A stretch of 64,000 nt of DNA from Pseudanabaena sp. FACHB-1998. Its GTDB lineage: Bacteria; Cyanobacteriota; Cyanobacteriia; Pseudanabaenales; Pseudanabaenaceae. The translations under genes were made by a program, and so were the position numbers. Under the pieces are notes generated by a model, which saw only the letters and a program-made list of their open reading frames with translations, did no database searches and was not told the DNA's origin. Position 1 is the first letter of the stretch, and each line of letters begins with the position of its first letter. Location: NCBI RefSeq assembly GCF_014696355.1, contig NZ_JACJQA010000006.1, positions 62,001 through 126,000 on the forward strand, written 5' to 3'. Shown one piece after another: positions 1-64,000 of the stretch.

Positions 1-327
1 GAAGGAAATTATTTACCAATTTTGTCCCAAGAAAAAGAAGAAGGGCTATGTATTTTTTCTCAAGTGCTGGGACTAGATTTATGTAGACAAGATGATGGCG
101 CAATGCGTTTTTATCAAACTACGCCTAGAGTCAAGTTACTTAGTCATCAAGAATTAGCCCAAGCCAAGCGGGATGCCGAAGATGCTCAAAAGCAGGCAGA
201 AATTGCTAGGCAACAAGCAGAAATTGCTAGGCAACGGGCTGAGGTTGAGAAGTTGGCGGAACAGCAACGCGCCGATAAATTGGCTGATAAACTGCGGCAG
301 CTAGGACTCGATCCTGACAGTTTCTAA
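1..327 (+). CDS. Uma2 family endonuclease, C-terminal part (5' end outside window)
   Basis: The reading frame is open from base 1, so this is the 3' end of a gene that starts upstream. The visible residues show a short beta-type segment (GLCIFSQVLGLDL) followed by a charged helix with repeated Q-A-E-I-A-R units and the ending KLRQLGLDPDSF. That ending, a coiled tail finishing in L-R-x-L-G-[IL]-D-P, is typical of cyanobacterial Uma2 (DUF820) proteins, which have a PD-(D/E)XK-like fold and no settled function. The catalytic core is not in the window, so activity cannot be judged. The six-residue repeat in the tail varies in length between family members. Confidence 0.7.
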   Translation, partial: EGNYLPILSQEKEEGLCIFSQVLGLDLCRQDDGAMRFYQTTPRVKLLSHQELAQAKRDAEDAQKQAEIARQQAEIARQRAEVEKLAEQQRADKLADKLRQLGLDPDSF

Positions 328-418
328 ACGGGTAAGAGTCAAGTAATCCTAATGCTATATAGTGATTGATAAAGCGATCGCGTAAACCCGCGAAAAGAAA
401 GGATAACCAAGGGTAATT

Positions 419-1117
419 ATGTCAGGACATATCCTACTTGTGGATGATGAACCAGGGCTGAGAGAAGCAGTACAGGCTTATCTCGAAGATAGTGGCTTTG
501 CCGTGCAGGTTGCCAATAATGCTAGGGATGCATGGCAATTGTTAGAGCAAACTACCCCCGATCTTGTGATATCGGACATCATGATGCCGCAGGTGAGTGG
601 GTATGAATTCCTGAAACAAATGCGTGAAGATGTTAGGTTTTTAAATTTGCCAGTGGTATTTTTGACCGCTAAGGGCATGACTAAGGATCGCATCGAAGGC
701 TATAACGCGGGTTGTGATGCCTACCTGTCAAAACCCTTTGACCCCGATGAACTAGTGGCGATCGCCGAAAATTTGATCGCTCGTCGCGCTATGCAAGCGG
801 TTACAGCTAACAGCAATACCTCAGAAATGACCGATCTCGCTGGTCAGCTAGCCGAAATCAAGGCTTTGCTCAAGCAAAAACCTGCAATTAATATCACTCC
901 CGCCCCGATCAAGATCGAATTTACGCCTCGCGAACAGAGTGTTTTAGAACTTGTGGTTGAGGGCTTAATGAATAAAGAAATTGCTAAGCGTCTCGGCACA
1001 ACGATCCGTAATGTGGAGAAATATGTCAGCCGTTTGTTTAGCAAAACAGGGACAAGTAGCCGCACTGAATTGGTGAGATACGCTCTACAGCATGGTTTGA
1101 TTGATTCTTATTCTTAG
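419..1117 (+). CDS. NarL/FixJ-type response regulator (Rre1/Ycf29-like)
   Basis: A two-component response regulator of 232 aa. Residues 1-120 form a receiver domain: acidic pocket D9-D10, phospho-acceptor D53, conserved T83 and K105. Residues 168-230 are a LuxR-type helix-turn-helix with TPREQSVLELVVEGLMNKEI and a K-Y-V-S-R-L-F recognition helix. The receiver stretch FLTAKGMTKDRIEGY and the KPFDPDEL segment resemble the cyanobacterial/plastid Rre1-Ycf29 group, which acts in stress and redox responses with kinases such as Hik2 and Hik34; that assignment is from memory. No kinase gene is adjacent. The ATG lies about 10 bases after an AAAGGA-like purine run. The stop codon lies inside a long terminator hairpin. 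Confidence 0.88.
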   Translation: MSGHILLVDDEPGLREAVQAYLEDSGFAVQVANNARDAWQLLEQTTPDLVISDIMMPQVSGYEFLKQMREDVRFLNLPVVFLTAKGMTKDRIEGYNAGCDAYLSKPFDPDELVAIAENLIARRAMQAVTANSNTSEMTDLAGQLAEIKALLKQKPAINITPAPIKIEFTPREQSVLELVVEGLMNKEIAKRLGTTIRNVEKYVSRLFSKTGTSSRTELVRYALQHGLIDSYS

Positions 1118-1159
1118 TAGATAAGGTTGGGGCGAAGCCCCAACCTTATCTACTAAGAA
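1111..1159 (+). terminator. Terminator hairpin that includes the stop codon
   Basis: Perfect 23-bp arms (1111-1133 and 1137-1159) flank a GAA loop. The left arm starts before the TAG stop (1115-1117) of the response regulator, so the stop codon is in the stem. There is no strong T-run after it, so it may act as a 3' RNA stabiliser as much as a terminator. Confidence 0.7.
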
Positions 1160-1275
1160 TATAGCAATGTAAGTTTTGCTTAGGACATAAAAACCAAAAA
1201 GCGAGTTGCGGCGCGAAGCGCCGCAACTCGCTTTTTGGTTTTTGTTTTGTACTGGCTAACTCTGGCTTTGCTATA
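1160..1275 (+). repeat. Dispersed palindromic repeat, family A (copy A1)
   Basis: A 116-bp element bounded by TATAGCAATG and TTGCTATA. Its centre is a long hairpin with AAAAAGCGAGTTGC arms and a GCGGCGC-GAA-GCGCCGC tip. Near-identical copies occur at 30309-30424, 31791-31906 and 45341-45457. It has no coding capacity. Confidence 0.85.
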
Positions 1276-1493
1276 AGATTTTTTTTTAAAGATTTTGGTT
1301 TCGGTTTAAGCGCAAAACGCTGTAAAAAAGAAGCGTCACCATGTGACGCTTCTTTTTGCTGGGTTAGCCAATAACATTTTTTGAGAAAGTTCCAATCTAA
1401 AATACATTGCCCTTAATACTGCATCACAATGGCAGAATTTTAGGCTTGTGATGGGCGGCGCTTCGTGCCGCATATCACAAGCTATCAATTGCT
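1276..1493. other. Intergenic region with two hairpins upstream of the cyclase
   Basis: Positions 1325-1339 and 1343-1357 form a perfect 15-bp stem (arm ending AGCGTCAC) followed by a T-run, a good factor-independent terminator. Positions 1444-1482 form a second interrupted palindrome (GCTTGTGAT ... ATCACAAGC with an inner GCGGC/GCCGC pair) just before the cyclase start. It could be a regulatory hairpin in the leader. No gene is evident. Confidence 0.6.
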
Positions 1494-3656
1494 ATGCCAA
1501 GTTTGATGCAGCTAATATGTGATTTTTATATGCAATGGTTTAAATTCAATTGGCTGAGTATCAAATCAAAATTGATTGTCATGTTATTGACGGTTAGTAG
1601 TAGCTCAATTGTGGTGACTGCCTATCTGGGCTACCAAAGCGGCAAGTCTAATCTGACTGATCGCGCTTTTAATCAGTTAACTAGTGTGCGTGCTTCTAAG
1701 GCTTATCAAATTGAGTCCTATTTCAAAATAATTCGTAATCACATTCAAACTCTAAGTAATGATCCTTCCGTGGGTTTGGCTTTGACGGAATTTACCAACG
1801 CCTATCGCCAGCTAGATGTAGTTAATTTACCGTCCGATGCTTCAGCCAAAATCAATAGCTACTATCAAAATGAATTTCTGCCTAAATTAGCGAAAACGGA
1901 GCAGGGTTCTCCTGTTATTAATTCCTTTTTACCAGAATCAATTGCCAGTAATTATCTGCAATATCATTACATCGCTGCCAATAGTAATGCGATCGGGAAA
2001 AAGCATCTTTTAGATAAAGCCAATGATGGCAGCGAATACAGCCGTCTCCACGATCGCTACCATCCTATATTTCGGAACATCATTGAGAAGTTTGGCTATT
2101 ACGATCTATTTCTGATCGATCCTGAAGGTCGCATCGTCTATACCGTTTATAAAGAGACAGATTTTGCCACCAGTCTGACTATTGGAGCCTATAACGATAG
2201 TAACTTGGCGCGATTGTTTGCATCAGTGCGTCGTTCTAAGGAACGCGACTATGCCAGAATTATTGATTTTGAATCCTATGCTCCCTCCTATGGTGCGCCA
2301 GCCGCCTTTATTGCGGCTCCCATTTACACTCAAGTTAATGGTCAATCCAAGTTTATGGGCGTTCTCGCGATTCAAGTGCCTGCTGATGAAATTAATAATG
2401 TGATGACGGGCAATCGCAAATGGGAAAGTGATGGCTTAGGCAAAAGTGGTGAGACTTATTTAGTTGGTCAAGATTACCTGATGCGATCAATTTCTCGATT
2501 TTTAGTGGAAACTCCAGAGGAATATTTGCAAACTCTCGCCACTTTGGGCGTAAATAAGGAAGCGATTAATCGCATTCGTCAATATAAGACCTCGATTTTA
2601 GAGCAGAAGGTACGGACTTTGGCTGCCGAGGAGGCGATCACAGGTAAGCAAGGTATTAAAAACGTGCGCGATTATCGCGATATTCCCGTGTTAAGTTCCT
2701 ATGCGCCCTTACAAATAGAAGGATTAAATTGGGCAATTCTATCGGAAATAAATTTAGCTGAAGCCTATGCGCCGATCTATGATTTTGAGCGTCAGCTATT
2801 GATTTCCGCGACTCTGTTAATGTTGTTTGTGATTCTTTTAGCAATGGCGATGGCTTCAGTATTTGTGAAACCGATTAACCAATTGATTGAGAGTGCGCGG
2901 AAGGTTGCCTCGGGTCAATTAGATGCGATCACCGCCCTAGAAACCCAAGATGAATTTGGCGAATTAGCGCAGTCTTTTAATGCGATGGTACTGAGTTTAC
3001 AAGATCAAACCAATTTAGTGGAGGAAAAAAATCGCGAGAATGAGCAGTTATTGCTCAGCATTTTCCCTGCGGCGATCGCTAAACGACTCAAACAAGGAGA
3101 AAAGAATATTGCCGAAAGTGTTTCTAATGTAACGGTGTTATTTTCCGATTTGACTGGTTTCTCTAAATTATCTGATTCCCTCACAGCCTATGAAATTGTG
3201 AGCATTCTCAATGATATTGTTACCATCTTTGATGAAACATCAGAACGCTATGGCATGGAAAAGATTAAAACCATCGGTGATAGCTACATGGCTGTTTGTG
3301 GGCTGTCGGTTCCCTATCTCGACCATGATAAACGGGCGATCGATTTTGGGCTAGAAATGCAAGCGATCGTACGGCGCTTCAGTCAAGAGCGAAACTTCCA
3401 ACTAAATATTAGTTTAGGCATCCATTCAGGGGATATCGTGGCGGGTATCGTCGGGCGGAATAAATTTATTTACGATGTTTGGGGTGACACGATTAATGTC
3501 GCCAGTGCGCTGAAATCTTCCTGTCCCGAAGGTGCAATTTTAGTCTCCAATGAAATTTATAACCGCTTAAGCGATCTCTATGAATTTATTCCGATCGCTG
3601 CCAAGGTGGAGAATGGCAAAAATATTTTAAAAGCATGGCAAATAAAGCCCAAGTAG
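1494..3656 (+). CDS. Membrane-bound class III adenylate cyclase (sensor-HAMP-cyclase)
   Basis: Predicted to make cAMP in response to an external signal. Order of parts in 720 aa: TM1 near residues 27-46; a large periplasmic Cache-like sensor region to about 430; TM2 near 434-456; HAMP near 457-510; a short coiled linker; and a class III cyclase domain from about 535. Metal-binding D552 (FSDLTGF) and D596 (TIGDSY) are present, as are the adenine-specifying pair K592 and D661 and the ribose-orienting N668. The residue that should be the transition-state arginine (N-V-A-S-R in active enzymes) is A672 (NVASAL), so activity may be weak or need a partner. The start at 1494 is uncertain; Met5 or Met13 are alternatives. 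The next gene encodes a channel with a cyclic-nucleotide-binding domain, 66 bp downstream. Confidence 0.85.
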   Translation: MPSLMQLICDFYMQWFKFNWLSIKSKLIVMLLTVSSSSIVVTAYLGYQSGKSNLTDRAFNQLTSVRASKAYQIESYFKIIRNHIQTLSNDPSVGLALTEFTNAYRQLDVVNLPSDASAKINSYYQNEFLPKLAKTEQGSPVINSFLPESIASNYLQYHYIAANSNAIGKKHLLDKANDGSEYSRLHDRYHPIFRNIIEKFGYYDLFLIDPEGRIVYTVYKETDFATSLTIGAYNDSNLARLFASVRRSKERDYARIIDFESYAPSYGAPAAFIAAPIYTQVNGQSKFMGVLAIQVPADEINNVMTGNRKWESDGLGKSGETYLVGQDYLMRSISRFLVETPEEYLQTLATLGVNKEAINRIRQYKTSILEQKVRTLAAEEAITGKQGIKNVRDYRDIPVLSSYAPLQIEGLNWAILSEINLAEAYAPIYDFERQLLISATLLMLFVILLAMAMASVFVKPINQLIESARKVASGQLDAITALETQDEFGELAQSFNAMVLSLQDQTNLVEEKNRENEQLLLSIFPAAIAKRLKQGEKNIAESVSNVTVLFSDLTGFSKLSDSLTAYEIVSILNDIVTIFDETSERYGMEKIKTIGDSYMAVCGLSVPYLDHDKRAIDFGLEMQAIVRRFSQERNFQLNISLGIHSGDIVAGIVGRNKFIYDVWGDTINVASALKSSCPEGAILVSNEIYNRLSDLYEFIPIAAKVENGKNILKAWQIKPK

Positions 3657-3697
3657 AGAGCTATCAACCTTTCGCAGAAAGGTTGATAGCTCTCTAC
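3653..3697 (+). terminator. Terminator hairpin including the cyclase stop codon
   Basis: Perfect 21-bp arms (3653-3673 and 3677-3697) with a GCA loop, followed by TTCTATTTTTAAATTT. The TAG stop (3654-3656) is inside the left arm. It lies between the cyclase and channel genes, so it may attenuate read-through rather than separate the genes fully. Confidence 0.75.
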
Positions 3698-3722
3698 TTC
3701 TATTTTTAAATTTGTAAAGTGT

Positions 3723-5168
3723 ATGTTGCAAACTAGCTCTAATCATTTATTTATTTGGGCGATCGCCTTAATTGTCGGACTTGCCCTAGCCGTTATTATT
3801 CTTGGCGAAATTATCTATCGCCTCCAACATCGCCGCCGTCCTCTCGCGGCGACATTACAGGTCGTGCGGAACTTGGTGCTGCCGATGTTTGCCTTCATGC
3901 TGTTTGTGCAGTATGTCCTGCAACGCCCTGCTAGTGATGATCTGGTGAAGAGTGTGCAAACTCTCTTTTGGATTTGCGTACTCCATGCGGCGCTTTCATT
4001 GCTAAATGCGGTGATTTTTGAGCAAGCTAAGGCGGACACTTGGCGGGCTAGGGTTCCCAAATTATTAATCGATCTGTTTCGCCTGTTTTTAGTATTACTC
4101 GGTACAGCGATCGTCCTTGCGACGGTTTGGAATGCCGACTTAGCGGGATTAGTCACGGCTCTAGGCGTGAGTTCAATTGTGATCGGTTTAGCACTTCAGG
4201 ATACGCTTGGAAGTGTCATGTCAGGCATCGCACTTCTATTTGAACGACCTTTTTCTGTTGGCGATTGGCTGGAGGTGGGCGATATTCAAGGACAGGTGAT
4301 TGATATTAATTGGCGGGCTGTGCGTCTGATTACCTTTGAGCGCGAGATGGTAATTATTCCCCATAAATTGATGGGAAATGAAATCATCCGTAACTTCAGC
4401 CGTCCCCAATCCCTCCATGCTGAACGTATTCGCGTTGGTTTCTCCTATAACGATCCGCCTAACTTAGCTAAGCACGTTCTCCACAATACTGCTCTCGAAA
4501 CACAGGGAATCCTCAAAGAACCTGATCCGCAGATTTTTACAATTTCCTATGATGACTCTTCCATTACCTATGAGGTCAAGTTTTTTATCGCTGACTATAG
4601 CGAACTAGAAGAAATACGCGATCGCTTTATGAGTCGGCTGTGGTATGCCGCCCAACGCAATAGCCTGACGATTCCCTTTCCGATTCGCACGCTCTATCAT
4701 TTTCATGGGCCCACCTCACGAGCCGAGGGAACTTCCAAAAAGTTTACCGAAAGTCTGCAATCTCTTCCTTCTTTTGTGCCATTGGACAAATCCGATCATA
4801 CCGATGTCCCGGCTTCAGGAATTTCTTTGCAGCACTTTGGCTCAGGTGAAAAAGTAATCAAGCAAGACACTGAAAATAATTCTCTTTATATTGTAGTTTC
4901 AGGTAGCGCCATGATGACTGTACAAGATAGTACAGGTTTCGATCACGAAATGTTGATGGTTAAAACAGGCGAATTCTTTGGAGAAATGACGCTATTTTCA
5001 GGGGAAACAAGCCCAATTTCAGTTACGGCGATCGACGATTTGGAAGTGATGATGATTTCCGCAAGTGCCGTTAATCAAATGATTGATCGCCAGCCCAACT
5101 TTGCCCGTGAAATCAGTCAAATCCTAGAAACTCGCCGCCGAGTTGTTAATACTATTCTTGTTAGCTAA
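3723..5168 (+). CDS. MscS-family channel with C-terminal cyclic-nucleotide-binding domain
   Basis: A small-conductance mechanosensitive-type channel of 481 aa in the bCNG arrangement (MscS pore plus cNMP domain). N-terminal membrane helices lie near residues 9-31, 44-67 and 78-101. The pore-lining helix and beta domain follow (LGVSSIVIGLALQDTLGSVM, then FSVGDWLEVGDIQGQV). Residues about 355-470 form a cyclic-nucleotide-binding fold with the phosphate-binding-cassette glutamate E421 (FFGEMTLF). The cassette arginine that should contact the cyclic phosphate (GEPRSAT type) is replaced by S430 (GETSPIS). The upstream neighbour is an adenylate cyclase, which suggests cAMP control of ion flux, but the missing arginine argues against ordinary cAMP binding. 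Confidence 0.85.
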   Translation: MLQTSSNHLFIWAIALIVGLALAVIILGEIIYRLQHRRRPLAATLQVVRNLVLPMFAFMLFVQYVLQRPASDDLVKSVQTLFWICVLHAALSLLNAVIFEQAKADTWRARVPKLLIDLFRLFLVLLGTAIVLATVWNADLAGLVTALGVSSIVIGLALQDTLGSVMSGIALLFERPFSVGDWLEVGDIQGQVIDINWRAVRLITFEREMVIIPHKLMGNEIIRNFSRPQSLHAERIRVGFSYNDPPNLAKHVLHNTALETQGILKEPDPQIFTISYDDSSITYEVKFFIADYSELEEIRDRFMSRLWYAAQRNSLTIPFPIRTLYHFHGPTSRAEGTSKKFTESLQSLPSFVPLDKSDHTDVPASGISLQHFGSGEKVIKQDTENNSLYIVVSGSAMMTVQDSTGFDHEMLMVKTGEFFGEMTLFSGETSPISVTAIDDLEVMMISASAVNQMIDRQPNFAREISQILETRRRVVNTILVS

Positions 5169-5478
5169 ATTAAAAAACACAGCCAAAACCTATGATTCAC
5201 GCGCAGCTTTTGTCATAGGTTGGAGGGGTTTATATTTAATGATACTTAGGTATTTAGTTTCGGCTTGGCAAATAATTATGACCTTATTATCTATCCATAG
5301 TAAATCGAATTTCCTATGGATAGATAGTAATTTAAATTCCAGTATCATCCTATTTTTTTTGTTAATTAATATATATAAATATAATGTTTTTTATATCTAT
5401 ATTGCTTTTTGTTTTTGAATAAACTTATGGTATATTCACAATAATCAAAACTATGGGACTTAGAAGCCACTTAGTATT
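5169..5478. other. AT-rich leader region before the first TPS-CHAT gene
   Basis: The first part (to about 5253) is a degraded family-D palindromic repeat (AACCTATGA ... TCATAGGTT, then GGGTTTATATTTAAT). Positions 5288-5300 and 5314-5326 form a perfect 13-bp inverted repeat with a 13-base loop in very AT-rich DNA, placed about 150 bp before the start of the giant gene; it could be an operator or a leader hairpin. The short ORFs here look like chance. Confidence 0.5.
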
Positions 5479-8400
5479 ATGATTCCTTTAAAAAGTAGTA
5501 GAAATTCGCTAATATCTAGCGCTTGGTTGAAGGCTCAGAGATTTGGTGCTTTATCTATAATCACGCTTACCGCGATCGCTTTATTCCCCTCGGCAGCAAA
5601 AGCGCAAATTCAGGTAGATGGCACTACTGCTACGGAAGTTAAAGGAAATATCATCTCGCCCACAGGGACAGGAACTGCCAATGGCGGCAACCTGTATAAC
5701 AGCTTCGATAAATTTAACGTGCCGAGTTCGGGCGTAATTTTTAATACAGGTACTTCATCGGTTGATGGTACAAAAGTTAACAATATTATTAATCGGGTTA
5801 CTGGTGAGACTCCCTCTAGTATTCTTGGCACAATTCAAAGTCGTTCCGCATTTCCTAATGCCAATCTCTTTTTACTAAATCCTAACGGTGTAGTTTTTGG
5901 AACCAATGCAAGATTGGACATTGGTGGTTCTTTTCATGTCACTACGGGAACGGGGCTAGGATTTGACAACAATCAGCAATTTAGCGTAGACAAAAACTCC
6001 TTAAATTTTCCCAGTGGCGATGTCCAAAACATTCAATTTGCGATCGCCCAACCCGCCGCCATTATCAATCAAGGGAACTTGTCAGTTGATGCTGGTAAAA
6101 GTATTTCCTTTACGGCGGGTTCCATCGTCAACACTGGTGTATTGACTGCGCCTAGTGGCAATGTGGCTTTGACTGCGGTAGCGGGAGGTTCTTTAGTGGA
6201 TCTGCGATCGCCTGATACCGTTTTAGGTTTGAGCGTTCTAAAGAATGCCATACCCACTAATTGGAATGGCACGATTTCCTCTTTGCCAAAGCTGGCGGAG
6301 TTACTAACGGGGCAAGTTGCCCAAGCTAATCAAGTTGTGGTTAAGCCCGATGGGAGTATTGCGTTGGTTGCTAGTCCTAGCGCCTCAGACCTTGTGGTGA
6401 AGGATGGCATGGCGATCGCCTCTGGCAAGATCGATGTATCTTCTAATATTGCTAAGGGTGGAAATGTTGGCATATTTGGGAATCAAGTTGGATTGGTCAA
6501 TTCCTTGATTAATGCTTCTGGTAATACTGGTGGTACGGTTTTGATCGGTGGCGATTTTCAGGGTAAGGGTGTTGTACCTAATGCTTTACAGACCTATGTG
6601 AATAGCAGTTCACAAATATTCGCGAATGGATTGTTAACTGGTGATGGCGGTAAGGTAATTATTTGGGCGGATCGTGCGACTCAGTTTTATGGGGCGATCA
6701 CGGCAAGGGGTGGCGATATATCAGGCAATGGCGGCTTTGTGGAAGTATCGGGTAAACAGAATTTAGTTTTTGATGGCAATGTAGATGTCAGGGCAGCGAA
6801 TGGAAAAATAGGAACATTACTTTTAGATCCCACTGATATTACGATTAGTACATCTGTAAATACCCCGACACTCACTTTAGGAGGTGTTTTCTCAGATGCT
6901 GTCACAACTCCCTCCAATCTTAATATTGCCACTCTACAGGCTCAATTAGGTTTAAGCAATGTAACTGTTTCTACTGCTTCGGGATTGGGTGGATTAGGGA
7001 ATATCACTATCAACTCTCCGCTTACTTTATTTAGCACCAACACTCTTACGTTACAGGCAGATAATGATATCAATCTTAATGCCGCGATCGCTATTCCGGG
7101 CAGTACAAATCTTATTTTTAATGCAGGGAGAGACTTCAATGGAGTCGCACCAACCATATCTGTTCGGGATATTACAATTACTGCGGCTACTGGAAATATC
7201 ACATCGGGTATCATTCGCTCGGACATTACATCTGACCCTAATCGAAATGCTGGAAATATTACTCTCTCTGCTCCCAATGGCAATATTACAACTGGCGATT
7301 TAACAGCACGAGTTAATCTCATAGTAGTTGGTGATGCTGGCAATGGTGGTGCGATCGCTGTTACTTCCAGAGGAGATATTAGCACTGGCAATCTCCAAAG
7401 TTCTTCTAATGCTTCTAGTGGCAATTCTGGAAATGGTGAAAATATCACGCTAGTCAGTAACTCAGGAAACATCTCGACAGGATTCTTTATTTCTAGTGCC
7501 AATGGCAACGGAAATGCTGGCAATATCTCCATTAATGGTCTGAATTTAGCGATCGACGGTAATATCGACCTTTCGGCTGTGTCTGGAAGAGCAGGAGATC
7601 TTACCCTCACGGGGAATCTAGATCTAACGACAAATAAGACGTTATCCACCAGTGGTGGGATTAGTGGGAATATTGACCTATCCAATGCAAATATCACAGG
7701 CAATCAATCGCTCACGATTAATGCTGGCTCTGGTAATGTGACTTTAGGAGCCGTTGGGAATAGTACAACATCTTTTGGCGATTTGAGTATTGCTTCAAAT
7801 GGTGCGACAACTTTTAACAATCCAGTTTTTGCTAATACTATTATATCTACTTCTACTTCTGGCAATACGATTATTAATAGAAATCTAACCGCAACAGGAG
7901 TACAAGGAAATGGAATTAGACTTCGCAACCTTACAATTAACGGTAACATCTCGTTAACTGGCGATGAAATTAATTTATTAGGAAATGGAACTGGCACGGG
8001 GAATTTAGTTCTTTCTCCTTTTAGCATTGGTCAAGCGATCGCGATATCAGGAGCCAATGACACAGGAAATACTACTCTCGATATCACTACAACCGATCTT
8101 TCTGCTTTATCAGGCGTTACGCTTGGTTCTTTGACAATTGGCAATCCCCTTGGCACTGGCGCAATTACCTTGGCAGGAAACACAACTTTCAATCAATCAA
8201 CCACGATACAATCACCTGCTGGTCTTGGCACGATCAATACTTCAGGTTTTAATTTAACAAATACTGGAGGTTCCATTACTCTCTTAGCTAATCAGAATGT
8301 TACGACTAGAAATATTACGGCAGCAGGAAATGCGATCGCGATTACCAGTAACTTAGGCGCGATTGATACTAGTTTAGGACAGATAGTCACTACAGTATTA

Positions 8401-11400
8401 GGTAATGGAACTAGTGGATCTATCTTATTACGCGCACAAGGCGACATCAAAACTGGTACATTATCCTCATCTGTTCTATTTAACGGTAATGCAGGAAATA
8501 TATCTTTAATCACCACAGGTGGTTCGATAGATACATCCTTAGGTTTTGTATCTGCAAGCGTTGGGAATAGTGGAACTACTGGAAATGCTGGAAATATTAC
8601 CTATCAAGCCACAGGAAATATCACATCTAGTGGTATTTCTTCGATTGCAAATAACGGTAATGGAGGTCAGATATCTTTGACTGCCTCAGGCGATATCTCC
8701 ACCATCAATATCTCTTCGTTTGCAAGAAATGGTAATGGAGGTTTGATATCTTTGATTACTTCTGGAAATATCTCAACTGCTGCAATTTCATCAGATTCAG
8801 ACAATGGAAATGCAGGTGATATCATAATCAATGCAACGAATGGAAATATCTTTGCTTCAGATATTATTTCTGCACGCACTTTCTCTGCAAGTCCATTGTC
8901 CACTGCTGGATCTATTTCTCTTGATGCTCTCAATTTAATATTTAGTAGCAACTTTATTCCCACCCTTAGCTCATCTGCGATCGCAGGAACTGCGAAAGAT
9001 ATTACTTTAAAGGGCAATCTACCGCTAACTTCAAATTTGACATTTCTTACATCATCGAATACAGGCACTAGCGGCAATATCGATCTAGCCAATGCAAATA
9101 TCACAGGTAGTCAATCGCTTACGCTTAATGCTGGAACTGGTAATGTTGCTTTAGGGGCAGTTGGTACTAGTTTAGTTCCCCTTACAGTTTTGATAGTTAC
9201 TTCTGGAAATACAACTTTAAACAACGATATCTTCACCACTAACGCTCTGAACTTTAACAGTCCAGTTATTTTATTAGGGAATGCTGCATTAACCACGACT
9301 AACAGCGTGATCGCTTTTAATAACACCGTTAATGGTAATCAAGCACTTTCTCTCAACGCTGGAACTAGATCCATTTTTTTTAATGGCATTGTTGGAGGAG
9401 TTACACCCTTAGGAAGTTTGACAACCAATGCTAGCTCTACAATAACTAGTACAGGTTCTATAGAAATTAACACTATAGGTGATATTAACACAGGCAATAT
9501 TACCAATAATGGAAGAAACGTATCTCTAATTACAACAGGAACAATAGCAGGAAATATTACAGTTGGAAGAGTTCTTACTAATAGTGCTACTTTAGCTGGA
9601 GATATTCTCTTACAAGCGACAGGAAATATTACAGCCAAAGGCAATATATCTTCAATTGCCAATCTCGGAAATAGTGGAAAGATATCAGTGATATCAACAA
9701 ATGGTTCTATTGATACTAGTCTTGTGACTGTTGAGAGCAAAAGCTTTAATGGCGGAAACTCAGGCGAAATTTTATATCAAGCCACTGGTGATATCAACGC
9801 AAATATAGTTGACGCAAATGTACAGCTTGGCAGTGGCAATGGGGCAAAGGTATCTTTTATTACCACAGGTGGTTCTATTAGTACTTTTGCCGTGTCTAGT
9901 GTTAGTTTTATTGCGGGAAATTCTGGTGATATTTTCTATCAAGCTTCAGGTAATATTGCCACTGGGAATAGTGGCATCTCTACTTATAATGAAGGAACTG
10001 GTAATGGTGGAAAAATATCCCTGATATCTACTGCTGGTTCTATTGATACCCGTAATTCTTTTATTTACAATTACGGCAATACTGGAAATGCAGGAGATAC
10101 CCTATTTCAAGCCGCAGGCAATATTACAACTGGCGTTATAGTTTCCAATACACCAAAAGCTAATGGAGGCAAACTTTCTCTAATTTCAAGCGGCTCAATC
10201 AATACTAGTTTTGGCGGAATATCTACGGGTGGGTTAGATAGTGTTGATATCATCTTGCAAGCCGCAGATAGTATTACAACGGGACTTATTGAATCTAGTA
10301 ATGGAGTAGGTAATGGCGGGAATATCTCACTGCAAGCTAATAGCAACATTACTACAACGGGTGACATACGAAAAAATGTACTTAGTGGAAATGGAGGTAA
10401 AATTTCTTTTGTTACTTCAGCAGGGAATATTGACACTAGTTTAACAAGAACAGTTATTACAACTACTGACCAAGGAACTTCAGGTGAAATTAGTTATCAG
10501 GCTAATGGTAATATCACTACAGGAGAGACAATCACTAATGGAAGTAGTATTTTCTTGCAAGCTACGGGTAATATTACGGCAACTAGAAGGATTAGTTCTA
10601 TTGCGAATCCCGGTAACAGTGGCAAGATATCATTAATATCTACAGGTGGTTCCATTGATACTAGTCTGGTCACGATTGAAAGCAGAGGCTTTAATGGAGG
10701 GGATTCTGGAGAAATCTTATATCAAGCGGTAGGCAATATCACAGCTAATATAGTTGATGCAAATGTATTGCTTGGCAGTGGTAATGGAGCGAATATATCC
10801 TTTATCACTACAGGTGGTTCTATTAGTGCTTTTGCCATATCTAGCGTTAGTTCTATTAATGGAAATTCTGGAAATATCTTACTCAATGCTAGAGATAGTA
10901 TCACAACCCAAAATTTGACAGCATCTGCTACAAATGGAAATGGAGGTAACATTACACTTCAAACCACAGGTGTTGCTACTGTAACTACAGGTAATATCGA
11001 CACATCGTCTAACACTGGCAATGGTGGGAACATCGCGATCGCCGCCCCTAATGGAACTATCAATACACCTTTTCTGTTTGCCTTCACGACATCCGCCAAT
11101 CCCAACTCTAAGGCGGGATTGGTCACACTGAATACTAATAACTTAGCGCTCGGCGGTGGTATTAATGTATCCGCAGCTAGGGGTATCGATGTGTCAGCAG
11201 CTAACGGTAAGGGAAGCAATTTTGAATTTAGTGGTGATTTACTTTTACTATCAGACGTGACTATCTCCACTGCTGGCTTAGCAGGTAGTGGCAATATCAA
11301 TCTAGCCAATGCCAATATTACGGGCAATCAAACTCTCTTTCTTAATGCAGGGAATGGCAGTATTGTTTTAGGGGCGATTGGCAGTAGCACAAATGCAATC

Positions 11401-14016
11401 ACAGGAATCAGCTTTACTAATAGCGACACTACACTTAGCAAAGATATTTTTGTCAATGGCTCTTTAGATTTTAGAAATCCCGTAACCTTAACTAAGGATG
11501 TAACCATAAACAGTAGCAATATTACATTTAGAGATACGGTTAATGGAAGTCAAGCACTTAGCCTTAACGCTAGCAGTGGAAACATTATTTTCAATAGCTC
11601 GGTGGGAGCGATATCAGCTTTGGGAAGCATCACCGCCAATAGTTCGGGAATTACCAGATTTAATGGCACAGTAAATGCTGCAAGTCTGACAACTGATGCG
11701 GTTGGAACCACCGAACTAAATGCCAACGTTACCACTTCAGGCGCTCAAATCTATAATGATGCCGTAAATCTCACCAATGCAATTCAGTTAACTACAGCTA
11801 ATAATGCGATCGCCTTCAATGCGCCCCTAAACGGTGCATTTGACCTTGTCTTAAATACTAATGGCAATTTCATTTTTGCCAGTGGAGCGATCGGCAACAC
11901 GACTCCCTTAGCAAGTCTGGCGATCGCCCCAACCAGCACCCTCACTTCCAGTAACGGAATTAACATCATTACCAACGGCAATATTTTTACAGGGGCGATC
12001 GGCAATGCAGGTAAACCGATATCCCTAACTAGTAATGTAGGCGCAATTACCATTTTTAAAAGCATTACCACCGCAAATCTCACTGGACAAGGAGGAAACA
12101 TTGCCCTAAACGCAAATGGTAACTTGACTACAGCCGATATTGACTCTAGCAGTAAGAGTAATCAGGGAGGGTCAGTATTTCTGACTAGTCAAACTGGCGT
12201 AATATCCACAGGCAATATTAATTCTTCAGGGAAAGTCGGTGGGGAGATATTCTTTAATGCATCCACTGCAATTAATGCAGGCGTAATTAACTCTAGTGGA
12301 ACTGACAAAGCAGGAGATGTTACTCTTGATCCTTCGGGTGATGTGGTTGTCCAGTCCATTGATGCCTCTAGTTTTCTCCAAGGCGGTAACGTGACGCTAG
12401 TAAGTACAGGCGGTAATCTGAGGATAACGAATTCTATTTTGAGCAGTCTTATAGCTTCTTGCACTGGCTCCAGCATCTGTACTAGTGGCGGCACAGGTGG
12501 TAGTATCTCCCTCCAAACTGGAGGATTAAATCCCTTTATTGTTGGCGATCCTCGTCTGAATGGTTCCTTTCGTATTTTAACTACAGGACTTTCCACCATT
12601 GACTTAAATACGAGTATTCCTGCGGTATTTGGCAAAATATTTATCGAGGGAGGGATTTCTATCGCCCCCGGGACTCTGCCAGCGATTACCACAACGACCT
12701 TTGATCCCCCACCTACTTCTCCGCCAATCATTAATAATGATCCCAAAGACGAAACTCCCATCGGCGCTAGCGATATATACAAAAAAGAGGTCGATCGCTA
12801 CTTATCAGAAGGTAATCTGGAAAAAGCTTTTGAGGCAATCGAGAATGCTTATAACTCAGAGCTACAAGCCTATTCAGGCAATAAACTTGATTTCACGGGA
12901 TTAACCCTTGAAAAAGCTCAGGACGAACTTCAAATAGTTGCCGAGCGGACTGGCGATGTGGCTTCGCTTATTTATCCCATTTTGCTAGACAATCGGATTG
13001 AAATCTTAGTCATTCCTCCCAAGGGAACTGGGAAACCATTCCGTCGTTTTTCTACAACCGCAAATCAAGCGACTGTAGAAGCATTGATTACAGATTATCG
13101 TAATAATTTGCGAGATGTTGGCTCCAATGACTATTTAGAACAATCGCAAAAGCTCTATGACCTGATCATTCGCCCCATCGATAGTCAATTGACGGCGATG
13201 AAAATTAAGACCTTGGTATTTGTGATGGATAGTGGCTTGCGAGTTTCACCACCTGCGGCTTTGCATGACGGCAAACAATTTCTGATCGAACGCTACGCAC
13301 TTGCTAATCTACCGACCATGCGTGCTGCTCGTATTGAAGAACGCGATCGCAAAGCAATTCGCGTATTAGCCATGGGATTAACGGAATCTAGAGAGGAATT
13401 TGGTGCTTTACCTTCGGTCGATATTGAAATCAAAACCATTGCTTCTAATGTATTGAGTGGAACTTCATTTTTAAATAAAGACTTTACTGTCAGTAACCTA
13501 CAAAACCAGAGAACACAAGGCATCTATAATATATTGCATTTAGGAACTCATGCTAAATTTGTCAGCGAAACTAATCAAGATTCCTTTATTCAGTTTTGGG
13601 ATAGTCGTCTTAAGTTAAGTCAAATTCCTAATTTGCGATTCGATAATCCCGTAATTGATATGTTGACTTTGAGTGCTTGTCAAACCGCAGTGGGAAATAA
13701 CTTAGGCATTAGCGGCTTAGCTGTAGAATCTGGGGCAAAAAGTGTGTTGGCTTCCCTATGGGAAGTTTCTGATGCTGGGACGGCTCCCTTGATGATTAGT
13801 TTTTATAAAGCTTTTCCTGAAGCAGTCAATAAAGCTCAGGCTATACAAAAAGCTCAAATAAGTTTGCTGAATGGTACAGTCAAGATTCAAAGTAATCAAA
13901 TAGTAGGTATTGAAGGCTTTCCGACTATTCCTTTGCCTTTAGAATTGGGTTCTTCTATCAACCTTAGTCATCCCTTTTATTGGTCTTCATTCATTCTTGT
14001 GGGTAATTGGCTATAG
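5479..14016 (+). CDS. Giant two-partner-secretion exoprotein with C-terminal CHAT protease domain
   Basis: A predicted secreted or surface protein of 2845 aa. A signal peptide ends at A42 (PSAAKA-QIQVDG). Residues about 43-290 are a filamentous-haemagglutinin-type TPS secretion domain with the N134-P-N-G motif, normally recognised by an outer-membrane TpsB pore. Residues about 290-2480 are a long beta-helical array rich in G-N-I-[ST]-T and NGG repeats. A Pro-rich linker, a short TPR-like helical segment (SEGNLEKAFEAIENAY) and a CHAT domain (about 2560-2845) follow. The CHAT domain carries the caspase-type dyad H2691 (HLGTHAKF) and C2734 (LSACQTAVG). It is a paralogue of the gene at 16963. No tpsB gene is nearby. 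The array contains an internal duplication 945 bp apart. Substrate and target are unknown. Confidence 0.88.
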   Translation: MIPLKSSRNSLISSAWLKAQRFGALSIITLTAIALFPSAAKAQIQVDGTTATEVKGNIISPTGTGTANGGNLYNSFDKFNVPSSGVIFNTGTSSVDGTKVNNIINRVTGETPSSILGTIQSRSAFPNANLFLLNPNGVVFGTNARLDIGGSFHVTTGTGLGFDNNQQFSVDKNSLNFPSGDVQNIQFAIAQPAAIINQGNLSVDAGKSISFTAGSIVNTGVLTAPSGNVALTAVAGGSLVDLRSPDTVLGLSVLKNAIPTNWNGTISSLPKLAELLTGQVAQANQVVVKPDGSIALVASPSASDLVVKDGMAIASGKIDVSSNIAKGGNVGIFGNQVGLVNSLINASGNTGGTVLIGGDFQGKGVVPNALQTYVNSSSQIFANGLLTGDGGKVIIWADRATQFYGAITARGGDISGNGGFVEVSGKQNLVFDGNVDVRAANGKIGTLLLDPTDITISTSVNTPTLTLGGVFSDAVTTPSNLNIATLQAQLGLSNVTVSTASGLGGLGNITINSPLTLFSTNTLTLQADNDINLNAAIAIPGSTNLIFNAGRDFNGVAPTISVRDITITAATGNITSGIIRSDITSDPNRNAGNITLSAPNGNITTGDLTARVNLIVVGDAGNGGAIAVTSRGDISTGNLQSSSNASSGNSGNGENITLVSNSGNISTGFFISSANGNGNAGNISINGLNLAIDGNIDLSAVSGRAGDLTLTGNLDLTTNKTLSTSGGISGNIDLSNANITGNQSLTINAGSGNVTLGAVGNSTTSFGDLSIASNGATTFNNPVFANTIISTSTSGNTIINRNLTATGVQGNGIRLRNLTINGNISLTGDEINLLGNGTGTGNLVLSPFSIGQAIAISGANDTGNTTLDITTTDLSALSGVTLGSLTIGNPLGTGAITLAGNTTFNQSTTIQSPAGLGTINTSGFNLTNTGGSITLLANQNVTTRNITAAGNAIAITSNLGAIDTSLGQIVTTVLGNGTSGSILLRAQGDIKTGTLSSSVLFNGNAGNISLITTGGSIDTSLGFVSASVGNSGTTGNAGNITYQATGNITSSGISSIANNGNGGQISLTASGDISTINISSFARNGNGGLISLITSGNISTAAISSDSDNGNAGDIIINATNGNIFASDIISARTFSASPLSTAGSISLDALNLIFSSNFIPTLSSSAIAGTAKDITLKGNLPLTSNLTFLTSSNTGTSGNIDLANANITGSQSLTLNAGTGNVALGAVGTSLVPLTVLIVTSGNTTLNNDIFTTNALNFNSPVILLGNAALTTTNSVIAFNNTVNGNQALSLNAGTRSIFFNGIVGGVTPLGSLTTNASSTITSTGSIEINTIGDINTGNITNNGRNVSLITTGTIAGNITVGRVLTNSATLAGDILLQATGNITAKGNISSIANLGNSGKISVISTNGSIDTSLVTVESKSFNGGNSGEILYQATGDINANIVDANVQLGSGNGAKVSFITTGGSISTFAVSSVSFIAGNSGDIFYQASGNIATGNSGISTYNEGTGNGGKISLISTAGSIDTRNSFIYNYGNTGNAGDTLFQAAGNITTGVIVSNTPKANGGKLSLISSGSINTSFGGISTGGLDSVDIILQAADSITTGLIESSNGVGNGGNISLQANSNITTTGDIRKNVLSGNGGKISFVTSAGNIDTSLTRTVITTTDQGTSGEISYQANGNITTGETITNGSSIFLQATGNITATRRISSIANPGNSGKISLISTGGSIDTSLVTIESRGFNGGDSGEILYQAVGNITANIVDANVLLGSGNGANISFITTGGSISAFAISSVSSINGNSGNILLNARDSITTQNLTASATNGNGGNITLQTTGVATVTTGNIDTSSNTGNGGNIAIAAPNGTINTPFLFAFTTSANPNSKAGLVTLNTNNLALGGGINVSAARGIDVSAANGKGSNFEFSGDLLLLSDVTISTAGLAGSGNINLANANITGNQTLFLNAGNGSIVLGAIGSSTNAITGISFTNSDTTLSKDIFVNGSLDFRNPVTLTKDVTINSSNITFRDTVNGSQALSLNASSGNIIFNSSVGAISALGSITANSSGITRFNGTVNAASLTTDAVGTTELNANVTTSGAQIYNDAVNLTNAIQLTTANNAIAFNAPLNGAFDLVLNTNGNFIFASGAIGNTTPLASLAIAPTSTLTSSNGINIITNGNIFTGAIGNAGKPISLTSNVGAITIFKSITTANLTGQGGNIALNANGNLTTADIDSSSKSNQGGSVFLTSQTGVISTGNINSSGKVGGEIFFNASTAINAGVINSSGTDKAGDVTLDPSGDVVVQSIDASSFLQGGNVTLVSTGGNLRITNSILSSLIASCTGSSICTSGGTGGSISLQTGGLNPFIVGDPRLNGSFRILTTGLSTIDLNTSIPAVFGKIFIEGGISIAPGTLPAITTTTFDPPPTSPPIINNDPKDETPIGASDIYKKEVDRYLSEGNLEKAFEAIENAYNSELQAYSGNKLDFTGLTLEKAQDELQIVAERTGDVASLIYPILLDNRIEILVIPPKGTGKPFRRFSTTANQATVEALITDYRNNLRDVGSNDYLEQSQKLYDLIIRPIDSQLTAMKIKTLVFVMDSGLRVSPPAALHDGKQFLIERYALANLPTMRAARIEERDRKAIRVLAMGLTESREEFGALPSVDIEIKTIASNVLSGTSFLNKDFTVSNLQNQRTQGIYNILHLGTHAKFVSETNQDSFIQFWDSRLKLSQIPNLRFDNPVIDMLTLSACQTAVGNNLGISGLAVESGAKSVLASLWEVSDAGTAPLMISFYKAFPEAVNKAQAIQKAQISLLNGTVKIQSNQIVGIEGFPTIPLPLELGSSINLSHPFYWSSFILVGNWL
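9612..9937 (+). repeat. Internal in-frame duplication, copy 1 (second at about 10557-10882)
   Basis: The stretch encoding LQATGNITAKGNISSIAN through SVSFIAGNSGDI recurs 945 bp downstream (315 codons) with high nucleotide similarity, including the string GGTTCTATTAGT. It is the clearest long repeat among the many short degenerate beta-helix rungs in the exoprotein. Confidence 0.75.
10557..10882 (+). repeat. Internal in-frame duplication, copy 2
   Basis: Partner of the block at 9612-9937. It encodes LQATGNITATRRISSIAN through SVSSINGNSGNI. The phase is kept, so the array length changes without loss of frame. Confidence 0.75.
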
Positions 14017-14065
14017 ATTCCCAAGTAGAGATGGATCGCTCAACATTGCCGAACAAACGAACCAT

Positions 14066-14114
14066 AATAAAAGTTTTGAAAGCGTTGCAAAGCAACGCTT
14101 TCAAAACTTTTATT
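14066..14114. terminator. Bidirectional terminator between convergent genes
   Basis: Perfect 22-bp arms (14066-14087 and 14093-14114) with a CAAAG loop lie between the first TPS-CHAT gene and the opposing FecR/TPR gene. The right flank GGTTTGGGTTTGAGCGCAAA is also found, inverted, beside the hairpin at 61995-62045, so this is a repeated element as well. Confidence 0.65.
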
Positions 14115-14211
14115 GGTTTGGGTTTGAGCGCAAACTACTTGATTAGCGGACAAATCTCCCCAAAAAGCACCTTGATGTGTAAGTTCTTCAGACGCGGTAA
14201 CTTTAAAATAC

Positions 14212-15291
14212 TTACGAATCCAAAACCTTGCTAATCCACTCACCCACCTGCTGAATCTTAGCGTTATCTTTTAAACTTGTATAATTAGCCAGAGCAAGCT
14301 CTAAATATTTCTTTGCCTCCTCCTTGTTTCCATTCACCACAAATACCTTCGCCAAACCAATCTCCGCCTCCGCTACAACCTCTGGATTTTGTGCCGACTT
14401 CGCCAAATCTAACGCCCTACGATAATGTAACTCCGCTATTTCCCGCAACCCAATCTGCAAATAGGAATTACCCAACATTTGTTCCACGATCGCCACCGAC
14501 TGCCCCGACTGACTTGCCTTTTCTAACACTGCGATCGCCTGTTCCGCCAATCCATAGTCATTGTAAATATCCGCCAAGGCGATCGCCTTCGCAATCTCGG
14601 GCAACCCTTGATTTTTTTCAATCACCGCAATACTATTACTTACCTCTTTCCTACTCTTCTCGGACAAAACCTTAAACCGTAATCGAAATTCAGAGTTATT
14701 AACTCCCACAGACTTAACCAGAAGATTATAAATAGTATCCGCTTCTAAAGGCTGATCACCGACATAGCTAACCTTAGGACAATTCACTTGGCGATCGAGC
14801 AAATTTGGCTTTTGGCGTGTTCCCACCTGTACCTGATATCCTGTCGTTCCACTCCTAGGCTGCCAGCGAATTACTTGCTTGGCATCAAGTAAATTCACCG
14901 TATAAAAACGCAAACCGAGATACTTCAAAAAGTCATCCTCACTGCGTGTATTAGAAGGATCGCGATCGCCTCTAGTAACGCTAGCTATCCTGACAGATTG
15001 TGGACAGATTTGAGGTAATCCTGAAAAAGTACCCGACCCCACTGTTCGCACTTGACCATCGGTACACATAATTTCTAATACAGAACCAATTTCAGGCTTG
15101 ATTAAATCCCCCTGTTTAATCACCATCCCAAACCTTGCTCGCTGGCTTGCTCCATCCCGAACCACGATCGCATTAGGAGTCAAGGAAGTAATGCGCGCAT
15201 TGGCAAATGTAATTTCAGGAAAACTGATTGCTGTAAGCGTACTCACGCTACAAAATAATATCCCTTGCCAAATCTTAATTCTTCCTTGCAT
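14212..15291 (-). CDS. Exported FecR-like and TPR-repeat protein
   Basis: 359 aa. An N-terminal hydrophobic segment (residues about 8-30) looks like a signal peptide. Residues about 35-110 resemble a FecR/SH3-like beta domain (IVVRDG ... VIKQGDLIKPEIGSVLEI). A middle beta-rich part contains TVNLLDAKQVIRWQP, like the fibronectin-type segments of related proteins. The C-terminal half is helical TPR repeats (ALADIYNDYGLAEQAIAVLEKA, then AELHYRRALDLA). Its start codon lies 2 bp after the stop of the upstream TPR membrane gene, so the two form an operon. Similar exported FecR/TPR proteins accompany CHAT-type genes in cyanobacteria. A periplasmic scaffold for the neighbouring exoproteins is inferred, not shown. 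Confidence 0.7.
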   Translation of the reverse strand: MQGRIKIWQGILFCSVSTLTAISFPEITFANARITSLTPNAIVVRDGASQRARFGMVIKQGDLIKPEIGSVLEIMCTDGQVRTVGSGTFSGLPQICPQSVRIASVTRGDRDPSNTRSEDDFLKYLGLRFYTVNLLDAKQVIRWQPRSGTTGYQVQVGTRQKPNLLDRQVNCPKVSYVGDQPLEADTIYNLLVKSVGVNNSEFRLRFKVLSEKSRKEVSNSIAVIEKNQGLPEIAKAIALADIYNDYGLAEQAIAVLEKASQSGQSVAIVEQMLGNSYLQIGLREIAELHYRRALDLAKSAQNPEVVAEAEIGLAKVFVVNGNKEEAKKYLELALANYTSLKDNAKIQQVGEWISKVLDS

Positions 15292-15293
15292 GG

Positions 15294-16616
15294 CTATTTC
15301 TCCTTACCTTTGTTTCGATTAATATTATCACCAGAAAACATCTCACTCAAACGCTTATTCGCTAATCCTTGCCAATTATCATCTTCAGGCTTGGCAAGAT
15401 CGCTAGGAGTTAAGTTACTGGCACATTTTGTCCAATGCCCTATTAGCTGAGTCTTATCTTTTGAGGATTTTGCCTCTAAAACCTGAGCCAACAAGCAAAA
15501 AGCCGCACTGCGATCGGGGTTTACTTTAATTGCTAATCGCAGTTTATCTTCGGCCTCATCGTAACGCTCTTGCATAAATCTTGCCCAACCAAGATTCTTC
15601 AACAGGCTGTAATAATCATCTCTCCCTTCAGCACTGCTTTGTAAGTTAAATTTATTAGAACTTTCAATACCTTGACTTAAAAAATGTATAGACGTTGCGT
15701 ATTCTTTTTTTATCAGATATAAACGCCCTAAATTATTCAGAGCTTTTACATAGGTAATCGGACGATCAAACCTTTGGGGATCGCTCTGTACAGCTACTTC
15801 ATACTGAGCCTTCGCCTTGTCCAAATCATTTATTTCTTCGTACAACCAACCGAGATTGTAATAAGCTTCTCCATAGTTAGGACGCATAGCGATCGCCCTC
15901 TCAAAATCTGCTTTGGCACTTTCTATCCGCTTCTGGTCAAAATTATCCAATCCACTCTGATTGACCCGATATGCCCAAGATGGTAATGCAGAATTAATTC
16001 CCAACAAAGAAATCATTAACAGCCAAGACAAACCACAGCTAGTTTCCTGCCAAAACTCCTTAGGTATATGCAACTGAATGAGAATTCTTTCATAGGATTT
16101 ATGTCCCACTTGGGTCAGCGCACCACCACCCGCCATTAATGTCAAAACACTCTGTCCTATCACATACAAAGTATTCTCCGAATTAGCCCCCCCACTTAAT
16201 ATCCTTGAAGATGTATCGACAACTAGGCTCAGTGAAATTGTCAAAGCCGCGATCGTCAAACCATTCCATAGCCAGTCCCAGTTATCCCACCTTGAAGAAA
16301 AATACCACCACCAATTTGACTCAGGTGGATTAATCAGCGATCGTAATGTTCCATAATTAGAAGCTTGCAGAATGGTGTTTTTTTGCTTTTCTAGTTCCTT
16401 ATCTAAACTTTCTATCTCTTTTAATTCATTAATTGTTAACTTAGAAGGCTCAGAAAGTACGCTCTGTAGAGAATCACGCTTCATTAATGCATCAATGGCA
16501 AGATCGGGCAATAGTTCTTTATTACTAGATTTCAAGTCCTCAAGGGCTGTACGATAATCCGACAAATATTGAGAAATCGATTTATCCTCTGACATAGATA
16601 TATCCAAAATTAGCAA
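15294..16616 (-). CDS. TPR-repeat membrane protein
   Basis: 440 aa. The N-terminal 100 residues are charged and helical (cytoplasmic). Two or three membrane segments follow (WLWNGLTIAALTISLSLVV; TLYVIGQSVLTLMAGGGAL; CGLSWLLMISLLGINSAL, between about 112 and 215). The C-terminal half is TPR repeats, for example DFERAIAMRPNYGEAYYNLG and AKAQYEVAVQSDPQRF. It is the first gene of a two-gene operon with the FecR/TPR gene, lies between the two giant exoprotein genes and is divergent from the second. No catalytic motif is visible. It may organise the secretion or sensing side of the locus, but this rests only on position. Confidence 0.7.
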   Translation of the reverse strand: MLILDISMSEDKSISQYLSDYRTALEDLKSSNKELLPDLAIDALMKRDSLQSVLSEPSKLTINELKEIESLDKELEKQKNTILQASNYGTLRSLINPPESNWWWYFSSRWDNWDWLWNGLTIAALTISLSLVVDTSSRILSGGANSENTLYVIGQSVLTLMAGGGALTQVGHKSYERILIQLHIPKEFWQETSCGLSWLLMISLLGINSALPSWAYRVNQSGLDNFDQKRIESAKADFERAIAMRPNYGEAYYNLGWLYEEINDLDKAKAQYEVAVQSDPQRFDRPITYVKALNNLGRLYLIKKEYATSIHFLSQGIESSNKFNLQSSAEGRDDYYSLLKNLGWARFMQERYDEAEDKLRLAIKVNPDRSAAFCLLAQVLEAKSSKDKTQLIGHWTKCASNLTPSDLAKPEDDNWQGLANKRLSEMFSGDNINRNKGKEK

Positions 16617-16962
16617 GCCATTTCAAGCGATTATCATAAACTAAAATGCGAGAAAAAGGGATAAGTTAATAGTACTTTTCAGTGCTACTCCCTTCCCATC
16701 CAAAGACTAGTGTGCGGAACTACTTAACTGTCCAGTGCCAAACTTTAATAACTAAGTTTTTTGTAAGACAATTATGATTAATTTAGATTACTATGATTGT
16801 TAGCATTAGATATTTTTAGCAATAGTCATCAGCATTAGGACAAATCGTAAAATCAAGAAGCTGGTGGCAGTACTTCGCACTGTCATCCATACTCTTATGG
16901 TTTCCTACCAAGACTGGTTATCGCTATACTAATCCGAACATATTATTTCACAGTCATCCAAT
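16617..16962. other. Divergent promoter region of the TPR operon and the second TPS-CHAT gene
   Basis: 346 bp between divergent genes, so both promoters should be here. A TATACT hexamer at 16925-16930 lies about 33 bp before the rightward start and could be a -10 box; no good -35 is seen. The stretch TGGCAGTACTTCGCACTGTCA near 16864-16884 forms a weak palindrome. No gene is evident. Confidence 0.45.
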
Positions 16963-19900
16963 ATGTCTTTAGTCTGTAACAATCCAAACAACTCTTCAAA
17001 TTTTAGCGTCTTACTAAAGGCAAATTGCTTGGGTGTTTTTGCTGTTGCTGTCAATTTTTTGACTATCCCCCTAGATGCTTATGCTCAGCTCGCAGTTGAT
17101 GGTTCCACGGCAACAGAAGTAAGAGGAAGCGTAATTTCTCCCACAGGCGCAGGAACAGTCAACGGTGGCAATTTATACAATAGCTTTCAAGAATTTAATG
17201 TACCGGCTAGTGGAGTCGTTTTCAATACAGGGGGGGCTACGGTTGAAGGCAACAAAATTAATAACATCATCAATCGCGTCACAGGGGAAAATCCATCAGC
17301 AATTCTCGGCACAATTGAAAGCCGCCAAGCCTTTCCCAATGCCAATCTGTTTTTGCTCAATCCCAATGGAGTCATATTTAGCCCCAACGCTAAGTTAGAT
17401 ATCGGCGGCTCTTTTAATGTCAGCACAGGTACTGGATTAGGCTTTGATCAAAACCAGAAATTTATCGTAGATCAGAACTCTCTCAATTTTCCCAGTGGTG
17501 ATCCTAAAAGTATTCAATTAGCAGTTAGCCGACCTGCGGCAATCATCAATCAAGGCAATCTGAGTGTTGCAGCGGGCAAGGATATTACCATCACCGCAGG
17601 CACTGTGATTAATTCGGGTAATTTATCTGCACCCAGTGGCAACGTGAGCTTGACGGCTGTATCAGGAAATAGTCAAGTGGAATTGCGATCGCCTGATCTG
17701 GTATTAAGTCTAAGCGTTCTTAAGAATGCTATCCCAACTAATTGGAATGGCACGATTTCCTCTTTGCCAAAACTAGCGGAATTATTAACAGGGCAAGCCG
17801 CCCAAGCTAATCAAGTTGTGGTTAAGCCCGATGGAAGTATTGCCTTGGTTGCTAGTCCTAGCGCCGCAGATATTGTGGTGAAGGATGGCATGGCGATCGC
17901 CTCTGGCAAGATCGACGTATCTTCTAATCTTGCGAAAGGTGGAAATGTTGGCATATTTGGGAATCAAGTCGGATTGGTTAATTCCTTGATTAATGCTTCT
18001 GGCAATACTGGTGGGGGGACGGTTTTGATCGGTGGCGATTTTCAGGGTAAGGGAATTGCGCCTAATGCTTTACAGACTTATGTGGATCGTAGTTCGCAAA
18101 TATTCGCGAATGGATTATTAACTGGTGATGGCGGGAAAGTAATTATTTGGGCGGATCGTTCGACTCAGTTTTATGGGGCGATCGCGGCAAGGGGTGGCGA
18201 CATATCAGGCAATGGCGGCTTTGTGGAAGTATCGGGAAAAGATAATCTCATTTATCAGGGTCAGACGGACACCCGCGCTATCAATGGCACAACAGGAACC
18301 CTACTTCTCGATCCTCAAAATATTAATATCGTCGCAGGTATTGATGCTCCTGCTCAATTAGCCGCTAACGATCAATTTGCCGATCCACCTACTCCTGGAA
18401 CAAGCAACATTAATAATGGCACAATTAATGCAGCAACTTCTGACGTAGTTCTGCAAGCCACAAGGGATATAATTTTTGGCGCTCCAATTAATATTGCGAC
18501 TTCGCGTATTGGCGTTACGGCTCAAGCTGGTAATAGTGTTTTTGTAACCTCTTCCATTACTACTAATAGAGGCAATGTTAATTTTACAGCAAATACTGGT
18601 TCCGCTCCAACAGGTTTAGGCAATATCTCAATTGGCAATGCTATTACAACAAATGGCGGGGCGGTCAATTTACAAAATAGCGGTGGCATTGGGGGCATTG
18701 GTATTGATGCTCCAATCACTACTAATGCTCCAATCACTACTAATGATGGGGCGATTGATATTAGGACTACCAATAGTTCTATTCAACTCAGAGGAAATCT
18801 TTCGTCTGGTGCAGGCGATATTAATGTAATTGGCAATGGTCAATCTGTTGGGATACAGGTGAATAATAGCGCTAAAATCTCTACTACCTCTGGCACAATC
18901 ACACTCAATGGTACTGGTAGTAATATTACTAATGACAGAGTTGGTTTAAGTATAGTTGGCGATAGTTCTATTGAGATTACCTCAGGTAGTGGAAATATTA
19001 ATCTCATAGGCAATGTTACCAATACTTTAGGGTCTAGTGGAATTGAATTCATCTCATTTGAACCTTCTAATCCTTCTGTTGGTGCTGGTAATTTAATAAA
19101 AATTCAAACCATCAGTGGCAATATCAATATCAGGGGCAACACGGCTAATCCTAACCAATTGGGTATCAATATTCCAAATCCGATTGGCACATTAACTATT
19201 GATAGTGGCTCAGGCAATTTGACGTTTACTAGTGATAGAAGTGTGTTCCCTAACATTGCTTTCAAGGGATCAGGGACTTTAAGCTTACAGCCCTTTAGCA
19301 ATAATACTTCATTAGAGATTAATAGCGGTGTAACTAATACTTCAGGTGTCACCACGAAGGTATTTGCAGATAAATCATTCTTTGATGCTCTTGCGGCTAG
19401 TACTGGTACTAATGGCTTTACGAATATCGCAATTGGCAGCACGACAACCAGTAATCCAATCACTCTAACGACTCCCGTCAACCTAACATCTCCATTACAG
19501 TTAAATTCCAATAATGGCACGATCGCCTTTAGCAATACGATAGATGGTAATCAAAATTTAACTGTAAATGCTGGAACTGGCGATATATTCATTAATAATT
19601 CTATTGGAAGCACCACTCCGTTAGGCAATATCATTCTCAATAGTTCAGGAAGAACTATCTTTAACATTGCAATCAATGCCGCAAGCTTGACTACTGATGC
19701 AGTTGGAACTACTGAATTAGGCGCGGTTGTCACGACTTCAGGCACGCAAACTTTTAATGATGCTGTCAATCTCTTCAATCCAATTCAGTTAAATACGACT
19801 AATAGCGCGATCGCCTTCAATAACACAATTAATGGAATTAATGGAATTAATGGAAACCAAAATCTAAATGTAAATTCTGGAACTGGAAATATAACCTTTA

Positions 19901-22900
19901 ATGGAGCAATTGGTAACCTTACGCCCTTAGGAAACATCATTGCTAATAGCTCAGGAATTACTAGATTTAACAGCCCAGTAAATGCAGCAAGCTTGACCAC
20001 CGATGCTGTGGGGACTACCGAACTAAGCGCGAATATCACCACTTTAGGCACACAAACTTACAATGATGTCGTAACTCTTACAAGCCCCAATGCGGTTCAG
20101 CTAAATACGACTAACAGTGCGATCTCCTTCAATAACACAATTGATGGAAATCAAGACTTAAACATAAGCACTGGGACATCAAATATTACATTTAATGTTG
20201 CTGTCGGTGCGACAAGTGCTTTAGGAAACATCACTATTGATGCCACAAGTACAGCCATATTTAATAGCAGCATTAATGCCGCCAGTTTAACAGTTGGCAA
20301 GATCGAACTAAAGGGCAATGTTACGACTTCAGGTACTCAGACCTACAACGATACAATCACTTTGGTGGTTCCAGCACAGTTCACAACCACTAATAGCGCG
20401 ATCGCTTTCAATAACACAATTGATGGAAATCAAGACTTAACCGTAAATTCTGGAACTGGAAATATAACCTTTAATGGAGCAATTGGAAACACCACTCCGT
20501 TGGGTAATATCATTCTCAACAGTTCAGGAATTACTAGATTTACTAGTCCTGTCAATGCCGCAAGCTTGTCTACTGATGTAGGTGGAACTACTGAATTAAA
20601 TGCCAACATTACCACTTCAGGCACACAAACCTACAATGATGCTGTCAGTCTGATCTTTACAAGTGTCATTCCAATTCAGTTAAACTCTACTAATAGCGCG
20701 ATTACTTTTAACAATAAGATTGATGGAGATCGAAGCTTAAATATCAATTCTGGAAATGGTAACATAACCTTCGGTGATGCAATTGGGATATTAGGAGTTC
20801 TCGCGACTAATAGTTCAGGAACTACCAGATTTAATAGTTCAGTCAATGCCGTAACCTTGACAAGCGGTGGTGGTGGAACTACTGAGCTAAATGCCAACAT
20901 CACTACCTCATCTTTTCAAAATTACTTAAATTCTGTCAATCTCACCAATGCTGTTCAGTTAAAATCAGGCTTTTTGCTATTTGATGCTCCTGTTAATGGA
21001 GCCTTTGACCTCATCTTGAATACTAACACTCCTATTTTTGCCAATGCCGCGATCGGCAACACAACTCCTCTCGCTAGTCTAGCGATCGCCCCGACAAGCA
21101 CACTCACAACCTCTAACGTGATTAACATAATTGCTAACGGCAATATCTCCACAGGGGCGATCAGCACTAGCACAGGAACGCCCATCAATACTAAATCAGT
21201 CTCTCTAACTAGTAATGCGGGTTCAATTAATGTGCAGGGAAACATCACGACCGCAAACCTCACGGGACAAGCAGCCAACGTCACCTTGCAAGCAAATCAA
21301 AATGTAACTATCGCAAATATTGACTCTAGGGGTAATACTATTCAGGGGGGAGCAGTATCACTGACTAGTCAAACTGGAAGCATAGCCACAGGCAATATTA
21401 CCACTTCAGGAAAAGTTGGTGGAGAGATATTCTTCAAGGCATCTACAGCAATTAATGCAGGGATCATTAACTCTAGTGGAACTGACAAAGCAGGAAATGT
21501 GACTCTCGACCCTTTGCGTGATGTGGTCGTAAGTTCCATTGATGCCTCTAGCCTCATCCAAGGCGGCAACGTGAAGCTTGTAAGTACAGGTGGCAATCTG
21601 AGAATAACAGATTCTATTCTCAGCAGTCTTGTAGCTTCCTGTAACGGCTCCAGTATCTGCACCAGTGGCGGTACGGGTGGCACTATCTCTCTGCAAACTG
21701 GAGGGTTAAATCCCTTTATTGTCGGCAATCCTAACCCTAACGGTTCCGTCGGTATTTTAACCACAGGAATTTCCACCATTGCCTTAAATACAAGTATTCC
21801 CGTTGCTTTAGGGCAAACCTTTATTGAGGGAGGTATCTCCATCTTCCCCGGAACTCGGTCAGGAGGTTCTTCAGGAACTACTCCCTTTGAACCCCTACCT
21901 AAGACTTGTGTTGTATGTGATGGTAATAATAGCAGCAATAATGGTGAACAGAATAATAGCAATGGTGGTGTAATAGACACTAGCGACATAAACAAAGGAA
22001 ATGCTGATAAAGAGTTAAGTGCAGGTAATCTCGACAAAGCATTTGTTTCAATTGAGAGTGCCTATGTTTCCGAGCTACAAGCCTTTTTAGGCAATAAAAT
22101 TAACTCCACTGAGTTAACCCTCGACCAAACTCAGGATGAACTTGGGCGACTTGCCGATCGCACTGGTGATATCGCCACACTTATTTATCCAATTTTGCTC
22201 CGCGATCGCATTGATATTTTGGTGATTCCTCCTAAAGGAATTGGGGTTCCCTTCCGTCGTTCTTCTACAGCAGCAAATAAAGCTACTGTGGAAGCATTAA
22301 TTACAGAGTACCGTAGTAATTTACAAAATCCTAATTCCAATGACTATCTAGAACAATCACAAGATCTCTATGACTTGATCATTCGCCCCATCGATAGTCA
22401 ATTAACGGCGATGAAAACTCAGACCTTAGTATTTGTGATGGATGGGGGCTTGCGGGTAATGCCCTCTGCGGCTTTCTATGATGGCAAACAGTTTTTGCTC
22501 GAACGCTATGCGATCGCGCATATTCCTTCTTTCCGTGCTATTCGTCTCGAAGAGCGCGATCGCAAAACCACAAAGGTTTTGGCTATGGGTTTAACCGAAG
22601 CTGTGCAAGGATTTAGTGCGTTGCCCTCTGTGGATACTGAAATTAAAACTATTTCTTCTGATCTCTCCAAGGGCAGCATATTCTTAAATAAAGAATTTAC
22701 CGTTAATAATCTGCAAAGCCAGCGCCAGCGAGGACAATATAACATTGTCCATTTGGGAACCCATGCTCAATTTGTCAGCAAAACGAGTAAGGATTCTTTC
22801 ATTCAGTTCTGGGATAGTCGTTTACGTCTATCCGAAATTCCTAAATTGAACTTTAATAATCCTGTAATTGATCTGTTGACCTTGAGTGCTTGTGAGACTG

Positions 22901-23229
22901 CCGTAGGCAATAATTTAGGAATTGCTGGATTGGCGGTGGATTCGGGAGCGCGGAGCGTTTTAGCATCTCTCTGGCAGGTTTCGGATGCTGGAACTGCTCC
23001 ATTGATGATTAGTTTTTATAAAGCTTTTCCTGAAGCCTTAAATAAAGCTCAAGCCATACAGAAAGCTCAAAAAAGTTTGCTGAATGGTACAGTCAAGCTT
23101 CAAGGTAATCAAATAGTAGGTATTGAAGGGTTTCCTAATATTTCTTTGCCTTTAGAAGTGGGTTCTTCTATCAACCTCAGTCATCCCTTCTACTGGTCTT
23201 CCTTCATTCTTGTCGGTAATTGGCTATAG
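16963..23229 (+). CDS. Second giant TPS exoprotein with C-terminal CHAT protease domain
   Basis: 2088 aa, a paralogue of the protein at 5479-14016 with the same plan: signal peptide ending at A41 (LDAYA-QLAVDG), TPS secretion domain with the N-P-N-G motif, a shorter beta-helical array built on T-T-N-S-A-I-A-F-N-N-T and T-T-S-G-T-Q-T-Y-N-D units, a linker rich in N and S, and a CHAT domain with H1934 (HLGTHAQF) and C1977 (LSACETAVG). Both proteins end in HPFYWSSFILVGNWL. A tract around 17715-18240 matches the first gene far better than the flanking TPS sequence does. Presumed cell-surface or released; the role of the protease is unknown. It is followed by its own terminator. Confidence 0.88.
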   Translation: MSLVCNNPNNSSNFSVLLKANCLGVFAVAVNFLTIPLDAYAQLAVDGSTATEVRGSVISPTGAGTVNGGNLYNSFQEFNVPASGVVFNTGGATVEGNKINNIINRVTGENPSAILGTIESRQAFPNANLFLLNPNGVIFSPNAKLDIGGSFNVSTGTGLGFDQNQKFIVDQNSLNFPSGDPKSIQLAVSRPAAIINQGNLSVAAGKDITITAGTVINSGNLSAPSGNVSLTAVSGNSQVELRSPDLVLSLSVLKNAIPTNWNGTISSLPKLAELLTGQAAQANQVVVKPDGSIALVASPSAADIVVKDGMAIASGKIDVSSNLAKGGNVGIFGNQVGLVNSLINASGNTGGGTVLIGGDFQGKGIAPNALQTYVDRSSQIFANGLLTGDGGKVIIWADRSTQFYGAIAARGGDISGNGGFVEVSGKDNLIYQGQTDTRAINGTTGTLLLDPQNINIVAGIDAPAQLAANDQFADPPTPGTSNINNGTINAATSDVVLQATRDIIFGAPINIATSRIGVTAQAGNSVFVTSSITTNRGNVNFTANTGSAPTGLGNISIGNAITTNGGAVNLQNSGGIGGIGIDAPITTNAPITTNDGAIDIRTTNSSIQLRGNLSSGAGDINVIGNGQSVGIQVNNSAKISTTSGTITLNGTGSNITNDRVGLSIVGDSSIEITSGSGNINLIGNVTNTLGSSGIEFISFEPSNPSVGAGNLIKIQTISGNINIRGNTANPNQLGINIPNPIGTLTIDSGSGNLTFTSDRSVFPNIAFKGSGTLSLQPFSNNTSLEINSGVTNTSGVTTKVFADKSFFDALAASTGTNGFTNIAIGSTTTSNPITLTTPVNLTSPLQLNSNNGTIAFSNTIDGNQNLTVNAGTGDIFINNSIGSTTPLGNIILNSSGRTIFNIAINAASLTTDAVGTTELGAVVTTSGTQTFNDAVNLFNPIQLNTTNSAIAFNNTINGINGINGNQNLNVNSGTGNITFNGAIGNLTPLGNIIANSSGITRFNSPVNAASLTTDAVGTTELSANITTLGTQTYNDVVTLTSPNAVQLNTTNSAISFNNTIDGNQDLNISTGTSNITFNVAVGATSALGNITIDATSTAIFNSSINAASLTVGKIELKGNVTTSGTQTYNDTITLVVPAQFTTTNSAIAFNNTIDGNQDLTVNSGTGNITFNGAIGNTTPLGNIILNSSGITRFTSPVNAASLSTDVGGTTELNANITTSGTQTYNDAVSLIFTSVIPIQLNSTNSAITFNNKIDGDRSLNINSGNGNITFGDAIGILGVLATNSSGTTRFNSSVNAVTLTSGGGGTTELNANITTSSFQNYLNSVNLTNAVQLKSGFLLFDAPVNGAFDLILNTNTPIFANAAIGNTTPLASLAIAPTSTLTTSNVINIIANGNISTGAISTSTGTPINTKSVSLTSNAGSINVQGNITTANLTGQAANVTLQANQNVTIANIDSRGNTIQGGAVSLTSQTGSIATGNITTSGKVGGEIFFKASTAINAGIINSSGTDKAGNVTLDPLRDVVVSSIDASSLIQGGNVKLVSTGGNLRITDSILSSLVASCNGSSICTSGGTGGTISLQTGGLNPFIVGNPNPNGSVGILTTGISTIALNTSIPVALGQTFIEGGISIFPGTRSGGSSGTTPFEPLPKTCVVCDGNNSSNNGEQNNSNGGVIDTSDINKGNADKELSAGNLDKAFVSIESAYVSELQAFLGNKINSTELTLDQTQDELGRLADRTGDIATLIYPILLRDRIDILVIPPKGIGVPFRRSSTAANKATVEALITEYRSNLQNPNSNDYLEQSQDLYDLIIRPIDSQLTAMKTQTLVFVMDGGLRVMPSAAFYDGKQFLLERYAIAHIPSFRAIRLEERDRKTTKVLAMGLTEAVQGFSALPSVDTEIKTISSDLSKGSIFLNKEFTVNNLQSQRQRGQYNIVHLGTHAQFVSKTSKDSFIQFWDSRLRLSEIPKLNFNNPVIDLLTLSACETAVGNNLGIAGLAVDSGARSVLASLWQVSDAGTAPLMISFYKAFPEALNKAQAIQKAQKSLLNGTVKLQGNQIVGIEGFPNISLPLEVGSSINLSHPFYWSSFILVGNWL

Positions 23230-23241
23230 ATATAAATTTTC

Positions 23242-23284
23242 CCCAAAGAGAGATGCAGCGCTTCGCGCTGCATCTCTCTTTGGG
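23242..23284 (+). terminator. Terminator hairpin of the second exoprotein gene
   Basis: Perfect 20-bp arms (23242-23261 and 23265-23284) with a TTC loop and a GCAGCGC tip, followed by TTTTAG. The tip resembles that of the dispersed family A/B hairpins. Confidence 0.75.
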
Positions 23285-23346
23285 TTTTAGCGGTAGTTAT
23301 TAAGTCTACAGATGGTATAACTTTGGTGATAGGTTAGTATAAAAAA

Positions 23347-23817
23347 ATGGCTGGAGTTTACAAACTAAACATCACCGAAAGTGTTGAAGAACTCAAGCAG
23401 ATCATGAAAAAGCAAAAAAATCCATCCGATAAGGATCGGGTACAACTGCTGTATTTGCTCAAGAGTGAACAGACAAAAACGGTACAAGATGCGGCAAAAA
23501 TGCTAGGCAAGCATCGAGTTACAGTACAAGAGTGGCTAAAGTTGTACCGCGATGGTGGAATTATCGAATTGCTTAACCACAAGCCGCGCGTCGGTCGCAA
23601 GCATAGTATTCCGCAATGGGCTCAGGATGCTTTAAGCCAACGCTTGCAAACGGGAGAGGAATTTAAAAGCTACCACGAAATTTGTCAATGGTTAGAAAAG
23701 CAATTGGGAATCGTATCAACTTATAAGACGGTGCATCAATTAGTGAGATATCGTCTCAAAGCCTTGCCCAAAGCATCACACACTACTAGCCCTAGTAGTA
23801 CTTCGGAACAATCATAA
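23347..23817 (+). CDS. IS630-type helix-turn-helix protein (orphan transposase N-half)
   Basis: 156 aa. Residues about 25-75 form a homeodomain-like HTH (DAAKMLGKHRVTVQEWLKLY) and about 85-140 a winged-helix segment (ALSQRLQTGEEFKSYHEICQ, then STYKTVHQLVRYRLKA). This is the N-terminal DNA-binding half of IS630/Tc1-type transposases, which in many cyanobacterial copies is a separate ORF. The DDE catalytic half is absent: the gene ends in a Ser/Thr tail, and the next gene runs the other way. It is either a stranded orfA or a domesticated DNA-binding protein. No terminal repeats were found around it. Confidence 0.7.
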   Translation: MAGVYKLNITESVEELKQIMKKQKNPSDKDRVQLLYLLKSEQTKTVQDAAKMLGKHRVTVQEWLKLYRDGGIIELLNHKPRVGRKHSIPQWAQDALSQRLQTGEEFKSYHEICQWLEKQLGIVSTYKTVHQLVRYRLKALPKASHTTSPSSTSEQS

Positions 23818-23821
23818 AAAT

Positions 23822-23850
23822 AAAAAAGCCTTGCAAAGCAAGGCTTTTTT
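23822..23850. terminator. Bidirectional terminator between the HTH gene and tolC-like gene
   Basis: 13-bp arms (23822-23834 and 23838-23850) with an AAA loop. The outer bases are an A-run on the left and a T-run on the right, so it can stop both converging transcripts. Confidence 0.8.
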
Positions 23851-23855
23851 ACTTT

Positions 23856-25484
23856 TTAAAGCCCGCTAACGGCACGTTCCAGATTAGCGCGAGACTGGTT
23901 ATAGCCAATGATCGCTTGGACTCGGTTAACATCGGCGCGAGTGAAATCCGACTCAGCATTAATCACTTCAAGCTGTGTGCCAACTCCAGCGTCAAGACGC
24001 AATCTAGCCAAACGTAGAGCCTCTTCAGCTTGCTGCACGGCTTTGGTGGCGGTTTCAATTTGCTGACGACGCGATCGCTGATTGATAAAGGACTCTTCGA
24101 CATCATAGCGAGCTTGGCGAGCCGCTTGCTCAAAGCGACTTTCGGCTAAGGCTTGATCGGCTTTAAACTGATCCACCTGAGCCGAAGCTCTGCCCCCATC
24201 GTACAGATTCCATTCCAGTCTTGCGCCCAACTGATAGCCCGTGCCGATGCCCCCGCCACTCGTAAATTCAGACGCAGTATTCACGTTAGCAAAGACACTA
24301 ACTTGGGGACCCAATCGGGCAAGGGAAGTATTAGCGCGATCGCGGGCTACTTCCCGCTCCAGCTTACGAGTATCTAATTCGGCGCGATTCCTGACAGCAA
24401 GAACGATGGTTTCCTCTAAAGGCAATTTCCATTCGGATACAGGTTCGATTTTATCAGCAGCCGTAATTTCCACGGTGGGCGGATAGTTAAGCTGGCGGGA
24501 CAATTCGCGTCGGGCGACCAATTGCGCGGCTTCAGCATTAAATAAATCTTGTTTTGCATTAGCTAGTTGGACTTCTGACTGCAAAACGTCAAATTTCGTC
24601 CCAACCCCTGCCCTTTCCCTTGCTTGGGTGTCCTTCAGACTCTTTTCCGCATTTTCCACGGCTTTCCGTCGAATGCGAATGGTTTCATCGGCATTTTGTA
24701 AGTTGTAGTAGCCAGTAACAATTCCTAAGCGTAGAGCTTGCCTAGCCCGATTTAGATCTGATTCAGCAATGCGTAAGTTATTTTCGGCTACGCGAATTGT
24801 GTAATCATTAACGCCAGAGTCAAAGAGGTTATAGGAAACACCTACAGTACCCGAAAGCGGATTGCTGATGGTGTTACTGGATATATTACCTGTGCTATTT
24901 GTACTCCTATTAATATTGCTCAACCTTGATTGGGCGGAATCGTTGTAGCTATATTGCAAGGAACCTGTAACAGTTGGCGATCGCCCTGCCTCGGCTTCGG
25001 CTAGAGCCGCACGGGCGCGATCAATTGCAATACGGGCTTGAATCCAATCCGAGTTAGTTCTTTCGACTAAGTCCAGCAGTTCCTGAAGCGTGACTGCTTT
25101 GGTGTTCTCTAACTTAACTTGGCTCGGTGTGGTAGGTACAACTAAGGTCTGCGAGGGATCGAGCTTTCCGGGGGCGGATACAGAAGCGCTGGGTAAGACT
25201 CTCGCGGGTTCTGTCGAGCTAATGAGTACAGGCTGCGATCGCTTAGTTTCTTGATTGTCTAAGGTTACAGGAATTGTTAAAGCCTCTGGGGTTAATACCT
25301 CTGGCTTCGCTGCAACTTTAAATTCAAATATATTAGTGGATGAGGTTATTTGGGTGTCAGGCTCTAGGACGACCTTGGTAACAGGGCGTAGAGGTATTGT
25401 AAACTCTTGAGCATTGGCTGTCCAAGCTGGAATCAGAAGCGATACACTCGCACCAAGCGTCAACCAACTGGAAGAAATTCGCAT
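23856..25484 (-). CDS. TolC-family outer-membrane efflux protein
   Basis: 542 aa. A signal peptide (residues 1-25, ending TANA) is followed by a Pro/Val-rich N-terminal extension of about 120 residues found in cyanobacterial TolC proteins. Two outer-membrane-efflux repeats then begin at about 130 (TLQELLDLVERTNSDWIQAR) and 345 (LPLEETIVLAVRNRAELDTR), each rich in long amphipathic helices with A-E-A-x-L-x-x-A-R patterns. The trimer would form the outer-membrane channel for type I secretion or drug efflux. No adaptor or ABC gene is adjacent, so the inner-membrane partner is elsewhere. The nearby TPS exoproteins normally use TpsB rather than TolC, so a link is not assumed. Confidence 0.88.
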   Translation of the reverse strand: MRISSSWLTLGASVSLLIPAWTANAQEFTIPLRPVTKVVLEPDTQITSSTNIFEFKVAAKPEVLTPEALTIPVTLDNQETKRSQPVLISSTEPARVLPSASVSAPGKLDPSQTLVVPTTPSQVKLENTKAVTLQELLDLVERTNSDWIQARIAIDRARAALAEAEAGRSPTVTGSLQYSYNDSAQSRLSNINRSTNSTGNISSNTISNPLSGTVGVSYNLFDSGVNDYTIRVAENNLRIAESDLNRARQALRLGIVTGYYNLQNADETIRIRRKAVENAEKSLKDTQARERAGVGTKFDVLQSEVQLANAKQDLFNAEAAQLVARRELSRQLNYPPTVEITAADKIEPVSEWKLPLEETIVLAVRNRAELDTRKLEREVARDRANTSLARLGPQVSVFANVNTASEFTSGGGIGTGYQLGARLEWNLYDGGRASAQVDQFKADQALAESRFEQAARQARYDVEESFINQRSRRQQIETATKAVQQAEEALRLARLRLDAGVGTQLEVINAESDFTRADVNRVQAIIGYNQSRANLERAVSGL

Positions 25485-25771
25485 AATCTAGTCCGTTACT
25501 CCTCGTATCTAAACTGCCGCCAACATAACTTACTTTCAGCATCTTCTGATAGCACACACATCACAATCATCATCCAATCGGGTAGACATATGGCAAGTGT
25601 GGGTAACCTAAGTAGCTTTCAGATTGTAGTATAGCGACAGACATTTTAGTTTAATACATAAAATCTAAAAGAGTGAGACATTGTCCTGCTTAAGTCGCCA
25701 CAGAAAGGCGGCTAAGAACTCACGTTAATATAGATTTAATAATGCGACACAATCTATAGACTCTATACAAA

Positions 25772-27298
25772 ATGAATATTCTTACATCAGTAAATACGGC
25801 TCAAGTTTGGCAGGGAGATGCCTTAGCGATCGCCGTTTTTGCTAGTCCTAAGGACAATGAATCATCCGAAAGTACCGCACCCAAAAAATTTAAGCTATCT
25901 GAGGCGCTAGGGAACTTAGATGTCAAGGTTTTGGGCTGTACTTTAACGGATTTAATTACAGAATCAGAATTTACGGGAGAAGTGGGATCGTCGGTCAGTG
26001 GTCGCGTCGGGGTAGATTATGCGATCCGTAAAGTCATGGTGATTGGCTTGGGTGATCCTGCTAAAACCACGGTCGATGCTTGGCGCAAGGCAGCCGCAAC
26101 AGCCGCAAAATGGGCGAATAAGGAGAAGGCGAAAACCTTAGCCCTATCTTTTCCGAGCTATAACCAAGATGTCAGCACAACCACGCAAGCGATCGCGGAA
26201 GGTGTTTTATTAGCCACGCACCAAGATAAGCGCTTTAAGTCTAAAAATGCTCAACCTTTAATTTTCGAAAAGGTGGAAATCTTAGAAACTAATGCTGAAG
26301 TGGGAGATCCTGCGATCGCTAAGGCGCAACAAATTGTGGATGGGGTGATCTTGGCGCGAGAATTGGTCTCCGCTCCTGCCAATATTGTTACACCGATTAC
26401 GCTTGCCGAAACCGCAGTGGCGATCGCCTCAGAATCGAACTATTTCACCGCCAAAATTCTCGAACAGGCTGATTGTGAAGCGCTGGGCATGGGCGCATTT
26501 CTGGGCGTAGCCAAGGCTTCAGACATTCCGCCTAAGTTTATTCATCTCACCTATAGCAATGGCACACCGAAGCGCAAACTGGCGATCGTTGGCAAGGGTT
26601 TAACCTTTGATTCGGGTGGCTTAAACCTTAAAACAGGGGTTGGCAGCAGCATCGAACTCATGAAAACCGATATGGGTGGTTCTGCCGCCGCTCTCGGTGC
26701 AGCGAAGGCGATCGCCCAGCTTCAGCCCACCGATATCGAAGTGCATTTCATCGTAGCAACTTGCGAAAATATGGTTAGTGGTCGCGCCATGCGTCCGGGA
26801 GATATTCTCACCGCTTCCAATGGCAAAACCATTGAGGTAAATAATACCGATGCCGAAGGTCGCTTGACCCTAGCTGATGCCCTTGTCTATGCGGATAAAC
26901 TTGGTGTCGATGCGATCGTTGATTTGGCAACCTTGACTGGGGCTTGTGTGGTGGCTCTCGGCGAAGATATTGCGGGAATGTGGTCGATTGATGAGGCTTG
27001 GGCTGAGGCGATCGCTAAAGCTGCGAAGGACGCTGGTGAAAAGTTCTGGCGGATGCCCCTCGAAGATCCCTATTTCGATCAATTGAAGTCGGTAGTTGCC
27101 GATTTTAAAAATACTGGTTCCCGTGCAGGCGGCGCAATTACGGGTGCATTATTCCTGAAGCAATTTGTGGAAAAAACAACTGCTTGGGCGCACCTTGATG
27201 TGGCGGGTCCTGTGTGGACAGAGCGCGAGTCTGGCTATAACAATGCTGGCGGCACTGGTTTTGCCGTCAGGACTTTGGTTAATCTGATTATTAATTAA
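25772..27298 (+). CDS. pepA: Leucyl aminopeptidase (M17 family)
   Basis: Removes N-terminal residues from peptides in the cytosol; M17 enzymes are two-metal hexamers. The 508 aa match the usual family length. The C-terminal catalytic domain shows the metal and catalytic stretch [26 protein letters not shown] and the family signature N-T-D-A-E-G-R-L at residues 358-365. The N-terminal domain is less conserved, as is usual. It stands alone, divergent from the tolC-like gene, with 287 bp between them and no clear promoter. Confidence 0.95.
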
Positions 27299-27309
27299 AA
27301 ATACAAGGT

Positions 27310-27440
27310 GCGGCTTAATAACCCCAAGAACCCAAATAAGCTGATTCGCCCGCGAAGCGGGCGAATCAGCTTATTTGAGTTTTATATTTGATCATGCCTC
27401 CCTACGTATAAGGTGCGGCTTTGCCGCACCTTATACTTTT
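27310..27440. repeat. Tandem hairpins downstream of pepA (family-D-like)
   Basis: Perfect 21-bp arms at 27333-27353 and 27357-27377 (loop GAA, tip CGCCCGC) are followed by GTTTTATATTTGATCATGCC, which resembles the right end of family D. A second palindrome at about 27409-27436 (TATAAGGTGCGGC-TTT-GCCGCACCTTATA) lies just before the TatD gene. The first probably terminates pepA. Confidence 0.65.
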
Positions 27441-27477
27441 AATTATGGGTGTGGCTTTGCTATACCTTCTAAATTTT

Positions 27478-28140
27478 ATGTTTATTGATTTTCATACCCA
27501 TAGCGATCGCCAAGATCCTGAACTGCTCAATTTGCAAACCCTGCATGTTACCCCTGAATTAAGCTCTGAAGAGTTACCAACTTTTTGTAGTTTGGGTCTG
27601 CATCCTTGGTTTGTGGAGGAAAAATCTTGGGCAGAATCTTGGGCGAATTTAGAGCTTTTAGGGCGATCGCCACAGGTAATCGCGATCGGTGAATGTGGAT
27701 TAGATCGGCTGATTCCTTTGTCATTGGAAGTGCAAATCACCATTTTTCAGAAACAGATAGAACTTGCTGAGGTATTACAAAAACCTCTCGTAATTCATTG
27801 TGTCAGAGCCTTTGCGGAATTAATTGAACTAAAGAAAAAAACTAAACCTTCAGTTCCTTGGATTATTCATGGATTTAACAAAAAGAGCGAAGTCTTGCAG
27901 CAATTACTGCGCCATGATTTCTATTTCTCCTTTGGTGCAGCAATTTTAAGCGATCGCTCTCCGTTACATCAGGCGATCGCCACTATCCCTGATGGCAAAT
28001 TTCTCTTAGAAACTGATGATCGCCATGATCTGAGCGTTAAGCAAATTTATGAGCGAGTTGCATCGCTGCGGCAAGTATCATTAACCACTTTGCAAGCACA
28101 ATTACTCGAAACTTATTACCAATTGACTCGCCTGAGTTGA
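27478..28140 (+). CDS. TatD-family metal-dependent hydrolase
   Basis: About 220 aa from ATG 27478. Upstream in-frame starts exist, but they lie in a repeat hairpin and would add a hydrophobic leader before the metal motif, so they were not used. The first residues FIDFHTHSD carry the H-x-H metal site; IAIGECGLDR, KPLVIHCVRA and LLETDD give the other ligands. The family are DNase/deacylase-like TIM barrels. The protein is shorter than the 255-260 aa of typical TatD and so belongs to the short variant. The last 39 bp overlap the end of the convergent sbcD gene. Confidence 0.82.
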   Translation: MFIDFHTHSDRQDPELLNLQTLHVTPELSSEELPTFCSLGLHPWFVEEKSWAESWANLELLGRSPQVIAIGECGLDRLIPLSLEVQITIFQKQIELAEVLQKPLVIHCVRAFAELIELKKKTKPSVPWIIHGFNKKSEVLQQLLRHDFYFSFGAAILSDRSPLHQAIATIPDGKFLLETDDRHDLSVKQIYERVASLRQVSLTTLQAQLLETYYQLTRLS

Positions 28141-29394
28141 ATCTGGGGTTAATGCAGGATCTAGCCCATCCATTCCCAAACCAATTTCGCTCAGTAATTC
28201 TTGAGCCGCATTTAACATCTCAGGCTCCAGATTTTTTAAATCTTCGCGAGTACTTAGATAGGTTTTGAGCGCCGTCATCGGATCGAGGGCTTCGGCAGTA
28301 CTGAGTTCTGGTAAACGAGTGCGAAGATTTTGGCTGACCACTTCAGGAATGAGGGCGTAATTATGAGCGCGTTCCATCGCCTCATGCAACAGGCGATCGT
28401 CAATTAAAGCCAACTGTTCAGCCTTAATTTTGTAGATTAATCGGGCGATCGCCTGTTCAATTTTTCCTTTCTGAATCGACTTAAGTAACTTTCCCTGCGG
28501 ATCTTCCGATTGAGTAACATCCACTTCAATCGTCCGAAAAGCACGGGTAGGAATTGCACAAAATTCAAACTTGACATTTCCTTTTTCTACTTCTAACCAG
28601 CAATAGCCCTTAGCTTCATTCTCTTCGCCAAAGTCTACCCGCTCAATGCTTCCGGGATAAACCACAAAGGGCTGAGTAGCCAAAACCTGATGGCGATGCA
28701 CATGACCAAGCGCCACATAGTCAAAAGCCTCACGGGTCAGCATAGATAGAGGAATCGTAAACCCTTTGCCTGCCGCCAAAAATCGTTCTGCGCCATAGGT
28801 TGCCGTATCCACCATCACATGTGCCAATAAAATCGTGGGTAACTGCGGATCGAGTTGGCGAATTTCACCTTCGAGAACCACCTGTAAGCGATCGATCAAG
28901 AATTGACTCACTTCACTCATTGAGAATCCTTCCGTTTCGGATTTTGTGAGCAAAGTCGATCGCGTAATCCAAGGCAAAGTAATAATTTGAATAGCTCCCG
29001 CCTGAGTGGTGATGCGATGGGTGGCGATCGTATCGCCGACGGTGAAATTTGGCACGGCGAGACTGCGATAAATGGCTAAGCTCGCGCCACCGATACCCTG
29101 TGAATGCTGATCGTGATTGCCCACTAATAACACGGTCGGAATCCCCGCATCCGCAAGGCGGCGAAATTGCTTTGCAAAAGCTTGCTGCACTAAAGGCGGC
29201 GGCGTAGCATCAGGAAAGGCATCCCCCCCAAAAAGCACTAAATCGGCTGGCTCATTCACGGCGCGATCGATGCAAAGGGTCAAAGCTGCCACAAAGTCCT
29301 CTAGGCGAGTGTTCAACCCTGTTTGGGGATTTACCTTGCCGTGAGTGGTACTGCCAAGATGAATATCAGAAAGATGCAGAATTTTAATAGCCAT
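28102..29394 (-). CDS. sbcD: Exonuclease SbcCD subunit D (Mre11-like nuclease)
   Basis: 430 aa. A calcineurin-like phosphoesterase core carries the expected metal motifs: HLSDIHLG (D10, H12), FGGDAFPD, VGNHDQHS, LLAHVM and ALGHVHRHQ. A C-terminal capping region follows. SbcD with the ATPase SbcC cleaves hairpins and DNA ends during repair; the sbcC gene is not adjacent. This is notable in a genome so rich in long palindromes, which are the known SbcCD substrate in other bacteria. The end overlaps the TatD gene tail by 39 bp. Confidence 0.9.
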   Translation of the reverse strand: MAIKILHLSDIHLGSTTHGKVNPQTGLNTRLEDFVAALTLCIDRAVNEPADLVLFGGDAFPDATPPPLVQQAFAKQFRRLADAGIPTVLLVGNHDQHSQGIGGASLAIYRSLAVPNFTVGDTIATHRITTQAGAIQIITLPWITRSTLLTKSETEGFSMSEVSQFLIDRLQVVLEGEIRQLDPQLPTILLAHVMVDTATYGAERFLAAGKGFTIPLSMLTREAFDYVALGHVHRHQVLATQPFVVYPGSIERVDFGEENEAKGYCWLEVEKGNVKFEFCAIPTRAFRTIEVDVTQSEDPQGKLLKSIQKGKIEQAIARLIYKIKAEQLALIDDRLLHEAMERAHNYALIPEVVSQNLRTRLPELSTAEALDPMTALKTYLSTREDLKNLEPEMLNAAQELLSEIGLGMDGLDPALTPDSTQASQLVISFE

Positions 29395-29742
29395 ATGTTC
29401 TAAAGCGATCGCTTATATAGCTGTGGTCACTAAATCAAAACCCCAGAAGACGAATTGCGGCGCGAAGCGCCGCAATTCGTCTTCTAGTTTCAAGAATGGC
29501 AACAGTTATACATAGCAATATAGTTGCCACCAAGGGGATTACACCAAAAGAGAGGTACGGCGCTTCGCGCCGCACCACCGATCCTTGGATGGGATGGGAG
29601 TAAGACAAGCGACGGAATCTATACCACAGGCAAAGTCAACCCCAATTGGGGTTATTAAAAAATCCATAATTTTAAGATTTATCACCATATCCAACTACAG
29701 CTAAGTTTGAGATAATCAAGCAGTAATGCTTTTGTTGAAATT
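29395..29742. other. Intergenic region with family-B palindrome before clpS
   Basis: Family-B repeat copy B1 lies at 29416-29510 in reverse orientation (TATAGCTGTGG to CAGTTATA) with AGACGAATTGC arms around GCGGCGC-GAA-GCGCCGC. A shorter palindrome (TGCGGCGC type) lies at 29553-29573. The remaining 170 bp before clpS hold its promoter, but no convincing boxes are visible. Confidence 0.6.
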
Positions 29743-30051
29743 ATGGCTATTTTTGCTGCTGTTCAAACTCCCGAAAAAGTTAAAGATACCGTGAGAGAGG
29801 TAGTACGCAAGCCTTATCCAAAGTATAAGGTCATTGTGTTAGACGATGATTTTAATACCTTTGAGCATGTCTCAGATTGCTTGATGAAATATATCCCCAA
29901 TATGAATGAAGAGCTAGCTTGGGAATTAACTAATCAAGTGCATTATCAAGGCTTAGCGATCGTTTGGGTGGGACCAATGGAGCAAGCGGAGCTTTATCAC
30001 GCACAACTTAAGCAAGCGGGATTAACGATGGCTCCCCTTGAGCCTGAGTAA
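29743..30051 (+). CDS. clpS: ATP-dependent Clp protease adaptor ClpS
   Basis: 102 aa. It delivers N-degron substrates to the ClpAP/ClpCP protease. The core YKVIVLDDDFNTFEHVSDCL contains the N-D/D-D-F-N-T-F-E-H-V motif that forms the N-end-residue pocket, and the A-W-E-L-T-N-Q-V-H helix follows. Length and order fit the family. It is monocistronic, followed by a small inverted repeat (TTTTTAATTTTG/CAAAATTAAAAA near 30059-30095). Confidence 0.95.
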   Translation: MAIFAAVQTPEKVKDTVREVVRKPYPKYKVIVLDDDFNTFEHVSDCLMKYIPNMNEELAWELTNQVHYQGLAIVWVGPMEQAELYHAQLKQAGLTMAPLEPE

Positions 30052-30657
30052 GGGTGTTAATTTTTAATTTTGTCTACGGCAAAATTAAAAATTAAAATCT
30101 ATTTCTTGAGTGGGAAGGGAGTAAGCGCAATTAAAAAAGCTCAGCCTATTCCCTGTTAAGGTCTAAGTAGCTAGGCATAATTAATTACAAATCAAAACCC
30201 GTAAAGTTGCGCCCCGTAGGGACGCAACTTTACGGGTTTTGGTAATTTTGATTTTGCACGAGCCCTTACCTTCACGATGTTCCTATACGATCGCCCAAAT
30301 CCGCGATCTATAGCAATGTAAGTTTTGCTTAGGACATAAAACCCAAAAAGCAAGTTGCGGCGCGAAGCGCCGCAACTTGCTTTTTGGGTTTTGGTTTGTA
30401 CTGGCTAACTCTTGTTTTGCTATACAATTTCCCTTAGAAAAGACTATGCCTTAAGATATGTCTTGAGGATATTTAGCACTAATCAAAAAATTTAAAATAA
30501 ATTTAATTAATTTATAAAAACCTGAAAATCCTTGCTAATCATTGCGATCGCTCTATTAAACACATCAGAAAAGCCTGTTAACTTTGCCGAGCTAACTTCT
30601 TGACGTTTATATAAACTTTGAGTCAAACTGTCTATTAATTTAATAGCTAGAACCAGC
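30052..30657. other. 600-bp gene-free region with three palindromes
   Basis: An AT-rich inverted repeat at about 30056-30097 is probably the clpS terminator. A family-D-like element at about 30163-30260 begins AGTAGCTAGGCATAATTAA and has a hairpin core AAACCCGTAAAGTTGCG. Family-A copy A2 follows at 30309-30424. The last 230 bp before the DUF2997 gene are AT-rich leader; TTTATATAAAC at 30607-30617 is a short palindrome. No gene is seen. Confidence 0.55.
30309..30424 (+). repeat. Dispersed palindromic repeat, family A (copy A2)
   Basis: Same 116-bp element and ends as copy A1. The hairpin arms read AAAAAGCAAGTTGC and GCAACTTGCTTTTT: the base that differs from A1 (G to A) is matched by a C to T change in the opposite arm. 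Confidence 0.85.
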
Positions 30658-30891
30658 ATGGAAACTCTGGAATTTATTATCTACCCAGACGGACGAGTCG
30701 AAGAACGTGTGACTGGTATTGTCGGTTCTAGTTGCGCTGAAGTGACAGCAGCGATCGAAGCACAACTCGGCATCGTGGCTCATCGAGAGTTAACCTCCGA
30801 AAACTTTGCTCAGCAGCAAGTCATATCTCAGTCGTCTACGCAACTCGATCGCGTGTCAGACATGGGCGATTCCCGATTTAGTCAGTGGTAG
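30658..30891 (+). CDS. DUF2997 family protein
   Basis: 77 aa, a small soluble protein beginning METLEFIIYPDGRVEERVTG, the characteristic DUF2997 start, with a G-S-S-C-A-E motif. The function is not known. It is the first of three co-directional genes (DUF2997, ycf35, ferredoxin) with 86 bp to ycf35. Members of this family usually sit next to DUF1257/ycf35, which supports the call. The AGAACCAGC leader gives no strong ribosome-binding site. Confidence 0.85.
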   Translation: METLEFIIYPDGRVEERVTGIVGSSCAEVTAAIEAQLGIVAHRELTSENFAQQQVISQSSTQLDRVSDMGDSRFSQW

Positions 30892-30977
30892 TAACACAGA
30901 AAAATCCAAGGTTTCACCAGATTAAAATACAAAATTTCCGTCCATTTGCCGTTTAGATAGAAGTTAGGATATACCCT

Positions 30978-31364
30978 ATGTCACATTTTAGCCAAGTAAA
31001 AACCCAAATTCGTAGCCTAGAGCCACTTCAGAAGGCGCTCACCGATTTAGGAGTGAACTGGAAATCAGGAGCATCTCCCATGCGTGGACATCAAGGTGCA
31101 ACCACTGAGGCGGAACTGGTAATTGAGCAAGATAATGGCTATGATGTGGGCTTTCAGTGGAATGGCTCCGAATATTCGCTAGTTGCCGATATGCAGTTTT
31201 GGCAACAGCCTTGGACAGTTGAAAGCTTTTTAAGAAAAGTCACGCAGCGCTATGCGATCGCCACAGTCATGAGCGAATCTAAAAATCAAGGTTTCTCCCT
31301 TTCTGAACAGCAGGTACGCGAAGACGGCTCAGTACGCCTATTCCTACAGCGTTGGAATGGATAA
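30978..31364 (+). CDS. ycf35: Ycf35 / DUF1257 family protein
   Basis: 128 aa, starting MSHFSQVKTQIRSLEPLQKA and containing DVGFQWNGSEYSLVAD and W-T-V-E-S-F-L, the conserved blocks of the plastid-encoded Ycf35 family. The function is not established. Its last 8 bp overlap the ferredoxin gene, indicating translational coupling, and a DUF2997 gene precedes it. The persistent trio suggests a role in a redox or iron-sulfur process, but that is inference. Confidence 0.9.
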   Translation: MSHFSQVKTQIRSLEPLQKALTDLGVNWKSGASPMRGHQGATTEAELVIEQDNGYDVGFQWNGSEYSLVADMQFWQQPWTVESFLRKVTQRYAIATVMSESKNQGFSLSEQQVREDGSVRLFLQRWNG

Positions 31365-31752
31365 CTTCTCCGATCATGCTGTCGTTATTACCAGCTCAGA
31401 GCCAGAAATGCGCGATCGCTCTGGCTTTGAGCCAGAACTTGGTGGTGAGCTAAGGCAAAATGCAATTTTTGTAGATGAGACAGTATGTATCGGTTGCGGT
31501 CATTGCGCCCACACAGCCAGTAGCACCTTTTTTTTAGAAGAAGACTACGGACGCGCTAGAGTGATTGCCCAAGATGGCGATGAACAGGACTTGGTACAAG
31601 AGGCGATCGACACTTGCCCCGTTGACTGCATTGCTTGGGTTAGCTATAACGATCTAAACAAACTAGAAGAAGCCCGAAAACATCAAGTTATTCAAAACTT
31701 AGGAATTATTGGTGATGGGGCAGCCCTAAGACGCGCCCTTAATACCCAATAA
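31357..31752 (+). CDS. [4Fe-4S]-type ferredoxin in the ycf35 operon
   Basis: 131 aa. The cluster ligands are C-I-G-C-G-H-C at about residues 47-53 and C-P in DTCPVDC near 88-92, the C-x2-C-x2-C ... C-P arrangement of one 4Fe-4S cluster. The second half of a bacterial 2[4Fe-4S] ferredoxin is missing; a helical tail (YNDLNKLEEARKHQVIQNLG) replaces it. The first 45 residues are a non-conserved extension, so the true start might be internal, although the 8-bp overlap with ycf35 supports the upstream ATG. Probably an electron carrier or a cluster-binding partner for Ycf35/DUF2997. Confidence 0.88.
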   Translation: MDNFSDHAVVITSSEPEMRDRSGFEPELGGELRQNAIFVDETVCIGCGHCAHTASSTFFLEEDYGRARVIAQDGDEQDLVQEAIDTCPVDCIAWVSYNDLNKLEEARKHQVIQNLGIIGDGAALRRALNTQ

Positions 31753-31754
31753 AA

Positions 31755-31790
31755 AGAGAGTTACAGCGCAAAGTGCCGTAACTCTCTTTT
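31755..31790 (+). terminator. Terminator of the DUF2997-ycf35-ferredoxin operon
   Basis: Inverted repeat AAAAGAGAGTTAC ... GTAACTCTCTTTT directly after the stop, with an imperfect GC-rich tip and a terminal T-run. Confidence 0.7.
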
Positions 31791-31906
31791 TATTGCAAAG
31801 TAAGAGTTAGCCAGTACAAACCAAAACTCAAAAAGCTAGTTGCGGCGCGAAGCGCCGCAACTAGCTTTTTGGGTTTTATGTCTTAAGCAAAACTTACATT
31901 GCTATA
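31791..31906 (-). repeat. Dispersed palindromic repeat, family A (copy A3)
   Basis: Family-A element in reverse orientation. The arms read AAAAAGCTAGTTGC and GCAACTAGCTTTTT, again with a compensated base change. Relative to its flanks, the hairpin tip carries TTC instead of GAA, so the hairpin is inverted inside the element. Confidence 0.85.
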
Positions 31907-31940
31907 TAAAAAAGGGGATGCCAAGCATCCCCTTTTTTAT
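31906..31940. terminator. Terminator of the RRM protein gene
   Basis: 15-bp arms (31906-31920 and 31926-31940, arm ending AGGGGATG) with a CCAAG loop. The A-run and T-run outer ends make it bidirectional. Confidence 0.8.
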
Positions 31941-31943
31941 GGA

Positions 31944-32270
31944 TTAGTAACGACGACCGCCACCGCCGCCAGAAGGACGACCACCGCCCTTAAATCCGCC
32001 TCTACCACCACCAAAGGAGTCAGAGCTTTCACGGGGCTTAGCCTTATTTACCTTGAGAGAACGACCCATCCATTCAGCTTCATCTAGAGCTTCAATGGCT
32101 GCATCTTCTTCATTTTCCGCAGTCATTTCCACAAAAGCGAAACCGCGTGGGCGACCAGACTCGCGGTCAATCGGTAAATGGACGCGCGTAATTTTGCCAT
32201 ATTCGGCAAATACGGCTTTTAAATCATCTTCTGTAACCTCATAAGAGAGATTACCAACATAAATAGACAT
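31944..32270 (-). CDS. RNA-binding protein, RRM domain with glycine-rich tail
   Basis: 108 aa from the ATG at 32270; the longer frame adds 26 residues unlike the family and was not used. Residues 1-80 are one RRM: RNP2 is IYVGNL and RNP1 is RGFAFVEM. The tail is G/R-rich (GGGRGGFKGGGRPSGGGGGR). This is the cyanobacterial Rbp family, single-RRM proteins often induced by cold and implicated in mRNA localisation and stability. Family genes usually have long AT-rich 5' leaders, and a 600-bp gene-free AT-rich stretch lies upstream here. Confidence 0.92.
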   Translation of the reverse strand: MSIYVGNLSYEVTEDDLKAVFAEYGKITRVHLPIDRESGRPRGFAFVEMTAENEEDAAIEALDEAEWMGRSLKVNKAKPRESSDSFGGGRGGFKGGGRPSGGGGGRRY

Positions 32271-32884
32271 AATACTTGCTTCAACAATCAGATATGTGTA
32301 GAGATAGAGATTTCGGAAAGAAGCCTGCCACGATGAAACAGAAGACAACTGTCAATACTGAAAACAAACATGCGATCAAGAAATACTCATCCGCACATAT
32401 TCTAGCGCAGTCATCTGAAATTATTTGATAATCTTGAAAATATTTATACTTGCTTATGTGGCGAAGATATTGGAGTTAGTAATTAAGTAATAAGTTTTAG
32501 CTATCACTATATAAAATTAATGTATCAAGTTCATATAATTGACTCGGCATAATTAAAAAAATAGAGCCAAAAGTTATAGTGCAGGCGGAGTATACGTCAT
32601 AACTTTTAGGGTTTTATATTTAATTGTGCTGATCTACTTAGATAAGTCAATATAGAAATTGTATTGTTTAAAATAAATGTCGATGAAGTATCCTAAACTA
32701 CGATTTAATAAAAATTAAAATAAATTATCCCAATGAATAAGTAGGGGGTATACGATTTTGTCGCAAAATCTTAATTATTTATTTTAATGTTGACAATTCT
32801 TCTGACAGTAATAGAGTGAGTATTTATTCACAAAAAAATGTGGCTTACCCAGATTGGGAGCCACATTTTTTTATGCACAAATAC
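32271..32884. other. AT-rich gene-free region between the RRM and DoxX genes
   Basis: The part next to the RRM gene probably holds its long leader and promoter. A family-D repeat at about 32548-32640 (CATAATTAAAAAAATAGAGCC to GGTTTTATATTTAATTGTGC) carries an imperfect hairpin AAAAGTTAT ... ATAACTTTT. A bidirectional terminator lies at 32832-32872 (arms AAATGTGGCT/AGCCACATTT). Nothing coding is seen. Confidence 0.55.
32832..32872. terminator. Terminator of the DoxX gene
   Basis: 14-bp perfect arms (32832-32845 and 32859-32872) ending in A- and T-runs, with a 13-base loop, 12 bp after the DoxX stop on the minus strand. Confidence 0.75.
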
Positions 32885-33415
32885 TTATTTTTGGGAGATA
32901 GTAACTCTTGCTGGTTGAGCAACGCCAATATTTTCGGCATTATTGCCCAAAAATTTATTTAAAGTATTGGCGATCAAAGTGTCGATCGCATACTTGCCTC
33001 CACCATAAATAACAAAAAAGGCAAAAGATACCGCATAGATTGAGGATAGCTCAATGGATGGAATCGAGAAGCCACCAACTAAAATATGGTGATAATTTGC
33101 CACTAGCATTGTTGAAAACAATCCTAGGGCAGCAGGTCTGGTGAGGAATCCCAGAGCTAGGAGAGGCGAAGCAACTAACTCCGTCAAAGCCGCACAATAG
33201 GCAAAGAAAATTGGGAATGGTAAGCCCAGTACCTCTACATAGGCTTCCGCAAAACCAGAAATATCAGATAGTTTATCTAAGCCGTTATGCACCATGACTG
33301 TACCCAATACCACCCGAAGCAACAGTAACGAAGCTTGAGTTAAGGAAACAGGTGCTGAGTCTGAACTGAAGACTAGGCGACCAATTGAAGCTGCAATGCG
33401 AACTGTATTATTCAT
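32885..33415 (-). CDS. DoxX family membrane protein
   Basis: 176 aa from ATG 33415, preceded by an AGGA-containing leader; a TTG 21 bp upstream is possible. Four membrane helices are visible: LTQASLLLLRVVLGTVMVHNG, then FPIFFAYCAALTELVASPLL, PAALGLFSTMLVANYHHIL and SSIYAVSFAFFVIYGG. The HNGLDKL segment and the four-helix layout fit DoxX/SURF4-like proteins, which have proposed redox or quinone-linked roles but no defined reaction in cyanobacteria. It stands alone. Confidence 0.85.
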   Translation of the reverse strand: MNNTVRIAASIGRLVFSSDSAPVSLTQASLLLLRVVLGTVMVHNGLDKLSDISGFAEAYVEVLGLPFPIFFAYCAALTELVASPLLALGFLTRPAALGLFSTMLVANYHHILVGGFSIPSIELSSIYAVSFAFFVIYGGGKYAIDTLIANTLNKFLGNNAENIGVAQPARVTISQK

Positions 33416-33763
33416 GTCAGAGCATCCTGTTAACAAAAATTAATTAATTGAAATAATTTATGACATATATACATTAATCTTAACATAAGGATTTTGGGTT
33501 TAAACCATTGGCTTAACCCAAAAGTACGAGCTTACATAGTATTGGTCTGCTTTTGGTTATGTTACGATCGCAGACTAAGCAATATTTTGTGTATTGCTGA
33601 CAACATATAGCTGTTGCCATTCTTGTTAGGACACAAAACCAGAAGGCGAATTGCGGCGCGAAGCGCCGCAATTCGTTCCTTAGGTCTTGCTTTGTCCTAA
33701 GGCAAGTGACCACAACTATAAAAAATATTTAAATAAACATCTAAATCTTTTAGAGCTAAGCCT
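33416..33763. other. Intergenic region with family-B palindrome before rseP
   Basis: Repeat copy B2 spans 33606-33720 (TATAGCTGTTGCC to CCACAACTATA) with arms GGCGAATTGC around GCGGCGC-GAA-GCGCCGC. Only 43 bp separate its right end from the rseP start, so the rseP promoter must be within or upstream of the repeat. No other structure is clear. Confidence 0.55.
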
Positions 33764-34852
33764 ATGTCTGCATTGCCTGCAATTGCTGTCCTTGCGATTC
33801 TGATTTTGGTACATGAACTCGGACACTTTATGGCGGCCCGTGTACAGGGTATTCATGTAAATCGATTTTCGATTGGGTTTGGTCCCGTGCTGTGGAAATA
33901 TCAGGGGAAGCAAACGGAATACGCACTGCGGGCAATTCCCCTCGGTGGTTATGTTGGGTTTCCTGACGATGACGAAGAAAGTGATATTCCCGCCAACGAT
34001 CCCAACCTAATGAAGAATCGCCCAATCATAGATCGGGCGATCGTTATTAGTGCAGGCGTGATTGCCAATTTTGTATTTGCCTATCTAGTCCTATTAGTAA
34101 TGACTGTGAGCGTTGGTATTGGCACAGTCGATCAACCAGGCGTGAGAATCAGTAAAATCCTTGAGCCAAATGCTCCTGCGGCGATGTCAGGATTACAATC
34201 TGGCGATGTCATCTTGTCGGCTAATGGCAATACTTTTGATACCAGTTTGACGACTTTGGATCGCTTCCAATCTTTGATTGCTAAAAATGCTAATCAAACC
34301 GTGGATTTGCAAGTAATGCGTAATGGTCAATTGCTACAAGTGCCGATCTTGCCTGAAGGTAATGATGGTAAAGGTAGAATCGGCGTAAGGCTAGATTTTA
34401 CAGGCAAACCCCATCGTCGGGCGGTACGCAATATTGGTGAAGCGTTTGATAATGCAACTCAGAGCTTTGAGCGCTTGGTAGTGATGACTGTCCAAGGTTT
34501 AAAGCAACTGGCTACTAATTTCCAAAATACAGCTTCCCAGTTGTCTGGCCCTGTCGCGATCGTTGCTATGGGTTCCGAGCTAGTAAAGTCCGATGCCGCA
34601 GCCCTATTTGATTTCACCGCAATTATTAGCATTAATCTGGCGATTATTAATATTTTGCCCTTGCCCGCCCTTGATGGTGGTCAATTAGTGTTTCTGGCGA
34701 TCGAAGCTTTGCGAGGAGGTAAACCCTTGCCCGAAGAATTACAAAATAATGTCATGCAAGGTGGCTTAGTAATTTTATTGGGATTAGGTGTGGTGATGAT
34801 TTTCAAAGATTCGTTTAACTTACTTCAACAGAGTGGGTTAAGCCCTCTCTAA
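33764..34852 (+). CDS. rseP: Site-2 intramembrane metalloprotease RseP
   Basis: 362 aa. A zinc protease that cleaves within membranes and in regulated intramembrane proteolysis acts on anti-sigma factors and signal-peptide remnants. Zinc site H17-E18-L-G-H21 is in the first helix, a PDZ domain spans about 115-200 (GVRISKILEPNAPAAMSGLQ), and the second ligand motif N-I-L-P-L-P-A-L-D-G-G is near 303. Length and topology are normal. It is monocistronic and followed by a very long palindromic terminator. Confidence 0.95.
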   Translation: MSALPAIAVLAILILVHELGHFMAARVQGIHVNRFSIGFGPVLWKYQGKQTEYALRAIPLGGYVGFPDDDEESDIPANDPNLMKNRPIIDRAIVISAGVIANFVFAYLVLLVMTVSVGIGTVDQPGVRISKILEPNAPAAMSGLQSGDVILSANGNTFDTSLTTLDRFQSLIAKNANQTVDLQVMRNGQLLQVPILPEGNDGKGRIGVRLDFTGKPHRRAVRNIGEAFDNATQSFERLVVMTVQGLKQLATNFQNTASQLSGPVAIVAMGSELVKSDAAALFDFTAIISINLAIINILPLPALDGGQLVFLAIEALRGGKPLPEELQNNVMQGGLVILLGLGVVMIFKDSFNLLQQSGLSPL

Positions 34853-34854
34853 AG

Positions 34855-34911
34855 CAAAAAACAAACCCCGTATTAAAGTTGCGCCGCAACTTTAATACGG
34901 GGTTTGTTTTT
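34855..34911 (+). terminator. Long palindromic terminator after rseP
   Basis: About 27-bp perfect arms (arm ending GTATTAAAGTTGC) with a three-base loop, starting 3 bp after the stop codon and ending in a T-run. Confidence 0.8.
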
Positions 34912-35273
34912 TAATTTACCAAATTGTGCTAACACTTGCATGAGTTGAAAATCATACCCCGCAAGGATTTGCAAACACAAAAGCAGAGAACGAGTTGCGG
35001 CGCGAAGCGGCGCAACTCGTTCTCTGCTTTTGTGTTCTAACAAGAATGTCAACAGATATAAGAAAGCTTGGCACTCAAAGTCAGCCCTAGATTTTCTTGC
35101 TTCCTATCAAACTCAAAAATGAATGGTATGCTAGCTTATACTTTTGTTAAGTTAATTAAAGCAAAAAATCAAACTCAACTAGTAATTCTGAATATGTGGC
35201 ATCAAGCTCTAAGCGATCCGCATAAATTATATTGTCGAGTAAATTTCAACTATTTCTGGGAGTAAATGGCGTG
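34912..35273. other. Gene-free region with family-B palindrome before cruF
   Basis: Repeat copy B3 is at about 34970-35060 (arms AGAGAACGAGTTGC, tip imperfect: GCGGCGCGAAGCGGCGC; right end CAAGAATGTCAACAGATATA). About 200 bp of unstructured DNA then lead to cruF. A 65-codon frame here lacks support. A GGGAG run at 35258-35262 serves the cruF start. Confidence 0.55.
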
Positions 35274-36200
35274 ATGAGGCGAGCGATCTCCGCACAATGG
35301 GTTAATTTAGGAATGCACCTAGTTTCAATGGTATTTGGCTTATTTGGCTTAATTTTGGTACTACCAAATACCGCATTTATTGAAAGCTTGTCAGAGGCTG
35401 GTTTGCAAGTCTTTTCATGGGGAATGCAAAATGGCGGTGCATCCTACATGATTTTTGGCGCGATCGCCGCATTTTTGTACGGCAAGCAAACCATCGGGCT
35501 AAAGCGAACTTTAGCATTTTGTATTCCTGCGATCGGTATTTCCGTAACTAGCGAACTACTAGGCACAAGCACAGGCTTCCCCTTTGGTGCTTATTCCTAC
35601 TTAAGTGGACTAGGTTATAAAATTGCTGGGTTAGTGCCATTTACGATCCCCCTGTCTTGGTTTTACATGGGTTTTTCCGCTTTCCTTGTTGCCGCGACAG
35701 TGATGCGTTTTGGTACAGGATTTATCCCCAGAATTAGTGCGATCGCCCTTGGTGCATTAATGCTCACATCGTGGGATTTTGTCCTTGATCCTGCCATGAG
35801 TCAAACGCCTTATCCTTTTTGGGAATGGCATCAAGCGGGTGAGTTCTACGGAATGCCTTACCAAAACTTTGTCGGCTGGATGGGAACTGGCGCTGTATTT
35901 ATGACTGTAGCTTCCCTAATTTGGGGCAAAGCTAATCAACCAATCCTCAATCGTCAGCAGATTTTGTTTCCCACCATCATGTATGCGGGCAACTTTATGT
36001 TTGCTTTGCTACTGAGCTTTAATGCTGGTTTTTATGTTCCTGCAATGCTAGGTATTGTGGTGGGTGCGTTACCTCTAGCTGTACTCTACTTTACAACTCC
36101 TAAAGGTGAGTTAGAGACCAGTGAAAGCGCTACAGCTTCGGTCAATATTCCAGTAGTAGCTGTAGATACTTCCAAAGTGGAAACGATCGCTACTCGCTAA
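35274..36200 (+). CDS. cruF: Carotenoid 1,2-hydratase-type enzyme CruF
   Basis: 309 aa from ATG 35274, chosen because GGGAG lies 11 bases upstream; a GTG one codon earlier is possible and a TTG further up is unlikely. It is an integral membrane protein with seven or more helices and the family blocks SELLGTSTGFPFGAYSY and LTSWDFVLDPAM. CruF adds water at the 1' end of gamma-carotene on the way to myxoxanthophyll, the next step being glycosylation by CruG, which is not adjacent here. The C-terminal 40 residues are a Ser/Val-rich tail. Confidence 0.9.
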   Translation: MRRAISAQWVNLGMHLVSMVFGLFGLILVLPNTAFIESLSEAGLQVFSWGMQNGGASYMIFGAIAAFLYGKQTIGLKRTLAFCIPAIGISVTSELLGTSTGFPFGAYSYLSGLGYKIAGLVPFTIPLSWFYMGFSAFLVAATVMRFGTGFIPRISAIALGALMLTSWDFVLDPAMSQTPYPFWEWHQAGEFYGMPYQNFVGWMGTGAVFMTVASLIWGKANQPILNRQQILFPTIMYAGNFMFALLLSFNAGFYVPAMLGIVVGALPLAVLYFTTPKGELETSESATASVNIPVVAVDTSKVETIATR

Positions 36201-36203
36201 ATT

Positions 36204-36245
36204 CAAAAGTGAAGAGTGGCGCAAATCACCCCTTTTCACTTTTGC
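36204..36245 (+). terminator. Terminator of cruF
   Basis: CAAAAGTGAA ... TTCACTTTTG arms enclose an inner GTGG/CCAC-like part; it begins 4 bp after the stop and is followed by CGTTTTG. Confidence 0.6.
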
Positions 36246-36287
36246 GTTTTGTTAGTGGCTAGCAAAGCAAAATTTTTATAAGTCAAC

Positions 36288-36328
36288 AAATAAAAAAAGG
36301 AGTCTCAAGGAGACTCCTTTTTTTATTT
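36288..36328. terminator. Terminator overlapping the response-regulator stop codon
   Basis: Perfect 19-bp arms (36288-36306 and 36310-36328) with an AAG loop. The minus-strand TAA stop (36323-36325) lies inside the stem. Confidence 0.8.
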
Positions 36329-37018
36329 GCCTTGCAGAGATTTTAGTTCGCGCAATATCACCATTAGTCCTTTATTTTGATGCTCAATTTGCTCGGAGAT
36401 TTTTTCCATGCGCTGATTTAAGGATTTAATAGCGTGATCTTGGTGTTCTATCCGAGTATTTAAGTCATTAAACCTAGCCACAACTTCGCGCTGGATTAAG
36501 TTCTCGATCCCTTGGACTAACAAAGTCTCCGTGGAGGTGAGTCGATTGAGGATCATTTGAAGGTTGGGTTCTTCAGCCACCGTGTGATCTTGTCTTACTG
36601 TGACAGGATCTGATGATCGCGATGATGCCCTTGAAACAGGCTGAGCAGGCTCTGGGGTTAAAAAGTTTTGAATTCGGGAAACCAGTACATCGGCTTCAAA
36701 GGGCTTTTCAAGAAAATCAAATTCAGTAAATGGTTCAGGAACATGTTCGGTGACCTGCTCCTTTAGCCCTGAAATCATGATTACAGGGACTTTTTGCAAT
36801 CCTTCGACACGCCGAATTGCTTGTAAAGTTTGGTAGCCATTGTATTTGGGCATCACGAAATCAAGCAAGATTAAGTCAGGAAAGGCTCTACGAGCGGCAT
36901 CTAGTCCTGATTTGCCATCACTTGCTTCTAAAACATCATATTTACCCGCTAAAATGCTTTTAACCATTTTGCGGATCATGATACTGTCATCAATTACCAG
37001 TACTTTCTTTGCAGTCAT
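36323..37018 (-). CDS. CheY-like response regulator with C-terminal coiled coil
   Basis: 231 aa. Residues 1-122 are a receiver domain: D10-D11 acidic pocket, phospho-acceptor D53 (LLDFVMP), S/T switch in MISGLK and the K-P-F lysine. There is no DNA-binding domain. Residues about 150-231 are a predicted coiled coil (HAIKSLNQRMEKISEQIEHQ) that may mediate assembly. Such stand-alone receivers in cyanobacteria often serve motility or chemotaxis-type phosphorelays, but no kinase or pilus gene is adjacent. Monocistronic. Confidence 0.85.
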   Translation of the reverse strand: MTAKKVLVIDDSIMIRKMVKSILAGKYDVLEASDGKSGLDAARRAFPDLILLDFVMPKYNGYQTLQAIRRVEGLQKVPVIMISGLKEQVTEHVPEPFTEFDFLEKPFEADVLVSRIQNFLTPEPAQPVSRASSRSSDPVTVRQDHTVAEEPNLQMILNRLTSTETLLVQGIENLIQREVVARFNDLNTRIEHQDHAIKSLNQRMEKISEQIEHQNKGLMVILRELKSLQGK

Positions 37019-37348
37019 GGATTTGAAGAATCCGCCCCAAATAGCTATGCGAGACCATCATATTACATCACAAAACTCGGTTGGTTGAAATATTTTCTGA
37101 TCAATTTCATTGATTTAGTTCTGAGCCAAATTTTTGATCGCCGTGATCCAGTCATTTCTACTTAAAGTAAGAAACCCAAAAAGAGTTGTGATGCAACTCT
37201 TTTTGGGTTTCTTGGTATCTCAACTGTGGCTCACGCGCTATGTGAGCCACAGTTTTTGGGCTTTTATATTTAATTGTGCCCCGCTACTTAGCTTTGCAAG
37301 AGGGGCGCGATCGCGTTAGACTAGAAAAACTCATTTTCTTTGGGATTT
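37019..37348. other. Intergenic region with two palindromes before rpoZ
   Basis: Positions 37169-37187 and 37195-37213 form a 19-bp stem (arm AAACCCAAAAAGAGTT). Positions 37222-37234 and 37242-37254 form a second (AACTGTGGCTCAC), followed by GGGCTTTTATATTTAATTGTGCC and GCTACTTAG, the right end of a family-D repeat. The rpoZ promoter should be in the last 50 bp, but no clear boxes are visible. Confidence 0.55.
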
Positions 37349-37573
37349 ATGGCAAAACGTTACGCTGTTGATTCATCGCAAATTATTCGTCGGGTCGAGG
37401 AATTAATAAACGCTTCTTCTAACCGTTATCGCATTACGGTGCAGGTTGCGAATCGCGCTAAGCTCAGACGCTACGAAGACGATGATTATGACGATCGCAT
37501 GATGAAGCCGATTTTGCGAGCCATTATGGAAATGTCCGACGAAATTTCCCAACCTGAAATTCTAAGCGACTGA
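37349..37573 (+). CDS. rpoZ: DNA-directed RNA polymerase omega subunit
   Basis: 74 aa from ATG 37349; a TTG three codons upstream is not needed. The sequence [20 protein letters not shown] and [15 protein letters not shown] matches the cyanobacterial omega subunit, which helps assemble the polymerase and affects sigma-factor use. The acidic stretch D-D-D-Y-D-D is typical. A palindrome of 17-bp arms (GAATTTATAGTTTGTCG and its complement, about 37580-37622) lies between it and the next gene. Confidence 0.93.
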
Positions 37574-37633
37574 AAGGCTTGAATTTATAGTTTGTCGTGC
37601 CAAGTGCGACAAACTATAAATTCTGAAAGGACT

Positions 37634-38020
37634 ATGTTAAATTTCACGGATCAAAATTCAGCAAAGCAACTACTCTGCGGTGATGGTTGGCGAATTGGTT
37701 TTCGCGCAGATGTGGATATATATAAGGGGCTAGTGGGGGCAAACAGTTGGGCGATCGAACTAACTGAAGGTGAATTTAAAGATTTTTGTAAATTAGCATC
37801 GCAACTCTCAGAGACGATGCAATATATGGCGACTGAGCTATCGGATGGGGAAAAAATTTGTTGCACGTTGGAGACTGAGGATATTTGCCTTGAGGTGAAT
37901 GGCTATCCTTACGCTTTTAATTTACATTTTCAGTTATTAACAGGACGACGCTCTGAGGGGCTGTGGGATGAGGGGGCTGTGCCTTTTTTGATGGAGGCGA
38001 TCGCCCATTTGCTAAATTAA
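37634..38020 (+). CDS. DUF1818 family protein
   Basis: 128 aa from ATG 37634, with AAAGG 4-8 bases upstream; the longer frame begins inside the intergenic palindrome. Conserved blocks: GDGWRIGFRAD, WAIELTEGEFKDFC and EGLWDEGAVPFLMEAI. DUF1818 is a small cyanobacterial and plant-related family of unknown function. It may be co-transcribed with rpoZ (60 bp apart), although the palindrome between them could attenuate transcription. Confidence 0.85.
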   Translation: MLNFTDQNSAKQLLCGDGWRIGFRADVDIYKGLVGANSWAIELTEGEFKDFCKLASQLSETMQYMATELSDGEKICCTLETEDICLEVNGYPYAFNLHFQLLTGRRSEGLWDEGAVPFLMEAIAHLLN

Positions 38021-38120
38021 TACTAATTCACGAAAGTGTGATAACACTTTTGTGAATTAAAAATTAAACCCAGTAAGGTTTTTTAAAACTAAAAATGGCT
38101 ATGCCATTTTTAGTTTTGGG
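38020..38120 (-). repeat. Dispersed palindromic repeat, family C (copy C1)
   Basis: Contains AAACTAAAAATGGC/GCCATTTTTAGTTT arms and the conserved inner strings TTAAACCCAGTAAGG and CACTTTTGTGA. Reverse of the copies at 40729-40832 and 52780-52843. Confidence 0.75.
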
Positions 38121-38159
38121 ATAAGACATGACTTGCCTAACTTGATTAGGAGCGAAAAC

Positions 38160-38447
38160 ATGACCAGTATTGCCATTGAAAAAAGCGCAACTAGCCCAGA
38201 GGTAAAGCAACCATTAACTTTAGCTGAGTTCTTGAGCTTGCCAGATCTAGACGCAAGTTATGAGTTAGTTGAAGGAGAAGCCATTAAAAAAATGTCACCT
38301 AAATTTTTTCACTCCCGCTTAACTGCATCATTTTGGAGCGAACTATCATCGTGGTCTCACGGTTTTGGACAGGTGGCGATCGCCACTACATCAATCTTAC
38401 TTTTCACGGCATCTTTGAAAGGTAAACCAGAAGAGCCTTTCAGGTAG
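38160..38447 (+). pseudogene. Uma2 family endonuclease, truncated by IS insertion
   Basis: ATG 38160 follows AGGAGCGAAAAC. About 78 residues of Uma2 N-terminal sequence are present (PLTLAEFLSLPDLDASYELV, then HSRLTASFWSELSSW). At 38396 the frame enters the IS4 element and runs on to a stop at 38447. Rejoining the flanks at the target duplication gives the continuation S-I-G-D-R-H-Q, then about 20 residues to a stop, with no Uma2 catalytic core. The gene was therefore probably already decayed before the IS arrived. Confidence 0.8.
38386..38395 (+). repeat. Target-site duplication, left copy (CTACATCAAT)
   Basis: The ten bases CTACATCAAT directly precede the element and recur at 39902-39911 directly after it. 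A 10-bp duplication fits the IS4 family. Confidence 0.88.
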
Positions 38448-39901
38448 AGGGTACGGATGGGGTTAAAGTATAAAAAATCAAGAAAAAGCAGGGAAGAAAA
38501 AAGATGAACTGGTGGGACAAAAACTTTGCGAGTTGTGAATTAGGGGATGAGAGACTAAGCGACAGAGCGTACGCAATCGGCAAAAAACTAAGTGAAGGAT
38601 TTGGGAAAGCGTTGTCCGAGATATTCAAAAGTGGCTCTGAGTTAAAAAGAGCTTATGAGTTTTCGCCAATCGGAAAACAGAATTTAGCAAGATCATAAAA
38701 CCACACTGTCAAATGACCAGTGAAGCCGTGGAAGAACAAGAATTGGTCTTATGCATAGGAGATACCACCTATCTAGATTATGGCAAAATTAAAGCCAAAC
38801 GGGAAGGGTATGGACCAACAGGAAATGGTGGGAACGGATTAATTCTGCATAGTGCCTTAGCGATCGCCCCCGAACAAGGACAAGTAATCGGGTTGTTATG
38901 GCAGAAACTGTGGAACCGCGAACCGAAAGCCAAGCCACCGCAAGATGAAACTCCAGAAGCAAAAAAACAGCGACTTGCCATAGCGAGAAAAGCAGCGCGA
39001 CAAAGGTCATTCAACGATAAAGAATCTTATCGATGGGTAGAAGCAATGAGCGAAGTCGAGCATCAAGTCAGTAGCAGCACCAATGTAATTCATATTTTCG
39101 ACCGTGAAGGAGATATCACCGAAGTCTTCGACCAAGTACGACAACTGAAACATACAGGCGTATTAGTGCGTGCAGCCCATGACCGTAGCTTAGACCAAAA
39201 TAGCGAACGACTATGGCAAAAACTGGAGTCACAACCCGCAAGATTTGAACAGGAAATCAAAGTACCAGAGACTGGTAAACGTAAAGCCCGTATCGCGAAG
39301 CTGGCAGTACGATTTTCTAAGGTTCATCTAGGGGTTCCCTATCGCTTTGACAATCGTGACCCATTAACCGTTTATGCTGTCTATGCAACGGAAATCGATT
39401 GCCCAGAAGGTGAAACCTCTTTGGAATGGATGCTGTTGACCACTGAAGTCGTAGAAGAACTAGAGACGGCAATTAAGATTTTACGTTGGTATACTTACCG
39501 TTGGCGTGTGGAAGATTTCCATAAAATCTTTAAGTCTGGCTGTCAGTGTGAGCGCTATAGACTTGCTGCTGAAGGGATGAAGACATTGTTAGGCTTTTTA
39601 AGTGTCTGTGCGGTCGAACTTTTACAGGTTACTTATCTCCATCGCAATCAACCTGATGCTCCTGCCGTTGAGATTCTTTCTCCTGTCCAAATTCAGGTTT
39701 TAAAGGCTAGATTCCCTAAATCTCCTCCTGTTTTAACTGTTGCTTGGGCTATCGAATCGATAGCTTTCCTTGGCGGGTATCTTGAGCATCGTCGTAAATC
39801 TCCCATTGGTATTCAAGTCCTCTGGCGGGGCTGGTCTAATCTATGTGAACTTTGCCAAGGCTGGCTTCTTGCGCAAATTCATACTTAACGGGAAAAGTAA
39901 G
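38396..39901 (+). mobile_element. IS4-family insertion sequence, 1506 bp
   Basis: The ends form imperfect terminal inverted repeats: the left CTTACTTTTCACGG and the inverted right end CTTACTTTTCCCGT agree at 12 of 14 positions. It is flanked by the 10-bp direct repeat CTACATCAAT. It contains one transposase gene split by a frameshift. The clean duplication suggests a recent insertion; the frameshift suggests this copy cannot move by itself unless frameshifting occurs. Confidence 0.9.
38504..39888 (+). pseudogene. IS4-family (Tn5-like) transposase, frameshifted
   Basis: The N-terminal part (38504-38698) has the transposase DNA-binding motif FASCELGDERLSDRAYAIGK. The main part (frame open from about 38665, ATG at 38713, stop at 39888) carries the DDE catalytic segments: IGDTTYLDY, HIFDREGDITEVF and the late Y-R-W-R-V-E-D-F-H-K signature with the catalytic glutamate. 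In the T-run at 38660-38663, adding one T converts EFSPIGKQNLARS-stop to EFFANRKTEFSKIIKPHCQ and joins both parts into one protein of about 460 aa. So a single T appears to be lost, or a -1 frameshift is used. Confidence 0.88.
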
Positions 39902-39911
39902 CTACATCAAT
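39902..39911 (+). repeat. Target-site duplication, right copy
   Basis: Second copy of CTACATCAAT, immediately after the right end of the IS. The shared HIP1-type palindrome GGCGATCGCC lies on both outer sides. Confidence 0.88.
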
Positions 39912-39955
39912 AGGCGATCGCCATCAAATTTTGGTCACCCTTTCTCAAGCAATAT

Positions 39956-40657
39956 TTACTGAATTAAACCTGCAATCAGATTAATACTCATCGCCACAAT
40001 TGCTGTATTAAAGAAAAAGGAGAGAATTCCATGTACTAAAGCTAATCTTCTGAGAGATTGCGACGTAATTGCCACATCTGAAACTTGACTAGTCATCCCA
40101 ATCACAAAAGAAAAGTATAAAAAGTCCCAGTAGTCTGGCTCAATATCGTCAGGAAAGTCTAATCCTCCTGCACAAGAGTCACTCTGGATTTTATGGTCTT
40201 GATAATATTTGTGAGCATAGTGCATTGCAAAAATAGTATGAACGAGCAACCATGATCCAATAATTGTCCCTGCTGCAAGAAGTAAATGGGGTAGCACTAC
40301 ATTTAACTGCTCTCCTTTGGTTTCTCGCAAAGTAAACGCGATCGCGAGAATACTCGCGCAAGCGGCGGCCGTAATTAAGCTCAAAATTACAAAGCGTCCT
40401 TCATCTTGACTTTGAGCGTTGAGACGCATTGTTTTTGGTGTTACTTTCCGCATTAGGAACCAAGTTGAGGCTAAGAAACAGATTATTCCAGCATCCCAAA
40501 TACAGAGAATCCGAGTAGATAACTTAAACCAAGATGGAAGCAGAACCGCCACAATTAAGGCAAAAATACAGGATAAAAATAGGCGAGAACGAATTCTCCA
40601 TCGAGGATGTAGTTTATGTTTGATCGCCGTTTGCTTAGATTCCTGAGGTAAAGTCAT
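39956..40657 (-). CDS. DUF1345 membrane protein
   Basis: 233 aa with about five to six membrane helices. The C-terminal family signature is visible: YWDFLYFSFVIGMTSQVSDV and NTAIVAMSINLIAGL. The pore-like loop and spacing recall a two-TM channel fold, but the function is not established. It is transcribed toward the IS4 element. The 3' end lies just outside the element. Confidence 0.85.
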   Translation of the reverse strand: MTLPQESKQTAIKHKLHPRWRIRSRLFLSCIFALIVAVLLPSWFKLSTRILCIWDAGIICFLASTWFLMRKVTPKTMRLNAQSQDEGRFVILSLITAAACASILAIAFTLRETKGEQLNVVLPHLLLAAGTIIGSWLLVHTIFAMHYAHKYYQDHKIQSDSCAGGLDFPDDIEPDYWDFLYFSFVIGMTSQVSDVAITSQSLRRLALVHGILSFFFNTAIVAMSINLIAGLIQ

Positions 40658-40728
40658 GGTGGTTTGGGTTTATCAGAAATATCCGTGAGATTACTATCAT
40701 GTTGCTAAAGCAATAGGCGATCAGTACC

Positions 40729-40832
40729 TAATACCAAATGAAGAAATGGCGTAGCCATTTCTTCATTTAAAAAACTTTACTGGGTTTGATTTTTAAATCA
40801 CAACAGTGGGGCGACACTTTTGTGATACTGAT
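40729..40832 (+). repeat. Dispersed palindromic repeat, family C (copy C2)
   Basis: AAATGAAGAAATGGC/GCCATTTCTTCATTT arms, then TTTAAAAAACTTTACTGGG and a second palindrome ending CACTTTTGTGATACTGAT. Compared with C3, the G/C pair in ATGAAG/CTTCAT is a T/A pair, so the arms covary. Confidence 0.75.
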
Positions 40833-40836
40833 GAGC

Positions 40837-41043
40837 TTATTGCATGGACTTTCGGGCGAGGCTGACTGCTTTAACAAAGCTATAGACACCCACAGGGACA
40901 CTCAGTAATAAAATCGCCCAAGTTGTAGCAAAACCAAAATCTGGTGCGCCATAGGATATTTCGTAAATGCAGCCCACAAAGGCTATCCCTGCAACGATAG
41001 AAATAAGTAGAATTAATTGAGCCTTTATATAATCGGGTGACAT
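40837..41043 (-). CDS. Small two-helix membrane protein, unknown function
   Basis: 68 aa with two hydrophobic segments (LILLISIVAGIAFVGCI and TWAILLLSVPVGVYSFVKAV) separated by a short loop, and a basic C-terminus. I do not recognise the family. An ATG start, the lack of overlap with another gene and membrane-protein composition favour a real gene. Confidence 0.55.
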   Translation of the reverse strand: MSPDYIKAQLILLISIVAGIAFVGCIYEISYGAPDFGFATTWAILLLSVPVGVYSFVKAVSLARKSMQ

Positions 41044-41343
41044 AATTAGTATTCTGAATGATTAATATTTAAAATAAATTGATTGCTGATGGCTTCATAA
41101 GTAGCTGGACATAATTAAAAAGACAGAACCCAAACCTGTGGCGCACGCGCAGTGTGCGCCACAGGTTTGAGGGTATATTTAATTTCGCCTTGCTACTTAA
41201 GACTATTTTGAAAAGCCTCATCAAAAATATAGCTATCCTATTGTAAGGACTTTGCGCGTTTGGTTTGCTTTTGGGCATACATTAAAGCCCACACTACAAA
41301 AAATTTCGTGATCTCGTTTTGTTTTAACGCCTACGGAAACCGA
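41044..41343. other. Intergenic region with family-D palindrome
   Basis: A clear family-D copy lies at about 41098-41203: GTAGCTGGACATAATTAAAA, a hairpin AAACCTGTGGCGCAC/GTGCGCCACAGGTTT, and GGGTATATTTAATT...GCTACTTA. The frame on the minus strand here follows the palindrome and is unlikely to be coding. Confidence 0.65.
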
Positions 41344-43032
41344 CTAAACACCTTTGGGGAAAATGGTTTTAGTTTTGCTCAAAACTTCGCGGACATCAAC
41401 ATTTTGCCAATTGACTCGATATAACTGCAAAGCCTCTTCTTTCCCTTTCACTTTTACAGGTTCCAATTTTTCTAAGGGAAGATTGAATTGAGAAATATGA
41501 CTTTTGGTGCTTTCAGAGATGAAAACTTCACCAGCTTTAGCAGCCGTACAAATGCGGCTCGCCACATTCATCGTATCGCCAATATTGGTGTATTGAATAA
41601 GATTTTCGGAGCCAATATTACCTGCGGCGACCATGCCTGTATTTAAGCCAATGTGAATCTGGATTTGCAGATCACGTCCTTGTTCTGTCCAATCTTCGTT
41701 AAGCTGTTTCATCGCCCATTGCATAGCGATCGCGGCATTTACTGCCATGATTGCATCATCTTCCTTTTGATAGGGAGAACCCCAAACCGCTAAGAGGGCA
41801 TCGGCAATATATTTCTCCAATGTGCCGCCATAGGGAAACACAATATCTTCGACCATGACCTTGAAATATTCATTTAAGAATTCCAACACCTTGCGGGGTT
41901 GCATTTGCGATGTCATTTCAGTGAAGCCGCTAATATCGGAAAATAGGGCGGTAACTTCCGTTTCGACGATGCGATTTAAGTCCCAGCCTTCCTCGATCTT
42001 TTGGCTGACCGCCGCAGGGAAAAAACGCTCTAGTTTTGTTCGACGAATCACTTCCGATTGCATACTTTTATAAAGATTGGCATTTTCGATCGCGATCGCT
42101 GCTTGATTTGCCAAACTGCTCAAAAATTCGAGATCTTCTTTGTGATAGGCATGACCTCGGGAAAGGTTATCTACATACAACACGCCGATCGCCTGATCTC
42201 TAGGTTTTAAGGGCGCACACATGGCTGCTTGAATCGATTGCTGAATAATTGATTGGGAACTATCAAAGCGGCGATCGCCTGAAGCGTCATCACTAATGAT
42301 CGCGTCACCTTGTTTTAAGACAAAATTGGTAATCTTGCGGCTATAAAAATCTAAGTTGGCGGTAGATTTTGAATCACTGAATTTGTAAGCCTTTGGCTCT
42401 AGCTGCCCTGTTTTTGCATCAACTAGCAACAGTACAGCGCGATCGACTGACATGATCTTTAGCAACAGATCGAGAATCTTCTCGGGCAAAGCCGAATAGG
42501 CTTCGGGCGAAGCTAGCTCTTGGCTAACTTCCAGTAAAACTCGTAACTTTGCCGAGGTGCGCTGCGTCTCATCATTACCTGAAATCAGCAAAACCGATCC
42601 CGTCGGCTCTAGTTGCTGGTGTTGCAGTAAGTCCTGCATATTCACGCGAGATTTTTCGGGAGAGACTCGCATTAAGATCGATAAGCCTGAGTTCGCATTG
42701 GCGGGAACTTGAGAGCCACTAGTATTAGACTCAGAATTAGCTTCATCCACTAAACGAAAAATAACGCTACCAAATTGTACAAAATCGCCATGATTTAACT
42801 TTTGTTGGACAATTTTGGTTTGATTAACGAATGTGCCATTGCTGCTATTGAGATCGGTAACGTAGATCCCCCTGTCTGTCACTTGAATTTCGGCATGATG
42901 ACGAGATAGGCTACGGGCATCATCTTCAACCACAATACTGTTATCTAGTCCGCGCCCAATCGTATTTACGCCCTGTCGGAGATCGCAAACACGTTCTTGG
43001 GGAGTTCCTTGATTTTGAATAATGTATGCCAT
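41344..43032 (-). CDS. FHA-GAF adenylate cyclase (soluble class III)
   Basis: 562 aa. Residues about 1-95: FHA domain (TIGRGLDNSIVV, LSRHHAEI, LNSSNGTFVN), which binds phosphothreonine. Residues about 165-325: GAF ligand-binding domain. A linker helix with FFPAAVSQKI follows, then a class III cyclase at about 355-545 with metal aspartates in FSDISGF and YIADALLAVW, the adenine-contact lysine in LEKYIAD, and N/R of NVASR both present. All catalytic residues are intact, unlike the cyclase at 1494. In the purine pocket, Thr replaces Asp (QYTNIGD), as in several bacterial adenylate cyclases. Divergent from argD. Confidence 0.9.
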   Translation of the reverse strand: MAYIIQNQGTPQERVCDLRQGVNTIGRGLDNSIVVEDDARSLSRHHAEIQVTDRGIYVTDLNSSNGTFVNQTKIVQQKLNHGDFVQFGSVIFRLVDEANSESNTSGSQVPANANSGLSILMRVSPEKSRVNMQDLLQHQQLEPTGSVLLISGNDETQRTSAKLRVLLEVSQELASPEAYSALPEKILDLLLKIMSVDRAVLLLVDAKTGQLEPKAYKFSDSKSTANLDFYSRKITNFVLKQGDAIISDDASGDRRFDSSQSIIQQSIQAAMCAPLKPRDQAIGVLYVDNLSRGHAYHKEDLEFLSSLANQAAIAIENANLYKSMQSEVIRRTKLERFFPAAVSQKIEEGWDLNRIVETEVTALFSDISGFTEMTSQMQPRKVLEFLNEYFKVMVEDIVFPYGGTLEKYIADALLAVWGSPYQKEDDAIMAVNAAIAMQWAMKQLNEDWTEQGRDLQIQIHIGLNTGMVAAGNIGSENLIQYTNIGDTMNVASRICTAAKAGEVFISESTKSHISQFNLPLEKLEPVKVKGKEEALQLYRVNWQNVDVREVLSKTKTIFPKGV

Positions 43033-43056
43033 ACCTTATACCTGCTGCAATTTAAT

Positions 43057-43109
43057 CAAGGATCAATTTTGATGACATCGCTTCGCCATGTCATCAAAAT
43101 TGATCCTTG
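43057..43109. promoter_or_regulatory. Long hairpin in the cyclase/argD divergent region
   Basis: Perfect 22-bp arms (43057-43078 and 43088-43109; core GGATCAATTTTGATGACAT) with loop CGCTTCGCC, between the divergent FHA cyclase and argD. With no gene ending here, it is not a terminator; it may be a leader structure or a degraded repeat. Confidence 0.5.
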
Positions 43110-43200
43110 GATTTTTGATTCGCTAATTCCACTACAGAAGCCCCGCGAACATTCTTATATCATTCATAATAAAATTAACAGCATTATTACATTTTTATCC

Positions 43201-44466
43201 ATGTCTCCAACTACGCTAGAAGTACAATCTCAAGCTCAGGTAGATGCTATTTCTGCTCCTGACGCGATCGCTGAGTTTAATCAATATGTGATGAGTACCT
43301 ATGCTCGCTTTCCGATCGCCCTCGAGCGTGGAGAAGGCTGTCGGGTATGGGACAGCACGGGCAAGGAATATTTAGATTTTGTGGCGGGTATTGCTACTTG
43401 TACGTTGGGACACGCACATCCTGCCATGGTTAAAGCGGTAACTGAGCAGATCCAAACCCTGCACCATGCCTCTAATTTGTTTTATTTTGCGCCCCAAGGT
43501 CAATTGGCTAAATGGCTTGTCCAAAATTCCTGCGCTGACAAAGCTTTTTTCTGTAATTCTGGCGCAGAGGCTAACGAAGGCGCGATCAAGTTGGCGCGGA
43601 AATATGCCCATACCAAGCTCGGCATTGATGAGCCTGTAATTTTGACTGCTAATGCAAGTTTTCACGGACGGACTTTAGCCACGGTAACCGCCACAGGTCA
43701 GCCCAAATATCATAAAAACTTTGCTCCTCTAGTTGCAGGATTTGACTACATTCCCTACAACGACATTGCTGCTCTCGAAGCTGCGGTTAAAAAATACGAA
43801 GGCAGACTGGCGGCGATCATGCTCGAACCACTGCAAGGCGAAGGTGGTGTCAACCCCGGCGATCGCGCCTATTTTGCCCGTGTCCGCGAACTCTGCGACG
43901 AAACCAAAGCTCTGCTGATCATTGATGAAGTGCAAGTAGGCATGGGACGCAGTGGAATGCTCTGGGGCTATGAAAATCTGGGGATTCAGCCCGATGTATT
44001 TACCTCCGCGAAGGGCTTGGGCGGCGGGATTCCCATTGGCGCGATGATGTGCAAATCCACTTGCGATGTGTTTGAGGCGGGGGATCATGCCAGTACCTTT
44101 GGCGGTAATCCCTTTGCCTGTGCGGTGGCTCTCGCAGTGAGTGGGACGATGGTTAAGGATAATCTGATTGCCAACGCTAGAGAACGCGGTCAACAACTGC
44201 GAACTGGTTTGCAAGCTATTTGCGATCGCTATCCCCAGCATCTCGCCTCCGTGCGTGGATGGGGCTTAATTGATGGCTTAGTGCTTCAAGAATCTAGCAA
44301 TATTCAGGCTCGCGATGTGGTTGCCTCAGGGATCGAGCATGGTTTATTGCTTGTGCCTGCGGGTGTGAAGGTGGTGCGCTTTGTGCCACCCCTAACGGTT
44401 TCTGCTGCCGAGATCGATCAAGCTCTCGCCATTGTCGAACAGGCGATCGCCGCCTTTGAAGCTTAA
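43201..44466 (+). CDS. argD: Acetylornithine aminotransferase (class III PLP enzyme)
   Basis: 421 aa from ATG 43201; the frame is open upstream through a hairpin and the neighbour's 5' end, so earlier starts are unlikely. It shows CNSGAEANEGAIKLARK, ILTANASFHGRT, LIIDEVQVGMGRSG and the PLP lysine K271 (TSAKGLGGGIP). In arginine synthesis it converts N-acetylglutamate semialdehyde to N-acetylornithine; related omega-transaminases look alike, but the length and GRSG/K-G-L-G-G-G context favour ArgD. Followed by two hairpins (44490-44513, and 44515-44531 with 44535-44551). Confidence 0.9.
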   Translation: MSPTTLEVQSQAQVDAISAPDAIAEFNQYVMSTYARFPIALERGEGCRVWDSTGKEYLDFVAGIATCTLGHAHPAMVKAVTEQIQTLHHASNLFYFAPQGQLAKWLVQNSCADKAFFCNSGAEANEGAIKLARKYAHTKLGIDEPVILTANASFHGRTLATVTATGQPKYHKNFAPLVAGFDYIPYNDIAALEAAVKKYEGRLAAIMLEPLQGEGGVNPGDRAYFARVRELCDETKALLIIDEVQVGMGRSGMLWGYENLGIQPDVFTSAKGLGGGIPIGAMMCKSTCDVFEAGDHASTFGGNPFACAVALAVSGTMVKDNLIANARERGQQLRTGLQAICDRYPQHLASVRGWGLIDGLVLQESSNIQARDVVASGIEHGLLLVPAGVKVVRFVPPLTVSAAEIDQALAIVEQAIAAFEA

Positions 44467-44514
44467 TCAAGTTTTCCTAAATCATTAAAGGTGGGGCAAA
44501 GCGCCGCCTTTAAT

Positions 44515-44551
44515 CAAGACAAAAGCCTCGCTTAGCGAGGCTTTTGTCTTG
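44515..44551 (+). terminator. Terminator of argD
   Basis: 17-bp perfect arms with a TTA loop (core AAAAGCCTCGC), preceded at 44490-44513 by a GC-rich inverted repeat AAAGGTGGGGC ... GCCGCCTTT. Confidence 0.7.
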
Positions 44552-44677
44552 AGAACTAGAAAAAACAAGAAATTGTCGTTACAAACTTGCCTGACCGTGA
44601 TATCCTTTCTGCCATCATTTGCCAATAAATTTCTCATAAAAATTTTCCTTCAGGCTTGATTGGTATAGAGGAGTCCC

Positions 44678-45340
44678 ATGAATTGCTTTAAGAGCGCCAA
44701 AATCCACAGTGCGAAAATCGCGATCGCCACCACGCTTTTGACGCAAATAGCCGCACAGGTATTTAGTTATGCCTTGCCTACCCAGTGGCAAGCCATGCCT
44801 TCGGCGATCGCCTTACCCGGACAACCTCCTGAACAAGTTATCGATTGGATCAAAGGAAATCCCGCCCTCCGCCCCGCCCTCGGTGAAAGATTGTTAGTCC
44901 GCAAAAGTGACACTCCCTCTAGGCGCTTTCAGTTTCAAGCCAGTGTGGTACTCCCCGGAATTGCTGAAATCCAAGGCTCGGCGAGGGTAATTCGCAGTGA
45001 GCAGATCAAGTTTTTTGACATTATCAACGGTGTGACTAGATCGCGCCTTGAAGAATCCTTGCGATCAATCTATGGCCCCGAAATTATGCGTGACTATGCC
45101 AAGGCTCAGAAGGTCTATGCCTATCCCACGGCGGCGATGGTGCGGCGATCGCAAGCTAAAAATGCTTCACCGTTGTTAGCCGCCTTGCAGGGAGAACTTC
45201 GCAAGGGCAAAAAATATGGCTATTGGGTGGAAGTTCTGCAAAATGGCAAAGGTAGTGCCAATTCTGGACAAATTACGGTATTTGAATTAGACAGCTTGCC
45301 AAAATTAGAACAAGAACTTCGCAAGCGCGAAGATTTTTAA
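44678..45340 (+). CDS. Conserved exported protein, unknown function
   Basis: 220 aa. A signal-like segment (residues 14-33) is followed by A-L-P sequences. The mature part has F-Q-F-Q-A-S-V-V-L-P-G-I-A and the helical IKFFDIINGVTRSRLEESLR, and ends with an acidic/basic helix. I recognise no domain; similar proteins of this style are cyanobacterial hypotheticals. Followed directly by family-A repeat A4, with no near partner gene. Confidence 0.65.
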   Translation: MNCFKSAKIHSAKIAIATTLLTQIAAQVFSYALPTQWQAMPSAIALPGQPPEQVIDWIKGNPALRPALGERLLVRKSDTPSRRFQFQASVVLPGIAEIQGSARVIRSEQIKFFDIINGVTRSRLEESLRSIYGPEIMRDYAKAQKVYAYPTAAMVRRSQAKNASPLLAALQGELRKGKKYGYWVEVLQNGKGSANSGQITVFELDSLPKLEQELRKREDF

Positions 45341-45457
45341 ATACAGCAAAGCAAGAGTTAGCCAGTACAAACCAAAACCCAAAAAGCGAGTTGCGGCGCT
45401 TCGCGCCGCAACTCGCTTTTTGGGTTTTATGTCCTCAGCAAAACTTACATTGCTATA
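45341..45457 (-). repeat. Dispersed palindromic repeat, family A (copy A4)
   Basis: Complete family-A element in reverse orientation, starting 1 bp after the stop of the upstream gene. Arms AAAAAGCGAGTTGC, tip GCGGCGC-TTC-GCGCCGC on this strand, which is the same tip orientation as A1 and A2 after reversal. A short terminator (AAAAGCCTCGC-TTC-GCGAGGCTTTT, 45458-45485) follows. Confidence 0.85.
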
Positions 45458-45487
45458 AAAAAGCCTCGCTTCGCGAGGCTTTTTTAT

Positions 45488-46534
45488 TTAGAGAAACCAG
45501 CCGTAGCTGTGTAAACCTTTACCAAGGAGATTTACGCCTAGATAGCAAGTCCACACTACTAATAAACCAACGCTAGCTAAAATTGCAGGTTTGCGTCCTT
45601 GCCAACCTTTGGTAATGCGCGTATGCAAATAGGCGGCAAACACTAGCCATGTAATCAATGACCAAGTTTCCTTAGGGTCCCAACTCCAATAGGAACCCCA
45701 TGCTTCATTTGCCCATACGCCACCCGCGATGATCCCGATCGTCAAGAGGGGAAAGCCTAAGCCGATCGCCCGATAGCTCAGATTGTCGAGAGTCTCGCCA
45801 AGGGTGAGGCGGCGCAAAGATAGCGGTTTAGTTGTCGATCTTGTTTGCGTAGCGATCGCCTCCGCTGTTAAGGTGGTGCTATTTGTTGAATTTAAAGCAC
45901 TACCCATACTTTCAACGGCAAAAGCAGCAAAAGTATTTGAGGAATTGCTCTCAGGGTTTGTAGCAATGCTCCGCATGTTTGTGCCAAAGGAGCTACCCTG
46001 TAGCACTACTTCCTGACCGCGAGTAACAATCAAAAAGGCGATCGCTAAAATACTGCCTGTCATCAAAGCCGCATAGCTCAGCAACATCACTGTCACATGC
46101 ATCATTAACCAATTCGACTTCAGCGCAGGAACTAATGGCTCTGATACTTGCATCCCTGCGGGTAAAGCAAGCGCTGCAAAAGCCGTAATCCCCATCGCCA
46201 CAGGTGCAGTAAAAGCACCGATGAGTCGCTTAGCATTGTCATTGGCGCTGGTTTTGCCAATGCTATTCACGACAATATGCATGGTGGTCATGCCCCATGC
46301 TAAGAAAAATAGCGATTCGTAAAGATTGCTCAGGGGGAAATAGCCAGCATCAATCCAACGCGCTCCCAGTAAGGTGGCAATACAAAGATTGGCGATCGCC
46401 ATACCTGCATTTCCTAGCGATCGTAAGTAGGGTAGGTTTGGGAACGCCACATGCACCCAAAATACCAGCATAGTTGCAAAAAGGATGGCAAATGATGAGT
46501 TATCCAGTAAGTTCTGAAGCGCGACGAGTTGCAT
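45488..46534 (-). CDS. ccsA: Cytochrome c biogenesis protein CcsA (system II; also named CcsB)
   Basis: 348 aa, multi-spanning. The haem-handling WWD motif reads [20 protein letters not shown] near residue 275, with conserved histidines in [13 protein letters not shown] and [10 protein letters not shown]. In system II, the ResC/CcsA protein presents haem to apocytochromes with the ResB-type Ccs1, not encoded nearby. The variable periplasmic/cytoplasmic loop between about 155 and 215 is Ser/Thr-rich. It is monocistronic. NCBI calls this family CcsB, plastid and UniProt usage CcsA. Confidence 0.92.
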
Positions 46535-46689
46535 TCAGGCAATTCTCCAGCAATTTTTAGAATGTGTTATGGTTTGATTTTTAAAAGTGCATTTTCTATG
46601 CGTTTTTATTGTAAGCGATGTTGATAAGCCTTACCATTCGCCCCTTAAAGTCCCAAAAATCCCGCAGGTGAGAATCCCAGCTTTTGAAG

Positions 46690-47913
46690 ATGGAAGAATA
46701 TTTACAAGTTAGTGCAGTTATTGATTGGCAACATCCTGAAATCATTAAATGCGCCCATCAGATCGCCTTGGGACATCAAACACCAGAGGCGATCGCCAAG
46801 GCTTGTTTTGAATGGGTACGCGATGAAATTTGCCATAGCGTTGACTATCAAATGAACCCTGTGACTTGTCGAGCATCAGATGTACTAAAACACAAAACAG
46901 GTTATTGCTATGCCAAGAGCCATCTCCTCGCGGCTCTCCTCCGAGCTAATCAGATTCCCGCAGGATTTTGTTATCAGAGATTAAGCATTGATGATCAAGG
47001 CGCTCCCTATAGTTTGCATGGGTTTAATGCGATCTATTTACCTGAATTTGGTTGGTATAGAGTGGATGCTAGAGGTAACAAAGTTGGAATCAACACGCAA
47101 TTCACACCGCCCGATGAACAACTAGCTTTTAAAACCCAGTTCCCCGAAGAAGCAAATTTTCCTGCTATTCTTGCCGAACCATTACCGTTAGTTGTAGAGT
47201 CACTGCAAGCCCAAACTACATGGGATGATATGCTGCGTCATCTTCCAGATATATCGCTAGATGCTGCCCAAAACTACGGACTGTTGAGCATGACCTTAAA
47301 TTACCGATCGCTACCTGAACAGTTACCCAATCCCAATGCCCAAGGTGCGATCGTTGCCCTGCATGGATGGGGAGCCAACTGTGATGATTTAGTATCTCTA
47401 ACTCCGTTGATCAATTTGCCCAACTATCAATGGATTTTTCCTGAAGCTCCCTTTGATCATCCAATGCCCAATGGCAAGATGTGGTATGACCTCCAAAATC
47501 TTGATACGGATGGCTTAGCCAAAAGCTGTGAATTACTCAGTCAGTTCCTTGAGGATTTACCATCACTAACGGGAATACCGCTAGAAAAGACCTTTCTCTT
47601 AGGCTTCTCCCAAGGCGGCGCAATGACTTTGGATGTGGGGTTAGTCTTTCCCTTGGCAGGGCTAATTGCGCTAAGCGGTTATCTACACATTGCCGAAGAG
47701 GAGTTGCAAGAATTAGCAGATGAGGCTTTCCCACCAATTTTGATCGCTCACGGTACGCTCGATCCTGTAGTTCCCATTAGTGCAGCGCGGAATAGCCAAA
47801 AGGTATTTGAAAGCTTAGGCGCAACGGTCGAGTATGAAGAGTACGAGATGCATCATGAGATTCTGCCCGAAACCTGCGATCGCATTCACCAGTTTGTCCT
47901 AGACCATCAATAA
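46690..47913 (+). CDS. Transglutaminase-like domain fused to alpha/beta-hydrolase (carboxylesterase)
   Basis: 407 aa from ATG 46690. Residues about 1-170 are a transglutaminase-like cysteine-peptidase fold with a complete triad C73 (TGYCYAKSHL), H110 (SLHGFNA) and D126 (YRVDARG). Residues about 205-407 are a phospholipase/carboxylesterase-type hydrolase with HGWGAN oxyanion loop, nucleophile S307 (GFSQGG), D358 (HGTLDP) and H388 or H389 (MHHEI). The frame is unbroken, and both halves keep their catalytic residues. Each half exists elsewhere as a separate protein; the fusion implies a joint substrate such as an acylated peptide, which is inference. Followed by a strong shared terminator. Confidence 0.85.
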   Translation: MEEYLQVSAVIDWQHPEIIKCAHQIALGHQTPEAIAKACFEWVRDEICHSVDYQMNPVTCRASDVLKHKTGYCYAKSHLLAALLRANQIPAGFCYQRLSIDDQGAPYSLHGFNAIYLPEFGWYRVDARGNKVGINTQFTPPDEQLAFKTQFPEEANFPAILAEPLPLVVESLQAQTTWDDMLRHLPDISLDAAQNYGLLSMTLNYRSLPEQLPNPNAQGAIVALHGWGANCDDLVSLTPLINLPNYQWIFPEAPFDHPMPNGKMWYDLQNLDTDGLAKSCELLSQFLEDLPSLTGIPLEKTFLLGFSQGGAMTLDVGLVFPLAGLIALSGYLHIAEEELQELADEAFPPILIAHGTLDPVVPISAARNSQKVFESLGATVEYEEYEMHHEILPETCDRIHQFVLDHQ

Positions 47914-47950
47914 AAAAGGCGGCGCATCGCGCCGCCTTTTTTATTGATGG
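47904..47950. terminator. Shared terminator of convergent genes
   Basis: 22-bp perfect arms (47904-47925 and 47929-47950) with an ATC loop and a GGCGGCGC tip. The hydrolase stop codon is in the left arm, and the opposing gene ends 4 bp beyond the right arm. Confidence 0.8.
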
Positions 47951-47953
47951 GAG

Positions 47954-50029
47954 TTATGTCTCAAACTGAGGCATTTCTAGGGCAATGGGGGATAGGTCGA
48001 GCTGAACTGCCGATTGCTTGACCCTAGCGGCAAAGGCAAGGGGATCGAGATCAAACTGCTCGAATAGTTCGCGTCCTCGGATGCAGCGCATTTCAGGATT
48101 TTCGGCTGCGCCACTGACGACCCACATCACAAAGTCTTTATTGCTGCGAGCATTTTCAATCTCGATCGCCGAAATTGCAAAGGACTGGCGATCGCTGGTA
48201 AAGCTTTTAATCACGATGGCTTCGCTTAGGTCATTTTTATGACATTCGAGGTCATAGCCGCATTGGGATTTATCGACGGAGCGCACCATCCAGCCGTCAC
48301 GCATATACTGAGCCATCACCGAGATCATCGCCAATTTTTCGGCAGTGCTAGGGTCTTCGATGGAGAAGGGAATGGGCTTTTCGACGACTCTTTCGACGAC
48401 GCGATCAACCACTTTTTCCACCACGCGATCGACCACCTTCTCGACCTCCACGAGCTTCTCTACCTCAACTATTTTCTCGACTTCAATAATTCTTTCGACT
48501 TCAATAACCTTCTCAACTTCCACGATTTTTTCGACTTCGACAATCTTTTCCACTTCGATCGTTTTTTCGACTTCGATAATTTTGGCGACTGGCTCAGGAG
48601 CGATCGCGATCGCCTCGTCAGAAGTCGCAAAAGCCGCGATCGCCTCATCCCTAGAAATGGGTGTGACAATTGGCTCCAGTGCTTCGGTGGCGATGGTAGG
48701 CGCAGCGATGATCAGGTCACTGGTTTCGTCATCCTCCACAACCATGGGTTTAGAAGAGGTTAAGGCTTCGGGTGCTGCTTCCGTTGGGCTTTCCGATGGC
48801 GCGATCGCATAGGCGCTTCTAGGCTTCGCTTTAGGCAAAGAATCGATCGCCAAGGTTTCTAGAAACTCTTTAGCTTTTCTTGCCTTATCGGGCTTGCCTT
48901 GGGTTTGATAAAGCACGATCGCCTTACGCAGATCGTCACCAGCAAGGGTTTCATCGGCAATGTTGGGCTGGGAATAGGTCAAGCCGCGATAGTAATAGGC
49001 ATCGACATTACTAGGCTGTAGCTCGATCGCATGGCTAAAGTCGCGAATGGCTTCGGCATATTCCTTGAGAATGTAATGCGATCGCCCGCGCCGAAATACC
49101 GCAAGGTCGCGATTGGGATCAAGTTCAAGGGTGCGCGTAAAGCAAGCGATCGCCTGTTCGTAACTTTTGAGCTTGAGATAGGTATTGCCCAAGGACATAT
49201 GCGCGTCGGCATAGTTGGGATCAATCTCGATCGCCGCCTGAAAATCCGCTAGAGCCTGCTGCAATTGCGACAGCAAAAAGTTAATTTCTCCCCGTTTGTA
49301 ATAGGCGAGTCTTGCCTTATCGGGACGCATGGAGATCGCCTTGCCATAGTCGCCCACAGCCTTGGCATATTCTCGCAAATTCACATGGGCATCCCCTAAG
49401 CCCAGATATGCTTTTACAAAATTAGGATTAAGTTTCAGAGCTTGGCGAAAGGACTCTAGCGCATCCTGTGGAAAACCTTGCTGAATATCCTCTAAGCCCC
49501 ATCGGTAATAGACATCGACGAGGCTAATCCCTTTCCCTGCCCGAAAAGCCTTTTGGGTTTGGCGTTCCCACTCGCGATCGAGCATCCGCACATATTCGTC
49601 CCGAAATACCCCCGCATCACTCTGCGGCTCAAGGGGCATCCCCTGAAAATGGGGCAACTGCCGTAGATAATCCGTCCTTAAAGGTTCATCAAAACTTACA
49701 CAAGCATCCCAAGCCACCCACACCCGCAAATTATTTGCCTGAGAGTCGATGTCGTAGGCTTCGCTGAGTTCGCGATAACGCGCCGATCGCAGTTTAAGTT
49801 GATATTCGCGATCGGCGGGGACAACGGTTCCCGATGCAAAATAGCCCTGATTAGCGCTGCCAATCCGTTTGAAATAGGCGCGATCGCCTACTTTAAGGGT
49901 TTGAATATTGCCGCAATTCCACGTAACGATATACTGCTCCCCCTCCGAGATATCGGCGATCGCTTCACGAATGAAATCGCGAATCTCAGGCTCGGTCTGC
50001 TCGTTACACAGAAAAATTCTTGTGACCAT
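47954..50029 (-). CDS. EVE/PUA-like - TPR - VEK-stalk - DUF3883-like nuclease-fold protein
   Basis: 691 aa. Residues 1-135 resemble the EVE/PUA-like domains of modification-dependent restriction proteins (VTWNCGNIQTLKVGDRAYFK, then GYFASGTVV). Residues about 170-390 are six to seven TPRs. After a low-complexity part, residues about 483-553 are a stalk of eight [IV]-E-V-E-K-x repeats continuing as V-V-D-R-V-V-E-K units. Residues about 570-691 look like a DUF3883/NO VEIN C-terminal domain (GYDLECHK, then AIVIKSF), a restriction-endonuclease-like fold; the usual E of E-x-K is V (IVIKS), so cleavage may be lost. The architecture resembles defence proteins. No partner gene is evident: aroH lies upstream and the fused hydrolase converges. 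Confidence 0.72.
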   Translation of the reverse strand: MVTRIFLCNEQTEPEIRDFIREAIADISEGEQYIVTWNCGNIQTLKVGDRAYFKRIGSANQGYFASGTVVPADREYQLKLRSARYRELSEAYDIDSQANNLRVWVAWDACVSFDEPLRTDYLRQLPHFQGMPLEPQSDAGVFRDEYVRMLDREWERQTQKAFRAGKGISLVDVYYRWGLEDIQQGFPQDALESFRQALKLNPNFVKAYLGLGDAHVNLREYAKAVGDYGKAISMRPDKARLAYYKRGEINFLLSQLQQALADFQAAIEIDPNYADAHMSLGNTYLKLKSYEQAIACFTRTLELDPNRDLAVFRRGRSHYILKEYAEAIRDFSHAIELQPSNVDAYYYRGLTYSQPNIADETLAGDDLRKAIVLYQTQGKPDKARKAKEFLETLAIDSLPKAKPRSAYAIAPSESPTEAAPEALTSSKPMVVEDDETSDLIIAAPTIATEALEPIVTPISRDEAIAAFATSDEAIAIAPEPVAKIIEVEKTIEVEKIVEVEKIVEVEKVIEVERIIEVEKIVEVEKLVEVEKVVDRVVEKVVDRVVERVVEKPIPFSIEDPSTAEKLAMISVMAQYMRDGWMVRSVDKSQCGYDLECHKNDLSEAIVIKSFTSDRQSFAISAIEIENARSNKDFVMWVVSGAAENPEMRCIRGRELFEQFDLDPLAFAARVKQSAVQLDLSPIALEMPQFET
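48370..48580 (-). repeat. Tandem 18-bp coding repeats (VEK stalk)
   Basis: The DNA encodes eight hexapeptides of type [IV]-E-V-E-K-[ITVL] and related V-D-R-V-V-E-K units. The + strand shows repeated TTCGAC/TTC and CTTCTCGAC-like blocks with synonymous drift. This type of repeat can expand or contract by slippage in frame. Confidence 0.85.
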
Positions 50030-50116
50030 AGGGCTATTATCTTACGTTTGCACTGATTGTATCTAGAAAATAGAGGGAGCGCTTAGCGCTCCCTCTATTT
50101 TCTCAAATTTAGTTGC

Positions 50117-50497
50117 TCAAATTTGGGCGTAAACGAGATCAGGGCGTAAATCCCGCGCTCCATTTAAGTAAATATGCTTGATTTGATGTTGCTCAAGGGG
50201 TGTATTCACATGAATTAAGACACGAATACATCGCTCTAAGCTGCCCTTGACGTACATTTGCTGCACATCCAAAAGCGGCACATGCTCCCATTGCGATCGC
50301 GATCGGGCGATTTTGGCAGGAAATACCACATCAATATCCGTTGTTGCTGAAAAGGTGGCACTTACAATTTCACGCGGATCAATATCATTTTGTGCTTCGA
50401 TCTCTTCCATAAGCTCTAGCACAGCCCTCTCTAGGGCTTCGTAAGTATTAGCTTCAACTGTTGTTGCACCACGAACGCCACGTACACGCCAACCCAC
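50117..50497 (-). CDS. aroH: Chorismate mutase, AroH class
   Basis: 126 aa, the usual length. It converts chorismate to prephenate for Phe/Tyr synthesis. Family features: WRVRGVRGATTV start with the two active-site Arg, ATFSATTDIDVVFPA, the catalytic Arg of RCIRVLIH and HIYLNGARDLRPDL near the end. The trimeric AroH fold occurs in Bacillus and cyanobacteria. The gene stands alone, with a palindrome on each side. Confidence 0.95.
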   Translation of the reverse strand: MGWRVRGVRGATTVEANTYEALERAVLELMEEIEAQNDIDPREIVSATFSATTDIDVVFPAKIARSRSQWEHVPLLDVQQMYVKGSLERCIRVLIHVNTPLEQHQIKHIYLNGARDLRPDLVYAQI

Positions 50498-50884
50498 GTT
50501 TTACACCATCCGTACTGTATGTAAGTAATCTCGATTGTTAATCATATCTATGATCTCTTAACCTACCCCTAAAAGACAATATTAAGTTAATTGCGATCTA
50601 AAAAATTCAAAAAGACTGAAATATAGCTATTCACTTCTCCACCAAGGATTAGAGTGGCGGCGCATCGCGCCGCCACTCTAATCCTTGGTGGAGAAGTCTA
50701 TTTTCCCCTCAAGAAATAGCTGTGGTTAACCCAAGAAGACGAGTTGCGGCGCTTCGCGCCGCAACTCGTCTTCTGGTTTTGTGTCCAAGACTGACCACCG
50801 CTATATTTTTTCGGTGAGAAGGAAGTAGAGTAAAAACAGATGTGGGAAGCTTGCCCCACATCTGTTTTTACTCTAGCTAGATCT
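50498..50884. other. Intergenic region with three palindromes
   Basis: A very long hairpin lies at about 50634-50699 (arm CCAAGGATTAGAGTGGCG, loop ATC). Family-B copy B4 follows at 50715-50805 in reverse orientation (AGACGAGTTGC arms around GCGGCGC-TTC-GCGCCGC). A third hairpin at about 50830-50873 has arms AAAAACAGATGTGGG/CCCACATCTGTTTTT directly before the next gene, where it could affect initiation. Confidence 0.6.
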
Positions 50885-51427
50885 ATGACCGACATTTTTA
50901 AAGTTTCGCCATTAATTCGGATTACGTTACTCTTGCTTTATGTTGCGCTTACGGCTCCTCTGCCATTTTTGAGCAACTTTACCCATGCGGCGGTTCCTGC
51001 ATCATGGTTGAGCCTTGGCTTAGCGATCGGCTTTGTGTTTTTGTATGGGGCGCTAAGCGATCGCGTAATTTTAAATGATGAAGGAATTCAGCTGGTCTAT
51101 CCGCGATGGTTTCCTAGTTTTTTGCGGAAGGGTTGGTCATTGGCTTGGGAAGATATCAAGGCGTTAAAGCCCAGAATTACGGGACAGGGGGGGATTGTCT
51201 ATTATTTTGTTAGCAAAAATTCTGAGGATCGGGCTTATTTACTACCGATGCGCGTAGTCGGCTTTGCGCGACTGGTGGAAAAGGTGCAGGAACGCACAGG
51301 GATTGATACTCGCGATGTGCGTCCCCTTGCTCAACCTTGGATGTATCTAATTTTGTTAGTGTTTACCTTGCTGTTGCTATTGATGGATAGCTGGACAATC
51401 TATACCGCCTTAACCTTGAGCCATTAA
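50885..51427 (+). CDS. Conserved membrane protein with PH-like segment, unknown function
   Basis: 180 aa from ATG 50885; the upstream GTG/ATG choices lie within the leader hairpin. Two N-terminal helices (ITLLLLYVALTAPLPFL and WLSLGLAIGFVFLYGAL), a soluble beta region (VILNDEGIQLVYPRWF, then WSLAWEDIKALKPR) reminiscent of bacterial PH domains, and a C-terminal helix (PWMYLILLVFTLLLLLMDSW). No recognised family name. Followed by two small terminator hairpins (about 51429-51457 and 51470-51502). Confidence 0.65.
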   Translation: MTDIFKVSPLIRITLLLLYVALTAPLPFLSNFTHAAVPASWLSLGLAIGFVFLYGALSDRVILNDEGIQLVYPRWFPSFLRKGWSLAWEDIKALKPRITGQGGIVYYFVSKNSEDRAYLLPMRVVGFARLVEKVQERTGIDTRDVRPLAQPWMYLILLVFTLLLLLMDSWTIYTALTLSH

Positions 51428-51501
51428 GAGTAAAAAAGCATCGCGAAGCGATGCTTTTTTGCAAGAACAAGGAAACCTCGCTACGCGAGGTTTCCTTGTT
51501 C

Positions 51502-52146
51502 TTAAACTAAACCGAAAGGTCGATATTCTGCGTGGAGTTGGGCATTGACGATAATTGCGGTGATGCTTTCGGTGCTGTATTGGATCATTGTGGCGATCGC
51601 ATCATCAAAATGATTAGGCTCAGCATGGGTCAAAGTAATAATCCCGATCGCATCAATGCCGTAAATAAGAGGAACTGCGATCGCTGATCTTGCATCGTAG
51701 GGCTGATCGGGAAACTGCACCCAGCGATCGTCCATCATCGCATCGTAAATGATTCCAATTTGGCGATGGCGCAACGCCCAACCCGCCAGACCATCATCTA
51801 AGACCTTGGTAATTACTGTGTCCTTAAGATCGCGGGTAACTGGACCCCGCGCCAAAATACTTTCTTGAATTACACCATCTTCATCGATCAAAAAAATGCT
51901 GCCTTCTGCCGCATCGGTCGTGGAGACAAGAGTTTCTAAAGTATTTTTAAGGGTGGTTTTGAGAATGAGGCGACCGCTAACTGACTGGGCATAGGAAATA
52001 GAATTTTTGAGCAAGGCAGATTGCAATTGCAGTGCGGATTGAGCCGCCTTGAGCAAAGTTGGCTCATCCAATCGCCCATCAAAAGGAGAAACATTCAAAC
52101 GCTGATATGTTGACTGGTCTTGGATATTGCTCGTTTTAGCATTCAT
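51502..52146 (-). CDS. GAF domain protein
   Basis: 214 aa from ATG 52146; a GTG 33 bp upstream is possible. Residues about 65-205 form a GAF domain: the family beta-strands GSIFLIDEDGVI and SAIAVPLIYGIDAIGIITLT are clear. There is no chromophore-type Cys and no output domain, so it may serve as a stand-alone ligand or redox sensor subunit. It is divergent from the coiled-coil gene at 52226, with only about 80 bp between them, so the two may share a control region. Confidence 0.78.
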   Translation of the reverse strand: MNAKTSNIQDQSTYQRLNVSPFDGRLDEPTLLKAAQSALQLQSALLKNSISYAQSVSGRLILKTTLKNTLETLVSTTDAAEGSIFLIDEDGVIQESILARGPVTRDLKDTVITKVLDDGLAGWALRHRQIGIIYDAMMDDRWVQFPDQPYDARSAIAVPLIYGIDAIGIITLTHAEPNHFDDAIATMIQYSTESITAIIVNAQLHAEYRPFGLV

Positions 52147-52225
52147 GGACGATTTCCATATAAATTGCCAATCTGGCACTTGTGTGATATAAATCTTAGC
52201 CTAAATTCCCTCACGAATCGCACCT

Positions 52226-52780
52226 ATGAATGACACAGTAAATTCTCTAGCGAATCCCACTGAAAATATGACAGTCAAGCTCCAGCAGGAAATAAGTTTA
52301 CTCAAGGTCGAGCTAGAACAAAAGGATCTGCTAGTGCAGCAGCTATCCGAAGAACTTTTTCGCTTGGTGAAGGGAAATACGGCTTTTTTGCCTAACCCAG
52401 AGGTGCATGAGCAGCATTCTGAGGAGATGCGCTTTTTGGAGCAGAAGTTGGCGGCTGTCGAAAACCAATTAATGCTCTCAAGGGTACAAATCCAAGAGCG
52501 CGATCGCGAAGCGGTGGAATTACGTCAAACGATCCAAGAAATGACAGATCGCAATCGAATGCTCGAGCAAGTAGTGCAGGAATTGCCCAATATTTATCGC
52601 GCCAAGTTTGCGGAGCGCATCGTGCCAATCAAGCAAAAAATCGAGGCTCTGCAAAAGGAAAACCGCCAGCTACACATCGAGCTACAAAGTCTCAGTTTCC
52701 GCCTCTCAGGTCGCACCCGTCGCCCCTCTAGCCAACAACAACGCCTAGAGCTACCCAGAGTCATGCCAGCGATCGGCTAA
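52226..52780 (+). CDS. Coiled-coil protein, conserved in cyanobacteria, unknown function
   Basis: 184 aa, mostly helical. Heptad-like stretches span about 17-48 (KLQQEISLLKVELEQKDLLV), 67-120 and 128-160 (IVPIKQKIEALQKENRQLHI), and the tail is basic (RLSGRTRRPSSQQQRLE). The segment QQLSEELFRLVKGNTAFLP is a conserved-looking core. Nothing catalytic is visible. Perhaps a scaffold; its divergent GAF neighbour hints at a signalling context but no more. Confidence 0.72.
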   Translation: MNDTVNSLANPTENMTVKLQQEISLLKVELEQKDLLVQQLSEELFRLVKGNTAFLPNPEVHEQHSEEMRFLEQKLAAVENQLMLSRVQIQERDREAVELRQTIQEMTDRNRMLEQVVQELPNIYRAKFAERIVPIKQKIEALQKENRQLHIELQSLSFRLSGRTRRPSSQQQRLELPRVMPAIG

Positions 52781-52843
52781 TACTAAATTAAGAAATGGCG
52801 TAGCCATTTCTTAATTTAAAAAATTTACTGGATTTGGTTTAAA
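52780..52843 (+). repeat. Dispersed palindromic repeat, family C (copy C3, truncated)
   Basis: AAATTAAGAAATGGC/GCCATTTCTTAATTT hairpin followed by AAAAAATTTACTGG, overlapping the stop codon region of the coiled-coil gene. Its right half is replaced by another hairpin at 52849-52893 (GAGAGGCGGCGC-GAA arms). Confidence 0.75.
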
Positions 52844-52915
52844 TCCCAAAAAAGAGAGAGGCGGCGCGAAGCGCCGCCTCTCTCTTTTTTGCAATGTTGT
52901 GCTAGTGCCAAGGCA

Positions 52916-52952
52916 ATAAAAAAGCTCCGCGTTGCAGAGCTTTTTTATTATC
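52916..52952. terminator. Terminator between convergent genes
   Basis: AATAAAAAAGCTC ... GAGCTTTTTTATT arms with a GC-rich loop, suited to stop both directions. Confidence 0.7.
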
Positions 52953-52981
52953 AAAAGTCCTGCGCCGCAGAACTTTTTAAA

Positions 52982-53680
52982 TTAGGATTGTTCGTCAAGC
53001 TCAACTTTCTGATTGCGCTTTCTAAGCTTATTAGCCAAGAATAAACCACCCAATACAGCTACACCACCCGAAGCCTCAAACTCAAAAGGCACAGCAGTTG
53101 CACTAGCAATGAAGCGTGCATCGGTTGGGTTAGCAGCTCTAATTGTTAAATCTGTACCTGTAGATGTGTAAGCATTGCCGAAACCATAGGCTTCATTATT
53201 TATAATTACAGTCTGTCCTGTCCTACGAGCATTAAATACAGCAAAGTATTGCGTACCAGTTGATAACTCAGTAGTTGATGTAAAGTTGAAAGTCAGACTT
53301 CCGAGCCCAGAACCACCCGCAAAAGCTGTATCGTTTGTTGTGGAAGTAACACTAGTGCTTCCAAATAGCGAACCAGCACCAGTACCAGATACAGTCCCAG
53401 GTAAAGTGTCGTATATGAAGAGAGTACCTGTCGCAGTTGGAGAAGCAACACTAAACAAAAATTTAATAGATTGTAAAGTCGCCCTAGGTTTGCCACCTAA
53501 ATCCGCTGGGTTAATCTGAAACCCTTGAGCAATAATGGTGAAACCATTATTGTTACCCGCAATAGACGTGGAGTTACCGAAGGTAAAAGAATAGGCATTT
53601 TCAGGATTTGCTGAGATGGCGGCGGCAAAGCCGATAGCCGTCACCAGAGAATATGTAGATATTTTGTTGAGGAGCTTCAT
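52982..53680 (-). CDS. Exported protein with PFE-CTERM type sorting signal
   Basis: 232 aa from ATG 53680 (an ATG six codons upstream is possible). N-terminal signal peptide (residues about 1-28). Ser/Thr/Gly-rich beta domain with no recognised catalytic motif. C-terminus: A-V-P-F-E-F-E-A-S-G-G, a hydrophobic stretch (VAVLGGLFLANKL) and R-K-R. This is the tripartite exosortase-type sorting signal (PEP-CTERM-like) in its cyanobacterial P-F-E form, predicting processing and surface or matrix delivery. The exosortase gene is not in the window. Confidence 0.78.
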   Translation of the reverse strand: MKLLNKISTYSLVTAIGFAAAISANPENAYSFTFGNSTSIAGNNNGFTIIAQGFQINPADLGGKPRATLQSIKFLFSVASPTATGTLFIYDTLPGTVSGTGAGSLFGSTSVTSTTNDTAFAGGSGLGSLTFNFTSTTELSTGTQYFAVFNARRTGQTVIINNEAYGFGNAYTSTGTDLTIRAANPTDARFIASATAVPFEFEASGGVAVLGGLFLANKLRKRNQKVELDEQS

Positions 53681-54413
53681 GTTATGACCCACACCCATGT
53701 AGTTTTTGATTTTATTTTTGACAGTATGCTAGCACGGATAATCAGCTAACATTCGTAGTTATTTAAGAAAGTTTAGAGTTGTTAGTTGATTTATTTAGCG
53801 ACTAGTTTGATCTAAACACGAGCTTACCTTATCAACAACTACTAAAGGTGTCATAAGTAACACACAAGCTGGAGTGACTTTGAGGAGAGATTCAGCATTT
53901 TAACGTAGATTATCTTTACAAAAGTTATTCTTGTCCAAGTGTTTATACCAATGGGAATGCTCTGCCCAAAACCTCATAACGCAGGGACAATAAATTCACA
54001 AAAGCTGAGAGGGCTTAGCATTTGCAGATCAGGATTACTGTGATGAGTTTTAAAATTGTGGCGCAAATGCTAAGCCCCTACAGTCCTAGGTTCTAATGAT
54101 TAGGAAACTTTATGGACTGTATTTTGAGATGTAATAAATCCCTAAATGCTCACGTAAACACTAGATTTAGAGCTATTTAATCGGAAGGAGCTTATTTTTA
54201 GTCAATTTTTAAATTAGGGGCAAAGACTTATCAAAATATGGAGAGCATTAACTTTTTCTGTAGAATTAACTAGAAAGGCTACAGCTTTAGAAGTTTTTTA
54301 ACGATCGCGATGATTGCACCAAGCGATCGTCATCCCTAGTTAAAAGTAATTAAAAGTTTTTGAGCATATTTTTTACATTTCAAATGACAATCAAATTTTG
54401 AGGAAAGCAAAGC
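53681..54413. other. 730-bp gene-free region before the GERP-repeat gene
   Basis: The only strong structure is an inverted repeat at 54011-54025 and 54063-54077 (GGGCTTAGCATTTGC and its complement) spaced by 37 bases, with TAAGCCCCTACAG on the right; it looks like a small mobile palindromic element. The rest is AT-rich, with no credible ORF; it should contain promoters for both flanking divergent genes. Confidence 0.5.
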
Positions 54414-54977
54414 ATGAGTACAACTAACGAAGCGAAAGCAGAAACTAGCAAGCCCGAAGAAAAAACATCTCGACCTACCAAAGCGAAGTCAGAAGCTGAA
54501 ACCACCGCAAAAACTGGTACTGTGGACATCTCTGCGTTGGCTGTGAAAGAAGAATCAAAGCCCGTAGCCGCATCCATCGAACAAAAAGGTTCATTAATTG
54601 TGACTGAAACTCTTAAACATTATGGCGATCGCCCCATTGTCGATGGTGGCTTTCGTGCTGTTGAGTACTTCAACAGTTCGGGTGAACGTCCGATCGAAGC
54701 TAGCAAATTAGCAATTAGCAGCACCTACACCACTATGGGCGGCGAGCGTCCTATTACCAACAGTGGCGTACATGTGACCAGCACATTTATGTCCTCTGGT
54801 GAGCGTCCTGTGGTCGAAGATGGCTTTGTAATTGTGGATAAGTATTACATCGCTGGTGAGCGTCCTGTGGGTTCCGCAGGCTTAGTAGTTAGTGACACCT
54901 ACTCCCAAATGGGTGGCACAAGACCAGTTGCATCTAACGAGATCGACAATGTTGGGTTGATGGGTTATATCGACTAA
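54414..54977 (+). CDS. GERP-repeat protein, unknown function
   Basis: 187 aa. The N-terminal 60 residues are Lys/Glu/Thr-rich and look disordered. Residues about 62-178 contain six repeats of about 20-24 residues, each with G-[DET]-R-P-[IV] followed by a beta-like V-x-x-x-[FY] stretch: DRPIVDGGFRAVEYF, ERPIEASKLAISSTY, ERPITNSGVHVTSTF, ERPVVEDGFVIVDKYY, ERPVGSAGLVVSDTY, and a final TRPVAS. There is no signal peptide. I do not recognise the family. Even spacing suggests a small solenoid or fibre-forming protein. Confidence 0.7.
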   Translation: MSTTNEAKAETSKPEEKTSRPTKAKSEAETTAKTGTVDISALAVKEESKPVAASIEQKGSLIVTETLKHYGDRPIVDGGFRAVEYFNSSGERPIEASKLAISSTYTTMGGERPITNSGVHVTSTFMSSGERPVVEDGFVIVDKYYIAGERPVGSAGLVVSDTYSQMGGTRPVASNEIDNVGLMGYID

Positions 54978-55080
54978 TAGCTTTTTATTTGTCCAGCCAC
55001 GGACAACCATAAAACCCAAAAGAGAGTTGCAGCGCTTTGCGCTGCAACTCTCTTTTAGGTTTTATGGTATTACAGCTATA
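54976..55080. repeat. Palindromic repeat, family-B-like (copy B5)
   Basis: The central hairpin at about 55007-55069 has arms ACCATAAAACCCAAAAGAGA/TCTCTTTTAGGTTTTATGGT with a GCAGCGC-TTT-GCGCTGC tip; the right end TACAGCTATA matches the family ends. It also serves as terminator for the GERP gene. Confidence 0.6.
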
Positions 55081-55128
55081 AAGGTGTAAATTCAAAGTGG
55101 TGCGATTTTTGCGATTTTTGAAGATCTG

Positions 55129-55818
55129 ATGGATACAAAACTGACCGCGTTAAAAGATAAGTTGTTTTCAGGTAAAGAGGCAAATCAATTACCTGCGATC
55201 GCCGAATTAGCAAACCTTGGAGAAGAAGGCTTACAGGTTTTGGATGAGTTTATCCAATCCCGCAAGGCTGCCAATACTGAAGTGACATGGATCGATGGCA
55301 AAATCCATCAAACCCTACTGCAAAGCGATTTACCCCAAGCGATCGACCTCGCCCAGACCCATTATCCTCAGGGGGTGGTAACTTTGCGATCGGAAAAGGG
55401 GATTGACTATCAAGAAATTCAAACTTTGCTAGCAAAACAGGACTTTGAGGAAGCCGATCGCCTGACTAGCAAGAAACTATGTGAAGCTGCGAGTGCTGAT
55501 GCTTTGAAGCGAGGTTGGCTTTATTTCACCGAAGCAAAATTAATCCCCATTAGTGATTTACAAACGATTAATCAGCTTTGGTTAGTGTATTCCGAAGGTA
55601 AATTTGGTTTTTCGGTACAACGCAAAATCTGGTTTAGCTTGGGCAAGGGCTGGGAAAAGTTTTGGTTAAAAATCGGCTGGAAAAAAGATGGCTCCTTTAC
55701 CCGTTATCCCAATGAGTTTATCTGGAGTCTTGACGCACCAAGGGGACATTTGCCGCTTTCTAATCAATTGCGCGGCAATAAAACCATGCAAGCCATTTTT
55801 TCTCATCCCGCTTGGTAA
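55129..55818 (+). CDS. gun4: GUN4-domain regulator of Mg-chelatase
   Basis: 229 aa. The C-terminal GUN4 domain (about 85-229) binds porphyrins and stimulates Mg-chelatase in chlorophyll synthesis: DYQEIQTLLAKQDFEEADRL, RGWLYFTEAKLIPISDLQTI, QLWLVYSEGKFGFSVQRKIW and FIWSLDAPRGHLPL. The N-terminal part is the helical extension typical of cyanobacterial GUN4. Length is normal. No tetrapyrrole gene is adjacent. Confidence 0.93.
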   Translation: MDTKLTALKDKLFSGKEANQLPAIAELANLGEEGLQVLDEFIQSRKAANTEVTWIDGKIHQTLLQSDLPQAIDLAQTHYPQGVVTLRSEKGIDYQEIQTLLAKQDFEEADRLTSKKLCEAASADALKRGWLYFTEAKLIPISDLQTINQLWLVYSEGKFGFSVQRKIWFSLGKGWEKFWLKIGWKKDGSFTRYPNEFIWSLDAPRGHLPLSNQLRGNKTMQAIFSHPAW

Positions 55819-55842
55819 TATCGCTTAAAACCCCAATATTAT

Positions 55843-55979
55843 GGCGTTAATATATTTGACACACCAAATATCTAGAACCCCCTCTAACTCCCCCTTGGAA
55901 GGGGGAGAACTCAGACTTCCCCCCTTTCAAGGGGGGACTGAGGGGGGTAAGAATTTGTAAAGTGCGTCAAGTATATTAA
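55843..55979. mobile_element. Putative MITE of about 137 bp with terminal inverted repeats
   Basis: Left end GTTAATATATTTGACACAC and right end (reversed) TTAATATACTTGACGCAC form imperfect inverted repeats. The same 12 bases CCCCAATATTAT occur directly before (55831-55842) and after (55980-55991), as a target duplication would. The interior is a GC-rich palindrome with CCCCCTTGGAAGGGGGAG and its relatives. No ORF. Confidence 0.6.
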
Positions 55980-56106
55980 CCCCAATATTATTAGGCAGCG
56001 TTTCCCTCTGCCTCTCTCTTTTAGAATTATTAAGTCTTAGGTAACTGGATTAATTAAAGCTTGTATCATAGCTAAAACTAGCCCAATTGACTAAAGGCGG
56101 CGACAA

Positions 56107-57033
56107 ATGCAGAAAAGAATGACTGTAAAGCTCCCGATCGCCAAAATTCTAGACACTGGTACAAGGGGTTTAGCCGTAACCGCCATTACTGGCTATCAGA
56201 GATTTATTTCACCACACAAAGGTTTTTCCTGCGCCCATCGGGTTTTGTATGGTTGCGACTCCTGTTCGCAATACTTTAAGCGCGTAATTGCTGAAGAGGG
56301 AATTTTTACAGCGATCGCCAATGCTAAGGGACGTTTCCGAGAATGTCGGGAAGCCAATGAAATTTTAAAAATGCGCCGAGCCGAGCGTAGGGCAAGGTGT
56401 CGCCAAAATTGCCGCAATCCCCAGCCAGAGAATAAGCTAGAGCCTAATTATTCTGCTAGTCGGGACTATCGCTATGCTCAGGCTAAGCAGACTAGAGGGC
56501 AGCGGATTTTAGCGATCGATTCCAACTCTGATAATTCTGAGCCACCTTCTAAACAGCCAGATAATTTTTTGGATGATTTTGAAGACTTTAAGGACTTTAA
56601 AGATTTACCTGATTTTGATAGTGATCTAGAACCGCAAGGACTGGACGATCTTCTTAATTCCAATAGTTCGGAAGAGTCTGATAGTTCAGAAGAGTTAGGT
56701 GATTCTGATAATCCTCAAAGTCCCAATCCTCTGGGCGGTTCGCAATGGGCAAAAAAAAGGCGATCGCAAGCCAACAACAGTGATGCTAATGCTTCTAGTA
56801 ATAACAATTGCAATGACTGTGCTGACTGCGCCAATTGTGCGGATGCGCTGGATGTGATTAATGTGATCCCCAGTAATTGCGGCGATGAAAGAAATTGTGA
56901 CAATCCCTTAGATGGTTGCAGTCCTGATCTAAATTGTGGTGATGCCGACTGCCTATCGGGAATGGATTGCAGTGGATGTGATTTGGGAGGGGCTGATTGC
57001 AGTGGTTGTGGTGATTGCGGTAGCTGTGGTTAG
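56107..57033 (+). CDS. yidD: Membrane protein insertion efficiency factor YidD with extended Cys-rich tail
   Basis: 308 aa, versus 70-120 aa for most YidD. Residues about 22-95 are the YidD domain: AITGYQRFISPHKGFSCAH, YGCDSCSQYFKRVI and R-F-R-E-C-R. YidD is thought to help YidC-mediated membrane insertion. A basic linker follows, then an acidic stretch (about 155-215, D-F-E-D-F-K-D-F-K type), and then residues about 234-308 hold around 20 cysteines in C-x2-C units (CNDCADCANC, CSGCDLGGADCSGCGDCGSC), which look metal-binding or disulfide-forming. Monocistronic. Confidence 0.85.
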   Translation: MQKRMTVKLPIAKILDTGTRGLAVTAITGYQRFISPHKGFSCAHRVLYGCDSCSQYFKRVIAEEGIFTAIANAKGRFRECREANEILKMRRAERRARCRQNCRNPQPENKLEPNYSASRDYRYAQAKQTRGQRILAIDSNSDNSEPPSKQPDNFLDDFEDFKDFKDLPDFDSDLEPQGLDDLLNSNSSEESDSSEELGDSDNPQSPNPLGGSQWAKKRRSQANNSDANASSNNNCNDCADCANCADALDVINVIPSNCGDERNCDNPLDGCSPDLNCGDADCLSGMDCSGCDLGGADCSGCGDCGSCG

Positions 57034-57161
57034 GTTTTAGAGCCTTTGAGGGAGGGTTTGCATTGCCAAATCTCTCTCAAAGCTCCTACTAATCCCTCGT
57101 TAGAAAAGGAAGATATCATTTAAAGATAATGCGATCGCCTATTTCGTAAGAGCCAATAATT

Positions 57162-57797
57162 ATGAGTCAACAACCAATAACCATAGAAGATATCTACGCA
57201 ATCTTTAGTAGATCACGCGAGGAATTTCAAGAAGAGCTTCGCATCTCTCGCCTAGAGTACGACAGGAGAGCGGCTGAAGCTGATAAAAGATCGGCTGAAG
57301 CTGACAAAAGAGCGGCTGAGCTAGATAAATCACTTGACAAACTTAGAAAATCAGTAGCTGAGACGACTCGTGCTGTTAATGGCTTAACAAGTCGTTGGGG
57401 TAGATTTGTTGAAGAGTTAGTCGAACCTGCTGTAGTTAGGCTATTTCAAGATCGCGGCATTGATGTAAAGGAAAAACATCCGAGAGTCAGCGTCAAGCGC
57501 CAAAACGTTGCTATGGAAATCGACATCTTAGTGGTCGATACAACTGATGTGGTGTTAGTGGAATGTAAATCTCGACTTTCTAAGGATGATGTCGATGAGT
57601 TTTTAGAGAAACTAGAAAAATTTAAATTAGCCTTTCCCGCCTATAAAAACTATCAAGCCTATGGTGCAGTAGCAGGTATAGAGATTAATGAAGGGGTGGA
57701 TCGATATGCTTATCAAAAAGGATTATTCGTAATTCGTCCGTCAGGGGACACCGTAGAAATTGTTAATGATCAGAAATTTAAACCGATAACTTGGTAA
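57162..57797 (+). CDS. PD-(D/E)XK nuclease-fold protein (DUF3782-like)
   Basis: 211 aa. The N-terminal coiled coil carries repeats of A-E-A-D-K-R-[AS] (residues about 30-60). Residues about 80-211 form a PD-(D/E)XK nuclease fold with the active-site series E-I-D-I-L-V-V-D ... V-E-C-K-S (MEIDILVVDTTDVVLVECKS). This family is abundant in cyanobacteria and is of unknown biological role; some members accompany toxin-like or mobile loci. All catalytic-type residues are present. The gene stands alone. Confidence 0.8.
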   Translation: MSQQPITIEDIYAIFSRSREEFQEELRISRLEYDRRAAEADKRSAEADKRAAELDKSLDKLRKSVAETTRAVNGLTSRWGRFVEELVEPAVVRLFQDRGIDVKEKHPRVSVKRQNVAMEIDILVVDTTDVVLVECKSRLSKDDVDEFLEKLEKFKLAFPAYKNYQAYGAVAGIEINEGVDRYAYQKGLFVIRPSGDTVEIVNDQKFKPITW

Positions 57798-57887
57798 TTT
57801 GTAGCAAACCTCTAATCGATAATTGTGTATCTTGGCTTTGCCAAGATACACAATTATTTGTCGAACCCTTACGCAGTTGAGATTTTA

Positions 57888-59639
57888 ATGATTGAGCATG
57901 ATGTCCTGATTATTGGGGGTGGCTTAGCTGGCTCTAGAGCCGCCCTAGCTGTTGCCCAAAATTACCCAGAGCTAAGTGTGGGCTTAATTTCTAAGGTGCA
58001 TCCGATCCGATCGCACTCCGTTGCTGCACAGGGAGGGATCGCCGCCTCACTCAAAAATGTCGATAATGACGACTGGCTCACCCATGCCTTCGATACGGTT
58101 AAGGGTTCCGATTATCTCGCCGATCAAAATGCTGTGCAAGTTTTGACCCAATCGGCTCCCGAAGTAATTATTGACTTAGAGCATTTAGGGGTTCTCTTTT
58201 CTCGCGCCGAAGATGGACGCATTTCCCAAAGACCCTTTGGCGGACATACCTATAGTCGGGCTTGCTATGCGGCGGACAAAACAGGACACGCAATTTTGCA
58301 CGAATTAGTCATGAATTTATTGCGCCTAGGCGGCACGATTTACCAAGAATGGTATGTGATGCAATTAATTTATGAAGATGGGGCAAATGGCAAAGAAGTT
58401 AAGGGAGTGGTCGCCTATAGCTTAGAAACTTCGGAAATAGAAGTATTTCGCGCCAAGGCAGTTTTGATGGCGACGGGAGGCTATGGGCGCGTTTTTAATA
58501 CGACTTCTAATGATCTTGCTTCCACAGGTGATGGACTTTGCTTGACCGCAAATATTGGCTTGCCTCTCCAAGATATGGAATTTGTGCAGTTCCATCCGAC
58601 GGGTTTATATCCTGTGGGCGTACTGATTTCTGAGGCAGTGCGGGGTGAAGGAGCTTATTTAATTAATGATCATGGCGATCGCTTTATGGCGAATTATCCG
58701 ATTAGCAAAAATCGAATGGAACTCTCGCCCCGTGACATCACCTCCCGCAATATTGCCTGTGAAATTATGGAAGGTCGCGGCATTAATGGCGGTAATTATG
58801 TGTATTTAGATGTGCGCCATCTCGGACGCGAAAAAATCCTCAGTCGCATCCCCTTTGCCCGTGAAGAAGGCTTGCGCCTAGCGGGTGTGGACTGTATCGA
58901 TCATCCTTTGCCCGTGCGTCCGACCGCCCATTATTCGATGGGTGGCATTCCCACAAATATTGATTGTCAAGTGCTTGGCACAGATAGCAAGGCGATCGCG
59001 GGATTTTTTGCAGCAGGAGAAACAGCTTGTGTATCGGTACATGGCGCAAATCGGTTAGGTGCGAACTCGCTCTTAGAATGTGTGGTCTTTGGGAAGCGCG
59101 CAGGGGAAAAGGTCGGAGCCTATGTCCGCGATCGCCCTATGCCCAAAATCGATGCTCGCCCCTATATCGCCGATGCTAAGGCTAAGCTTAAGGGAATCTT
59201 GGCAAAGCAGGGTAACTCGCGCATTGCCGATATTCGTCAACAATTGCAGGACACCATGACTGAGCATTGCGGCATCTTCCGAGATGACCAAAGATTAAAA
59301 GAAGGCTTGCAAAAGCTCCAAACTATCCGCGATCGCTATGACAATGATCTTTTAGTGGACGATCGCAGCTTGACTTTTAATATGGAGCTAATGCAGGCGA
59401 TCGAACTCCGTAGCCTATTCACCGTCGGCGAAATCATTATGTCCAGTGCCTTATCCCGTCAAGAAAGTCGGGGCGCACATTCTCGCGAAGACTATCCCCA
59501 ACGCGATGACACTAATTACCTCAAACATACCCTCGGTTATTTAGAGGATGGCAAGGTGAAAACTAGCGATCGCCCTGTGGACATGAGCTTACAACAGCTA
59601 GATTGCGATCGCTTTACCCCTCAAGAGCGTAAATATTGA
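57888..59639 (+). CDS. sdhA: Succinate dehydrogenase/fumarate reductase flavoprotein subunit
   Basis: 583 aa from ATG 57888; the longer frame begins in a palindrome (about 57819-57856). Dinucleotide-binding G-G-G-L-A-G at residues 10-15; H43 in [10 protein letters not shown] is the usual covalent-FAD histidine; [19 protein letters not shown], substrate-binding [27 protein letters not shown] and [12 protein letters not shown] follow. The enzyme oxidises succinate and feeds electrons to quinone. The sdhB iron-sulfur subunit is not adjacent; sdhA is often unlinked in cyanobacteria. Confidence 0.9.
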
Positions 59640-59741
59640 TTTATCCCTCTGTGGTTGCAGACTCTAAAATGGCTAGGTCATTTTAGGGTCTGCAACCAAA
59701 AATAGAAATTTTCTATCAAACTTAATGAGCAAAGATTAACT

Positions 59742-60602
59742 GTGGCGATCGAAGAATTTGTAAAACGGCTAGATCAAGGTGTCGTTAGCTGGAATAAATG
59801 GCGAGAAGGTCAACCAGATCTGCGTGGTGTTGATCTCAGCGAAATTCAGCTAGAAGGAGTCGATCTATCAGGTATTGACTTGAGCATGGTCAATCTTCGT
59901 GGCGCAAGAATGCGAGAAGTTAATCTCTCCTCCGCAAACCTGCGGGGAGCCGACATGAGCATGGCAAATCTGAGGGGCATAGATCTCAGTGGTGCAAATC
60001 TGAGTGCCTCCTATCTCAGCATGATTTGCCTGAGCGAAGCTGATCTTAGCCAAGCTAATTTGTCAGGAGCAGATTTGCGTGGCTCTAACCTGAAATTAGC
60101 CCGACTAGATCGCGCCGATCTTTCCACCGCTAAGTTAAATCTATCGAGCTTGAATGGTGTGAGCATGGTGGGCGCAGTACTGATCGGGGCAAATTTAAGC
60201 CGAGCCGAACTAAGGGAAGCAAATTTGGCTGGTTCCGATTTCAGTCGGGCAAATTTGAGCGAAGCCGATTTGTCCCATAGCAATCTCAATGTTGCGGCTC
60301 TCGTAGGAACTGATTTAATTGGCGCAACGATGGTAGATATCGATCTCAGTGAGTCGAATCTCTGTCGAGCTAATTTGATTGGCGCAAATCTCTATCGGGC
60401 AAATCTATGTGGTTGCGATCTGATGGGAGCCGATCTGCGAGGAACAAATTGCAGTGAGGCATATTTCATTGGAGCGGATCTCAGTCGCGCCGATCTCAAT
60501 CGAGCAGAGTTTAACAGCGCGAATCTGAGTAAAACTAACTTTTCGGGGGCAAATACCGAGACTACAGATTTCCAAGATGCGATTCTGCCCGATGTTTGGT
60601 AA
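59742..60602 (+). CDS. Pentapeptide-repeat protein
   Basis: 286 aa, start GTG 59742; no in-frame ATG is available nearby. From about residue 28 to the end, tandem A-[DN]-L-[SR]-x pentapeptides predict a right-handed square beta helix of about 50 units. The N-terminal 25 residues are helical (EEFVKRLDQGVVSWNKWREG). There is no signal peptide or TM segment, so cytosolic. The function of these in cyanobacteria is mostly unknown. The terminator follows at about 60611-60655 (CAAAATACAA ... TTGTATTTTG arms around GCGGCGC-TTC-GCGCCGC). Confidence 0.9.
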   Translation: MAIEEFVKRLDQGVVSWNKWREGQPDLRGVDLSEIQLEGVDLSGIDLSMVNLRGARMREVNLSSANLRGADMSMANLRGIDLSGANLSASYLSMICLSEADLSQANLSGADLRGSNLKLARLDRADLSTAKLNLSSLNGVSMVGAVLIGANLSRAELREANLAGSDFSRANLSEADLSHSNLNVAALVGTDLIGATMVDIDLSESNLCRANLIGANLYRANLCGCDLMGADLRGTNCSEAYFIGADLSRADLNRAEFNSANLSKTNFSGANTETTDFQDAILPDVW

Positions 60603-60610
60603 TCCAAACT

Positions 60611-60655
60611 CAAAATACAAGTAGCGGCGCTTCGCGCCGCTATTTGTATTTTGGA
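60611..60655. terminator. Terminator shared by the pentapeptide and M23 genes
   Basis: Near-perfect 20-bp arms with a TTC loop and the recurrent GGCGC-TTC-GCGCC tip between the convergent stop codons. Confidence 0.75.
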
Positions 60656-60658
60656 CGG

Positions 60659-61864
60659 TTACAAATAGGCAGAAGGATCGATCGGTTCGCCATTGGCGCG
60701 TAATTCAAAGTGTAAATGCGGTCCAGTCGAAAATCCTGTCGAACCAACCGCCGCGATCGGTTGACCTCTTTCGACTACATCCCCATCTTTGACATATAGC
60801 TCACTACAGTGACCATACAAAGTAGTCATGCCATTGCCGTGATCGACAATTACCGCATTACCATAGCCGCCATACCAATCTGCATAAATCACTCGACCTT
60901 GGGCACTGGCATAGATCAGGCTGCCATAGTCCGCCCCAAAGTCAATACCTGAGTGAAATCGCTCTGTGCCTAAAATGGGATGTACCCGCCAACCGAAGTT
61001 GCTAGTCACGGGACCAATGGTGGGATACATCAATTGTCCTGAACCGGGGGGAAGCACTAAACCAGAATAGGGTTGCACCCTTGCCAAGATGATTTGGGAT
61101 AGGCGGCGCGAGTCTTCCGCAAGGCGATCCTCGGCTTGAGAGAGCGCTTGCCGATCGCTTTTGAGGCGATCAATCGTATTTTGCTGGGCGACAACTTCGG
61201 CTTCGATGTTGGCTTTTTGATATTTCAGCTTTTGGGTAAGTAGCTCAATTTCGTTTCTTTGGGAAATAACTTGATTGCGTTGTTTTTCGACTCGCTCCGA
61301 TTTTTGAGTTAAATCAGCTAAGAGTTTGCGATCGCTTTCATAGATACGTTCAATCTGACGGCGGCGATCGGCAAACTGATTGAGATTTTTGCTGCTCAGC
61401 AAGGTCACCCACCAGCGTTGCAGTTGTTGCCTTTGCAAATAGCGTAATCTTGCGGTGGTTGCGTCCCGTCTTTTGTTGAGGTCATATTCCAGTTCTTGCA
61501 GATTAAAACTTAACTTTTGTAATTGCTCTCTGGCTTGACGAATCTTTTTTTCGTTATCTTTAATTTGAGCGTCAGTCACTCTCACATTGCGTCTAAGCGC
61601 CTCTAGCCTTGATTGGGCAGGCTTAGTCAAAGCATTAATCTGTTCTTGCTGCTTTTGAATAATTTGGCGTTGCTGATCGACAAAATTTTGATAATTCTTT
61701 AACTCATCAACGGATTGAGCTTGGACAGGTTGAATTAGCAATAAGCCTATCCAGACAATCGCGATCGCTACAATCGTTATGACCACAGCCCACAATTGGG
61801 GCAAATTGGTCAGCCATTGCTTTCTAGTATTTTGCCAATTTTGCCAATAATGGCGATCGTCCAT
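60659..61864 (-). CDS. M23 murein metallopeptidase with coiled-coil (EnvC/NlpD-like)
   Basis: 401 aa from ATG 61864; a GTG three codons earlier is possible. One membrane segment (residues about 23-47, AVVITIVAIAIVWIGLLL) anchors it or acts as a signal. Residues about 50-265 are long coiled coils (QINALTKPAQSRLEALRR and similar). Residues about 280-401 are the LytM/M23 zinc domain: HSGIDFGADYGSLIYA, HGNGMTTLYGHCSELYV and GPHLHFELR, with the H-x3-D and H-x-H ligands all present. EnvC-type proteins control septal amidases, while active M23 enzymes cut peptide cross-links; intact ligands favour hydrolase activity. Confidence 0.9.
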   Translation of the reverse strand: MDDRHYWQNWQNTRKQWLTNLPQLWAVVITIVAIAIVWIGLLLIQPVQAQSVDELKNYQNFVDQQRQIIQKQQEQINALTKPAQSRLEALRRNVRVTDAQIKDNEKKIRQAREQLQKLSFNLQELEYDLNKRRDATTARLRYLQRQQLQRWWVTLLSSKNLNQFADRRRQIERIYESDRKLLADLTQKSERVEKQRNQVISQRNEIELLTQKLKYQKANIEAEVVAQQNTIDRLKSDRQALSQAEDRLAEDSRRLSQIILARVQPYSGLVLPPGSGQLMYPTIGPVTSNFGWRVHPILGTERFHSGIDFGADYGSLIYASAQGRVIYADWYGGYGNAVIVDHGNGMTTLYGHCSELYVKDGDVVERGQPIAAVGSTGFSTGPHLHFELRANGEPIDPSAYL

Positions 61865-62260
61865 GCAGTCCACCAGATATCCACCAACTAGGGCAAGATT
61901 TTAACCGCATTTGGGTATTTATAAAAGCCGATCTCGCTTAACGTTAAGCCCATCGTTGCTGATACTACAGCGCTTTGCGCTCAAACCCAAACCAAGAGAA
62001 TTTTTGAAAGTGTTGCGAAGCAACACTTTCAAAAATTCTCTTGGTGAAAAAAGCTTGCTTCGCAAGTTTTTTTATATATCGAGGTTTTAAGAAAACCCCA
62101 AGCGCTGTAAGTTAGTTTTTAACTTTTAATAACTTTCTGTATCTTTTACTACTAAACATATTCAATATATTAATTCCATGACATACTTCTATTTAGTAAC
62201 CGTAAAAGCGCTGTAAGGCTTGACAACAGTAATTACTTGATTAAAAGAAGAGATAACGCC
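61865..62260. other. Gene-free region with tandem hairpins
   Basis: A long palindrome lies at about 61994-62047 (CCAAGAGAATTTTTGAAAG arm, loop near TTGCGAAGCAA), flanked on the left by GCGCTCAAACCCAAACC, which matches in reverse the right flank of the hairpin at 14066-14114. A small hairpin AAGCTTGCTTCGCAAGTTT follows (62049-62071). A TTGACA hexamer at 62220-62225, 35 bp before the next gene, could be a -35 box, but no good -10 follows. Confidence 0.5.
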
Positions 62261-62497
62261 ATGAAAAATGCAACCCACACCAAATCACCAACTACCAGAA
62301 ATCTTAGACGCAACTCTTCTCCTCAATGTTTAGTGCCTATGCCTTCGACTTGGGTACATTTGCTAGAGCCTCCCACTAAAAGCTGTTACGACGAAGCTTT
62401 GCTAATGTGTCAATATCCTGATGGTCATTGGGCAGCATGGATTCCTGATTTTGGCGAAATCAAGTTGCATTCAGGTCAATTTTGCCGCTTAAGCTAG
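62261..62497 (+). CDS. Small conserved protein, unknown function
   Basis: 78 aa from ATG 62261; eight upstream codons from a TTG are possible. The N-terminal third is basic and Ser/Thr-rich, the rest compact: ALLMCQYPDGHWAAWIPDFG. The pattern Y-P-D-G-x-W-A-A-W-I-P-D-x-G recalls short cyanobacterial hypotheticals, but I cannot name the family. Followed by a GC-rich terminator hairpin (about 62516-62562, arm CCCCAAAAAGCGAATGGCGG). Confidence 0.6.
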   Translation: MKNATHTKSPTTRNLRRNSSPQCLVPMPSTWVHLLEPPTKSCYDEALLMCQYPDGHWAAWIPDFGEIKLHSGQFCRLS

Positions 62498-62515
62498 TCT
62501 TGCCAGAACTCAAAC

Positions 62516-62562
62516 CCCAAAAAGCGAATGGCGGCGCTTCGCGCCGCCATTCGCTTTTTGGG
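62516..62562. terminator. Terminator hairpin with the family-A-type tip
   Basis: Perfect arms CCCCAAAAAGCGAATGGCGG and complement around C-TTC-G; like the tips of the dispersed palindromes, but without their conserved flanks. Confidence 0.7.
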
Positions 62563-62754
62563 GTTTAATGCAAGTAACTATAGCTACAATTGGATGTACC
62601 AAAAAAACTCATTCTAGAGAAATGAATTTTTTGGTGCATGTAATCGTTCAACTTGACATTAGCTATACAATATTTGCCATCGTATTTTGTAAATTAAAAG
62701 TTTATTTCTGGAAAAAGCCTCAAGTTTCTAGAAATATGGAGTATGGATTAGAAA

Positions 62755-63912
62755 ATGTCTAGAAATCACACTATTCATCTTTGGATTCCCGAACTTTTCT
62801 CATCCAAAGGTGGAATACAGGTTTTTTCGGGGTTTTTCTTACAGGCTATCCACAATATATATCCCCATAGCAAGATAGGCGTTGTCCTGAAAAATGATTT
62901 AGAGAATTTAGTTAGACAAAATCGCGATCGCCTAGGTGACACTTCTAATATCCAAATTTACTGCACAGGGAAAACTCCCTCATTTCTAAAAACTCTAGTT
63001 TTTTCCCTGAAATTAATTAGCTTAGCGATCGCCCAAAAACCAGACTTAGTGATCATGACGCATCTAAATTTTGCGCCGATCGCTTGGTTTTTAAAAAATA
63101 TTCTCGGCACAAAATATATTGCGATCGCTCATGGTGTAGAAGCTTGGGACATTCAAAGCTCAATCCTCAAAAAGTCGCTACATGGTGCGGATCGCATCTT
63201 TGCAGTCAGTGAGTTTACGCGCGATCGCCTCTGCCAAGAGCAAGGCTTATCACCAGCCAAAATTGAAATTTTACATAATACTTTCGATGCCGATGCTTGG
63301 AAAATTGCGCCTAAACCCCAGCACTTGTTAACAAAATATGGACTAAGAGCCGAACAAAAAATCATTCTTACCGTATCGCGCCTAGTTGCTTCCGAACAAT
63401 ACAAAGGCTATGACCGCTTACTAGAAGCTTTACCCATGATTCGCCAACATATCCCTGATGTGCATTATGTAATCGTCGGTAAAGGTAGCGATCGCGATCG
63501 GATTGAAAAAATAATTCAGCAAAATAATTTACAGGATTATGTGACCTTAGTGGGCTTTGTTCCCGATGAGGATTTGTGCGACTACTACAATCTCTGCGAT
63601 TTATTCGCCATGCCCAGCAAAAGGGAAGGATTTGGCATCGTCTACTTAGAAGCTTTTGCCTGTGGAAAACCAACGTTGGGAGGTTGTTTAGATGGGGCGG
63701 TAGATGCTCTCTGTCATGGAGCTTTAGGGGTGTTAATCAACCCAGATGACCCTCAAGAAATATCCGAAGCAATTATAAAAATTTTAAAAAAAGAAAATGA
63801 TAATCAACTAATTTATCAGCCCAATTTATTACGACAAAAAGCGATTTCTACCTTCGGATTTGAGAAATTTCAACAAACAATAGCTAATTATCTATCCAAA
63901 ATATTGAACTGA
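62755..63912 (+). CDS. Glycosyltransferase family 4 (GT-B fold)
   Basis: 385 aa. The N-terminal Rossmann half contains SSKGGIQVFSG and IAIAHGVEAWD. The C-terminal donor half has ILTVSRLVASEQYKGYDRL, YVIVGKGSDRDRIEK and the E-x7-E catalytic pattern in KREGFGIVYLEAFACGKPT. It would transfer a sugar from a nucleotide-sugar to a lipid or polysaccharide acceptor in cell-envelope synthesis; the acceptor cannot be told. It lies near the window end, and any cluster it belongs to would be to the right. Confidence 0.9.
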   Translation: MSRNHTIHLWIPELFSSKGGIQVFSGFFLQAIHNIYPHSKIGVVLKNDLENLVRQNRDRLGDTSNIQIYCTGKTPSFLKTLVFSLKLISLAIAQKPDLVIMTHLNFAPIAWFLKNILGTKYIAIAHGVEAWDIQSSILKKSLHGADRIFAVSEFTRDRLCQEQGLSPAKIEILHNTFDADAWKIAPKPQHLLTKYGLRAEQKIILTVSRLVASEQYKGYDRLLEALPMIRQHIPDVHYVIVGKGSDRDRIEKIIQQNNLQDYVTLVGFVPDEDLCDYYNLCDLFAMPSKREGFGIVYLEAFACGKPTLGGCLDGAVDALCHGALGVLINPDDPQEISEAIIKILKKENDNQLIYQPNLLRQKAISTFGFEKFQQTIANYLSKILN

Positions 63913-64000
63913 ACAGTGGATATCAATGGATACTCCTTCCCCTCTCAAAGAATAGATCTTATTCACTTTACAAGCCCTACTTTATAGGTTAGTAAGAGAG

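Follow-up and report, generated by a model that had tools for sequence, protein, structure and literature searches.

Two TPS-CHAT exoproteins flanking a TPR gene pair in Pseudanabaena sp. FACHB-1998: a putative surface protease-signalling system

Results

The window analyzed here is a 64,000-nt stretch of the genome of Pseudanabaena sp. FACHB-1998. Its ORF list, combined with domain searches, confirms two giant exoprotein genes where the preliminary description had placed them, each with a TPS and a CHAT domain and an intact His/Cys pair: P1 (5479..14016, + strand, 2845 aa), a TpsA-type exoprotein, and P2 (16963..23229, + strand, 2088 aa). Both have the same domain order, consisting of a signal-peptide-like start (judged by eye), a TPS secretion domain, a beta-rich stalk and one C-terminal CHAT domain. 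The TPS domain of P1 (PF05860; 5601..6206, +; G000:C56:67602-68207 in the genome search) directly follows the signal-peptide-like start, and that of P2 (residues 42-246; 17086..17700, +) was found by Pfam as well as by the genome search. The CHAT domains span 13141..14007 (+) in P1, as seen in the Pfam match and the structure model, and 22354..23220 (+) in P2 (Pfam match). Alignment places the predicted catalytic residues at His2691 (13549..13551, +) and Cys2734 (13678..13680, +) of P1, the latter being the sole cysteine of its CHAT region, and at His1934 (22762..22764, +) and Cys1977 (22891..22893, +) of P2. Each protein holds a single CHAT domain, so the 'array' form proposed earlier does not apply; likewise, the two genes had been presented as a pair, whereas the genome search counts six TPS-CHAT genes, with 21 CHAT matches in this genome overall.

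Two genes on the - strand separate P1 from P2. The first, lying 195 bp beyond the 3' end of P1 and opposed to it, encodes a 359-aa TPR protein with a signal-peptide-like start (14212..15291, -); the second encodes a 440-aa membrane TPR protein (15294..16616, -) with a helical N-terminal part, two predicted TM segments and C-terminal TPRs. As judged from the coordinates, the TPR pair and P2 start divergently on either side of a 346-bp intergenic region (16617..16962), which may hold shared control elements. The opposed pair was thus correctly described, except for the label 'FecR' given to the 359-aa product, which is unproven: no FecR family was matched in Pfam (E up to 1) or NCBIfam (E up to 0.001), and only TPR-type matches rose above chance. 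Downstream of P2, a 117-bp gap is followed by a gene for a 156-aa HTH protein (23347-23817; HTH matches only in the domain search) and a TolC-like gene (23856-25484), for neither of which a tie to the TPS-CHAT system was found. Shared synteny of the giants was not seen, the six window neighbours being unmatched at E ≤ 1e-30 among the ORFs of loci L042-L093, the window's own contig excepted.

In the genome search, PF05860 matches P1 at E 7.1e-35 and P2 at E 1e-33. A separate Pfam domain search reported the TPS domain of P2 and not that of P1, while NCBIfam gave no match at all for P1 and only a haemagglutinin N-terminal domain for P2. Fold comparison bears out the predicted TPS-type fold: the TPS-domain model, confident only in part (mean pLDDT 58), matches the secretion domains of EtpA and HMW1 (8cpk, 2odl; E ~6e-8). 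Moreover, the TPS domains of P1 and P2 share one clade with those of operon-encoded TPS-CHATs (support 1.0, 21 members). These features suggest that both proteins are exported as TpsA-type proteins. TPS export runs from the N- to the C-terminus, so that the C-terminus exits last and may remain near the outer membrane; the earlier placement of CHAT at the fibre tip is therefore not supported.

No TpsB gene is found among the window ORFs of at least 80 aa, nor on the 202-kb contig. The expectation that the pore is encoded elsewhere proved right, as the genome search revealed an orphan, unlinked TpsB (POTRA plus barrel; G000:C25:18557-20392) that groups with TpsBs encoded beside TPS-CHATs (support 1.000). 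It is 58-61% identical to its six nearest relatives in the tree set and at most 41% identical to the other four TpsBs of this genome. Across 23 genomes, TPS-CHAT and this TpsB clade occur together in 16, CHAT alone in 1, TpsB alone in 0 and neither in 6 (P = 6.9e-5; Fisher tests in this study are uncorrected for phylogeny); the exception is G008, a fragmented assembly in which a matching TpsB was not found. Because it belongs to the same clade as the TpsBs beside the closest TPS-CHATs and this clade co-occurs with TPS-CHATs across the genus, the C25 gene is probably the missing partner of P1 and P2, a pairing that relies on phylogeny.

The CHAT domains (PF12770) were matched with high significance at residues 2555-2843 of P1 (E 4.9e-55) and 1798-2086 of P2 (E 8e-59), with bit scores of 187 and 200 against a curated cut-off of 24. 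A sequence profile of the CHAT region gave no match to PDB sequences at E ≤ 0.01, and fold comparison alone was informative: the P1 CHAT model (pLDDT 86.7) matches TPR-CHAT of Craspase (Z 29.9), separase (Z ~25), the transmembrane anti-sigma factor DdvA (Z 20.7) and gingipain R (Z 18.5). The CHAT end is conserved (78-80%) between P1, P2 and C25, and dN/dS between the CHAT domains of P1 and P2 is 0.139/0.850.

Loss of the catalytic pair in orthologues was looked for, and the pair turned out to be intact throughout. It is kept in 41/41 aligned sequences, and the His and Cys motifs are present in all 73 distinct fused TPS-CHATs, 72 of which have the catalytic cysteine as the sole one of the CHAT region. 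This set includes L095 and excludes exact duplicates (L096, L099, L101, L135); also outside it are L056 (2805 aa, giant-type CHAT), which lacks a TPS match, and C7b of this genome, which is split between L044 and L045 and whose CHAT part has both catalytic residues. Within this genome, where 20 of the 21 CHAT matches were compared, all 14 exported-type CHATs have one cysteine and all 6 cytosolic-type CHATs have 3-6 (Fisher P = 2.6e-5, uncorrected for phylogeny). The lone catalytic cysteine of fused CHATs, as opposed to 3-6 in the cytosolic type, fits export together with a retained active site. Single cysteines also occur beyond the fusions, as 26 of 48 other CHAT ORFs shorter than 700 aa have one and 22 have two (L094-L101 and L135 not counted). 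Outside CHAT, 9 of the 72 complete fused ORFs have an odd number of cysteines, which means that not all of these can pair within the chain. Taken from sequence and alignment, these patterns point to the CHAT domains of P1 and P2 as putative active proteases.

A non-random neighbourhood of the TPR pair had been predicted, and this is what was observed across the cyanobacterial class, though not within the genus. Relatives of the 359-aa protein have TPS or CHAT genes near them at 33 of 40 loci, within 3 kb in 27, versus 3 of 20 control stretches (P = 6e-7); the 40 loci are 40 of the 41 best non-self matches of the search (G352:C519 left out), and L225 yielded no usable ORF. Unfused CHAT genes are the neighbours in 25/40 loci versus TPS-CHAT genes in 3/40, further TPS-CHAT neighbours occurring at L113, L127 (partial) and L128 among 80 loci. 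The other three genomes in which giant TPS-CHATs were found (G001, G006 and G010) yielded no relative at E ≤ 1e-10. Together, the scarcity of fused neighbours and this negative outcome indicate that the 359-aa protein is not required for TPS-CHATs.

TpsB-TPR-TPS-CHAT operons are found in L217 and L218, in which the membrane TPR gene does not adjoin the 359-aa relative, and membrane TPR-TPR-TPS-CHAT operons in L113, L128 and L204; relatives adjoin TpsB in L217, L218 and L235, and in G021 the TPR pair adjoins unfused CHAT genes (L206). Of the 33 linked loci, 32 have at least one co-oriented CHAT or TPS gene, while the window pair lies on the strand opposite to both exoproteins. The N-terminal modules of the membrane TPR proteins (n = 36) are exchangeable: a kinase in 4 (L216 and L232 hold kinase-bearing relatives), CHAT in 3 (those of L113 and L128 showing the order CHAT-TM-TPR) and the window type in 29, one of which also has a metacaspase domain. 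The window protein itself carries no recognized output domain. Unfused TPS genes also lie beside CHAT genes in at least 34 of 75 same-genus cases among the matches listed, against 0.94 expected from those cases; the count is a lower bound, as it was taken from these matches and not from all CHAT genes. At the C1 and C63 loci of this genome, TPS, TpsB and CHAT genes are linked though unfused. By gene linkage, the opposed TPR pair appears to belong to a conserved cassette.

Discussion

P1 and P2 resemble type Vb TpsA proteins such as EtpA and HMW1 in their signal-peptide-like start, TPS fold, long beta-rich stalk and TpsB of a matching clade, yet they end in a CHAT protease and their TpsB is unlinked and apparently common to several giants. 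Csx29/TPR-CHAT of Craspase and separase, which act inside cells, have the same CHAT fold with His and Cys; P1 and P2 differ from them in predicted TPS export and in the single cysteine of the domain. The transmembrane anti-sigma factor DdvA (PDB 8rot, 8rw5) also has a CHAT-like fold, a likeness drawn from fold and structure title only. LepA of Pseudomonas aeruginosa is likewise a TPS-exported protease (PMC5422565), its protease type being unstated in the relevant part of that source, whereas the domain of P1 and P2 is a CHAT of caspase-like fold present in many cyanobacteria. Gingipains and caspase-like toxin-releasing peptidases are exported caspase-fold cysteine proteases as well, but they use T2SS, T7SS, PVC or Tc, and TPS is not named in the section concerned (PMC3482391). 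CHAT had been introduced as a gasdermin- and CRISPR-linked domain; in cyanobacteria this is not its main context, and its name derives from HetF, a divisome and heterocyst protein of the order CHAT-TM-TPR (PMC8406250). The membrane TPR proteins of L113 and L128 share this order, unlike that of the window, which lacks CHAT. Among the papers listed by topical searches of an open-access library, none deals with the TPS-CHAT architecture.

On balance, and with some reserve, we favour envelope signalling by an exported protease, with an unlinked TpsB and sensing by the TPR pair. After Sec-dependent transport across the inner membrane, P1 and P2 would cross the outer one through the C25 TpsB, which the giant TPS-CHATs of this genome would have in common. 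The stalk, presumably beta-helical, would display on the cell surface an active CHAT protease of the separase/Csx29 kind, which could there cleave a target, either in the envelope or among the exoproteins, of the same cell or colony; action on neighbouring cells is possible but unsupported. The periplasmic TPR protein and the inner-membrane TPR protein may monitor the layer of exported protease and signal its state inward, and in relatives the inner-membrane protein would carry its kinase, CHAT or metacaspase on the predicted cytosolic side.

The main rival to envelope signalling is shedding or processing of the adhesin. Here CHAT would cleave its own stalk in cis or a sibling TpsA in trans, thereby releasing or trimming the fibre, by analogy with SphB1 acting on FHA and LapG on CdrA, while the TPR pair would only aid export or anchoring. 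We regard this as rather unlikely but worth serious consideration, as separate proteases are known to mature TpsA proteins (PMC5422565), a role as releasing peptidase of secreted toxins is on record for caspase-like domains (PMC3482391), TPS, TpsB and CHAT genes are linked even when unfused, and relatives of the 359-aa protein adjoin TpsB at three loci. However, with CHAT as the final domain, self-cleavage upstream of it would free the protease instead of the fibre, and the kinase, CHAT and metacaspase modules of the membrane TPR proteins are hard to account for without signalling. That the TPR pair lies between P1 and P2 by chance, with no functional relation, is somewhat less probable still: its opposite strand, the failure to find it in the sister genomes with giants and its place beside unfused CHATs in G021 agree with chance, in contrast to the 33/40 versus 3/20 linkage and the same-strand TPS-CHAT operons in L113, L128, L204, L217 and L218.

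Contact-dependent inhibition (CDI) offers precedents for TPS exoproteins that end in a toxin (PMC5422565), and C-terminal caspase-like domains have been named likely toxins (PMC3482391), so the stalk might deliver CHAT as a toxic protease into neighbours in the manner of CdiA. CDI C-termini are polymorphic (PMC5422565), whereas the CHAT ends here are conserved in identity and in both catalytic motifs, and no immunity-type gene directly follows P1, where the opposed TPR gene lies, or P2, where the HTH gene lies. On these grounds a CDI-like weapon, which appears quite improbable, was rejected. In PADLOC, CHAT matched no model and the pair matched none but generic TPR models, and a defence system was rejected as well. 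A structural role is assumed for some caspase-fold repeats in secreted proteins (PMC3482391), but a non-proteolytic CHAT that acts as a structural or binding cap is the least plausible reading of all in view of the invariant His and Cys motifs and the lone cysteine in 72 of 73 CHAT regions.

Returning to envelope signalling, the locus has the appearance of a surface protease-signalling system not described so far. Tentatively, and with considerable doubt, it might represent a conserved envelope-spanning system of cyanobacteria that has escaped description, in which a periplasmic TPR protein, together with a transmembrane TPR receptor, reads an exported CHAT, free or TPS-stalked, and the receptor has a cytosolic output that varies with the lineage (a Ser/Thr kinase, a CHAT protease, a metacaspase or a helical membrane module). 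If true, extracellular proteolysis would be tied to intracellular outputs of the caspase-like or kinase kind, and TPS secretion would gain a new cargo class. A cyanobacterial genome can hold numerous CHAT genes without an assigned role, as the one studied here illustrates, and since the single-cysteine pattern parts exported-type from cytosolic-type CHATs in it, substrates of the former are to be sought outside the cell. The cassette, with its exchangeable kinase, CHAT and metacaspase modules, provides a path, open to testing, by which extracellular proteolysis could bear on the control of cell fate or multicellularity.

Architecture and conservation of the TPS-CHAT proteins

Both giant open reading frames proposed in the preliminary description are real: P1 (2845 aa; 5479-14016, forward strand) and P2 (2088 aa; 16963-23229, forward strand). 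Each consists, in order, of an N-terminus judged by eye to be signal-peptide-like, a two-partner secretion (TPS) domain (PF05860; E = 7e-35 in P1 and 1e-33 in P2), a long beta-rich region and a single C-terminal caspase-like CHAT domain (PF12770), with predicted catalytic dyads His2691/Cys2734 in P1 and His1934/Cys1977 in P2. The genome contains 21 CHAT and nine TPS matches, six of the latter in frame with CHAT (two on contig C7, two in the window on C56, one each on C25 and C23). The C7 genes (L044/L045; G000:C7:59139-81538) are neighbours encoding giants of 3206 and 4144 aa, with TPS domains 97% identical and identical final 40 residues, and are likely a recent tandem duplication.

A model of the P1 CHAT domain (residues 2400-2845), built from 46 aligned sequences, reached a mean pLDDT of 86.7 and a pTM of 0.87. 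Its structural matches include Craspase TPR-CHAT (Z 29.9), separase (Z about 25), the transmembrane anti-sigma factor DdvA (Z 20.7) and gingipain R (Z 18.5); Foldseek placed TPR-CHAT/Csx29 at the top and separase next. For the N-terminal part of P1 (residues 1-480), the model earned only partial confidence (mean pLDDT 58); even so, the EtpA and HMW1 secretion domains were its top matches (E about 6e-8).

The claim of an intact dyad was borne out, both motifs being present in all 73 distinct fused proteins across the loci, and both residues are kept in the alignment of 41/41 fused TPS-CHATs from the window, the rest of the genome and relatives' loci. Between the CHAT domains of P1 and P2, dN is 0.139 and dS 0.850. 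The catalytic cysteine is the only one of the CHAT region in 72 of the 73 proteins, the remaining one having two. In a comparison covering 20 of the 21 CHAT matches of the genome, exported-type CHATs have one cysteine in 14/14 cases (six TPS-CHATs and eight TPR-CHATs), against three to six in 6/6 CHATs lacking a signal-peptide-like start (Fisher, 2.6e-5); such starts were judged by eye for five TPR-CHATs and those on C1 and C38, and the start on C63 is ambiguous. This pattern fits a protein in an oxidising place that needs one free thiol, from which we infer, rather than prove, export and activity. The argument is softened because two cysteines occur in 22/48 other CHAT open reading frames below 700 aa (one in 26/48) and because cysteines outside CHAT are odd in number in 9/72 complete fused frames; among other CHAT frames of at least 700 aa, 43/45 have one.

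P1 has three cysteines in all, the catalytic one and a C-x5-C pair at the stalk end. The pair lies 183-232 residues N-terminal of the CHAT region in 18/18 giant or operon-class proteins compared, and possibly forms a small disulfide; the C23 protein, L072 and the distant families deviate from this pattern.

Fused TPS-CHAT proteins were confirmed in loci from each of ten other families, picked for TPS and CHAT apparently in one frame. Of the best 80 loci from named genomes, 32 encode a fused protein; all 80 titles are cyanobacterial. CHAT and TPS genes are linked also when unfused: within the same genus, an unfused CHAT lies within 10 kb of an unfused TPS in at least 34 of 75 rows among the matches listed, against an expectation of 0.94 under uniform placement over the same rows.

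A candidate pore encoded elsewhere in the genome

As previously noted, no gene for TpsB, the outer-membrane pore partner, was found in the window, nor was one found elsewhere on its contig. The genome has five TpsB genes (on C1, C6, C23, C25 and C63) and, on C21, a sixth POTRA match lacking a full ShlB match. In same-genus loci (L054-L073), TpsB directly adjoins 11 of 15 complete fused proteins, those 11 measuring 1341-1505 aa; the remaining four, all giants, come from L054, L055, L057 and L058, the last with a TpsB of a different clade about 4 kb off. CHAT identity to P1 is 62-68% in ten of the 11 TpsB-adjoining operons and 54% in L072. In two further loci (L069 in G009, L070 in G005), TPS stalk and CHAT are separate adjacent frames followed by TpsB, which may reflect either a genuine gene split or an interrupted frame. 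In more distant families (L074-L093), 18/20 loci hold a fused protein and 1/20 an adjoining TpsB.

In the TpsB tree, the orphan C25 gene clusters with TpsBs of TPS-CHAT operons (support 1.000), sharing 58-61% identity with its six nearest and at most 41% with the genome's other four. Likewise, the TPS domains of the window proteins and operon TPS-CHATs form a single clade of 21 (support 1.0), those of the window being only 32-38% identical to the genome's TPS domains outside it (C1, C23, C38, C63). Across 23 genomes, CHAT (identity at least 62%) and TpsB (at least 61%) occur together in 16, CHAT only in one (G008, fragmented), TpsB only in none and neither in six (p = 6.9e-5, a statistic that ignores phylogeny). 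Each of the three other genomes in which giants were found (G001, G006, G010) has an unlinked TpsB of the C25 class; the flanking sequence retrieved around it contains neither TPS nor CHAT. Taken together, both trees, the co-occurrence and these unlinked genes point to C25:18557-20392 as the probable pore for P1 and P2, serving several exoproteins in trans.

The opposed TPR pair and other neighbouring genes

Between P1 and P2 lie genes for a 359-aa protein (14212-15291, reverse strand), whose earlier label 'FecR' found no support in family searches, and a 440-aa membrane TPR protein (15294-16616, reverse strand). The 359-aa profile has matches in 66/388 Cyanobacteriia genomes (E <= 1e-10). In 40 loci around such relatives, a co-oriented membrane TPR gene lies no more than 500 bp away in 33, a TPS and/or CHAT gene is present in 33 (within 3 kb in 27), TpsB in six and a fused TPS-CHAT in three. 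Control stretches, taken at 20 round-number positions in nine of the cassette-bearing genomes, contain TPS or CHAT in 3/20 (p = 6e-7). The proposed linkage to CHAT/TPS genes in other cyanobacteria thus holds and marks the cassette as a genuine component of CHAT/TPS biology. L113 and L128, from named genomes, have a same-strand operon of membrane TPR, TPR and TPS-CHAT genes (partial in L127), and L217 and L218 have the order TpsB, TPR protein, TPS-CHAT, the membrane TPR gene being absent. In the window itself, the orientation opposite to P1 and P2 counts against a link. No convincing relative of the pair was found next to other TPS-CHATs of the genus, and a profile search at E <= 1e-10 found no 359-aa-type protein in giant-bearing G001, G006 and G010.

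L206 (G021:C2:111000-130999) carries the pair with adjoining CHAT genes on a 214,764-base replicon that agrees with plasmid NZ_AP017561.1 (Pseudanabaena sp. ABRG5-3) in length and in one CHAT coordinate; the cassette can therefore be plasmid-borne. The plasmid-borne relatives among the 12 of 72 records listed are named 'CHAT domain-containing protein', 'TPR repeat' or 'hypothetical protein', or are unannotated.

Upstream of P1 (1494-5168), a gene for a membrane protein resembling adenylate cyclases, whose cyclase and HAMP-type matches fall below cut-off, is followed after 66 bp by one for an MscS-type channel that ends in a CRP-like stretch of the cyclic-nucleotide-binding kind. The two may amount to a mechanosensitive channel under cyclic-nucleotide control and its dedicated cyclase. 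Directly after P2 comes a 156-aa protein (23347-23817; HTH_29/HTH_32) with a helix-turn-helix that we take to be of the kind starting IS630-type transposases. The opposite-strand gene for a TolC-like outer membrane efflux protein (23856-25484; PF02321, E = 1e-62) gave no evidence of membership in the TPS-CHAT system.

Exchangeable modules and a possible signalling role

In 36 membrane TPR proteins, the C-terminal TPR part is constant and the N-terminal part variable: a helical membrane module akin to the window's in 29 (the window's included), with a metacaspase domain as well in L236, a Ser/Thr kinase in four (L216, L232, L233, L238) and CHAT in three (L113, L128, L204). Receptors are typically recognised by such an exchange of modules on a constant part that lies across a membrane from them. 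Hydropathy and domain type predict a cytosolic location for the N-terminal modules; a crude hydropathy scan showed no transmembrane segment between module and TPRs in L204 and L233. The CHAT-bearing forms of L113 and L128 share the CHAT-TM-TPR domain order that an excerpt of PMC8406250 gives for HetF.

We favour an exported protease layer, its CHAT borne on TPS stalks or TPR scaffolds, whose state the periplasmic and membrane TPR proteins would pass on to effectors in the cytosol. The main rival is a role in adhesin maturation or shedding, and a CDI-like weapon is less likely. Among the papers listed in topical searches of an open-access library, none described type Vb secretion combined with CHAT and HetF-like proteins, and the excerpted section 11 of PMC3482391 names export routes for caspase-like toxin domains, TPS not being among them. 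The favoured relay would draw on known kinds of component, namely type Vb secretion, CHAT proteases and HetF-like membrane proteins.
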